In this document: one piece after another, positions 1 to 64,000 of the stretch
Numbering within the stretch: position 1 is the stretch's first letter
Layout of the letters: each line of letters starts with the position of its first letter
Source of the DNA: Unio delphinus
Lineage: Eukaryota > Mollusca > Bivalvia > Unionida > Unionidae
Direction of reading: 5' to 3'
Assembly: GCA_029339505.1 (NCBI GenBank)
Contig: JAQISU010000094.1
Span: forward strand, 4,753,001 to 4,817,000
DNA length: 64,000 nucleotides
Position numbers and translations under genes: made by a program
Notes under the pieces: generated by a model
The model's input: only the letters and a program-made list of their open reading frames with translations
The model's database searches: none
What the model was told of the DNA's origin: nothing

Positions 1-838
1 TACAAACTCTTCATACAGGTTAAAACTGCTCACACTGCATACAAACTCATTATGCAATTTACAACTGCTCAAACATCTTACAAAATCTTCATACAGGTTT
101 AAACTGCTCACACTGCATATAAACTCATCATACAAATTAAAACTGATCACACATCATACAAGCTCTTCATACAGGTTAAACTACTCACACCGTATATAAA
201 CTCTTTATATTCATACAGGTTAAAACTGCTCACGCCGTATACAAACACTTCATACCGTTTAAAAATGCTCAAACATCATACAGACTCTTCATACAGCTTA
301 AAACTGCTAACACCTGTATACAAACTCTTCATACAGGTTAAAACTGCTCACACTGCATACAAACTCTTCATACAGGTTAAACTACTCACACATCATAAAA
401 CTCTTCATACAGGTTAAAACTGCTCACACCGCATATAAACTCTTTATATTCATACATGTTAAAACTGCTCACACCGCATACAAACACTTCATACAGGTTG
501 ATACTACTCACACCGCATACATATTTCTCATACAGGTTAATACTTCTCACACAGCATACAAGCTCTTCACACAGGTTAAAACTACTCATATATCATACAA
601 ACTCTTAATACAAGTTAAAACCGCTCACAACGAATATAAACTCTTCATATTCATACCGGTTAAAACTGCTCACACTGCATACAAAGTCTTTATACTGGTT
701 AAAAGTGCTCACCCCGCACATAAACTCTGCATACAGGTTAAAATTGCTCACACCTGCATACAAACTCTTTATACAGGTTAAAACTGCTCACACCGTATAC
801 AAACTTCATACAGGTTAAAACTGCTCAAAAAGTATATA
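1..838. repeat. 39-bp minisatellite array (left copy)
   Basis: About 20 degenerate copies of a 39-bp unit are present, with the core CATACAGGTTAAAACTGCTC followed by an ACACCGTATACAAACTCTT-like half. Some units carry a short ATATT insertion. The same repeat returns at 6465-7237, 42385-43000 and 63183-63793. No gene is visible. The array is cut on its right by the 5' end of the LINE. Confidence 0.95.
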
Positions 839-1341
839 ACCCCCTGCGGGTTCGGGGTAGTAGAATTGGCCCGACGTGTCTCGCCACGTGTCGTAAAAGG
901 CGACTAAGTAGAGGCAACCTGTTTGCCGTGGGTTGCGTCCCGTGTCGAAGGAGGAAAGGATCCTGGTAGTTGAGCGGAGCGGATGGGCCCGGTCTCGACA
1001 AATCGGCTGGTCAAACCGAGCCCTAGGAGGTCTTTTGTATTACTTATTCGTCTTCTCTTTCTTTCTTGTATCTCGCTTGATACCACCGTTGCCCATATAT
1101 TCTTTTCCTTTAGCTTTCACTTTCCCAAGTTTTAGAAGACTACCTAGAAGGCTGGCTCAACGGGTCAATAGGGAGGTAATTTTACCGACCCTAGAAGGAA
1201 GCTTCATGGGTCAATTCCAGGTAATTTTATCTAACGAGTATGGCATGTGTGTATCCCTGGCACTTGAAAAGTGTCCCTTCGTTGGGCTCCTTGGTGGGTG
1301 GGGAGCATTGGTGCTGAAATTTTAACTCTTAATCATGGCAA

Positions 1342-2509
1342 ATGCAACAAAAAAAAATCAAGAATAAACGTACCAAACCACTGCCTGACTCAGATGAAGA
1401 AGCAAGTGGCGTGGAATCATTTCCACGCTTCATCGTTACTCAGTCTAAGGATGATGCTAAACCGCTTTCAGCTTTATCTCCGTTTGTTTTTGAGAAAACC
1501 GTTTCGGGATCGATTGGCACACCAAAAGTGTCAAAAAACTCAAAATCGGGTTGCCTTCTGATTGAGTGTTAGCGAAAGGGTCAAACAGATAATATCATGA
1601 AAATTAAAACCTTTTTCGATATTCCAGTGACCTCATTCACCCACACTACACTGAATTCGTCCAAAGGCGTAATGCGCTGTCGTGACTTGGCTGGAGTCAC
1701 CGACACAGATATCATCGAAGGGATGAAACATTAAGGTGTCACTGCAGTACGAAGAATACTTATTAAACGTAATAATATTATGCAGGACACCAACACATTT
1801 GTTATCACCTTTAATAAACCGACAGTGCCCAAAGTGGTCAAGGTTGGGTCTTTGCAAGTAAAGGTCGAGATCTACATACCAAACCCCCCTTCGATGCTAT
1901 AAATGTCAAAAATACGGCCATCACGAGGACCGATTTTCCAGAGTCAAGGTATGTGGCCGATGCGGAGACTACTCTCATCAGGAAGCTGATTGTAGAGCAA
2001 CTCCACATTGTGTCAACTGTGGCAAGGAACATCACGCCAATTCTAAGGATTGTGATGCATGGAAACAGGAGAAGAAAATTCAGAGGGTAAAGTTTACCTC
2101 CAACATTCCCTACCCAGAGGCCAGAAAACTTGTCCAGGTAAAAACATCCCTTCCTGGCCCATCCTTCTCCACAGTCGTAAAACACAATCCAAAAAGCACT
2201 AAGGACGCGCAAACACAGACGGATCAGCCCGATTCAACCACAAGAGCCAATATCCCGAATTATAAGCCACAGAAAAGCACAACATCAACTCAGACAACAT
2301 TTAATAACAACCCACCACCAAAAGCTCCAAGAAATAAACAAAAAGCACAAACTAATAAGCCGCAAAAGGGGTCAGATGACCCCATTAAACATTACAATAT
2401 GGTTGGAGACCTTGAGAGCATGGATGCAGAAGAAACTGCTCCATGTACTCCAGGTTCCTCCAAACCTAGTAAAACCAAATATACTCCCGTACTTCCTCCA
2501 GACAAATAA
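1342..2509 (+). pseudogene. LINE ORF1 (gag-like, zinc knuckles), frame-broken
   Basis: The first part (1342-1572) reads as a lysine-rich stretch followed by a PRFIV...PLSALSPFVF motif typical of ORF1p in Nimb-like LINEs. The frame then changes, and from about 1890 an open frame gives three CCHC-type knuckles in a row: CYKCQKYGHH, CGRCGDYSHQEADC and CVNCGKEHH. In the first knuckle the expected last cysteine is phenylalanine. A Pro/Lys/Thr-rich tail follows, ending at TAA 2507-2509. The knuckles would bind the element's own RNA. Frame changes between about 1560 and 1890 and a stop near 1731 make it a pseudogene. Confidence 0.75.
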
Positions 2510-2571
2510 CAACACAAATTTTCTCCGCGAATAGTCTAATCTAGCTCCAGAATCTTCAGCATAATTTTATA

Positions 2572-5500
2572 ATGAACGCCATCATACAATGGAACTGTCG
2601 AAGACTTAAAGCTAATTACAATGATATTCTTCTACTTTTAACTGAACACGATCCTGCTGTACTATGTTTACAGGAAATATTCCTGAAAGAGACAGATAAA
2701 ATTACATTTAAAAACTGTTCCCTGTTCAACACGTATTTTCCAAACGCTGCCAGGACCTCAGGAGGATTCTCTGTTGTTGTGAACAATAGAGCCCCTCACA
2801 GAGTCATTCCTTTAAATACAAATTTACAAGCCATTGCTGTAAGCGTCACTTTGCATCGAGTGATTTCATTCTTGTTCAACAACTTCCCGCGCCCTTCGTT
2901 TTACTCGGGAATTTTAATGCCCATAACATTTTATGGGGATCGAATCACATAAACGACAGAGGCCATAAAGTAGAAGATTTCCTTTCTAGACACGATCTGT
3001 GTCTATATAACTAACTCACCATTATATTTGCACCCAGGTCCGGGTACGTACACGTGCATAGAGTTGACAATTTGCTCCCCTTCGCTGCTTTTGGACTATG
3101 AATGGAAGGTCGCTGATGACCTTCACAGCAGTGATCACTTTCCGATCACTCTTGAAAATAACTCTAAAAGTGATGACGCAATTCCACAATGGAATATAAA
3201 GACGGCTGACTGGGTTATGTTTGAAACACTATGTAAAACTAGACTAAATAATGATACAGTATTCAACGCTGTTAATCCTATACAGCATTTTACTTCAATT
3301 CTAATTACAATTGCAGATGAATCTATCCCTAAGTCCTCACCGAACATTAAGAAATTGCAAAAACCTTGGGTAACCAAGGAATGCAAAGAAAACATTAAAC
3401 ACCGCCGAGAAGCATTAAAACAATTCAACAATCGTCCAACGCCCGAAAATTAAAACAAATATCGTATTTCCCGGGCTAAAACTCGACGCACAATGAAAGA
3501 ATGTAAACGTGCGGCCTGGAAGAAATATATTTCTTTAAACTCTCGTTCCTCAATGAAACAAGTTTGGGATACTATTCGAAAAATAAATGGAAAGAGGAAA
3601 CACAATTCTATTAGACACATGAAAACAAACAATATCAATTTTAGTTCGAAACGTGACATAGCAAATATTCTTGCCAATAGTTTCTCAAAAAACTCTTCAT
3701 CATCTAATTATTCAGAAAACTTTCGAACATTAAAATCTCAAAAAGAAAAGTCACATTTAAAATTCACATCGAACAACTCGGAAAGCTATAACCAGCTGTT
3801 TTCTTTATTTCAGCTTAGGGAGGCTTTAGACAAGGCTTCTGATACATCTGCTGGGCCTGACGAAGTACATTACCAGTTCTTGAAACACCTCCCAGAATCG
3901 TCTTTGACATTAATTCTGAAAATCTTTAATGATTTATAGATTTGCTGGTAATGTACATAAGAGCTGGAAAGAAGCAATAGTAATGCCGATTTCCAAACCA
4001 GGCAAAGATATCGAAGATCCTAACAGTTATCGGCCCATTGCACTGACAAGCTGTGCAAACCAATGGAACGAATGATTAAATCTCGGCTTGTATGGTACTT
4101 GGAAAGTAACAGTTTAATATCTCCTTTCCAAAATGGCTTCCGTTCTGGTCGTAGTACTAACGATCATCTGGTTAGACTGGAAACATTTATTCGCGATGCA
4201 TTTATCAAGAAGGAAAATTTAGTAGCAGCCTTCTTTGATTTAGAAAAGGCCTATGACGCCAGCATGGAAGTAAGGGATACTAAATGACCTGCACGATCTG
4301 GATCTTAAAGGCCGTCTGCCCTCTTTCATCTCCAATTTTCTCTCCGACAGAGAGTTCAAAGTACGAGTGGGCTCTACCCTCTCCGATATGCACCAGCAAG
4401 AGATGGGTGTGCCCCAGGGAAGTATTTTATCTGTGATGCTATTTAATATCAAAATGAATAGCATCACCAAGTGCTTAGCTCCCGGTGTGGATTGCTCATT
4501 ATATGTAGATGATTTTTTAATTTGTTATCGATCAAAGCACATGCATACAATTGAAAGGCAACTCAAGTATAATATCAATAAGATCCAAAGTTGGGCCAGT
4601 AATAACGGTTTCAAATTTTCTAAATCTAGAACAGTATGCGTGCATTTCTGTCAGTTGCGAAGACATCATGATGACCCTAAACTCACGCTGGATGGAACAC
4701 TTATTCCAGTTGTTGAGGAAACAACGTTTCTGGATGTTATCTTCGACAGAAAGCTGGCTTTTATACCACACATCGAGAATTTAAAAGTTAAATGCTTAAA
4801 AGCTTTAAATTTACTTAAAGTAATTGCGCACACTGACTGGGGTGCTGATAAAAAAGTCCTCCTTAATTTCTATAGAACATTTATCCGTTCCATACTAGAC
4901 TATGGATGCATTCTTTATGGTTCAGATAGGATGTCCTATTTGACAATGCTTGACCCAATTCATCATCAGGGAATAAGACTCGCTCTAGGAAAATTTAAGA
5001 CATCTCCATGTGAAAGCCTTCTCGCAGAAGCGAATGAACCACCTTTATCGCATCGCAGAGAAACGCTTTCTGCACAATACGCTCTTAAGTTAACATCAAA
5101 CTCTCTGAACCCTGCTTTTTCGGCTGTTTTTCAACCAAAATACAAAACTTTATATGGAAATAAACCAAATGCCATACCTTCATTTGGCATTAGAACATCA
5201 TCCAGCCTTGACAATATCAAAAGTAATCTCTCTACAGTTCAGAAAACGTTTGTCTCGAAAACACCACCTTGGCTCCTTAAGCAACCCAAAGTGATTTTTA
5301 CGTTACACGATGGGAATAAATCTGAGACAAACCCTGTCATATTCCTGAACTCTTATCATGAACTTCCCAACGATTTTACAAATTACACTTAATTTTATAC
5401 TGATGGATCAAACGTTGAATAAAAGGTTGCTGCAGCCTTCGTTAGTGGCAAACACATAACCAAAGTGCACTTGCCAAACGATGCGTCCATATTTTCAGCG

Positions 5501-6183
5501 GAGATCAGAGCAATAGACTTTGCTCTGAAATTTATCGAACAGAAAGACATTTTAAATAGCATTATCTTCTGTGACTCAATATCAGTGCTTCAGTCGCTAC
5601 ACAATAGAAAACTGGATAATCCATTATTAGTTAATATTCTCGTCAAAAATTCGGAGCTTAGTACCTTCTACAATATAGTATACTGTTGGCTACCTAGCCA
5701 TATTGCTATTAGATGTAACGAAGAAGCAGATCGGGGTGCTACGATGGCTCTATCCCTAGAACCATCGGTTTTTAAATTACCGTTTACTGATTTTAAATCT
5801 TGTATCAAAAAGTATCTACGTCAGAAGTGGCAGGTGTCATGGGATGATGCAGTCAATAACAAACTTCATGCCATCAAAACCAACCATGGGAGAATGGACT
5901 ACTTCCTACGGAACTATCCGTAGGGAGGAGGTTGTCATTGCAAGAATCAGAATCGGTCATACATACATTACCCACTCCCACATACTAACAGGTGAAGATC
6001 CACCAGAGTGCGTTTCTTGCAATGAACCATTCACTGTTAAGCACTATGACCGAGTGTTCCGACCTGCAACCTATGCGTGATAAATACTATAATGTACATG
6101 ACATGAAGGAACTTTTTGATACTATACAAATCACTAGTATTTTAGATTTCCAGAAGGAAGTAAATCTTCATTTTAAACTATAA
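2572..6183 (+). pseudogene. LINE ORF2: endonuclease, reverse transcriptase, RNase H (broken)
   Basis: It begins MNAIIQWNCRRLKANYND, the start of an APE-type endonuclease that nicks the target (about 2572-3170, frame change near 2880, stop near 3012). The reverse transcriptase follows in pieces: an SAGPDEVHYQFLKHL segment near 3850, YRPIALTS near 4030, the FFDLEKAYD block near 4240, GVPQGSIL near 4410 and the catalytic YVDD at 4502-4513. An RNase H domain begins at FYTDGS (about 5394) and continues to a SHIAIRCNEEAD block near 5700. A CCHC-like tail precedes the stop at about 6183. At least five frame breaks or stops are visible. The RNase H places it in the I superfamily rather than CR1 or L1. 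Confidence 0.8.
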
Positions 6184-6464
6184 CTTGTATGACATCACCT
6201 AGAATATTTTTATCTAATGCAAGTACCGCTTCTTATTTACAACATCTTATCATCAACATACACCATTTACATCTCCCATTGATTGGGAAGCTTCATATTT
6301 TCCTGTTACTAACATCTTACCATTTTATATTTAACTATTATGGTTTCTTATATCGCTGGTCGATATTAAACCTTTCTTATTTTTAAACATATAACCTATT
6401 GTGTGGCGCTAAATAGCCTAAAAGTGCTGGTGCGCCGTTAAAATTCAATTAATCAAACAAACTC

Positions 6465-7237
6465 AAACAGTATACAAAATAATCATACAGGTTAAAACTT
6501 CTCACACATCATACAAACTCTTCATACAGGTTAAAACTGCTCACACCGTATACACACATTTCATACAGGTTAAAACTGCTCACACCGCATATAAACTCTT
6601 CATATTCATACAGGTTAAAACTGCTCTCACCGTATACAAACACTTCATACAGGTTAAAACTGCTCACACCGCATACATATTCTACATAGAGATTAATTCT
6701 GCTCACACATCATACAAACTCTTCATACAGGTTAAAACTGCTCACACATCATACAAACTCTTCATATTGGTTGAAACTACTCACACATCATACAAATTCT
6801 TAATACTGCTTACAACGTATATAAACTTTTCATATTCTTACAGGTTAAAACTGCTCACACCGCATACAAACGTTTCATATAGGTTAGAACTGCTCACACC
6901 GTATACAAACTCTTAATACAGGTTAAAACTGCTCACACCGTATACAAAATCTTCATACAGGTTAAAGCTGCTCACACCGTATACAAACACTTCATACAGG
7001 TTAAAACTGCTCACACATCATACAAACTCTTCATACAGGTTAAAACTGCTCACACATCATACAAACTCTTCATACAGAGTAAAACTGCTCACACCGTATA
7101 CAAACTCTTCATACAGGTTAAAACTGCTCACACATCATACAAACTCTTCATACAGAGTAAAACTGCTCACACCGTATACAAACTCTTCATACAGGATAAA
7201 ACTGCTCACACCTGAATACAGTCTCTTTATACAGGTT
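6465..7237. repeat. 39-bp minisatellite array (unit 1)
   Basis: About 20 copies of the same 39-bp unit as at the window start, now on the 3' side of the LINE. Because 39 is 13 codons, the array gives long open frames on both strands. These are repeat translations and not genes. Confidence 0.95.
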
Positions 7238-7269
7238 AAAAATGTTTACTCCTCAATGTAAACATTTTT
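7238..7269. repeat. Perfect 12-bp hairpin closing the minisatellite (unit 1)
   Basis: AAAAATGTTTAC, an 8-nt loop TCCTCAAT, then GTAAACATTTTT. The identical hairpin stands at the same place in unit 2 (43001-43032) and unit 3 (63794-63825). Position right after a tandem array recalls Helitron-like elements with internal repeats, but a CTRR end is not clear. Confidence 0.8.
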
Positions 7270-7810
<541 letters not shown>

Positions 7811-7851
7811 TTTCCTTAAATATAATTATATTGACCTTCTTTGAATTGAAG

Positions 7852-18428
<10,577 letters not shown>

Positions 18429-20014
18429 TTGTAAAATTACGTATATACAGTAGGCGCTGATTCAATCTTAGGAAAATTTCAACCCATATTTGTTTAGTTT
18501 CGGAACACATATTATCCTAAATTACAGTGATTCTTAACATAAGCTTTTCTGAGATCTCATCAGTGCTCTTGATATCTAAGAACGATACGGGCATTTGTTA
18601 AATGAACTGGAATGCTACATCGCTTTTAAACAACCACTTATAGGAGCGATAGGAACACCATTCGGCTATTTCCGTCAGATCCAGAAGATGTGCCTTGGTT
18701 CCCCAAATAAATGACACTGAGCATACAATTAAAGAAAGCACCCCACCTCCCCATAGAAACAAACAAACAAACAAACAAACAAAATAAATGAGAATGAATG
18801 AAGAAAGCATGGAAAATAGCGCGAATTATTAATAATTGAAAAATAGTTTTGATAGGTGAATAATACTAAGAGTTATACAATATATGAAATATTACAATAT
18901 CTCCTTTCCTAATTTTCTGAAATTTTTTAAAAAAATTCTTTTTGTACTGCTTAGATTATGTTTACAATCACGAACGTATGTCTAAATTGATTAGGTGACC
19001 GATCTGTACTCCTGACATCGCTGTTCAAATGTTTTGGCACATGCTTTTGTGGCGATTTAAAATGAAACTTTTGATAATGTGTTCAGAATCATCCATACAA
19101 CCTGTTGCATGCATTAGCCCTATCTCGCTTGTAATGTCCTCTATTGGCAGAACCTTGACACCAGGCTTCCTCACACGCAAAACAAAGCATGAGTGTTTTA
19201 GCAAAATTACATACAAAGTGATGATAATGTCACTTGTCTCAGCTGCTTCGGCTTTCTGGATCGCTTATACTAAGAACCTACTGTACACATTCGTTTGCAA
19301 GTAGAGATCTACCATAGGATAACATAGTAATCTGCTCATGCACATCAGGGTCAATGATGTTTTGTTCTACTGATTACATCTAACAAACTGTAAAGGTATA
19401 TATACACCGGCTGATGAGGCGACGACAGATCTGGGTTGGTGGATTCTGAAGTTTGACTCGCCTTATAACCAAGTATATACGGTAGATGATTTTAACAAAT
19501 TTACGATGACCTGTAACTGCAGTATCCGCTCTTTCGTATCTCCAGCAACTGAAGGAGCATATTGGACTGATGCGCCCCTCTTTCTGTTCGTCTGATACAC
19601 ACAGTTGCGAATTAGAATAACTCTTTTCTATAATTTGTTGTCGATATTTCTTGATGGTTTCTTTGTTTTGTATAGCAATCGTGCAGTTAAATGGACCATT
19701 TAACGGAAATTGTTACAATTCCTGACACCAATCATTTTAAGCAGGGTGTTTGTCTATTGAGTTATTGCACGATATGAGGTTATAAACTACTGGTTGTAGT
19801 CATTTCTATGTGAATCCGATCTTACAATGCTCAAACAATTTCGTAATCTCAAACAATGTACATTATCCAGTTCTTTCTTCATATTTTTATGTTTGCAGCA
19901 AAAGCGCACCGACGGTTACAGTGCATCTGCACCTAATACTAAAATACTACATAAGATGTTCCAATATTAATACATAAATGCAGCTTCGCGGTAAATCTTT
20001 AAAAATAACCCTGT

Positions 20015-20018
<4 letters not shown>
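18429..20018. other. Downstream non-coding region (unit 1)
   Basis: No gene recognised. An open frame at 19025-19216 (minus, 63 codons, PGVKVLPIEDITSEIG) is preserved in unit 2 with one residue changed. I cannot assign it. Confidence 0.5.

Positions 20019-20093
<75 letters not shown>
20019..20093. repeat. (AG)n microsatellite
   Basis: About 75 bp of AG repeats, longer in unit 2 (58360-58443). Confidence 0.98.
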
Positions 20094-20095
<2 letters not shown>

Positions 20096-21421
20096 CGTGA
20101 CCCATTATGCATTGTGCATGCTTGAGATTCATACTGACTGCTGTGCCAATTATTCTGGTGGATACGCACCTAATGCAGGATGGCTATGTCACTTTGGACG
20201 AATATGCAAATGCTTACTGCTTTCGATTTTTTATGTTTCAAGTCATTAAGTGTCCGAATCAGTAAATATAACATTTACAGTTAAAACATGTTTCCGACTT
20301 ATTACATATAATATATAAGAATTAGAACCGATTTTATATGCAGTAAAGATAACCTATGCTGTTAAAATACTTTGGTTCTATTTGGCAAGACACTCTTACA
20401 AATAGCTGAGCTGGAATGTACATACGAAAAAGAAAGAAACATCATCAATACTGTAATTTGTAGAAATCCTCATTACCTCGTGCTACATGTAGATTTCATG
20501 GAGTCAATATTCAGAGGAACTTAACTACATAATAACAGAAAACGTTAATCAATGTATACTTTAGTGGTTTTTTGTATTTGTTTTTGTTGTTGTTTTTCAC
20601 TGATTTAGAAATGAGACGACTCTTTAACTTTGTTAATGTGACTCTTGCATATTTATATCTCTTATATCGGTCATGGCTGACAATATTTAAAAACATCAAT
20701 ATAGTCAGGTATTTTTCTATCTTGCAAACCTTGTTATCACACGTTGAATGTCGTACACATTTGAAGGCTGAATTATAAATTTAATGTTTGCATCTTAACG
20801 TCTTAGCATGTTTATATTCATGATTTATTCAGTATGTTATGTTGAGGTTATTCTCTTTGTTCAGGTAATTTTGATCTTTGATTCAAGAACTGCATGAAAG
20901 CAAAATGTCTTTTAAAAAAAATAAAGTGTCACGTCTCATTTATCGTTCTTTATTCTACAAATGCGAGAATAGTTGTACACTTTGCTTTTCATTATACTAA
21001 ATCACAATTGGATAAATCTAAGATAATGCAATCTAATTACTAGTATGTGTGCTGCCTAACTGCTGGTATTGACGCATGTGTGCTATTAAAAAACTTTAAA
21101 GTGTTATGTGTGCTATCTAAATATTAGTACAAACGCATGTGTGATATACAGGTGTTCACGCTTGGCAAACATTTAGAACATGCGTTCCATTACAGAAAGT
21201 ACGTTGGGCAAAACAATTCTTTATAACAGAAAAGGACAGGTATTAATATTGTTGACCCCTTTGAAAGCAAAAAAGACCTCATTACTAGTAACCATGTACC
21301 AGAATAAATATCTTATACTACGCTGTATTTTAGAGATGTTAAATGAATAATTAAAACAAATGACAACGGATGCAGAACAAACGCATTATACATTTGGTTC
21401 TAATTGCTTCATGACTAGACA
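20094..21421. other. Non-coding region before the Polinton target site
   Basis: AT-rich sequence present in both units. I see no gene. Confidence 0.6.
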
Positions 21422-21561
<140 letters not shown>

Positions 21562-21563
21562 CG

Positions 21564-21867
21564 AGTACTGTAGGGGGCTACTTGAGCCTCAATGGAAAAT
21601 CCAGTCAAAAACAGCTTGGGGCACTCTAGCCTCAAACAGCTTGGGCAAATCTAGCCTCAAGGGGAATTTAACATGGGAAACTATTTGGGTCTATATAGCC
21701 TCAAGGGAAATTGAACATAGTGGGTCTATCTAGCCTCAAGGGAAATATAACATGGGAAATATTATTGGTATATGTATAGGGGACTGTAGAGTGACAAGGA
21801 CAAAATGGCGACAAAGAAAGCTACTATCTTTTCGAGATTTATGAGCGGTCCTGAAAAAGGCCTTTGG
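21564..21867. repeat. Polinton left terminal inverted repeat
   Basis: Pairs with 38218-38657. It consists largely of about 45-bp imperfect repeats built on TAGCCTCAAGGGAAATT and ends in a histone-like stem-loop module. Confidence 0.9.
21847..21862 (-). terminator. Histone-type 3' stem-loop A
   Basis: On the minus strand: CCAAA then GGCCTTTTTCAGGACC. It fits the metazoan histone consensus GGYYYUUHUHARRRCC, with UUUC loop and the CCAAA leader. One of six stem pairs is a C-A mismatch. The stem-loop lies 17 nt after the gene A stop codon. TCTCGAAAAGA (21827-21837) follows after exactly 9 nt. Confidence 0.75.
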
Positions 21868-21879
21868 ATACTTCTTCTT

Positions 21880-22449
21880 TTATTTTCTGTCGTTGTTCCA
21901 CCACCTTTTGATTTTTCCAATGATCCCCGTTTTCTTCTTTTTGTCCTCGGGAATCCAATTAGGATCTCCCATAGCTCTAAACATTTCCTTAACTTTGATC
22001 CATCTTTGATTTAGTTGATCAAAGTCCTCTTTCCTCTTTTTATTCTTTTGTTCCTTTTTCTCCTTAGCCCAGTTTTCTTTAATTTGGATCACCTGTTCTT
22101 CCATTGCCATTCTCATCATTGTTTCTGCTTTCTTTAGCTGGTCTAGACCCCACTTCACATATTCCCACTCTATCAAATGTAATGTTTCTTCTAGAAAACA
22201 CCTGACTTTGATGACATGATCAAGTGCCTGCTTCAAGTCCCCTATTCTTATATATTTTGTTTTAATACGTCTTCTTAATTTCTGGTCTTCCTCCTCTATC
22301 ATACCTTCTAATAGATCTCTTGCTAATTTCAGTTGGCTTACAAAGCCCTGGTTACTCTGAAATTCTTCCTCAAGTCTTTCCACTTCATATTCTGCATCAA
22401 GGATCCCAAACCAGCTGTCTCGGAGTTGAATAAATAAGTCGAAATTCAT
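21880..22449 (-). CDS. Polinton accessory protein A, charged coiled-coil protein, 189 aa
   Basis: The first ATG (MNFDLFIQLRDSWFG) follows a CACATCAAG context. An upstream TTG frame extension is not needed. The sequence is almost wholly helical: heptad-like EYEVERLEEEF near residues 18-30, long acidic and basic helices, and a lysine-rich stretch (KKEQKNKKRK). It ends in KIKRWWNNDRK. No enzyme motif is visible and I do not recognise the family. The gene stands alone at the left end. Its promoter region has a motif shared with gene C and a TATA tract expanded to (TA)n. Its 3' end is a histone-type stem-loop inside the terminal repeat. A structural or nucleic-acid-binding role is possible, but this is a guess. 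Confidence 0.6.
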   Translation of the reverse strand: MNFDLFIQLRDSWFGILDAEYEVERLEEEFQSNQGFVSQLKLARDLLEGMIEEEDQKLRRRIKTKYIRIGDLKQALDHVIKVRCFLEETLHLIEWEYVKWGLDQLKKAETMMRMAMEEQVIQIKENWAKEKKEQKNKKRKEDFDQLNQRWIKVKEMFRAMGDPNWIPEDKKKKTGIIGKIKRWWNNDRK

Positions 22450-22494
22450 CTTGATGTGTTCAAAATTGAATGGCTCCAAAGACCGACGATTGCG

Positions 22495-22525
<31 letters not shown>

Positions 22526-22554
22526 TAAGCACGGACGTGAAAGAAAACACCCCC
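22495..22554 (-). promoter_or_regulatory. Gene A promoter: shared upstream motif plus expanded TATA
   Basis: GGACGTGAaaGAAAACACCCC (plus-strand reading, 22533-22553) lies just upstream of a (TA)n run (22495-22523) at the TATA position. Gene C has the same motif with 19 of 21 bases identical and an ordinary CATATAAAG box. Confidence 0.6.
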
Positions 22555-22574
22555 TACATTCACTTTTCATATTA

Positions 22575-22970
22575 TATACTATTCACAAACCATATCATTT
22601 ACTATCCAAAATCACACCCTATACTAACCACACACACGGGGGAGCAGCCAAAACACACCCTATTATTTACTATACAAAATCACACCCTATACTAACCACA
22701 CACACCGGGGAAGCAGCCAAAACACACCCTATTATTTACTATCCAAAATCACACCCTATACTAACCACACACGCACCGGCGAAGCAGCCAAAACACACCC
22801 TATTATTTACTATCCAAAATCACACCCTATACTAACCACACACACGGGGAAGCAGCCAAAACACACCCTATTATTTACTATCCAAAATCACACTCTATAC
22901 TAACCACACACACACACACACCGGGGAAGCAGCCAAAACACACCCTATTATTTACTATCCAAAATCACAT
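22575..22970. repeat. 68-bp tandem repeat inside the Polinton
   Basis: About 5.5 copies of a unit containing TATTTACTATCCAAAATCAC and CACACGGGGAAGCAGCC. No gene. Fills the space between genes A and B. Confidence 0.9.
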
Positions 22971-23068
22971 CATACACCATCTAAATAGAGCCAGTGTTTA
23001 TAATCAAACTACTCCTCTCTCATACCCATTGGCAATTAACATATTATATCTTTTCTAGTTATTTGGGT

Positions 23069-23084
23069 AGCCCTGAGAAGGGCT
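23069..23084 (-). terminator. Histone-type 3' stem-loop B
   Basis: Minus strand AGCCCTTCTCAGGGCT followed by ACCCA: perfect 6-bp stem, UCUC loop. The closing G-C pair of the histone consensus is replaced by A-U, a compensatory change. It begins 27 nt after the gene B stop. The purine element ACTAGAAAAGA (23049-23059) again follows after 9 nt. Confidence 0.8.
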
Positions 23085-23111
23085 GTTTTGTAAACTTCAA
23101 AATACACCTGG

Positions 23112-23610
23112 CTAATGCTGGCATCTCCCAGGTCTAGCCCCGCACACACATCTCCTACTCCAATCGTTCTCCCAATTCACTCTTGTGATTGGGAGCGTAG
23201 CCCAATTCACTCTTGTGATTCGGGGAACAAAGGTAAACTGAGTGGCTTCACTATCCCAATCTTCCGTTTGAGGGATAGTGAAAGTCTCATTTCTTCCTCT
23301 ATTCCGCGACTGTGGTTGTTGCGGTTGTGGTTGTTGCGGTTGAGACTGTGGTTGTTGCGGTGGGGACTGTGCCTGTAGTGGACGAACTGGTTCTGGTGGT
23401 GAAGGTGTCCTCGCCATAGGTGTGACTTTGCTACTCTGTCGCATCATGCGGTGAGGCGAAATTGTCAATTTCATTTCCTTCTTTTTTTCTCTCCTCTTCT
23501 TCTTTAATCTTAGCCTCTTCTGCTATGGCTTCCATGGTCAGTTCGTCCAGGAGACGCCTAGCATTCTCCAAATGCATTTGAAGTTCTCTTAATTTTTCTA
23601 CTCTATTCAT
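23112..23610 (-). CDS. Polinton accessory protein B, coiled-coil plus Pro/Gln-rich, frame change
   Basis: Two overlapping minus-strand frames. The first (23610-23431, 59 codons) starts MNRVEKLRELQMHLENARRL and is a charged coiled coil. The second (open to 23112) is rich in PQ repeats (QPQQPQPQQPQ) and then ITRVNW repeated twice, ending CVCGARPGRCQH. The frames meet at an A7 run in a KEEEERKK stretch, so an indel, a programmed shift, or two separate proteins are all possible. The layout of coiled coil, Gln-rich middle and basic end resembles gene C. A TATA box (23703-23710) and a CACCAAAG start context precede it, and a histone-type stem-loop follows. Function unknown. Confidence 0.5.
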
Positions 23611-23702
23611 CTTTGGTGTTGATGCGTCAACGATAGGTAGCCAGACTGCTTGCTTGTTGGATTTTTACAGTTGCCACCGTCCACGCAGGGACATATGGGC
23701 AA

Positions 23703-23710
23703 CTTTTATA
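23703..23710 (-). promoter_or_regulatory. TATA box of gene B
   Basis: TATAAAAG on the minus strand, about 95 nt before the ATG at 23610. Upstream are two short palindromes: GCTACC/GGTAGC near 23712 and GGGGAGGG/CCCTCCCC near 23740-23765. Confidence 0.5.
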
Positions 23711-23769
23711 GCTACCATATCGGTAGCCATTTAGTCCCTTGGGGAGGGGTCGCTACTCCCTCCCCTCAG

Positions 23770-25370
23770 GTATTTAAGTGCTTAACTGCACTATTAATTA
23801 CTACAGGGCGTTCTTCCGAATTACTAAAAAGTAACTATCGGAAGAAATGAAGGTCCATAGGGTGGGTAGGAATAGTACCCACACACACCCACCCCTATCA
23901 ACCAATCGGAAGCATCAGTACTGGTAGCGAGGGAAAATGTTTTCTCATTTCGCTAGTAATTTAGGTGAGTCGGAAGAGGAAAAGGCGGAAAAGGCCCAGG
24001 TCCAGAAGTCGCCAGCAGTACAGCACACACAAAGAGAAAGACAGCAAAGCCACGGACGCAGTCCACGCCTGAAACGAAAAGGTCGCACTTACATCAAATT
24101 CAGTCCAGTTATACTAATGGACAGCTTAACATCCAATAATGTGTTAGCCACCTGTGCAATTAGTCAAATATCTAAGTCAAAGAATTGTTGTTTATCATCC
24201 TATCGTTCAAAAAAATCTAGTACATAAGTGTACATAAAATAAGTCCCTAACAAATTTAGAAATTAAAATGTCTAAGCGACATATCGTAGTGTAGTCAATG
24301 GTAGTTTGTTTTTGGTCATAAATTTTGTTGGAGGCGGCACCAATAAGGCCAAATTAGTCTTTTTAGGGCCACAGATAGTTGTTCAAAGAGGGGTACTCGT
24401 AACCAAATGAGTCCCCTTTTATTCAGGCAAAAGAAATATGGCAATGAAAAATCTTTTCATTGTACGACTTTCCTCATAGTGCGGTGGTGGCGGCCATGTC
24501 TGTATGACAGCTGTATCTTCTATCATACTCCTGATTATCTGGGGTAGTATTTCGCTGACGTGGTAATATCATCTTATATCATCATGTAGTCCTGTGGGAC
24601 AATCTCACTCATATTCTGTCACAACCAGTCAGCGCGCCCCAGGTTCGCCATATTGCTTAGTTTTCCATGGCTGGTTGCAATATGGTTCCATTAGCATGAT
24701 AAAGCAGCATATCAACATCCATAGAAGCCATTTCTCTTCAATTCGTAGCTTGGTGGAAGTAGAGACCGCTATTTCCTCTCCATTTCTATCCCTGCCTCAA
24801 AACAAGTTCGGGACTTATGAAATATCCACTTCGAGAAGGTCGAGGTCGCTGCCGCTATACAGGTTTCCCTCCATTTCTATTCCTGCCATAAAGCTAGTTC
24901 GGGACTTATGAAACTTCTATTTTGGGTTTTCTGTATGCTCCACCGCTGTACAAGTCGATTTTTCCTTCTGGAGTTGTGACGGGATAACATCACAACATAC
25001 GTCCTTAGCAGTAAGCCCGGGATTTCATCATGCTTTCGCACTCCCATTGTGACGTCACCAGGTCGCCAGCTCCAGAAAAGCCGTCTTACTCGGTCCGCAG
25101 TCTTCGCCTGAATGTGTGATGTGTGTGTTCCAAAAAATTACATTATCCCTATCATCACCAAAACACGCCAACTTAAAAGAAAACACTCACTCACTTTTTT
25201 ACTTGACTCATATCAATTATACATTTAACAAGTTATTTTGAAAAATACGTTGTGCTTATAGACGTACTTCAAAGAAAAGTAAAAAGAGACAGTGATTATA
25301 GACTCACTTCTATTTTTTCTAACTTCCTCGCATACCATGAGCAAATTGAATGATTAATTCTTTTCGAGAA
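23770..25370. other. Polinton region of unclear content
   Basis: A plus-strand frame at 23937-24227 (96 codons, starts MFSHFASNLGESEEEKAEKA) is Lys/Arg-rich and preceded by a CCAAT box, but no stem-loop or family match supports it. Two imperfect 60-bp copies around CCATTTCTATYCCTGCC lie at about 24758-24822 and 24851-24912. The remainder shows nothing I recognise. Confidence 0.4.
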
Positions 25371-25378
25371 TATTGGGT

Positions 25379-25394
25379 AGCCCTGAAAAGGGCT
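25379..25394 (-). terminator. Histone-type 3' stem-loop C
   Basis: Minus strand AGCCCTTTTCAGGGCT then ACCCA: perfect 6-bp stem with the canonical UUUC loop and ACCCA flank. It begins 35 nt after the gene C stop. TCTCGAAAAGA (25359-25369) follows after 9 nt. Confidence 0.85.
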
Positions 25395-25429
25395 GTTTTT
25401 TTGTGTGTACGAGGAAGGATGACAATATT

Positions 25430-25780
25430 TTATCGTCTAAGATTGCGTCCTCGTTTGGCTACACGATAGGGTCTGCTTCTTCGGAAAGAGAAAGAGAACT
25501 CTTTCGTGTCCACACGGCAGTCGACAAAACTTCTGTCTGGTTCCTGCTGATGTTGTTGCTGCTGCTGCTGCTGTTCTCTCTGCTGCTTCTGAAGTCGATA
25601 CTTCTCAGTCCATTCTTCTTTCTCTTTTTGAATTTCCTCTCTGAAGAGTTCTTCTATGAGGTCTTCCGTTACTTGTAGCATTCTCACATTCTCTATCTCT
25701 TCAGGCATTGGCATCAGATTGTGTCTGATACGATGCAGAGTGACGTAAGCTTCGTTCAGCTTAGCTAGTCTTGAGCACAT
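25430..25780 (-). CDS. Polinton accessory protein C, coiled-coil, poly-Gln, basic tail, 116 aa
   Basis: The ATG at 25780 (MCSRLAKLNEAYVTLHRIRH) is chosen because the promoter motif and TATA box lie inside the longer frame. Residues 1-60 form charged helices (TEDLIEELFREEIQKEKEEW). Residues 65-80 are glutamine-rich (QQREQQQQQQQHQQ), and the last 17 are basic (RRSRPYRVAKRGRNLRR). No catalytic motif is present and the family is unknown to me. It resembles gene B in plan. It lies next to the protease end of the core block but has its own promoter and a textbook histone-type 3' end. This suggests S-phase expression, as an inference. Confidence 0.65.
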   Translation of the reverse strand: MCSRLAKLNEAYVTLHRIRHNLMPMPEEIENVRMLQVTEDLIEELFREEIQKEKEEWTEKYRLQKQQREQQQQQQQHQQEPDRSFVDCRVDTKEFSFSFRRSRPYRVAKRGRNLRR

Positions 25781-25833
25781 CTTCGTAGGAGGATGAGTCA
25801 AACAATGGATGGCCAGACTGGAGACTACCCCTG

Positions 25834-25873
25834 CTTTATATGGTTCAAGCGCGGACGTGATGGAAAACACCCC
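25834..25873 (-). promoter_or_regulatory. Gene C promoter: shared motif plus TATA box
   Basis: GGACGTGAtgGAAAACACCCC (25853-25873, plus reading) and CATATAAAG on the minus strand (25834-25842), 54 nt before the ATG. The motif recurs upstream of gene A. Confidence 0.65.
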
Positions 25874-26001
25874 TCGACGGTTTAGGGTTTGGAAACATTG
25901 GGATTGTTTGATGTGAGGGATAGAAAGAAAAGTCAAAGAGCATTTATATGAATACAAATGTAAAACAAATGACAGACGCATTGGTTTCAAAACACAACGT
26001 T

Positions 26002-26007
26002 TTTATT
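26002..26007 (-). terminator. Poly(A) signal after the Polinton core block
   Basis: AATAAA on the minus strand, about 100 nt after the protease stop. A short AAATGTTTGTTATTTGA-like repeat fills 26008-26100. The contrast with the stem-loop ends of genes A-D is notable. Confidence 0.6.
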
Positions 26008-26105
26008 CAAATAACAAACATTTTTTCAACTAACAAACATATTTTTCAAATAAAAAACATTTTTTTCAAATAACAAACATTTTTTTCTTCCATAACACTA
26101 ATACA

Positions 26106-26663
26106 TTATCTTTGACATGGTTGACAACGTTGCGAATTAAATTGAGATTTCCACTGTTGGAAGTCATTGGGCCATTGATGTACACTACGTTTCCTAGCTA
26201 AAGACAACAGATAGCCATAATGGTCACAAAACCATCGATCTACTTTGTCATCGTTTCGAGACGAATGACGATCAAAATAAGTCACTAAATGTTCTAAAGA
26301 ATATCCAAGACAACGATGATGCAGATAATAGACACAATATTGTCCACACACCATAGAATCTGTGCTTTGTAATTTCACATTATTGAATCGTGTCGTCTGG
26401 GCATTTCTTCTCATAAAGTCAATGATATCATCTTCGAAAGGGGGTAATCCATACGAATCAAAATACTCCACACAACCCTTTTGAGGAAAGTAGACAGCTA
26501 CCCAGTGAGTTCCTGGAAGATGACTGTCATCTGTGTTGATGACATAAGCTTGATTCTCTTGAGGCTTGCGATGAGGTAGTTCATCTTTAGCACACACGAC
26601 AGGATTCCAAGAAGCAGTGTACGAACTACGGTTCAAAAGATAATAAAGTTCCCAAGTATCCAT
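26106..26663 (-). CDS. Polinton cysteine protease (adenain/Ulp1-like, family C5), 185 aa
   Basis: Virion maturation protease of the adenain type. The catalytic triad is visible: His53 in GTHWVAVYF, Asp69 in EYFDSYG, Gln99 and Cys106 in DSMVCGQYCVYYL. The start MDTWELYYLLNR is the usual N-terminus and the length fits (adenain is about 200 aa). The reading frame is open throughout, unlike several neighbours. It is the last gene of the core block, after the CxxC-type ORF, and is followed by AATAAA. By analogy it would process capsid and core proteins in particles. Confidence 0.92.
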   Translation of the reverse strand: MDTWELYYLLNRSSYTASWNPVVCAKDELPHRKPQENQAYVINTDDSHLPGTHWVAVYFPQKGCVEYFDSYGLPPFEDDIIDFMRRNAQTTRFNNVKLQSTDSMVCGQYCVYYLHHRCLGYSLEHLVTYFDRHSSRNDDKVDRWFCDHYGYLLSLARKRSVHQWPNDFQQWKSQFNSQRCQPCQR

Positions 26664-26703
26664 TTTTTGTTTCTTGTGTAGCCTTGTTTTTTTTTCCCTT
26701 TCT

Positions 26704-27201
26704 TCACAGATGATAATAAGTCATCAATTCGATCCAGATTTTTTGCTTCAAACGGTCTGGATAGTAACTGTTGGTTTGCTTCGTCTCCTTACTCTTGGCC
26801 AAGAGAGCTTCGATGCGATCAATTTCTCGAGCAAACAATGGAGGAGAGGAATGAGCACGTAAGCCTTTATACCACTGATTTAACACGGCTTCTTCTGAGA
26901 TGAGACTCCAAGCTTCGTTCAGATAATTGTCCAATTTTTCTTCTTGACTCATCATCTTACATTTATCGTGTTGAATTTGACTGGGATGATCAATTTGACA
27001 TCCATAACAATCTTTTTTAATCATGTCTCTCATTGTATCTTCCAAGTGTTGTGCAAAACAAGCCACTAACTGTTGTTCCTGTTCTGGCCATCTGGATTGC
27101 ATGATCACTACCTCTTCTTTTTGGTCTTTGGGATCTGCTTTTTCTGTAATCTCCCATTCTATGGATTCTCCACTATTCAAAGAAGGACAAGAGTCTTCCA
27201 T
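26704..27201 (-). CDS. Polinton conserved protein with CxxC..H..C motif, 165 aa
   Basis: The start lies 6 nt after the end of the capsid gene. The N-terminal 30 residues are acidic. A motif CYGCQIDHPSQIQHDKC near residues 65-81 looks metal-binding, and similar GCxxDHPSQxxH blocks are common in Polinton and adintovirus ORFs. The C-terminal half is helical, ending WIELMTYYHL. I know of no assigned function. The frame is intact. Position between capsid and protease suggests a virion or assembly role, as an inference. Confidence 0.7.
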   Translation of the reverse strand: MEDSCPSLNSGESIEWEITEKADPKDQKEEVVIMQSRWPEQEQQLVACFAQHLEDTMRDMIKKDCYGCQIDHPSQIQHDKCKMMSQEEKLDNYLNEAWSLISEEAVLNQWYKGLRAHSSPPLFAREIDRIEALLAKSKETKQTNSYYPDRLKQKIWIELMTYYHL

Positions 27202-27206
27202 AGTGT

Positions 27207-28541
27207 CTAATAGTCTAGAATGACTTCTCTCAAACTGTTGATTTCTATGGTATTATCGAATTCGGCATACAGAATGACATTCACCGTTTCGGTAAGAGGT
27301 CCTGCAAACTGAAGTTCCACACGCAGTTACCCAGATTTTATAGGGTGGAAATGTCCCTCTTCGCTGCCTTGGTCTGGAGTGAAATCAAAAGCCCACAAAG
27401 TGTAACCTTTTGCATAGTCGTCGTAGGAAATACCGTGACTGGTGTTGGTTCCTAACTGTCCTGTGGCTTCGTACAGCGACAAGTACGACCTCAAGTAATT
27501 CTTCTGTTCGCCAAAGTCGGGTTCGAAGGGTCGGGTACACAAAGTTTTGCCATCGCGACTGACTTCGATTTTGGATACTCTGCTGTGCTTAAACTGGAAA
27601 GAATTTTCATCGTCGGCACCATTGAGGGCTGCATTGCTGACGATACCGATGAATAAGCGTTTGGGTAACTGTCCTTGGAACAGATGATCTTCGATCTTAG
27701 ATCGAAGTCCAGCGGCAATGGTAAAAGTTTTGACTTCCACGCGTCGTATCGGATACTTGGCTGTCGTTCTGCTCGAAGTGTGACTGATATCATTTCCCAC
27801 TTTAGGTAACACTTCCACACGACGCACGTATAACCTGGCTTCTTGGATAATGGTTTTGTAATCGTTGGCATGAGCCATCAAATGGAAAGCAGCACTGCTA
27901 CGATTTAGTCTCAAGCGAATATCCACCCCGTTCAGCAAATACTTTTCTTGAAACCACATGTCCAAATGCAAACGATCGAACAGTTCTAAACTACGTCCTT
28001 GCAAAATTTTCTTTCGACGGTCGTTAAAGCCTACATTGTGAGGATCGGCAGGATTGTCACCCTCAGCTGCTACGGGCAAGGCTGTGTCGTTAAACTTATT
28101 TGCTGTGTCAGGTTTCCATACCACGCAAGCATCTAGATGAGTGTTCTTGGCTTCTTTTCCGTACGTCAAGAGATTTTCGAGGTACGCTCGCTAAGGTTAA
28201 GTATCCATGCTACTGCTGATCAGTTTGTTATTCATGTACAAATCCACATCGCTGAACAATGAATGCATGAAATTGTTGACAGGAGCTACTCTATAATTGA
28301 CTCCTGGATTGGTGTTGTCCGTTTTGGTTACTTTCACTTTCAAATACAAGTAACTGTTGTTGAGATCGATGTAATCTTCGGGTTGTCCTTTGATTTCAAA
28401 CTCAATGGGAGCTAAATCCATCAAAGAGGAGACGGGATGAAATTCAATCCATTGGGCTTTTTGCATGGTCATCATCGTGGGTGGCATGGCATAAAGATCT
28501 AGTTCCGACTTGGAACAGGCACAAGATTCTTGGTGCATCAT
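27207..28541 (-). pseudogene. Polinton major capsid protein (double jelly-roll), three in-frame stops
   Basis: One frame of 444 codons holds the whole gene. The N-terminal part reads DYIDLNNSYLYLKVKV and FMHSLFSDVDLYMNNKL. The middle has EKYLLNGVDIRLRLNRSSAA, the strongest capsid signature. The end reads VILDY. Stops interrupt it at 28197-28199 (TAA), 28191-28193 (TAG) and 27327-27329 (TAA). The first two fall two codons apart in the most conserved loop between the strands. No frameshift is needed, so the damage is limited to single codons. It follows the PX-like gene and overlaps nothing. Confidence 0.9.
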
Positions 28542-28565
28542 TATTTCTTTATGTGTTTGTTACTT

Positions 28566-29006
28566 TTAATAATCAAAAATGTCTAAGTCTCGAACAGTTC
28601 TTTTTTTCTTCGTCTTTTTAACTTTAGAGGTACGGAGACTTTGGAAAGGGTGCCTTCGTCGTCGCTTTCTACCTTGTCCTTGCTGTGTCGTTAGGGAAGC
28701 AGGAATGCCAGACTCGGTACCGTTCAGGGCATTTATAGGACTTTCTCGTCGACCCAAAATCTCTTTACCCGTTTGAAGCAAGACATTTTTGCCTGCTCTC
28801 AAAAAAGCTTCTTTGGGGTTTTGTTTGTCAATGAGAACATTTTGAAGAAAATCTTTGCCGTGAGTCAATGCGGCATCTTTTAAGGCGTGCAATCCTCGTG
28901 TCACCATCGGTTTCAAAACAGGGACCACAGAACGAAAGGCGGATTTAAACATATCTCCTAAACCATGTCCTCGTTGTCGAGTGACTCCTTGGTACACAGG
29001 ATACAT
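28566..29006 (-). CDS. Polinton PX-like minor virion/core protein, 146 aa
   Basis: Starts MYPVYQGVTRQRGHGLGDMF. The RGHGLGxxFxSxFRSVVPxLKP block is typical of Polinton PX proteins, which are compared with adenovirus minor core or pVI/pX proteins. A glycine/alanine-rich amphipathic middle is followed by a very basic segment (GRKRRRRHPF, KVKKTKKKRT) and an acidic end DLDIFDY. The basic part would bind DNA in the particle. The frame is intact, and a GTG one codon upstream is less likely as start. It sits 8 nt after the penton stop. Confidence 0.8.
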   Translation of the reverse strand: MYPVYQGVTRQRGHGLGDMFKSAFRSVVPVLKPMVTRGLHALKDAALTHGKDFLQNVLIDKQNPKEAFLRAGKNVLLQTGKEILGRRESPINALNGTESGIPASLTTQQGQGRKRRRRHPFQSLRTSKVKKTKKKRTVRDLDIFDY

Positions 29007-29013
29007 CACTTTT

Positions 29014-29950
29014 TCAGTTGTTTGAGAATCGTTTTTGAAAATGGAGTTTCACTGTGACTTTCCCTTTGGTAAATGGAATATTTTGTCCTAGTTCTCCTCT
29101 TATAGTAATGTTGACACTGTCGAAATACGACTTACTGATGGGTAAATAATGAGGATGTACAAATTCACGGTGAACGTGATAGGTATTTCCACCTTCCTCG
29201 TTAGTGGCAGTGGTAGAATCCACTTTGAAAGGAATGACACGCAGTAACGGTACAGAGGTGTGTCCTACCACGTTGTACTCCACCACATCGGAGTACACAA
29301 ACATCAAGTTGAGTCCTTGGTTCAATTCTACAGGGAATTTAAAATATTTTGCAAAATCTACGTTACCGGTTATGGGTTGTAATATTTGCTTTTTGTTCTT
29401 GACAAATTCGATGTCTCCACCTAAAATATCAAACAATTCAGGACAAAAAGTAATGGCCATCATTTTCTCCTCTGAAAATGTCATCATGAGTCGACGAGCC
29501 ACTGGATGGTACTCAAAGGTAACACTTTTTTGGGGGATTTGTGGACTCCATGGCTTTACCAAACACAGTATTGAACCTGGTTGCAATCGTAGTCACTAAA
29601 TGTTGACCACTAAAATAGTAGTCTGCAGGAATGGTGAACACATCTGTGGACAGGGCTTTAGTTTTGGGTCCATCTGATTTCTTTTCGCCACCCTTTCCTC
29701 GTGCGTCTAAAGCATTTTGCAATTGATCGTCAATCACTTATACTGTAAAAGTGTTTTGATTTTCGACGATGTTTTTGATTTGTGTCGGGTGTATTATTTC
29801 CACTAAAGCCACTTCCCAATGAGCATCTTCATTCAAATGCATGGCTTGAGGTAATTTAGCCGTGCAACAGCATAACGTGTTGTTAGGAAACACCTTCATG
29901 GAACTGTCACTGGGTAACGTTAAGTAAAATTGGTTAATAGTGTTGTTCAT
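29014..29950 (-). pseudogene. Polinton penton (minor capsid) protein, one stop and one frameshift
   Basis: The start MNNTINQFYLTLPSDSSMKV and the WEVALVEI block are typical of the single jelly-roll minor capsid protein. A TAA at 29738-29740 interrupts it after about 70 codons. The frame then changes at a C5A6 run near 29530, and the C-terminal two-thirds (29586-29014) continue to KVTVKLHFQKRF, the usual end. It would form the capsid vertices. The ATG overlaps the stop of the upstream membrane protein. Defective in this copy. Confidence 0.88.
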
Positions 29951-30366
29951 AATTCCAATGTTCTTCTGTCAGAGGAGTCACTCGAGGTTAGAGGAGTGTC
30001 TAAAAGAGGATTGTGATTGGAAGGGTGACTGTCAGAAGAATGACTAACGTTGGATGCAAGACTCCCAATAGTGTTATTGTTGTTCCCGTTGTAAGAGTAT
30101 TTCAGGGAAGGATTGGGAAGAAGATACCCGATGCAACTGCTGAGTAAAATGGTCCACAATTGTTTGTCTCCTTGTTGCAAACTCAAATTAGCAATGGCTG
30201 CACCGATAACACAATACACCACAAAGATTTGACAGAAAAAGACGATTTGCGTTTTAGGGACACGTTCTCCACACCACACCCACAAGGGTTGCTTTTGTAA
30301 ATCTTGCAGAGAGGAAGTGGGTGAAGGAGTAGTCACTGTGGTCGCTGAAGCTGTATTGAAGGGCAT
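29947..30366 (-). CDS. Polinton membrane protein, two TM segments, 139 aa
   Basis: Contains GERVPKTQIVFFCQIFVVYC then LWTILLSSCIGYLLPNPSLK, a two-helix membrane protein seen in many invertebrate Polintons. The N-terminal 25 residues are Ser/Thr-rich, the C-terminal 40 Ser/Asn-rich. The frame is intact. It lies directly after the integrase, whose last codons include a TATAAAAA box that could serve this gene. A virion or host-membrane role is possible. Function not established to my knowledge. Confidence 0.75.
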   Translation of the reverse strand: MPFNTASATTVTTPSPTSSLQDLQKQPLWVWCGERVPKTQIVFFCQIFVVYCVIGAAIANLSLQQGDKQLWTILLSSCIGYLLPNPSLKYSYNGNNNNTIGSLASNVSHSSDSHPSNHNPLLDTPLTSSDSSDRRTLEL

Positions 30367-30371
30367 GATGG

Positions 30372-31484
30372 TTACTTCTTTTTATAGTCGATGACTTGCG
30401 ATGCGTCAATCCAAGAATCAAAACTAGGAGGATATCCTTTCCAACGTACTTTGACTTCTTTGACACGACGTTTTCCTACTTTACGGGTTCTTCGTTCGAG
30501 AATGCTTTCAATGTCGTACACGTCGTCTTCTTTTTTGGTGACACGTTGTAACTCAGGCAAGTAAAACGTTCCTTTTAATACTTCTCCGTTCATGTCTTCC
30601 AATTTATAGACGGTAGGATGACGATCGCGCACTCGTCCAGTAACACGAAACAATTCGGTGATCCAGTTGGGTAAGTAACCTGTGTCGAAAGTGTGTTTGG
30701 TTTTGCCAATGCGTACGCAATCTTCCGTGGTTAACACTTCTCTACCTTTCTTGGGGACAGCCATCGTCCGGGACGTACCAAACAGACGCTCAAAAACAGT
30801 CACTTCGTTGTCGGGTGTCACCTCTTGTGGGGCACGTCCAATGCTTCTATGGTAAGATTGATTGTAGGCTTGAACTAAGTGCGGTAAGACGTCGATGTAC
30901 TTGAGAGTGTGTTGATGCGTAAAATATTTCCACATGCGTTTTTTCAAGGTACGTTGAAAACTTTCCACGATACTGGCTTTGGTTTCAGGATTTTCGGTGG
31001 TGAAAAAAAGAATGTCACGTTTCTTTTATTCTCGTTGGAAAGCTTGGTTCAAACATTCGGTGCCTTTGTCGGTTTGCCATCGAAGAGGGTGACGACCACT
31101 TTGTTTCAAAACCAGTTGCAAAGCTCGTACTAACTCTCCGCTCGATTTGGATGTAAATGGTACGACCCAGGCAAATTTAGAAAAGACGTCGATGACACAA
31201 AACAAATATTTGTAGCCACGATTGTAAGTGGCTAAATGAGAGACATCGGCTTAATCGGCTTGCCATTGATGATCGATGCCTTCCACTTGAGTGCGACTTC
31301 TGTGAAATTTTCGTCGAATAGGTTTGTGTAAAGTGTACGTCGCTTGTTCTTGTAACCGTCGTTGTACTGCTGGTAAACGGAGCTTTTTCAGGCGAGTTTT
31401 GGCAGCACGATACAATTTCTGAATGCCTCCGTAACCTGCAGGGTGAGCTGGATCGTAGTAAATGCTGGCTAATACCTTCTCCAT
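30372..31484 (-). pseudogene. Polinton integrase (RVE) with C-terminal chromodomain, two in-frame stops
   Basis: Retrovirus-like DDE integrase. The N-terminus has YYDPAHPAGYGGIQKLYRAA, the catalytic core DHQWQAD, then WQTDKGTECLN and NPETKASIVESF, supplying D, D and E. A chromodomain with VRWKGYPPSFDSWI ends the protein and may steer insertion to chromatin. The 370-codon frame is single, with TAA stops at 31251-31253 (next to the first Asp) and about 31027-31029. The gene cannot make a full integrase, so this copy is not self-mobile. Confidence 0.92.
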
Positions 31485-31491
31485 GGTTTGG

Positions 31492-32217
31492 TTAAAAAGT
31501 GACCCACTCTTCGAGGATATTGCTTTCTGTGGGACGAAATGGGGGTTGTTTGGAAACGGTTTTACGTGTCCGATGTGCCACAGGAGTTGACGTCGAGGGT
31601 ACTGGTGGTGGTAGTGGTAGCGGAGGTAATGAGATAGCTTTAGTTTTCTTTTCTTTTTTCACTTCTGCTTACCTTTCTTTCTTTTTCACTTCTGTCGAAG
31701 AAGGAGTAGCCATCATCTTTTTAACCCAAGTTTTGAGTTCTTCTCGTTGGGGAGTGGGGGAAGGGGTTAACAAGGAAGCGGCAATCTTACTCGGAATGGG
31801 AGTGGTAGTGGGTGTTTGAAAGATATCATGGGGTTCATCTTCTTCCTTGGGTACTGGTGGGGTGACGTCTGTTTTAACCACTGTAGAGGGTGACGCACTA
31901 TTCATTAGAGTCTTCAAATCGGACAGAGTAGGTAGAGCTGTTTGTTCCACAGCTTTTCGATGAAAGAGTTGAAGTCGTTGCAAAAGTTGACCGTACTTTT
32001 GCGATTTTTCGGTTTCGGACAAATCGTGGCGATGCATCAAGGATTGCAATTCGTGTTGTAATTGGGACATCTCGGTTAAATCAGGATTGGGTGGTAAATG
32101 GGGGGTACGTTGTTCTTGCCAACGATGGTATTCCATCCATCGTTTGTAAGGAACTAAAGTCAGTTTTCGTCCTTCCATGGGCTTCCAAAGGTTATGTCTG
32201 AGATTGTGGTGCTCCAT
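31492..32217 (-). pseudogene. Polinton unknown protein (NLWKPMEGRK type), one in-frame stop
   Basis: Starts MEHHNLRHNLWKPMEGRKLT, then a helical region and a Pro/Thr-rich linker. A TAA at 31669-31671 interrupts it, and the frame continues through a lysine- and proline-rich stretch to RPTESNILEEWVTF before TAA 31492-31494. That last block looks conserved in Polintons, so the stop is probably a mutation and not a true end. Total about 241 codons. Function unknown; place next to the integrase. Confidence 0.65.
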
Positions 32218-32226
32218 AGTGTCCTT

Positions 32227-32667
32227 TTATCTTCTACCCATTCCTTGGGTAAACCCTTGGGACATCCCTTGGGTCATCCCTTGTATCAAACCTGGTATTA
32301 TGCCTGTCAACAAAGGAGCAAGAATGGGTAAAAATCCTCCGCGTTGCAACAACATCTTTTTCTTTTGACGGACGGATATTTTCTTTTGGACCATTTGACG
32401 AAGAACGTGTCGATGTTTGGGTAAGCATTTTTTCTGGTATCGTGCCTTTCAAGACAAAGGTATCGTGCCTTTCAAGACATTCAAACAACATTCACATACG
32501 GAATCGATGACATCTTTGGAAGCAGTTTTAATGATTTGTTTTCGCATGAGTGGAGAGGTTTTGGACAGGACAGACAACACGTCTCTGTGTTTGACTAAAC
32601 GAGGAGGTAGTCCTTTCCTTTTCTTTCCTTTGTGGGGTGAAGAAGAATGTTTTGTGCGAGGTGACAT
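32227..32667 (-). pseudogene. Polinton small basic protein 1, GGFLP family, one in-frame stop
   Basis: Starts MSPRTKHSSSPHKGKKRKGL, followed by a helical domain (LVKHRDVLSVLSKTSPLMRK, then CECCLNVLKGTIPLS). A TGA at 32449-32451 interrupts it. After it come KKMLLQRGGFLPILAPLL and repeated GMTQGMSQGFTQGMG. The second half is a known repeated motif of Polinton proteins: K-rich, QRGGFLP, hydrophobic tail. An 18-bp tandem duplication (CTTGAAAGGCACGATACC) lies next to the stop. First of three or four related basic genes. Confidence 0.65.
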
Positions 32668-32765
32668 CTTTGCTTGTTCGTTCCAGAAATACACTGTCGT
32701 CAATGACTTGGTGCACACCCTCTTTTATCTTTTTTGTTGATTGAAATGTGACAACACATGATTTC

Positions 32766-32945
32766 TTAAAAAAATTCCAATAAAAATCCTCCGCGTTGCA
32801 CTAACATCTTTTTCTTTTGACGGACGGATATTTTCTTTTGGGTCTTTGGACGACGAACGTGTCGATGTTTGGCTAAACGAGGAGGTAGTCCTTTCCTTTT
32901 CTTTCCTTTGTGGGGTGAATAAGAATGTTTTCTGCGAGGTGGCAT
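32766..32945 (-). CDS. Polinton small basic protein 2, internally deleted paralogue, 59 aa
   Basis: Starts MPPRRKHSYSPHKGKKRKGL, then jumps to KKISVRQKKKMLVQRGGFL. It equals gene 1 with the central helical domain removed. Its promoter segment (CTCTTTTATC with GTGTACCCA-like flank) is also a copy of that of gene 1, so a local duplication with internal deletion is clear. Frame intact. Very basic, so likely nucleic-acid bound, as an inference. Confidence 0.6.
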   Translation of the reverse strand: MPPRRKHSYSPHKGKKRKGLPPRLAKHRHVRRPKTQKKISVRQKKKMLVQRGGFLLEFF

Positions 32946-33021
32946 CTTTGCTTGTTCGTTTCACAATACCACAGGTGTCAATGACTGGGTACACACTCTC
33001 TTTTATCTACTTTTTTGGGAA

Positions 33022-33243
33022 CTACCGCTTCGTCAAAAAGGTAACAATGTGTTTCCCAAAATTGTCAAAGGATCCTCCTTTTTGGTTACTCTTCTTTTTC
33101 TTTAAAGGACTAAACTTTTGGAGGGAAGGACGTCGATGTTTGGTTTTTAAGCCTTTGGTGGGATGACGAAATTGTCTTTTTCCTTTTCCGTTTTGGGTAG
33201 CAGAACGTCGAGGGTTGTGGTGTGTACGTTTTTGAGGAGGCAT
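33022..33243 (-). CDS. Polinton small basic protein 3, 73 aa
   Basis: Starts MPPQKRTHHNPRRSATQNGK and continues with KRQFRHPTKGLKTKHRRPSL, ending HIVTFLTKR. Nearly a third of residues are Lys or Arg. It has the same MPPxK start and TATA-first layout as its neighbours but no QRGGF motif. It may be a DNA-condensing core protein. Not recognised otherwise. TATAAAAA at 33302-33309 lies about 60 nt upstream. Confidence 0.55.
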   Translation of the reverse strand: MPPQKRTHHNPRRSATQNGKGKRQFRHPTKGLKTKHRRPSLQKFSPLKKKKSNQKGGSFDNFGKHIVTFLTKR

Positions 33244-33304
33244 TCTTGAGTGTTCAGCAGTAGTACAGAAAATATTGATTTCCGTTGTTGTCCTCAAGTC
33301 ATTT

Positions 33305-34191
33305 TTATACTGGAATGCGACGCCACTGATTATATTTGCGTCGTATCAACTTCATGGCAGGTAACACACGTCGTGAAGGGGTTCGCAATGGACTCAATCG
33401 GGACAGTTCTTGTTTGGACAAATCTAGTAAACTCTTTAACATGCCAGATCTTTCTTGGACTTTGACTTTGGGGGCAGGTACTTTGTGAGCAGCTGCTACT
33501 GCCGCTAATGTGGACGAGGGTGTCACCGGTGGAGGAGACGTTTTGGGAGACGCAGATTTCCAATGTTTCATCAAATTAGGAAAAACGTGTGTCAAATTGG
33601 ATTTGGCTGGCATCACCCGCAACGGAGAAGTGGAAGCACCTGAGGCTACTGACAACGTAGTCCCTGCCAAACGTCCTTGTAGATCTTCTCTTACAGGTCG
33701 TGGTTGACGAAAGTAAGGTTGCGTCCTGGCCGAAGTGCTTTTTTTGCGGGTGACCGCTTTTTTCTGTGGACTTTTCTTTTTCTGTGCTTTGGTCTTGGTA
33801 CCCTTGTTCTATTTCTTTGGAGTTCGTTTGGCTTTTTTTTTGTTGGGGTGGACTTTGGAAGCATTGGGATCCCATTTTAAAAGGGAACGAATGATGACAC
33901 CTCCTAGAGAACCACTACCTCCAGGTTTCAATATGATTTGCTTTTTGATTTGAGTGTCGATGTGAGGATCAGCCAGTTGCGTCAAGGCTACTTTGTTTCT
34001 GTCAAAAAAGCATTTGGTTTAATGTGGAATGTGAATGATGCCTTGCAGTATTTGACGTGCTGTCACCGTAAACATCGTAAGACTTCTTTGAGACTGGCTT
34101 CTAAGACGTGAGCACGTATTTGTGGATTTTTTTCGCGACTGATACCGTACAAGGCACGAATCAATGTAAGATGAGACTGAAGGGACGTCAT
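33305..34191 (-). pseudogene. Polinton larger QRGGF-type protein, frameshift and two stops
   Basis: Starts MTSLQSHLTLIRALYGISRE at 34191, a helical domain like that of small basic protein 1. The frame changes near 34072. TAA at about 34019 and TAG at about 33810 follow. Between them is LKPGGSGSLGGVIIRSLLKW, comparable to the QRGGFL region. The last part (33670-33305) is Pro/Ala/Ser-rich with a basic end RRKYNQWRRIPV. A TATAAAAA box (34231-34238) lies 40 nt upstream. Likely a minor virion protein gene, inactivated. Confidence 0.5.
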
Positions 34192-34259
34192 GATGACGAT
34201 GTATGAGACAAGGTCAAAGTGACTCAAGGTTTTTATAGATTTTTTAGTGCTTCATATGG

Positions 34260-34991
34260 TTATGTCGACGACGAGGACGTGTACACGACAGGTCCTCCGT
34301 CTTGACACCAGTCGTGAAACAAATCGGTACGAAATTGCAAATAATCAGGGGTAGTGGGTTTTAAATCCACGAGTAAATAGGCGTGTGGCGATTGAGTGGC
34401 ATCTTCGTACGCATGAGTCAGCCAAGGTGTTCCTAACTGTTTGGCTAAGACTTGCACTTGTGATTTATCTCGAGGACTTTTAAACAAGACCACGTAATGA
34501 GCATTGAGACTAATGGTACGATGGGCTTTACTTTGTTGAAATAAATTTTGTGTAATGTAAATGACACTGGCATTACGATGATGCCCTTTACGCGTAAACC
34601 ACAGTTTAATTTCTTCTTCGTCTTCTCCTAACATGTCGTCAAAAATGACCCAATGAGTTTGACTAGGGTCAGACACGATCCCCTCGTCTTCTTTAGGAAT
34701 ACCTTCCACAAACACAATGGAATCACCTTGACTTTCTTGCAAGAGGCTGTATGCCGATTGCCACTCTTTGTAACACCACACGATGCGCTGAGGTGGACGA
34801 TCGATCAAATGATGTTTATGTTCGATCAAACGTTTGACAAATTCGGTTTTGCCTGAACCGCTCGGTCCAGCAATTAACATGTTAAAAGGACGACGAAGAT
34901 ACAAGGCTTTCCAACTAGCATGATCTAAGTGTTCGTCAATGACTTTGAATGTCGAGGAGGAAGGTGTAGTAGAAATAGTAGAGTGAGCCAT
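34260..34991 (-). CDS. Polinton genome-packaging ATPase (FtsK/HerA type), 243 aa
   Basis: Walker A GPSGSGKT (about residue 43), Walker B HWVIFDDM, and the YITQNLF sensor block are all present. These mark the A32-like ATPase that pumps DNA into capsids. The ATG at 34991 (MAHSTISTTPSSS) is preferred because a TATAAAAA box (35043-35050) lies about 55 nt upstream and the longer frame starts at TTG. Open frame from start to stop. Length is normal for the family. Confidence 0.92.
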   Translation of the reverse strand: MAHSTISTTPSSSTFKVIDEHLDHASWKALYLRRPFNMLIAGPSGSGKTEFVKRLIEHKHHLIDRPPQRIVWCYKEWQSAYSLLQESQGDSIVFVEGIPKEDEGIVSDPSQTHWVIFDDMLGEDEEEIKLWFTRKGHHRNASVIYITQNLFQQSKAHRTISLNAHYVVLFKSPRDKSQVQVLAKQLGTPWLTHAYEDATQSPHAYLLVDLKPTTPDYLQFRTDLFHDWCQDGGPVVYTSSSST

Positions 34992-35042
34992 AGTCGTGTA
35001 GGGTATGACAGTATTGACACAAAAAACAGACAAGACAAGAGG

Positions 35043-35050
35043 TTTTTATA
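35043..35050 (-). promoter_or_regulatory. TATA box of the ATPase gene
   Basis: TATAAAAA on the minus strand. Similar boxes precede other core genes at 36908-36917, 35891-35900, 34231-34238 and 33302-33309. Confidence 0.55.
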
Positions 35051-35068
35051 CTTTTTTTCAAGACACGT

Positions 35069-35434
35069 TTATTTCAATGCAACACGAAAGACAAAAATAC
35101 ATAAAAGCCAAATGGATAAACACAGGAATAAAATACACAGGGAAACGATCAAAGTGGCATATAAACAAGTCACTGTACAACATTGTGTGGGTAACGAAGG
35201 TGTCCTAGAGTTAGTGTGTAATGCTCTTATAGTCTCTACATGGGGTATAGTCACATAGGTGTCTTCTCGAAAGGGTCTTTGTGGGGGAATGTCCATGACA
35301 GTTCTGTCTTGAACAGAGGGATTGTCCTGGATGACAGATTATTTCTCTTCTTCTTCTGGTACTGTCACTAACACAGGTTTAAAAGTGACTTTTTTCACTC
35401 GACGATGTATTTTACGAACACAACGCTTGGGCAT
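35069..35434 (-). CDS. Polinton small single-TM protein, possible stop at codon 32
   Basis: The frame opens with MPKRCVRKIHRRVKKVTFKP and an EEEEK stretch, meets TAA at 35339-35341, and continues to a frame with ATG at 35296 (MDIPPQRPFREDTYVTIP). The end is a hydrophobic helix (LIVSLCILFLCLSIWLLCIF) with C-terminal VFRVALK. Either two small genes or one broken gene. Not recognised. Lies just upstream of the ATPase. Confidence 0.45.
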
Positions 35435-35883
35435 AATGGGATGCTTCGTTTGTCCAAGCCTCAAAATCCCAACTTTTCCAGTCACTTACATCAGTCCAAT
35501 GAGGGTGTAAATCACAAGCTACACACACATCTTCGTACACCGCTTCCGTACGTAAAAGTTGACGAATCTTTTTTTCCTGTTGAGGTCGAGACGTATCCAG
35601 ATGAAAGCGTAAGGCTTTGAACAGAATGAGTCTCTCGTGGACATTTAAAGGAGTCACCATACTGTCTTTTGTTTGATAGGTAGTGTTCGTAAAGTGTCCA
35701 CAAAGAATCGGCAGGTAAACGAATTCCCAGAAAGCAAGTCACTAAAACACACACTACACGTCGAACCCAATTCATAGGGTACAGTTCTTGCAATAAGTGT
35801 TCGTAATCTTTCACCGTGTGAATCTTCTCATTGATATCCTTCCACGGAATCTGTTTGATCACCAGTGATTAAGGTTGTGGCAT
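35412..35883 (-). pseudogene. Polinton unknown ORF with early stop and frame change
   Basis: ATG at 35883 is followed by TAA at codon 5 (35869-35871). The frame then runs open (KQIPWKDINEKIHTVKDYEH, WVRRVVCVLVTCFLGIRLPA). Near 35660 a second frame takes over (NVHERLILFKALRFHL, ending HYAQALCS) to 35412. Helical, one weak hydrophobic stretch. Family unknown. It belongs to an accessory cluster with the BIR gene. TATAAAAGAG at 35891-35900. Confidence 0.4.
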
Positions 35884-35920
35884 GGTTGTTCTCTTTTATA
35901 CTTCTTTAGGTCGAAGATCA

Positions 35921-36289
35921 TCAGTGTATATTCTGCACAGAATCAAATCTCCTCCAAAAGCGAAAGTGATTAATATAACCTGTAATTTCGTCCCACTGCC
36001 ATTCAGGGTAACGGTTAAGAAAGATAAAAACATCTTCAGATGTAAACGTACTAAATTGGAAACAGAGCAAAAAAATACCCTTGATCCAGAGAAATCTAAC
36101 ACGTTGGTTAATTTTTGTCACTTTCCTCTTGTGAATTTCACGACACAAAAGTTCTACAGTCACCCCTTGAGATTTTTCTTTCGCAAGGCTTTGCCAAACG
36201 TCTTTGTAGATCTTCTCTTGCAATTCTTGTGGTGATCCTTGAATATTATGTTTTATATTATATACTGGTCTAGGTTTGTTCAACGACAT
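35921..36289 (-). CDS. Polinton unknown protein, 122 aa
   Basis: Starts MSLNKPRPVYNIKHNIQGSP. Predicted helical, with KDVWQSLAKEKSQGVTVELL, REIHKRKVTKINQRVRF and aromatic FLNRYPEWQWDEI near the end. No motif I can name. It lies between the BIR gene and a broken ORF and its frame is open, so it could act with the BIR protein. This is only a position-based suggestion. Confidence 0.45.
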   Translation of the reverse strand: MSLNKPRPVYNIKHNIQGSPQELQEKIYKDVWQSLAKEKSQGVTVELLCREIHKRKVTKINQRVRFLWIKGIFLLCFQFSTFTSEDVFIFLNRYPEWQWDEITGYINHFRFWRRFDSVQNIH

Positions 36290-36307
36290 GGAGCAGTAGT
36301 GTCACTT

Positions 36308-36850
36308 CTAATCACTAGGTCCTACTAAAGGTAGATATTGACAATTCGGAGACAATCGAGCATGTTCCAGGTAAGCGGAATCTTTATGTTCCCACTCGTA
36401 AATGGACACACCACAACTGAAGCACTTGACTTTATCCCCTTCGCCTAAGGTGAAAAATCCGGCTCTGGCTAATTCTTCAGGAGTTGGTCCAGGCAGATAT
36501 TTTGGCCATTTATCTTTGAAGGTTTGGAATCGACTTTTAAAGTGACAGTATTCAGGCAAACTTGTCGGGAACGAATATTCGACTCTCCTCACTTCAGTTC
36601 GATGTAGGTACGGTGAAATTCCTAGGAGTCCACGATAACGTGTGGCACCGCTTTCGCATCCCTCAGGTTTGACACGCACAGTATCACTTTCCAGGGTAGA
36701 TATAGGGGTAGTAGTCATAGCAAAGTTCCCACGATATCCTGCTGAATCGCTAAGGTCACAGCGCCTGGCATCACTACAATCGCAAGGATTAGCATCGCAC
36801 TCCACTTGAGAATTCCCAAATTTGAATGATGTCTGTTTAAATGGATTCAT
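36308..36850 (-). CDS. Polinton BIR-domain (IAP-like) protein, 180 aa
   Basis: The C-terminal 75 residues are a BIR zinc fold: FKSRFQTFKDKWPKYLPG, ELARAGFFTLGEGDKVKCF, then CFSCG, H and C in EHARLSPNCQYL, giving the C-C-H-C ligands. IAP proteins of animals and baculoviruses use this fold to bind caspases. No RING is present. The N-terminal 100 residues (Cys-rich PCDCSDARRCD and a low-complexity part) match nothing I know. ATG 36850 is chosen because an ATATAAAAAG box (36908-36917) lies about 60 nt upstream. Frame intact. Its likely job is to delay host cell death, as an inference from the family. Confidence 0.85.
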   Translation of the reverse strand: MNPFKQTSFKFGNSQVECDANPCDCSDARRCDLSDSAGYRGNFAMTTTPISTLESDTVRVKPEGCESGATRYRGLLGISPYLHRTEVRRVEYSFPTSLPEYCHFKSRFQTFKDKWPKYLPGPTPEELARAGFFTLGEGDKVKCFSCGVSIYEWEHKDSAYLEHARLSPNCQYLPLVGPSD

Positions 36851-36885
36851 CTTCTTTTCGCTTGGTCGATGTAGTGACAAATGAA

Positions 36886-37768
36886 CTATTGGTCTTGGAC
36901 AATGTCCCTTTTTATATGCTGCCCAATCTCGACGTGACCGTACGGTAGAGTGAAGTGATTGGGAAGTCGTACTCTTTTTTGGTACACGATTTGATAGACT
37001 TTTTCCAAAGGTCGGCTAACGATTTGATGTGTGGGTAAACGGACAATCTTGTGCGGTTCGTGGGTGGTCACTTTAAACGTTTCATCCTGTCCAGACTGTA
37101 AGGCTTCTTGAAGCACGTCAAAGTTCACCACTCGACTGGTGCGATAATTGAGAGTCAATCCTTTCATTTTACATTCGGTGTGCATTTCTCCTTGGGGGTC
37201 TCGGTATTCGTAAGCGTAATTTTTAGGACCGCCACTTGCAAAACATAGAATCTTGTCGTCGGGATGTTCATCGGTCCAGGCTCCTAAACGGTCTCCTTCG
37301 ATGACAGGGTTACACTGGTTCGGCCGGTGAATGTAGATGCAACTGTCCGTGTCAAAATACAACACACGATCTCCTAACAGTTCTAACACTTCGAACAATT
37401 TTAAGCGAGCGTGGGCTGTCACGTAAGCCGCAATGATGACATTGCCAAATTTGTCGGCTTCTATAAAGTCTAGTTCTTCTTCGTAATTGACTAAGATCAA
37501 GTCCTCACGAATGACGTCCACGTGTTTGATGACTTTGGTTTGGTCGTGAATCATTTGGAAGTAGCGAGACGGTTCGGACAAATACTCTGTCTTGGGTAAA
37601 GACGGTCGTTGTGCCATTTTGCCCCACAAGCAATTGAGCATCACTTTGGCAAACGATCGCCTTCATTCGTTTTTCTCAATGTGGTCTAAAGTGATGCCTT
37701 CCTGCTCCCAATAATTTTCTTTGAATATCTTTTGGTCTTCGGGAGTGTGACACCAGGAAGGATAGCCA
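36886..37768 (-). pseudogene. Protein-primed DNA polymerase B, C-terminal fragment
   Basis: The palm motifs remain: FAKVMLNCLWGKM (motif B) and YFDTDSCIY (motif C, catalytic Asp). The thumb region follows, ending HIKRDIVQDQ. Only about 290 codons are left, against more than 1000 in full Polinton polymerases. Exonuclease, motif A and the protein-priming insertions are absent. A TGA interrupts at 37663-37665. Homology stops at a 19-bp palindrome near 37768-37786, and beyond it lies the promoter of gene D. The element cannot replicate itself. Confidence 0.9.
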
Positions 37769-37802
37769 CTAGCTTCTTGCTAGTGCCTCTATATAGAAAA
37801 GG

Positions 37803-37916
37803 TGACGTCACAGACTGCTCTCTTCCGATTGGATAGCTGTGACTGACTTTTGTAACGCGCGTTTGGATTGGTCGATACACTCAAATCCATTTCGATCCGC
37901 TCTTCCCCTATAAATA
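37803..37916 (+). promoter_or_regulatory. Gene D promoter: CRE, two inverted CCAAT boxes, TATA
   Basis: TGACGTCA at 37803-37810, ATTGG (inverted CCAAT) at 37828-37832 and 37867-37871, and TATAAATA at 37909-37916, 44 nt before the ATG. CCAAT plus TATA is the usual plan of replication-dependent histone promoters. Confidence 0.6.
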
Positions 37917-37959
37917 ACCGCAGTACACAGCATTCGCTTCACCTGTTTCTCATCACAAG

Positions 37960-38193
37960 ATGTGGACTAACGTTGAATCTTCTACCCTTGTGTCTACCAT
38001 GCTGTTTCGGACTGACATACCCATGTATATCAGATCATCGTGGAGTGTCATTCATATGACGGAGACAGCCTTTTGGAAGAGAAGGGTCTATGTGGAAAGA
38101 CAAGGTTGCTTAAAGAGAGTTCTCTTCTATGGACCCACAGTGAGGAGAAGTTTAAGGAAGAGAAGAAGATCTGTGAGATGCCCTCTGTGTTAA
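37960..38193 (+). CDS. Polinton accessory protein D, small basic protein, 77 aa
   Basis: The only well-supported plus-strand gene of the Polinton. It starts MWTNVESSTLVSTMLFRTDI after CATCACAAG, a context shared with gene A. The C-terminal half is strongly basic (RRSLRKRRRSVRCPLC at the end). It is not a histone by sequence and I do not recognise the family. A compact promoter precedes it, and a histone-type stem-loop begins 27 nt after the stop. Taken together these look like a complete replication-dependent transcription unit of under 400 bp. Confidence 0.65.
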   Translation: MWTNVESSTLVSTMLFRTDIPMYIRSSWSVIHMTETAFWKRRVYVERQGCLKRVLFYGPTVRRSLRKRRRSVRCPLC

Positions 38194-38217
38194 CAAGATA
38201 ACGTTAACATTACACAT

Positions 38218-38657
38218 AATGGTCCTTTTCAGGGCCACTCATAGGTCTCGAAAAGATAGTAGCTTTCTTTGTCGCCATTTTTTCCTTGTCACTCTACAGT
38301 CCCCTATACATATACCAATCATATTTCCCACGTTATATTTCCCTTGAGGTTAGATAGACCCACTATGTTCAATTTCCCTTGAGGCTAGATAGACCCAAAT
38401 AGTTTGCCATGTTCAATTTCCCTTGAGGCTATATAGACCCACCATGTTCAATTCCCCTTGAGTCTAGATAGGCCCAAATAGTTTCCCATGTTAAATTCCC
38501 CTTGAGGCTAGATTTGCCCAAGCTGTTTGAGGCTAGAGTGCCCCAAGCTGTTTTTGACTGGATTTTCCATTGAGGCTATAAATCTTGAGGCTAGAGTGCC
38601 CCAAGCTGTTTTTGACTGGATTTTCCATTGAGGCTCAAGTAGCCCGCCTACACTACT
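38218..38657. repeat. Polinton right terminal inverted repeat
   Basis: Inverse of 21564-21867, longer because a 58-bp end segment and an inner TAGCCTCAAGGGAAATT-type unit are duplicated. Its inner edge carries stem-loop D. Confidence 0.9.
38221..38236 (+). terminator. Histone-type 3' stem-loop D
   Basis: GGTCCTTTTCAGGGCC then ACTCA. It fits GGYYYUUHUHARRRCC at every position, all six pairs form (one G-U), and the loop is UUUC. TCTCGAAAAGA (38246-38256) follows after 9 nt. Confidence 0.85.
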
Positions 38658-38663
38658 CATACG

Positions 38664-41600
38664 TATGAAGTGTTAGAGAGGGAGAGGCATAGAGAAAGAG
38701 AAAGACAGATGCGTATAGTGATACCTATGCTGGTATTAGAATTCGAAATGAATGTATCTTAATAATCGAAGAAAGACACTTTGTGTGTTAATCTTTGTCT
38801 ACTAAACGCTTGCATAGTTTCGTTTTAATTTGTTTTTTTGGGGGGGAGGAGATCTTATGAGATGTTTTGCTGTGTGTTGTATGTGGTACTTCAACCTGTC
38901 ACTGGTACTTTCTGTAGCACAATTCATGATATATATTTTTTCTGAATAAAAATAGTGCTGATGACATGACCTCCAATACGCCAGACACCTCGGTCATCCT
39001 TAAGAGATTATCGTCACTCATGCCCGTAAACGAAAGGTCAGAGTCACCACAAGATCTTTCACGATGTCTCATAATGTCTGATTAGTAGTATAAAAAATGG
39101 ACTTGCTTCATAGCAAATAAGACGGACATATCGGCCATTTTGGAAATAATTATTCTTGCTAATCATGGGGAGATGATGGTCATATCGGCGTGTCATTTAT
39201 ACTGAGCACCATCTTACATTATGTTATTGCTACTGGGTGAAGATGCTTTTGAATTGGGTATAACGTAACCTCCATGACAGCCATTCTGACAAATTTGTAG
39301 CTACTATTCCTCTACAAAATGTCATATCGAAGTGATAAGCCAACCAGGATATGTCAATTAATCTCCAGTGGTTTCAAAAATAAAAGTGTGCTGCTCGTAC
39401 ATCCTAGTATGGTTCCCACATCGGCTAACGTAACAGATCATGTTATGGCCTTATTAGTATTCTCATTAAATTTGTTAAATTGTTTCGCTCCCTCTCCTGG
39501 ATGGAAAGCGATTTCGTCATTAGGTGTTCACCAGAAGATTTCTTGTGATGTATATTTTGTGTTAGATGGAAACAGTGCCCGTCTGATATCGAATACGACC
39601 TTAATGGCAGTCACCTTGAAAATCTTGTTTTGCTAATCCTTTTAAATGGAAAATCGCTTTCACGTTAATTATTTAACAACCAGACCAATTATCATACGTA
39701 GTTTATAAATATTGTATATCAATGCAAAATGTTCGATATCCACCATGGTGGTGATCTTACAAAGGAATCACTCTAGAGATAGCTTCAACAATTAAACGTG
39801 CGAAAGACGAATTGGTTATGTCTTAAATTGTGAAACCTGTTTTCAGATTACTCACTCTTGTTTTAATTTCTGTTCCTTAAATAATTAGTAACACTAGTAA
39901 TTTTGCGAGTAATTTTGAAGGCCTTATTTGAAAATTTATGTTAAAATATTGAATGGGCAGTCACATTTTACAGACTTTCGTCAGATCTGATTGTCAATAA
40001 CAAATGTAGTCACGTTAGTGTACAGGGGTGCTGCCATAATTCTCACTCCCTATGTTATCTATTATGAAGTTTGTAATATGGAGATTGTATCAGTGTTGGG
40101 AAACGTTTCTGCCTGACCTCGTAACAACTTTATATATAATTTGAGATAAGTATGACAATGTTCATTCAAACTGTTTATAACTTTTACGACCAGATTACTC
40201 GTTAAAGTTTATAAATTACTTTACGCTCATGAACCAGCTATTTTTTCTTTTCTTGAAACAGTATCATACATACGCGTCGACGAGAGATTATTAATACGAG
40301 CCAAAAACAATATGTGTAGAACGGTACATTGCTGGTTTTTTCCTCGTAAAGTCGCATGCATTGATTTGAATTTGTTGCGTGACAATGGCGAGGTCATAAT
40401 CTTGAGTACTATGTATTTGATTTTGCAACGTGCATTATCATGTTGACATTTTCCTAGATATAGCATACTCATGTTTGTCCTGAAGAATGTATGATAATTT
40501 ACCTCCATGTAACTGAATGGTAATGGTGCTGTTATGTGTTTAATGTTTTAGCCGTTTAAAGTAGCTATAATGTCAAAGTGAATCAGCTGTATCGATTGGT
40601 ACACCTACGATCACTCACACAATTGTATATGATATGTGTATGTGAAGAAACACACAGACACACATAAACACAATATATAGTACTGCGTTTCTGCGCGCAG
40701 AAGGATTTCGTATCCAATATTGAAGCTATACACATACCGAATTCGATCAATTGACGAAATAAAATAATATACTACAATTATTATCACTTGAGGCAATTGT
40801 TACTAAGTTGTCTGTTCGAAAAAATATTAAGTTTGGACAAACGGGATACCACCAGCGTGTTTTCATGACTCGCAATATGTCTGCCTATTCTGTGCACCGC
40901 TTTGAAAAGATGTTATGTTTATCCATCGGGCTCAAGAAATGAAATACATTACTCTGGACTGTTTCTGTAAGAAGTTCAGTCCAGTAATTAGGTCACGTTT
41001 ATAACTAGTTTTTACGAAATGCATCGTTACAATGCCATACAATAACAAGATATATTAAACAAACTAAACCGATATTGTAAAACAAAAATACTAAATTTCA
41101 AATTGTTATAAATCATAAGGTGTTATGTAGGAGAGAATGAATAGGAAATATTGTGTTTATGGGGCAACATTACTGAAGAATTTAGAAACAGACCATACTC
41201 GGGTGAATTTCTTGACAATATCGTTCTAATGTCAAGTTGATACGTTGGGTAACAGACGATTTTGTACGTGTGGAACAACTTCTTGCAAAATTGGAAAATT
41301 GCATTAAGATGCAGAATTGTTTACGGTATACATTTCCATCTTTTATATAATGTATTTATTTGTATGATTCTTAAATATAGATAGTAAATAGGATTTTCTG
41401 GGTAACAAGTTAATGCCGGTCATTGAGTGGGTCTTCAAGCTGACATTTCAGATGGATTTCAAGTCGAAATGTGGGATATTTTGTACACTTTATGAATATT
41501 ACTTTTCCTAAGTAAAGTACGATCATTTGTTCTTGATACAAATTGGATTTTCGACCAAAAATAAGACACGATCCAATGTTTGCAGAAATGACTTATCGTT

Positions 41601-41679
41601 GCGCTTCGAAAAACTCTTCAGTTTATTCTTGATGTATGATTGATGACTGTACCGTTGCACCAGCCGCTGATAACCGCTG
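38664..41679. other. Unit 1 non-coding right part
   Basis: Matches 60000-62467. Holds no recognisable gene. A 105-codon frame at 39319-39636 recurs in unit 2 with several residue changes and no known domain. Positions 39757-40315 are missing from unit 2, with a GTG repeated at the borders. Confidence 0.6.
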
Positions 41680-42362
41680 ATTACCGTTTACTGATTTTAA
41701 ACCTTGTATCAAAAAGTATCTACGTCAGAAGTGGCAGGTGTCATGGGATGATGCAGTCAATAACAAACTTCATGCCATCAAAACCAACCCTGGGAGAATG
41801 CACTCTTTCCTACATAACTAGCTATCCGTAGGTAGGAGGTTGTCATTGCAAGAATCAGAATCGGTCATACGTACATTACCCACTCCCACATACTAAAAGG
41901 TTAAGATTCCCAGATTCACAGAGTGCGTTTCTTGCAATGAACTATTCACTGTTAAGCACTTTATGACCGAGTGTTCCGACCTGCAACCTACCCGTGATAA
42001 ATACTATAATGTACATGACATGAAGGAACTTTTTGATACTATACAAATCACTAGTATTTTAGATTTCCAGAAGGAAGTAAATCTTTATTTTAAACTATAA
42101 CTTGTATGACATCACCTAAAAGCATTTTTATCTAATGCAAATACCGCCTCTTATTTACAACATCTTATCATCAAAATACACCATTTACATCTCCCGTTGA
42201 TTGGGAAGCTTCATATTTTCCTGTTACCAACATCTTACCATTTTATATTTAACTATTATGGTTTTTTATATCGCTAGTCGATATTAAATATTTCTTATTT
42301 CGAAACATATAACCTAAATAGCCTAAATGTGCTGGTGCGCAGTTAAAATTAAATTAATCAAT
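41680..42362 (+). mobile_element. 3' fragment of the I/Nimb-like LINE (unit 2 start)
   Basis: Corresponds to 5776-6460. It begins abruptly at ATTACCGTTTACTG after CAGCCGCTGATAACCGCTG, the same join as at 62468. Confidence 0.9.
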
Positions 42363-42384
42363 CAAACTCAAAAAAGTTTACAAA

Positions 42385-43000
42385 ATAATCATACAGGTTA
42401 AAACTTCTCACACATCATGCAAAACTCTTCATACAGGTTTAAACTGCTCAGATCGTATACAAACATTTCATACAGGTTAATAGGGCTCACACTGCATACA
42501 AACTCTTCATATTCATACAGGTTAAAACTGCCCGCACTGTATACAAACACTTCATACAAGTTAATACTGCTCACACCGCATACATATTCTTCATACAGGT
42601 TAAAACTGCTCACACCGCATTTAAACTCTTCATATTCATACAGGTTAAAGCTGCTCACACCGCATACAAACTCTTCTTACAGGGTAAAACTGCTCACACC
42701 GCATACAAACGTTTCATATAGGTTAAAACTGCTTACACCTGAATTCAAATTTTTCATACAGGTTAGGGCTGCTCACACCGTATACAAACTCTTAATGTAG
42801 GTTAAAACTGCTCCCACCGTATACAAAATCTTCATACAGGTTAAAACTCCTCACACCTGTATACAAACACTTCATACAGGTTAAAACTGCTCACACCGTA
42901 TACAAACTCTTCATACAGGTTAAAACTACTCACACCGTATACAAACTCTTCATACAGGATAAAACTGCTCACACCTGAATACAGTCTCTTTATACAGGTT
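42385..43000. repeat. 39-bp minisatellite array (unit 2)
   Basis: About 16 units, followed by the perfect hairpin at 43001-43032. Confidence 0.95.
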
Positions 43001-43032
43001 AAAAATGTTTACTCCTCAATGTAAACATTTTT

Positions 43033-43430
43033 TTCTCTCACTTGTTCTGAATAAAAAACATGCGCGAGATCTTAACAAACAACAAAGTCAGCATATAATA
43101 AATACGAGATTTACACGAGGAAAGTCTACCACTTGGAAGATACAGGATAGCACGATAGTTTTGTCCCTGAAAGGTTAGCTGGAAATGTAAAGTACTTAAA
43201 TATTTAGTTATTGTCAACACTTTTGTTTAAACAATGACTTGTTTTAATTTAGTCAGATTTGGAAATATCTAGCTATGTATTTAAATAGTACTTCAGACAG
43301 ATTTTGATACTAATATCTTTTATTGTTAATTCTTTCTAACGTGGCTAGAACAAACGTACAATCTGAATAAACTTATATGATAAAATTTGTCCATCACAGT
43401 ATCTAATGTAACATATAAGCTATGTGGTTA

Positions 43431-43432
<2 letters not shown>
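43033..43432. other. Non-coding spacer (unit 2)
   Basis: Counterpart of 7270-7660. No gene. Confidence 0.6.
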
Positions 43433-43515
<83 letters not shown>

Positions 43516-43527
43516 TATATATATATA

Positions 43528-43575
<48 letters not shown>
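43433..43575. repeat. (TA)n microsatellite
   Basis: TA tract before exon a of unit 2. Confidence 0.97.
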
Positions 43576-43576
<1 letters not shown>

Positions 43577-43720
43577 CGATCTTTTCCTTAAATAAAATGA
43601 TATTGACCTTCTTTGAATTAAAGGTAGACAGAACACCGTGGAAATAAATCTTCACATCAAGGCCTTTTTACGCTGTCCTTATCGCCCATTTCTGTTACGG
43701 CTGGACGTTTACCTCTATAA

Positions 43721-46694
43721 GGCATCACGGTACCATTTGTTTTTCCATAGACCTCAATGCTAATATTTGGAGAGATAAATATATTTTCTATCCTAATTTA
43801 GCATGCATCTCACACACTGTTATAGAGAACAATGTTAGATTGTCAATTTGATGATGACAAAACCAGGTACTCCATTGCATTTAAGAGAGATAACTCTGCT
43901 GGAACTAGACAGGGGTATGAGTTATCTAGTCACAACATACCTATTTTCAGTCATGTCTATGACATTTTCAAAAACTCATAAAAAATTCAAAATATTATCT
44001 GTATAGGAATTAACATAAATTCACATGTTGCCAAGAGGCTAAACTATTTTTTAAGCCTAACAGAAAGTACAACTCTTACATAATTCACCAATCATAGCTT
44101 GTGTTGTTATTTATTTCTGATTGGTATGGACCCTACTCCTTACGCTCCACCCACATGGACTTGCGCAATTGGTACCGTTATACCTATAGCAAACCTTGAT
44201 TTTTCCAATAATCTGTGAAATAGCTTAGGACTATATAACTAACAAATGTACTTAGTCTCGCTTGTCAAAAACAATTTTATGAAGTACTAAGCTATGTTTT
44301 ATATGATTGTGTATAGAAATGTTATGGAGCTGTTTGAACTCTTGTTTTCATACCTTGGCTTCACTATCAAACTCATCTTTTGAAATAAAATGAATTCTTT
44401 TAACTATGAGTTGTGTTTTATTCATATTAGCACTTATTGAACTTCACTTTGGTGATAGGGGATAAATCACATTATGTCATATTGTTTAATAGTAAGGTCA
44501 AAGGTCAATGCACTAGTTAGCATGTACCAGTTCTACTCTTAAATAGACCTTTTGATCTAAAATAAAGGACTTATATTTGTTTCATGAACACAGAAAGTAA
44601 CAACAGGGACAGGTGGACATGGCATAATCTAATTATAAAGTCTTAGCTTTGAACACTTTACAGTGTCAGCATATGAATGAGGTCAGTAACCCCCAGTCCT
44701 CACACAAAGGTCAAGCTACCCAGCCTCTTTGTCATACAAATTGAAAGCTTCCCTCCTTTGTGTAGTGAATACAGTTGATGTAATAAGCCAATCTGACACC
44801 AAATAAATTAAATAAAAGCTTTCTTAGTGATTATGTTGGATTTGCAGGTGAAAATGTGGATTAAAATACAGAAAAAGGCTCAAGTTTAACAATGAGTATA
44901 GTGAGTTCAATGGATTTAAAAACAGGAGGAAAGTGTGTATCTAAATGGGAGATGTAGCTAATGATAATGTAATTAAAGGAGACAAAAGCAGCAATGAGAA
45001 AAATGAGAAGTGAGAGCTTGATAATATTATCTTAGAAAATATAGGGCGGCAGTGGACCATAGGTGCAAATACAATTCAAAGGCACCTGTGCTATTACATC
45101 CCTTACAGGCACCAAATATCAGGTGACATGGTGTTCATTCTTAGCTAAAATATAAGGGTGAATAATGTAGATAATATAGATGCGTATAAGTTGTATTTCT
45201 TCTAAAAAAAGAAATTACCAATAATGGGCTTCTGTTAGACAGACAAAAATACCTAAACCAAACAAAGCATGTTTGATCAGTTTTCAAACTTGTAAACTTT
45301 ACTGGGAGAAATTATTAAAGTACTTTTAGTTAAATTTGCATCAAGGGCTAATATGATAATTCACAAAGTCTTCTCTTGATTTTCATAAAAACTTACTTAA
45401 ATTGTGGGTTTTTATCTATTGAAATGTATGTCTGGTATAAGGGAGATAAGTGAATGATATACATAAGGTGTGGTCTTTTAATTTTATGCAATATATTATA
45501 CATGTAATATAGTTGAGTTCAAGAACACATGTATTAACTTCAATGCAATTAAATTATCCAAAAATGCATTACTGATAAAGCGAGAACCTAAAATCCAGGC
45601 TTCTATATGTAGTAGAGAACTCAAGAATGATTATCTAACTAAGGAATCGCATGTTCATTTTTCAAGGCACAAAAGTTTACAACAGAAAAAAAGACAATTA
45701 GAGCAGGACAATTCAAATCAAAATAGGAAGGAATACCATATCTTTAATAAATTACCAAATATACTCATACCAGAACATTCTTTATGATACAAGTGAACTA
45801 TCTACAAGAGGACCAGGAGTGTCCTATATTCCTGGTCTATGACATGCTTTAGAAGAACATGAGAGTTGCTTTTTATCCATGATTTTTCATCTTTTGCGCA
45901 TAAAATAGTCAATATTTGGCTAAAATTAACTAAATTAACTTTACATAACTTATTTTTTTTTGCTTGTATGCTAATCTTGAAGCTGACTACACAGACACAA
46001 AGCCATCAGTCTATATATGTTATAGGTATAGTTACAAAAGCCTCATTCCAAAGCTAATGTGTCTTTTTTTTCTGAAGATTTAATACATTTTCTATGTAAA
46101 AGTCTGTCAATATTAGACAAAAACTTCTCAATATCCATTGTTTAACCAAATAACACTATGACAGTATATAAATGGTGGCTATGTATACTCGGTGCTATGG
46201 ATACACTGTGAAGCTGGTATTACCTTTTAGGTATCACGGTACCATTTGTTTTTCCATAGACCTCAATGCTAATATTTGGAGAGATAAATATATTTTCTAT
46301 CCTAATTTAGCATGCATCTCACACACTGTTATAGAGAACAATGTTAGATTGTCAATTTGATGATGACAAAACCAGGTACTCCATTGCATTTAAGAGAGAT
46401 AACTCTGCTGGAACTAGACAGGGGTATGAGTTATCTAGTCACAACATACCTGTTTTCAGTCATGTCTATGACATTTTCAAAAAATCATAAAAAAATACCA
46501 AATATTATCTGTATAGGAATTAACATAAATTCACATGTTGCCAAGAGGCTAAACTAATTTTTAAGCCTAACAGAAAGTACAACTCTTACATAATCCACCA
46601 ATCATAGCTTGTGTTGTTATTTATTTCTGAAAGGTATGGACCCTACACCTAACGCTCCACCCACATGGACTTGCGCAATTGGTACCGTTATACC
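43721..46694. mobile_element. 2974-bp insertion with 464-bp direct terminal repeats
   Basis: Two nearly identical same-direction repeats (43721-44184 and 46230-46694) flank 2045 bp. Each repeat begins GGYATCACGGTACC and ends GGTACCGTTATACC, so each has 14-bp imperfect inverted ends. ATAA stands on both sides (43717-43720, 46695-46698) and once in the empty unit 1 site, so it is a 4-bp target duplication. The inside has no open frame of note, no tRNA-like primer site or purine tract that I can see. Either a non-autonomous LTR-like element with GG/CC ends, or two MITEs moved as a composite. Confidence 0.75.
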
Positions 46695-46751
46695 ATAATC
46701 ACTCTTCTTCCGACATACATAAAGGAGGTTCTAAAATTTGATGTCAAACAG

Positions 46752-48698
46752 GTATCTCCCATTTCTTGCTGTAAATTTAGCTTTCGATTGTGTGCACGTT
46801 AAAGTAAGTTAGAAAGGCACTTGGTACTCCTCAGATGTTGGCGTATCTTGCTCGTTGTAACCGGATAACCTGGCAGAACTATTTCGACAATATGGATGTT
46901 TCCATGAACACACAAAAATCTGAAGTTGAATACATCAGTATTAAATGTTAAAGGTTACATGTTCACACTGCAGAATTGAGGAAGGGTGCCACATTGTCTT
47001 GGCGATTAGTGTACTAAACTTGTACCCAGTGGCTTGCATATTAATCCACCTCAGCGCATTTATGTAATCGTGGTGTGTGTCTTGCAAAAAGCAATTTACA
47101 CATATTCCTCCCATGGTCTAAATACAGTAGCTCGTATGTTCCACTCAGCTCAGGTAAGTCCCATTTGTTTGTCTAATGTCAGATATTGCAAATATGTTAA
47201 AGTCAAATAAAGCAGTTGGTGTGAGTTCCGTCCCCTGCACAGTCCTGGGCCGCCGTATGCTCTCTCTGGGTTTTGTATTTTATGGCCGTTCCCCCACATG
47301 TCCAAATGAAGAAGCATACGGGTTCTCATCGTGTCTAGACCAACCTGGGTAGGCCACCACGGTGTATCGCACTGTAAATGCATCACGTAGGTTTCCTGCA
47401 GATACCCTGCTTATGAAAAGCTCCGTGAGGTGGCGAATCCTGGAGGAGAAAACTAGGAACGACATTACTTTTATAATATCTCTTAAATGTGTCATAATGC
47501 TTTAAAAGTATGGTAGCGTATAGCGTTGCATGGAAGCAGACTATTACTGACAGCTGCTTTTTAGTTTCCTCTAGTTATAATTATATACCGGTAGTTTTAT
47601 TATTTGATGTTCAATTCTCTAATATTATCGTTTTTAAATCAGCGACTGGAATTTTCGATTTTTCAACTAAGGCTGCTGTTATAGTCTATTGTTATCCCGA
47701 ACGTATCCCAGAAAATTCCTATTGTAAATTGTTATGCAGAAAACCTGTTAATAGGCTGATGAATATATGTATAGAGTAAACGTTATTTATGTTTATGTCC
47801 ACTGAAACGTCGCTCTTCTATGATCAACTGACGTCTAGTGCATGTGCACTGGGACACCTGTCGTGTTATGGCCTCTGAAAATTGCTTATATCTCCAATAA
47901 AAGGATGATTAATTCACCAATCATTAAATCGATCTATCAGTCATTTCTAGGTGCCTCTATGAAAATCTGTTTGAGACAGTTTAAGTCTGTTTGAGGTGAC
48001 TTCAGTACATAAGTTCAACATACCATGAAAAGATGCATTGGGTGGGTTCCCGGTAAAAGTACAACATCTCAAAAAAGGTAGCTTCTTCTGTGTAAAACTG
48101 ACCTTAAAGGTCATCAGATGAGTTCTTCTGAGTGATTTGTTAATTTATGATTGCATAATTTGCACCCTGTAGGCAATATTAGTGCAGAACATAAATAGAT
48201 ACTGACAGATTTTCAAGCCATTATGTAAAATCCTTTACTGTAAAGGATTTGGGTGATGAATCTGGTTAGGCCGTTGCACTCTATGGTGGTGATGGTAGTT
48301 GTGCATGGTTAGAGGTTCAGAATATGGCATGAACACGCACTATGAACAACCCAAGTTGCGACCTCTGGGCTGATGCTGTCAGTAATTGACTGATTGTTTT
48401 AACAGGATGAGGCCTTAGTAAAGTGCTATCCTCCTGTCGCAGCCAATGAAGTGAACAGTGCATCGTGAGTGCAAATATTTATCTTTTATTTTGTTGTTGC
48501 TGTTATCGGCATTTGTTTATACACAGTACTGGCTAGATCATGCAGAGAAAAGCGGACAGTTTAATATCATTCTTAAAAAAAAAAAAATTAGCTAATGTAA
48601 TGTATCTTTGATACCTCTATAAATTAAATGAATCAGAAGATATCGATTTGAAATAGAATATGATAATTTCTATAATTTCAATATCTTTTTATCTTCAG
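46752..48698. other. Intron counterpart (unit 2)
   Basis: Matches 8002-10282 except for a deletion of about 350 bp near 48556-48580. No gene. Confidence 0.65.
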
Positions 48699-48831
48699 AA
48701 TGGTGCTTTTTCATCACTGCCATTTATATCAATGGCTTTGTCTTTCAACACTGCAGGGCACTTGGCAGACCTCATGGTTTCCAAGAAATGTTTTGGCATA
48801 ACAGCTGTGCGACGTATAATGCAAACAATTT
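48699..48831 (+). pseudogene. SLC17-like exon b (unit 2)
   Basis: Open frame NGAFSSLPFISMALSFNTAG with HLADLMV. The Asp agrees better with the family than the Gly of unit 1. Confidence 0.8.
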
Positions 48832-50352
48832 GTAAGTCACGTACCATGTATGAATGCCAATTTAAATGGTGTTTTTATAAACAATATTGAAATTAAAAAC
48901 GAAACAAAATAGTAAACTCTGAACATGGCGATCTTTTTAACTGTACCAGATTTGGGTGAAAGTTATACATATTTGTTTGATTCATCCAGTGTTTTTAAAT
49001 GACCATCGAATATACATAGTGAATACATTTTTACTACGTCTTTATAAGTTTTTTTTATTGCACCTGCCCATCGTTCCTCCTAGTCATATGAATCTCATGT
49101 CATAAACCCTTAATGTATGAAAAATATCCCGCCTTGGTCTTATATTGTTACACGCACAGGGGTATTCACTTAACCGAGCAGTGTCAAAACCCTGGCGCGA
49201 ATCCCGCTGGAAGTCATATGTTTTCCCCAAATTTCCAAAGACTTCCTTACAGCTTGAGTTGTAAATTGGAAAGTCAGACGTGTCTGTCTTTATTTAAAAT
49301 ATTTTGCTCTAATTAATTGGAGACCACAGATGAAACAACTTACCCAAAAGTCCATTAACCGCACCTTTGCATGGTTTTGCTTCATTATCAATAGATTTCC
49401 GTACTACCAGCCGGTTTTGCCATAGAAAATACTCTAGTATTTCCTTTCTTAATGGGAACTATTTAGATGCGCCCCAAGGACAGCCAAAGTACAATTTTAC
49501 CGGCGTATTACGCTTATATAATTACACCTATTTTCCACTATGGACACATAAACTGTATCTACCCAGTCCCAACTTATTGATTCCATTGTGTAATTTACTA
49601 GTTTCCTACCATAAATACTGCCATCTCAACCACGACACTATTATACACCACTAGCTTTTAATATGGCCTATGTTACTAAAGGGACAGTCATTCGGCTTGG
49701 ACCTAATTTCACGACTAGCGAACCCTAGCATGGTTCAAGCTCACTAACACTCGACTCCGTGACGTTTGCTCTTACTAATTGACCAATTATTTCGGGCTAG
49801 AAATATTTCCATGGCGCCGAATCCTAATAATCACACAAATAAATCTAAGAATTGCTTAAAAACGGGGCACTATCAAATACGAATACTCCAAATTTATTAC
49901 AATGTTGTTGATTTCTACAGGAAAAGAGTTATGTCAAAAGGTGCAAAAACAATTGACTTCAATAAAGTTTATCTAGACCTGATTCGGTGCTGTGTACCTT
50001 TTTAATTATTTAATTAATTAATTAATTTTGTTCTTGTCAGTGATGCAATTCACGCTGTTTTTGTTCAAAGAGATTCTGATACTTTCGTAGAACCCTGCGT
50101 TCTACCGTAACATACTATTACTATTTTAGCTACTTTCCGATTTTGATAATAAAGAAGTTGACTTACTGTCTCTCGTGAATTGTTTAATGCACAAAAGACA
50201 AGATGAGTTTGGTACGAATAAAATGTACAAAATCTGCCGTTGAATAGATTTATTAGTTCTTGTGACTATTTTTCATTTCATGTTTTTTGCATGAGTGGTG
50301 CGCTTGCATAGATAATAGTTGTAAATGTTAACGTTTACCATTTAAATTTCAG
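48832..50352. other. Intron counterpart (unit 2)
   Basis: Matches 10416-11937. Nothing functional seen. Confidence 0.65.
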
Positions 50353-50503
50353 CGTTTCTAGGCTCAGGGACTTGTTTTGTTCTTATAGGATTCATATCCT
50401 GTGATACACATCTTTTTGCTGTTGCTTTGCTATCTATATGTACAATATTTGAGGATCTTTCTTTGGGAGGATTTGCAATAAACCATATGGATTTTGCTGG
50501 AGT
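50353..50503 (+). pseudogene. SLC17-like exon c (unit 2)
   Basis: Open frame with SCDTHLFAVA and INHMDFAG, splice sites kept. Confidence 0.8.
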
Positions 50504-51559
<1,056 letters not shown>

Positions 51560-51650
51560 GTTTACAGGAACGGTCTTTGGAATATGTAACGCAATTGGCA
51601 ACACAACAGGCATAATAGCCCCAATGGTAGCTGGCATGATGACACAAAAT
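51560..51650 (+). pseudogene. SLC17-like exon d (unit 2)
   Basis: Identical in protein to unit 1: FTGTVFGICNAIGN and following. Confidence 0.8.
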
Positions 51651-51790
51651 GTGAGTCTAGCTTTTTCTAATGTCATAATGTGTACCAAAGGAATGAACTG
51701 ATTCAGTTGATGGTGATGTTATATAATTGAAACTCTTTAGACATTTATGGTCCTTGCCTGTACATCAACCCGACGATTGCAGTGATGATA

Positions 51791-51879
<89 letters not shown>

Positions 51880-52211
51880 TAACATACAAATAACAATATC
51901 TTACATGGTCCTGAGATAGTAGAATTCAACTTTCATCTTAAAATATAATTTATATTAAGGTCAGAACAATTTTGAATCTAAGGAAATGAAAATTATTTTG
52001 TGAGACGTAAAAGCGGTAGATGATGCGTTGTCATATGCATTGAGTTAGAGATTATATTTAGAGTGTTATGTAGTCATTTATGTGGCTTATAAGATTGGGC
52101 GCAAACATTTACTGAAATACAAATTGTTCCATTTAATACCATTTTATGTAATGTTGAATGAATTTCATGTATATTAGGTACGTTTGTTCAAACAACAGTC
52201 AGGGGACCCGA

Positions 52212-52458
52212 GTGACCGAGTGGTCTAAAGCGTTTTCCGTTGCGGATCACTGTCATCTCACCTCTGTCTGCGTGGGTTCGAGTCTAAGATTCGGCTAATG
52301 TAGTTATGTGAGAAAGCTTGCCAGTAGCTTCTCGTGGGTCGGTGGTTCCTTCCGGGGTTTTTTCCCCGGTTCTTCCTCCACCAATAATACTAGACGCCAT
52401 GTATAGCCTATCGTGTGCTGAATAATGGCGTTATACTCTAAAAACAAACAAAACAAAA
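52212..52458 (+). mobile_element. tRNA-derived SINE (unit 2)
   Basis: Same SINE as 13830-14086 with the same TCAAACAACAGTCA duplications (52198-52211, 52459-52472). Confidence 0.85.
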
Positions 52459-52749
52459 TCAAACAACAGTCAAAGGATAATACAACTGATGAAAGGTAAT
52501 TTTTAAAAAGATTTTCCTTTATTAGTTTAAAAGCACGTTGGAATAAAGACACAAACTAGAGAAACATTTTAGACTGCAAAATGATGCACACGTAGGCACG
52601 GTCAACAATGTTTAGAATTTTTGTGCCATCGAGTGACATGTGGATTAAGATAGCTTTCTTCTCCGTTTTGTAACGTATTCATTTGTCTTTCATGTATTTT
52701 CGAGTCTTGACTAACATAGCCTAAGTTTACTAAAGTGCCATATCGCAAG

Positions 52750-52750
<1 letters not shown>

Positions 52751-52800
<50 letters not shown>

Positions 52801-52840
52801 TAAGTATGATAATAATTATGATAATAATAATAATAACAAT
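52751..52840. repeat. (TAA)n microsatellite (unit 2)
   Basis: 3' tail repeat of the CR1-like remnant. Confidence 0.85.
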
Positions 52841-54812
52841 GAGGACTTTGTATAGCGCCTAATATTTCGAAGCTCTAAGCGCTTTACAACATCTATAATG
52901 AAATGACTACAATAAAGAAAAACAAATAACAAAAACGATGAAATTGAAAAACATAAAAACATGCTGAAAACATATAAGATACAAAATATTATTAGATCTC
53001 TAAGTTTGTTCCTGCAGTCGAAAAAGGTGAGTTTTAAGAGGAACTCTTAAAAGGGACCACTGTGTTTTTGTGTCTAATTTCAATGGGCAATTCGTTCCAC
53101 ATCACCGGACCCTGGTATGCAAAGGAACATTGTCGATATGACTTCGTTTTCATAGTGGGAGCAATGTGTATACGATTATCACTAAGTATCTTGCTGGTGT
53201 ATACACATGGATGAGGTCGGATAGGTATGTAGGACTGGAGTCTGTCAGTGAAACATAGCACACAGAACACATTTTGTGTTTGATTCTGTATCGAATTGAT
53301 AGCCAGTGTAGGGTACAGAGCAGTGGTGAGGTGTGCTCTTATCGAGGTACTCTAAAAATGATCCGGGCAGCTGTGTTTTGAACTTTTTGAAGTTTCTATA
53401 GTAGATATTGTGACGAACTAGACAGAATTGAGTTACAATAGTCCAGTCTTGAAAGTACTAATGAACACACAAGTGCTTTAGTGGCATCAAATGAAAGCTA
53501 TTGGCGAGTGGAACTGATGCATCTCAGTTCAAGATATGCAGCCTTGCATATCTTCATAACATGTTGGTACAATGTGAGAGTACTGTCTAGAGTAACACCT
53601 AGGTTTCGTACAGACTGTGCAAATTTAATGCTGGTGTTTCTGATATGTATTGTCTGAGGTAAAGGATGTAAATGAGAAAGTCGTTGAGTTGTGACCAGAA
53701 TAACCTTAGTTTTATCATCATTCATCAGCAGCTTGTTACATGCCATCCATGTTTTCACATCAGAACTGCACCTCTTTACTCCATGGCTGGTAGCATAAAC
53801 TTCATTTTTGTGGCTAGACTTGATTATATGGGTGTCATCAGTGTACAATTGTTGAGACACTGGGTGATGATCTATGACACTTGCGAGCGGCTGAGTGTAT
53901 AGAATGAAGATAACATGTCCATGAACAGACCCACGTGGAACACCACAACATAGATCAACTGGGCTGGAATGCATTCCATTTGCAGATAAAATTTGTGTCC
54001 TGTTGACTAAGTAGGACTTAAACCACAGTAAGGCTATATTCTGAAAGCCAATTACATGCTGGAGACGGTGAAGAAATATATCATGGTCTAAAGGAATATT
54101 GTGTCAAATGCTGCAGACAAAATCAAGATGGGTGAGGACTGTAATCTTTCTACTATCCAAGGCATAGAGAATGTCATTAAATACTTTCAGAAGAGTAGTT
54201 TCAGTACTGTGGCAAGTGAGATATGCAGACTGTACATTCCTAAAAAGACTGCTTGAATTCAAATGAGATACAAGTTAGGTTAGAACAATTTTTTCTAACA
54301 TTTTAGATATGAATGGGAGATTACAAACTGGGCGGTAGTTCTTTAAATCATTATGGGCAAGTGTTGGGTTCTTCAGCAGAGGCTTTACGATGGCAGTTTT
54401 GAAACATGATTGGAATTCCCCCGATGACAGAGAGATATTAATAACATCAGTTAGAGAAGGCAATACTGGGTCTAAGCACACAAGCAGCAGTGATGTCTGA
54501 ATTGAATGAAGTTCACAAGACTTTGGTGCACTCTTCATCACGCTTGTCCGTACTAAATCAATAGAGACAGGTTCAAATGCTACTAATGGTTGTCGCTGAA
54601 ATTCTGTATCATAACTGTATGGTGGCGAGTCAGTTGAAATTGTGTTGTCAAACGAATGATCCAGAATTGAAAACTGTGATTGCCTTTTAATGTGCAATCT
54701 AACACGGCAGACTTTGTATAGCAAAAGAGCTGTGTCCAAGACAGCCTTGTGCTTCAAAGTTCTTGTTCTAGAATGCAAGTGCCAACCATGTTGAATGGCT
54801 ACCTTTGTCTCA
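52841..54812 (-). pseudogene. CR1/L2-like LINE remnant (unit 2)
   Basis: Minus-strand blocks as in unit 1, a little better preserved: NYRPVCNLPFISKMLEKIVL near 54330, CGVPRGSVHGHVIFILYTQP near 53930, and the palm with SQQLYTDDTHI near 53850. The catalytic motif is YTDD here and YSDD in unit 1, both differing from the usual FADD. The C-terminal block is at 53270-53034. Frames are broken, and the 5' part is missing. Confidence 0.8.
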
Positions 54813-55632
54813 TTTTAATAAACAAACATCTTCCATTCCAGTTTCTTCATGCAGTGGATAGTTTTGTAGACTCTAATGATATAAAACTCAATACCAGTTA
54901 TTAGCCACATTATTTAAATATATCATCAATAAGAGGTGTTCCATATCAAGGTATTACTGTTGTGACAAAAATGAAGATGGCTAAAGACAGTAAACTTGTG
55001 TATCGATTTTGAAGACAAAATATGGCAGCCATGATTATGCCAAGTGACCATTTTTACGAGGAAGATTATTTTTGTTCGCGAAGTGCCTTCTATCTAGTTC
55101 GTTTGGAATAATACTATGTTCTTCAACTAAAACTTGTATGCCGAATACAGTTGATTCCCGAAAACGAATGTCACTATGAAGCAATCTTAATGAAGAATCT
55201 AGTTTTGAGGTCTCTCTTCGAAAGCCATTTCTAACTCTTTAGCTAGATTGTAATTGTTCGTAAAACAAATATGACAAACATACCGTTGTCTTGCTCTAAT
55301 TTGTGTTTTTTTCTATGAAAAAGTGCAAAGTGACATCCTTTAACATAAAATGTGAGTGAAGCTTTTTTCTTTCGTGAATGGCGGGCAAGGGCAGTTCTAC
55401 GATCCTGTGAATTCCACTTAAAAAATTTCTAATGTGATGTATGGTCCCCAATTTGATATTGTGCCGTCAGTCTCGACGTACTAAATGTTCTTGGATGACT
55501 TCACAACAATGATCTCAAACTAAAATCTAACACCATAGCCAAGAAATAGCTATGTAATATATTGTTTTTGACAAAAGGACAGTCAATTACTTACCAAATC
55601 AATCACGCCATAAATCTTCACGAAAACGTATG

Positions 55633-55699
<67 letters not shown>

Positions 55700-56618
55700 A
55701 TGTGTGTATGTGTGTGTGTGTGTGTGTATGTGTTCATGTAATAGAAGGTAAAGGAAATATTTATGCATTCTGATCCTCATCATGTGTTAGATAACTAATG
55801 TTTCTGTGTGTTTGTTTTCCGACACATGGACATATTCATTTTCCCCATATATAATATAATAATATATATTGTACGAAAATATTATTCTACTTGCACGTAA
55901 AAAAACCTTTCATGAAAGAAATTAACGGTTTTAGAAAGTTTATTATTAAAAATCTCACTAATAAAAGCACGAACAGGAGCAAATATTTAACAAACGAATG
56001 TGCAATCTGTGTGAAGATAAAAAAAGCCATCCTCGTGAAAAATGTTGACTGGTTAAACATTTCATCAAGAAAGGATTCTTGTGACAAAATCTGTTAAGTC
56101 TAAGATATTCCTAAATTGTACACATATTTACACATCGAAAGTTGTAATTTTTCGTGAAGATATTGACTTTATTAGCTTAACAATTCTTCTTGGTCGAATG
56201 GCGGATTATTCACGATAAAAATATCTTTGTCATGAAGACAAGCATATTTCGGGAACACAGTCATCTCTTTAGTGAAATCTTTGCTTCGTGTAAAATCATT
56301 TTATGAATGACATGTATTGCCTGTGATAGTCGTCAGACTAAAACTAACCCAATGTTGACCTCAAGGTATTGCCTGCCTCCTATTGTATTTTATAAATTAC
56401 GAGAAAACGATTCTGTAACAATGAAAATGCCATTGCTTTGTTAATTGCTTAAAATTCAGCTACACGCTTATCGTGTGCAACCGACTGAATTAAATTCCCA
56501 GAGTTTCTTATGAATTCGACTCGTTTGATATTTAAATCTTTAAAAATAATCTGAAAGCATCGCTGGCCAAACTTTGTATGTAATGTACATGTCATGATCA
56601 TTTTTAAATAATTTGCAG

Positions 56619-56777
56619 GGCACACAAGAGGAATGGAGAAACTTCTTTTACTTGACAGCGAGTCTAAACATATCCAGGGCATTTGTGTTCGCAACTTCAG
56701 CTCGTGCAACACCAGAGAGTTGGGCAAATGTAGAGACCATTGAACAGGCAGCTCACGAGTGCGAGGCATTGACATAA
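56619..56777 (+). pseudogene. SLC17-like terminal exon e (unit 2)
   Basis: Open to the same TAA (56775-56777). LTASLNISRAF replaces LTAGLNISGAF, putting an arginine in the last membrane segment. Confidence 0.8.
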
Positions 56778-58356
56778 TTGTAAAATTACGTATATACAGT
56801 AGGCGCTGATTCAATCTTAGGAAAATTTCAACCCATATTTGTTTAGTTTCGGAACACATATTATCCTAAATTACAGTGATTCTTAACATAAGCTTTTCTG
56901 AGATCTCCTCAGTGCTCTTGATATCTAAGAACGATACGGGCATTTGTTAAATGAACTGGAATGCTACATCGCTTTTAAACAACCACTTATATGAGCGATA
57001 GGAACACCATTCGGCTATTTCCGTCAGATCCAGAAGATGTGCCTTGGTTCCCCAAATAAATGACACTGAGCACACAATTAAAGAAAGCACCCCCCCCTCC
57101 ATAGAAACAAACAAACAAACAAACAAAAAAAATGAGAATGAATGAAGAAAGCATGGAAAATAGCGCGAAATATTAATAATTGAAAAATAGTTTTGATAGG
57201 CGAATAATACTAAGAGTTATACAAGATATGAAATCTTACAATATCCTTTCCTAATTTTCTGAAATTTTTTTAAAAAAATCTTTTTGTACTGCTTAGATTA
57301 TGTTTACAATCACGAACTTATGTCTAAATTGATTAGGTGACCGATCTGTACTCCTGACATCGCTGTTCAAATGTTTTGGCACATGCTTTTGTGGCGATTT
57401 AAAATGAAACTTTTGATAATGTGTTCAGAATCATCCATACAACCTGTTGCATGCATTAGCCCTATCTCGCTTGTAATGTCCTCTATTGGCAGAACCTTGA
57501 CACCAGGCTTCCTCACACGCAAAACAAAGCATGAGTGTTTTAGCGAAATTACATACAAAGTGATGATAATGTCACTTGTCTCAGCTGCTTCGGCTTTCTG
57601 GATCGCTTATACTAAGAACCTACTGTGCACATTCGTTTGCAAGTAGAGATCTACCATAGGATAACATAGTAATCTGCTCATGCACATCAGGGTCAATGAT
57701 GTTTTGTTTTACTGATTACATCTAACAAACTGTAAAGGTATATATACACCGGCTGATGAGGCGACGACTGATCTGGGTTGGTGGATTCTGCAGTTTGGCT
57801 CGCCTTATAACCAAGTATATACGGTAGATGATTTTAACAAATTTGCGATGACCTTTAACTGCAATATCCGCTCTTTCGTATCTCCAGCAACTGAAGGAGC
57901 ATATTGGACTGATGCGCCCCTCTTTCTGTTCGTCTGATACACACAGTTGCGAATTAGAATAACTCTTTTCTATAATTTGTTGTCGATATTTCTTGATGGT
58001 TTCTTTGTTTTGTATAGTAATCGTGCAGTTAAATGGACTATTTAACGGAAATTGTTACAATTCCTGACACCAATCATTTTAAGCAGGATGTTTGTCTATT
58101 GAGTTATTGCACGATATGAGGTTATAAACTACTGGTTGTAGTCATTTCTATGTGAATCCGATCTTACAATGCTCAAACAATTTCGTAATCTCAAACAATG
58201 TACATTATCCAGTTCTTTCTTCATATTTTTATGTTTGCAGCAAAAGCGCACCGATGGTTACAGTGCATCTGCACCTAATACTAAAATACTACAAAAGATG
58301 TTCCAATATTAATACATAAATGCAGCTTCGCGGTAAATCTTTAAAAATAACCCCGT

Positions 58357-58359
<3 letters not shown>
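56778..58359. other. Downstream non-coding region (unit 2)
   Basis: Matches 18429-20018. The 63-codon minus frame is at 57367-57558. Confidence 0.55.

Positions 58360-58443
<84 letters not shown>
58360..58443. repeat. (AG)n microsatellite (unit 2)
   Basis: AG repeats, about 84 bp. Confidence 0.98.
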
Positions 58444-58445
<2 letters not shown>

Positions 58446-59766
58446 CGTGACCCATTATGCATTGTGCATGCTTGAGATTCATACTGACTGCTGTGCCAAT
58501 TATTCTGGTGGATACGCACCTAATGCAGGATGGCTATGTCACTTTGGACGAATATGCAAATGCTTACTGCTTTCGAATTTTTATGTTTCAAGTCATTAAG
58601 TGTCCGAATCAGTAAATATAACATTTACAGTTAAAACATGTTTCCGACTTATTACATATAATATATAAGAATTAAAACCGATTTTATATGCAGTAAAGAT
58701 AACCTATGCTGTTAAAATACTTTGGTTCTATTTGGCAAGACACTCTTACAAATAGCTGAGCTGGAATGTACATACGAAAAAGAAAGAAACATCATCAATA
58801 CAGTAATTTGTAGAAATCCTCATTACCTCGTGCTACATGTAGATCTCATGGAGTCCATATTCAGAGGAACTTAACTACATAATAACAGAAAACATTAATC
58901 AATGTATACTTTAGTGGCTTTTTGTATTTGTTTTTGTTGTTGTTTTTCATGATTTAGAAATGAGACGACCCTTTAACTTTGTTAATGAGACTCTTGCATA
59001 TTTATATCTCTTATATCGGTCATGGCTGACAATATTTAAAAACATCAATTTAGTCAGGTATTTTTCTATCTTGCAAACCTTGTTATCACACGTTGAATGT
59101 CGTACAAATTTGAAGGCTGAATTATAAATTTAATGTTTGCATCTTAACGTCTTAGCATGTTTATATTCATGATTTATTCAGTATGTTATGTTGAGGTTAT
59201 TCTCTTTGTTCAGGTAATTTTGATCTTTGATTCAAGAACTGCATGAAAGCAACATGTCTTTTTAAAAAAATAAAGTCTCACGTCTCATTTATCGTTCTTT
59301 ACTCTACAAATGCAAGAATAATTGTACACTTTGCTTTTCATTATACTAAATCACAATTGGATAAATCTAAGATAATGCAATCTAATTATTAGTATGTGTG
59401 CTGCCTAAATGCTGATATTGACGCATGTGTGCTATTAAAAAACTTGAAAGTGTTATGTGTGCTATCTAAATATTAGTACAAACGCATGTGTGATATACAG
59501 GTGTTCACGCTTGGCAAACATTTAGAACATGCGTTCTATTACAGAAAGTACGTTGGGCAAAACAATTCTTTATAACAGAAAAGGACAGGCCTTAATATTG
59601 TTGACCCCTTTGAAAGCAAAAAAGACCTCATTACTAGTAACCATGTACCAGAATAAATATCTTATACTACGCTGTATTTTAGAGATGTTAAATGAATAAT
59701 TAAAACAAATGACAACGGATGCAGAACAAACGCATTATACAATTGGTTCTAATTGCTTCATGACTA
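58444..59766. other. Non-coding region (unit 2)
   Basis: Matches 20094-21421. No gene. Confidence 0.6.
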
Positions 59767-59994
<228 letters not shown>

Positions 59995-59998
<4 letters not shown>

Positions 59999-62467
59999 CG
60001 TATGAACAGAGAGAGAGAGAGGCATAGAGAAAGAGAAAGACAGATGCGTATAGTGATACCTATGCTGGTATTAGAATTCGAAATGAATGTATCTTAATAA
60101 TCTAAGAAAGACACGTTGTGTGTTAATCTTTGTCTACTAAACGCTTGCATAGTTTCGTTTTAATTTGTTTGTTTTTTTTTGGGGGGGGGGAGGAGATCTT
60201 ATGAGATGTTTTGCTGTGTGTTGTATGTGGTACTTCAACCTTTCACTGGTACTTTCTGTAGCACAATTCATGTTATATATTTTTTCTGAATAAAAATAGT
60301 GCTGATGACATGACCTACAATACGCCAGACAACTCAGTCATCCTTAAGAGATTATCGTCACTCATGTTCGTAAACGAAAGGTCAGAGTCACCACAAGATC
60401 TTTCACGATGTCTCATAATGTCTGATTAGTAGTATAAAAAAAATGGACTTGCTTCATAGCAAATAAGACGGACATATCTGCCATTTTGGAAATAATTATT
60501 CTTGCTAATCATGGGGAGACGATGGTCATATCGGCGTGTCATTTATACTGAACACCATCTTACATTATGTTACTGCTACTGGGTGAAGATGCTTTTGAAT
60601 TGGGTATAACGTAACCTCCATGACAGCCATTCTGACAAATTTGTAGCTACTATTCCTCTACAAAATGTCATATCGAAGTGATAAGCCAACCAGGATAAGT
60701 CAATTAATCTCCAGTGGTTTCAAAATTAAAAGTGTGCTGCTCGTACATCCTAGTATGGTTCCCACAGCGGCTAACGTAACAGATCATGTTATGGCCTTAT
60801 TAGTATTCTCATTAAATTTGTTAAATTGTTTCGCTCTCTCTCCTGGATGGAAAGCGATTTCGTCATTAGGTGTTCACCAGAAGATTTCTTGTGATGTATA
60901 TTTTGTGTTAGATGGAAACAGTGCCCGTCTGATATCGAATACGACCTTAATTGCAGTCACCTTGAAAATCTTGTTTTGCTAATCCTTTTAAATATAAAAT
61001 CGCTTTCACGTTAATTATTTAACAACCAGACCAATAATCATACGTAGTTTATAAACATAGTATATCAATGCAAAATGTTCGATATCCACCATGGTGTAGA
61101 ACGGTACATTGCTGGGTTTTTCCTCGTAAAGTCGCATGCATTGATTTGAATTTGTTTCGTGACAATGGTGAGGTTATAATCTTGAGTACTATGTATTTGA
61201 TTTTGCAACGTGCATTATCATGTTGACATTTTCCTAGATATAGCATACTCATGTTTGTCCTGAAGAATGTATGATAACTTACCTCCATGTAACTGAATGG
61301 TAATGGTGCTGTTATGTGTTTAATGTTTTAGCCGTTTAAAGTAGCTATAATGTCAAAGTGAATCAGCTGTATCGATCGGTACACCTACGATCACTCACAC
61401 AATTGTATATGATATGTGTATGTGAAGGAACACACACATACACACACACACATAAACACAATATATAGTACTGCGTTTCTGCGCGCAGAAGGATTTCGTA
61501 TCCAATATTGAAGCTATACACATACCGAATTCGATCAATTGACGAAATAAAATAATATACTACAATTATTATCACATGAGGCAATTGTCACTAAGTTGTC
61601 TGTTCGAAAAAATATTAAGTTTGGACAAACGGGATACCACCAGCGTGTTTTCATGACTCGCAATATGTCTGCCTATTCTGTGCATCGCTTTGAAAAGATG
61701 TTATGTTTATCCATCGGGCTTAAGAAATGAAATACATTACTCTGGACTGTTTCTGTAAGAAGTTCAGTCCAGTAATTAGGTCACGTTTATAACTAGTTTT
61801 TACGAAATGCATCGTTACAATGCCATACAATAACAAGATATATTAAACAAACTAAACCGATATTGTAAAACAAAAATACTAAATTTCAAATTGTTATAAA
61901 TTATAAGGTGTTATGTAGGAGAGAATGAATAGGAAATATTGTGTTTATGGGGCAACATTACTGAAAAATTTAGAAACAGACCATACTCGGGTGAATTTCT
62001 TGACAATATCGTTCTAATGTCAAGTTGATACGTTGTGTAACAGACGATTTTGTACGTGTTGAACAACTTCTTGCAAAATTGGAAAATTGCATTAAGATGC
62101 AGAATTGTTTACGGTATACATTTCCATCTTTTATATAATGCATTTATTTGTATGATTCTTAAATATAGATAGTAAATAGGGTTTTCTGGGTAACAAGTTA
62201 ATGCCGGTCATTGAGTGGGTCTTCAAGCTGACATTTCAGATGGATTTCAAGTCGAAATGTGGGATATTTTGCACACTTTATGAATATTACTTTTCCTAAG
62301 TAAAGTACGATCGTTCGTTCTTGATACAAATTGGATTTTCGACCAAAAATAAGACGTGATCCAATGTTGTCAGAAATGACTTATCGTTGCGCTTCGAAAA
62401 ACTCTTCAGTTTATTCTTGATGTAGTATTGATGATTGTACCGTTGCACCAGCCGCTGATAACCTCTG
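59995..62467. other. Unit 2 non-coding right part
   Basis: Matches 38658-41679, without the 560-bp segment. No gene recognised. Confidence 0.6.
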
Positions 62468-63165
62468 ATTACCGTTTACTGATTTTAAACCTTGTATCAA
62501 AAAGTATCTACGTCAGAAGTGGCAGGTGTCATGAGATTATGCAGTCAATAACAAACTTCATGCCATCAAAACCAACCCTGGGAGAATGCACTCCTTCCTC
62601 CATAACTATCCGTAGGGAGGAAGTTGTCATTGCAAGAATCAGAATCGGTCATACGTACATTACCCACTCCCACATACTAAAAGGTGAAGATTCCCAGATT
62701 CACAGAGTGCGTTTCTTGCAATGAACCATTCACTGTTAAGCAGTTTATGACCGAGTGTTCCGACCTGCAACCTACGCGTGATAAATACTATAATGTACAT
62801 GACATGAAGGAACTTTTTGATACTATACAAATCACTAGTATTTTAGATTTCCAGAAGGAATTAAATCTTTATTTTAAACTATAACTTGTATGACATCACC
62901 TAAAAGCATTTTTATCTAAAGCAAATACCGCCTCTTATTTACAACATCTTATCATCAAAATACACCATTTACATCTCCCGTTGATTGGGAAGCTTCATAT
63001 TTTCCTGTTACCAACATCTTACCATTTTATATTTAACTATTATGGTTTTTATATCGCTAGCCGATATTAAATATTTCTTATTTCGAAACATATAACCTAT
63101 TGTATGGCGCTAAATAGCCTAAATGTGCTGGTGCGCAGTAAAAATTAAATTAATCAATCAAACTC
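62468..63165 (+). mobile_element. 3' fragment of the I/Nimb-like LINE (unit 3 start)
   Basis: Same 5' break as at 41680, same 3' end. Confidence 0.9.
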
Positions 63166-63182
63166 AAAAAAGTTTACAAAAT

Positions 63183-63793
63183 AATCATACAGGTTAAAAC
63201 TTCTCACACATCATGCAAAACTCTTCATACAGGTTTAAACTGCTCAGATCGTATACAAACATTTCATACACGTTAATAGTGCTCACACTGCATACAAACT
63301 CTTCTTATTCATACAGGTTAAAACTGCCCGCACTGTATACAAACACTTCATACAAGTTAATACTGCTCACACCGCATACATATTCTTCATACAGGTTAAA
63401 ACTGCTCACACCGCATTTAAACTCTTCATATTCATACAGGTTAAAACTGCTCACACCGCATACAAACTCTTCTTACAGGGTAAAACTGCTCACACCGCAT
63501 ACAAACGTTTCATATAGGTTAAAACTGCTTACACCTGAATTCAAACTTTTCATACAGGTTAGGGCTGCTCACACTGTATACAAACTCTTAATATAGGTTA
63601 AAACTGCTCACACCGTATACAAAATCATACAGGTTAAAACTGCTCACACCTGTATACAAACTCTTCATACAGGTTAAAACTGCTCACACCGTATACAAAC
63701 TCTTCATACAGGTTAAAACTACTCACACCGTATACAAACTCTTCATACAGGATAAAACTGCTCACACCTGAATACAGTCTCTTTATACAGGTT
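63183..63793. repeat. 39-bp minisatellite array (unit 3)
   Basis: About 16 units of the same repeat. Confidence 0.95.
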
Positions 63794-64000
63794 AAAAATG
63801 TTTACTCCTCAATGTAAACATTTTTTTCTCACTTGTTCTGAATAAAAAACATGCGCGAGATCTTAAGAAACTTCAAAGTCAGCATATAATAAATACGAGA
63901 TTTACACGAGGAAAGTCTACAACTTGGAAGATACAGGATAGCACGATAGTTTTGTCCCTGAAAGGTTAGCTGGAAATGTAAAGTACTTAAATATTTAGTT

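What the first reader, a model, noticed from the sequence alone, without database searches (positions are those of the whole stretch)
21827..38256. Four Polinton genes end in histone-mRNA-type stem-loops with a fixed-distance purine element
Seen: genes A, B, C (minus) and D (plus) are each followed, 17-35 nt after the stop, by a 16-nt hairpin (21847-21862, 23069-23084, 25379-25394, 38221-38236). A and D fit the histone consensus GGYYYUUHUHARRRCC. B and C differ only by swapping the closing G-C for A-U, a compensatory change. B and C have the exact ACCCA flank, and A has the CCAAA leader. In all four an 11-nt element (TCTCGAAAAGA in A, C and D, ACTAGAAAAGA in B) begins exactly 9 nt after the hairpin. 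Known: histone pre-mRNAs are cut between such a hairpin and a purine-rich element that pairs with U7 snRNA, giving mRNAs without poly(A). Inference: this Polinton lineage borrows SLBP and U7 for part of its genes and ties them to S phase. I do not know of a report of this in Polintons.
Basis: partly seen in the sequence, partly recalled or inferred. Interest (0 to 1): 0.92.

Follow-up and report, generated by a model that had tools for sequence, protein, structure and literature searches.

The report
Polinton genes built like histone genes
A virus-like mobile element in this animal genome ends several of its genes with the RNA hairpin and cutting signal, and starts some of them with the promoter motif, that the host uses for its histone genes, which suggests that it borrows the host's S-phase histone production programme.

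Summary
In detail: four hairpins, each followed after 9 nt by the 11-mer. Three corrections. Sites A and D are the two copies of one terminal inverted repeat. Hairpin A has a C·A mismatch. B and C have related 3' flanks. So these are two site types, not four independent hits.

The host genome could be searched. Its H1, H2A, H2B, H3 and H4 genes end in the same kind of hairpin, with GAAAAGA (GAAAAAGA in H2A) 13-14 nt on; the Polinton spacing is 13. Gene B copies chosen by protein carry the hairpin in 20 of 20 cases, 18 fully paired; gene A copies in those elements in 11 of 11 covered ends. A host SLBP gene exists.

New: genes A and C, and B in some copies, have upstream GTGTTTTCNNTCACGTCCGYGC, whose core lies at host H1, H2A and H2B genes. 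It occurs 2722 times genome-wide, the reversed control 0.

Best reading: this Polinton lineage uses host histone-gene signals at both ends of accessory genes. No RNA data; U7 not found; other species untested.

The parts
21564..38657 (.). Polinton/Maverick insertion, about 17.1 kb, flanked by imperfect 6-bp repeats ATTACG (21558-21563) and CATACG (38658-38663)
   Evidence: TIR ends read by eye; a duplicated copy of the flank lacks the element at about 59995 (long flank matches 96.4% left and right, a second right piece 95.9%)
21564..21865 (.). left terminal inverted repeat; its inner edge is hairpin A
   Evidence: inverted repeats I1 and I2; outer end
38218..38657 (.). right terminal inverted repeat; its inner edge is hairpin D
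21880..22449 (-). gene A (189 aa, charged, basic C-terminus; no Pfam match)
   Evidence: open frame, Met start; no Pfam family; homologous copies
21847..21862 (-). hairpin A, histone type but decayed in this copy (C.A mismatch in pair 3)
   Evidence: fully paired in 10 of 11 other copies read
21827..21837 (-). histone downstream element (HDE)-like TCTCGAAAAGA of gene A
   Evidence: same core and spacing as host histone genes
22529..22550 (-). histone-promoter motif of gene A (GTGTTTTCTTTCACGTCCGTGC), upstream of an AT run and the ATG
   Evidence: exact; 0.00 expected
23112..23522 (-). gene B, 3' part of the reading frame (the upstream part lies in another frame in this copy; the open frame is 186 aa in many copies)
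23069..23084 (-). hairpin B (AGCCCTTCTCAGGGCT)
   Evidence: RF00032 32.7 bits; present in 20 of 20 sampled copies, 18 fully paired
23049..23059 (-). HDE-like ACTAGAAAAGA of gene B
   Evidence: GAAAAGA in 18 of 20 sampled copies (17 at 13 nt, 1 at 14 nt), altered in 2
25430..25780 (-). gene C (116 aa; start placed at the Met that also begins the L037 ORF)
25379..25394 (-). hairpin C (AGCCCTTTTCAGGGCT)
   Evidence: RF00032 34.9 bits, above the gathering score; also intact in L037 and L040; damaged in L039 and L094
25359..25369 (-). HDE-like TCTCGAAAAGA of gene C
25849..25870 (-). histone-promoter motif of gene C (GTGTTTTCCATCACGTCCGCGC), followed by CATATAAAGC
   Evidence: same layout in L037 (2 mismatches) and L094 (0)
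37960..38193 (+). gene D (77 aa, basic C-terminus)
   Evidence: homologues in 5 of the 30 best RF00032 loci
38221..38236 (+). hairpin D (GGTCCTTTTCAGGGCC)
   Evidence: RF00032 23.2 bits, below the gathering score
38246..38256 (+). HDE-like TCTCGAAAAGA of gene D
37887..37900 (+). CCATTTCGATCCGC before the D TATA box, identical to a stretch of the host H2B promoter; weak evidence
   Evidence: no exact match in the 5 other fetched D copies, variants only; a match within 2 mismatches arose in 18 of 100 shuffles
34260..35033 (-). A32-like packaging ATPase
   Evidence: Pfam PF04665, 29.1 bits (cut-off 22.8)
26106..26663 (-). cysteine protease of the adenain/S273R kind
   Evidence: PDB 6lj9 (cysteine protease S273R), E 1.3e-5; no Pfam match
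30372..31025 (-). C-terminal part of an integrase-like protein with chromodomain
   Evidence: PF00385; integrase identity by eye
36886..37662 (-). C-terminal fragment of a protein-primed type B DNA polymerase (truncated in this copy)
   Evidence: phrog_1907 E 4.8e-25; phi29 polymerase 1xhx E 7.5e-4
36308..37015 (-). BIR-domain protein (its open frame overlaps the polymerase frame)
   Evidence: PF00653 E 7.8e-22

Best explanation
This Polinton lineage runs a set of accessory genes at its two ends (A, B, C, D, and E in some other copies) as if they were replication-dependent histone genes. Shown by sequence: genes A-D each end, within about 40 nt of the stop, in a histone-type 16-nt stem-loop with the host's own purine element at the host's spacing, and genes A, C and (in some copies) B start with a promoter motif that the host has at its H1, H2A and H2B genes. 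Inferred: the transcripts are made by RNA polymerase II from histone-type promoters around S phase; host SLBP binds the loop; host U7 snRNP pairs with the GAAAAGA element; the histone cleavage complex cuts between them; and the mRNAs are short, without poly(A), and translated and destroyed like histone mRNAs. The 3' cassette most likely came from host histone genes and then spread between unrelated Polinton genes by recombination and through the TIR, which puts one copy at each end.
For: Host control: five histone genes of the same genome carry the hairpin plus GAAAAGA (GAAAAAGA in H2A) at 13-14 nt; Polinton 13 nt at 4 of 4 window sites. RF00032 in the whole genome: 74 matches, only 75 of 434,796 first-look candidates being scored; the 30 best loci were fetched and 29 of 30 match this Polinton, 27 by protein A or D and 2 by TIR DNA. 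Gene B copies chosen by protein (20 of 150 scored matches): 20 of 20 have the hairpin, 18 fully paired, 17 with GAAAAGA at 13 nt and 1 at 14 nt. Gene A copies reached through those B copies: 11 of 11 covered ends have hairpin and element at 13 nt, 10 fully paired. Covariation over 27 hand-picked hairpins (18 distinct, five of the 27 rows host): 93.5% of cells paired, changes on both sides at pair 1 (G-C/A-U) and pair 3 (C-G/U-A); 4 of 500 shuffles reach the covariation score. Promoter: 2 of 2 window matches (up to 3 mismatches) sit 5' of A and C, 0.00 expected; core at host H1, H2A, H2B; 2722 genomic matches against 0 for the reversed control. Host SLBP gene. No AATAAA or ATTAAA within 250 nt after A, B, C or D.
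Against: No RNA evidence. Host U7 RNA was not recognised, so pairing was not tested. Only 1 of 4 window sites passes the Rfam cut-off. Of the 15 other open frames tested, AATAAA lies within 250 nt after 2 and ATTAAA after 1, so the missing signal at A-D is weak evidence. In 9 divergent elements where the B end could be read, the stem is fully paired in only 4 by my reading; 8 keep GAAAAGA, one of them (L008) 8 nt further away. C copies: of 6 read, hairpin intact in 2 (L037, L040), damaged in 2 (L039, L094), and not seen in the next 130 nt in 2 (L024, L025, where the match also stops short of the gene's end). Gene E: intact hairpin in 1 of 5 loci (L010), damaged in 1 (L013), not found in 3 (L007, L012, L016). 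Flanks of young copies are conserved too, so selection on the hairpin is not isolated. Covariation by number of pairs or types does not exceed shuffles (223 and 290 of 500). The promoter motif was found in only 5 of 20 sampled B upstream strips and 8 of 22 A-type loci.
Confidence: 0.82

Rival explanations
1. The 3' cassette is histone-derived but idle: captured once by the TIR and by one internal gene, copied along with the element, while the mRNAs are in fact polyadenylated elsewhere.
For: A and D are one TIR site, and B, C and E share downstream sequence (by eye), so few independent acquisitions are needed. Many copies look recent (identical scores and open frames), so conservation is partly descent. 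In diverged copies some stems are broken or missing.
Against: The cassette sits 17-35 nt after the stop, in the sense strand, at 4 of 4 window genes. The same genes carry a host histone-promoter motif. Stem changes include both-sided changes at two pairs.
Confidence: 0.12
2. The hairpins serve DNA or virion biology (replication origin, packaging, recombination) or work as a simple viral transcription terminator, not through SLBP and U7.
For: One site type lies at the inner edge of the TIRs. Four of 20 sampled B-C spacer strips carry a B-like hairpin without the purine element (L086, L087, L090, L093).
Against: Internal sites B, C and E are not in the TIR. Hairpin, loop and the element 13 nt on match the host's five histone genes. 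No RNA polymerase was recognised among the proteins searched.
Confidence: 0.05
3. Chance resemblance of short hairpins.
For: Single matches of this size do arise by chance: three pattern scans of viral contigs found 3 contigs, each match inside coding sequence of a phage-like contig.
Against: 0.07 matches expected and 4 seen, with recurrence in copies sampled by protein.
Confidence: 0.01

Closest known systems
Metazoan replication-dependent histone genes (SLBP/U7 3'-end processing; Rfam RF00032)
   Same: Same 6-bp stem and 4-nt loop and GAAAAGA at the host's spacing, within 40 nt of the stop; the promoter core is shared with host H1, H2A and H2B.
   Different: The genes encode no recognisable histone and belong to a mobile element. 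Two of the sites (B, C) close the stem with A-U in place of G-C. The cassette is found on genes that show no protein homology to one another in a weak test.
Polinton/Maverick elements and adintoviruses
   Same: TIRs, an imperfect 6-bp flanking repeat, packaging ATPase, adenain-like protease, protein-primed PolB and an integrase-like protein.
   Different: Histone-type 3' ends, and histone-type promoters on end-proximal genes; no paper found that reports this (open-licence library only).
HiNF-P (HINFP) site of vertebrate H4 promoters, recalled
   Same: The core TTTTCAATC..GTCCG resembles the H4 site and the HINFP motif that I recall; HiNF-P recruits NPAT to H4 promoters (PMC5706932, passages).
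   Different: The motif comparison is from memory and no call confirmed it. Here the motif is at H1, H2A and H2B; none was found at H3 or H4.
Mimivirus-type 3' hairpin rule, recalled
   Same: A hairpin after the stop codon marks mRNA 3' ends in a DNA virus.
   Different: There, as recalled, any palindrome serves a viral enzyme; here sequence, loop and downstream element are those of the host's histone genes.

Membership tests
Histone 3' UTR stem-loop (RF00032) | covariance-model score at or above 34 bits | tested here: inconclusive
   Window: C 34.9 passes; B 32.7, D 23.2 and A (not listed) do not. Other copies of the same TIR site score up to 43.8.
Histone 3' UTR stem-loop (RF00032) | 6-bp stem, 4-nt loop of the U-rich histone type | tested here: met
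   B, C and D have 6 pairs (D with a U-G pair); A has one mismatch.
Histone-type 3' end | short distance from stop codon, sense strand | tested here: met
   17, 27, 35 and 27 nt
Histone-type 3' end | purine-rich downstream element at the host's spacing | tested here: met
   13 nt at 4 of 4 window sites; host 13-14 nt at 5 of 5 histone genes
Histone-type 3' end | element pairs with host U7 snRNA | tested here: inconclusive
   U7 gene not recognised
Histone-type 3' end | host encodes SLBP | tested here: met
   PF15247: two matches over the cut-off 1.5 kb apart at C166:1958266-1959957, read as two exons (profile 1-32 and 29-70; the weaker match contains one TAA)
Histone-type 3' end | SLBP-dependent cleavage, no poly(A) | not testable with these tools
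   no RNA data
Polinton/Maverick | terminal inverted repeats and 6-bp target duplication | tested here: met
   TIRs; flanking repeats ATTACG/CATACG agree at only 4 of 6 positions, but an empty site exists in the duplicated flank
Polinton/Maverick | packaging ATPase, adenain-like protease, protein-primed PolB | tested here: met
   (PolB only as a C-terminal fragment)
Polinton/Maverick | RVE-type integrase | tested here: inconclusive
   chromodomain found; integrase core recognised by eye only
Polinton/Maverick | double and single jelly-roll capsid proteins | tested here: inconclusive
   no Pfam match and no informative PHROGs match for 27327-28559 and 29014-29592; no fold was predicted
HINFP-regulated promoter | match to the HINFP binding motif | not tested
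   motif recalled only; searches gave no sequence

The most novel reading that the evidence does not exclude
A virus-like element has taken over the whole histone gene-expression programme of its animal host, promoter and poly(A)-independent 3' end alike, as a cassette that moves between unrelated genes. That would put its accessory (perhaps DNA-binding) proteins on the S-phase schedule and possibly bring its DNA to histone locus bodies. The promoter motif has 2722 copies in the genome; if most of them are in Polintons, as the listed part suggests, the element may also compete with histone genes for SLBP, U7 and promoter factors.
Probability: 0.55. Interest if true: 0.93.

Novelty: new variant of a known kind. 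Interest (0 to 1): 0.86.

Why it matters
Histone mRNAs are the known metazoan mRNAs without poly(A), and their hairpin and U7 element have been treated as the private signal of histone genes (recalled). A mobile element with the same promoter core, hairpin and element would be a natural, repeatedly copied test of which parts suffice, would show how a DNA element could time its genes to S phase with host signals, and would explain why poly(A)-selected RNA data could miss these genes. It also warns that genome-wide histone stem-loop searches count transposons: here 29 of the 30 best-scoring loci were Polinton copies, not histone genes.

Tried and rejected
Close relatives of the ATPase in viral contigs: none. 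Hairpin patterns in viral contigs: three scans gave 1, 2 and 0 contigs, each match inside coding sequence of a phage-like contig. ATPase in phage records: none. Protein database search: switched off, so relatives in other animals could not be sought.

U7: RF00066 gave 5 weak matches, best E 0.7, with 12 of 14 control genomes also ringing; I looked at 4 of 5. Two pattern searches gave 83 and 9 matches (reversed controls 19 and 33); I looked at 6 of 83 and at 8 of 9; the ninth is L106, seen. None has a convincing 3' stem. In the two loci read of the commonest match (L109, L111) it is a stretch of the Polinton integrase gene, by eye.

Paralogy of A, B, C, D and E as the reason for shared 3' ends: seven profile comparisons, all with probability under 1% on very small alignments, so not shown.

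Descent from particular host histone genes: downstream flanks of E and B resemble H3 more than shuffles do (1 and 8 of 2000 shuffles reach the score), one TIR copy less clearly (42), while C and the other TIR copy do not (281 and 229). Suggestive only.

D promoter: the 14-mer shared with H2B is weak (18 of 100 shuffles of the window give a match within 2 mismatches), and shared 13-mers between histone unit and window are not confined to the element (17 inside, 26 outside).

Not answered although tried: genome-wide count of hairpin plus element, gene D and gene A searches: machine busy.


Full report
WHAT IS THERE. The degenerate histone hairpin pattern has exactly four matches in 64 kb, against 0.07 expected. 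They lie 17, 27, 35 and 27 nt after the stop codons of A, B, C and D, on the coding strand, and the 11-mer starts 9 nt after each hairpin, so GAAAAGA starts 13 nt after it. Rfam RF00032 gives C 34.9 bits (cut-off 34), B 32.7, D 23.2, and does not list A.

CORRECTIONS. A and D are not independent: their hairpins are the inner edge of the two terminal inverted repeats. Hairpin A fits the letter consensus but has a C·A mismatch and is decayed. B and C share sequence beyond the purine element (by eye), and a B copy with a C-like downstream sequence exists (L049). The window copy as a whole looks old and damaged: the polymerase is a C-terminal fragment, and gene B and the region that I take for the capsid lie in more than one frame.

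THE ELEMENT. It is an insertion of about 17.1 kb (21564-38657). One arm of a local duplication holds it and the other, at about 59995, does not. The flanking 6-bp repeats agree at 4 of 6 positions. It carries a packaging ATPase, a cysteine protease like the S273R protease in the PDB (E 1.3e-5), a protein-primed PolB fragment, a chromodomain protein that reads as the end of an integrase, and a BIR protein. That is a Polinton. The capsid proteins were not confirmed. The family is large: 26,070 first-look candidates for the ATPase and 2773 for gene B, of which only 148 and 150 were scored, many with identical scores and open frames.

THE HOST CONTROL. The window's own genome (2.5 Gb) could be searched. 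Its histone repeat on contig C15 holds H1, H2A, H2B, H3 and H4. All five end in the hairpin, with GAAAAGA 13 nt (H2B, H3, H4) or 14 nt (H1; H2A with GAAAAAGA) after it. The Polinton's 11-mer thus contains the host's own histone downstream core, at the host's spacing. Of the 30 best RF00032 loci in the genome, 29 are ends of this Polinton: 22 with gene A, 5 with gene D, 2 by TIR DNA only. L009 is unexplained. The other 44 of the 74 matches were not read, apart from the C15 cluster, which accounts for 6 of them.

COPIES CHOSEN WITHOUT LOOKING FOR HAIRPINS. From 150 scored gene B matches I took 20 across the list. All 20 have the hairpin 59-67 nt into the fetched strip; 18 are fully paired; GAAAAGA is at 13 nt in 17, at 14 nt in 1, and altered in 2. 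In the same 20 elements the strip fetched for gene A covered the gene's end in 11, and 11 of 11 have hairpin and GAAAAGA at 13 nt, 10 fully paired. The strips meant for gene C mostly missed it. These are close relatives for the most part.

RESULTS THAT ARE LESS TIDY. In 9 divergent elements the B stem is fully paired in 4 by my reading, and GAAAAGA is kept in 8, in one of them (L008) 8 nt further away. Gene C was read in 6 other copies: hairpin intact in 2 (L037, L040), damaged in 2 (L039, L094), and not seen within 130 nt in 2 (L024, L025) where the match stops short of the gene's end. Over 27 hairpins picked by hand to include variants, 5 of them host (18 distinct rows), 93.5% of cells pair and pairs 1 and 3 show changes on both sides; 4 of 500 shuffles reach the covariation score and 4 the percentage paired, but 223 and 290 of 500 reach the counts of pairs and of types.

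A FIFTH GENE. Copies L013, L010, L007, L012 and L016 hold a gene E or its remains, divergent from D, not found in the window copy. It ends in an intact hairpin and element in L010 and in a damaged one in L013; none was found after it in the other three. A, B, C, D and E show no protein homology in the seven pairs compared, a weak test, yet B, C and E share parts of their 3' flanks by eye. The 3' cassette itself seems to have moved between genes.

THE PROMOTERS. Upstream of A and C lies GTGTTTTCNNTCACGTCCGYGC, followed within about 20 nt by a TATA-like stretch in the copies read. These are the only two matches in the window within 3 mismatches, with 0.00 expected. The host histone unit has the core at H1, H2B (1 mismatch) and H2A (opposite strand), and none within 3 mismatches at H3 or H4. 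Genome-wide the 22-mer has 2722 exact matches and the reversed control none; in the listed part they often come in same-strand pairs roughly 740-915 bp apart, as expected for the C and B promoters of one element (one such pair was placed at gene B of the C1 copy, L138). Which of the 2722 lie in Polintons was not checked one by one. Sampled: 5 of 20 B upstream strips have it with 0-1 mismatches, the other 15 have best matches of 7-8 mismatches, which is control level; I did not check that each strip reaches the promoter. Of 22 A-type loci 8 have it with 0-3 mismatches, sense strand only; best antisense or reversed matches over all 22 have 4-7. Gene D has another stretch, CCATTTCGATCCGC, identical to the H2B promoter, but the 5 other D copies have variants, and the match is weak by shuffling. 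The core resembles, from memory, the HiNF-P site of vertebrate H4 genes; a review says that HiNF-P is required to bring NPAT to H4 promoters (PMC5706932, passages). No call confirmed the motif.

HOW IT MOST LIKELY WORKS. Shown: the cis signals, their spacing, their sense orientation after stop codons, their match to the host's histone genes, and a host SLBP gene. Inferred: S-phase transcription, SLBP binding, U7-guided cleavage between hairpin and element, mRNA without poly(A). Histone pre-mRNA processing needs a stem-loop and a histone downstream element (PMC9756948, passages including the abstract). Products A and D have basic C-termini, so DNA binding in virions or nuclei is a guess.

WHAT IS NOT SHOWN. 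No RNA data. U7 was not found. No other species could be tested: the protein database was off, the ATPase found nothing in IMG/VR and hairpin patterns found only phage-like contigs there. That the host is a mollusc was not tested.

NOVELTY. Full-text searches gave no paper with Polinton and 'histone mRNA' (0), none with Polinton and SLBP (0), and 3 with Polinton, histone and stem-loop, whose titles and abstract starts concern other matters; I did not open these three. Related searches listed nothing on this subject. The library holds open-licence papers only. Each part is known; the combination is, as far as I could find, unreported.

Noticed in passing
window 9200-21560 / 48000-59900 and 38660-43500 / 59995-64000: The Polinton sits in one arm of a large direct duplication; the other arm is uninterrupted and gives the empty site (flanks about 96% identical).
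   Followed up: partly
L086, L087, L090, L093 (B-C spacer strips): A B-like hairpin (AGCCCTTCTCAGGGCT or one change) without a purine element, in 4 of 20 sampled spacer strips. Origin unknown.
   Followed up: partly
window 24359-24374 (+): CTTTTTAGGGCCACA, a remnant that looks like the 3' half of a histone hairpin, on the plus strand between B and C.
   Followed up: no
window 36308-37015 (-): BIR-domain (inhibitor-of-apoptosis type) open frame overlapping the end of the polymerase frame.
   Followed up: no
G000, gene B 3' flanks (L042-L061): A conserved block with an inverted repeat (AGTGTGATTATAAACACT) lies downstream of the purine element in most B copies read; function unknown.
   Followed up: no
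L043, L045, L094, L097: The histone-promoter motif is repeated 67 nt apart in the spacers, as if multiplied in a tandem array.
   Followed up: no
L009:1506-1521: A strong RF00032 match (43.1 bits) that matches no part of the window element; its gene was not identified.
   Followed up: partly
G000, ATPase matches: Very many ATPase copies with identical scores and open frames among the 148 scored: probably a recent burst of this Polinton family.
   Followed up: no
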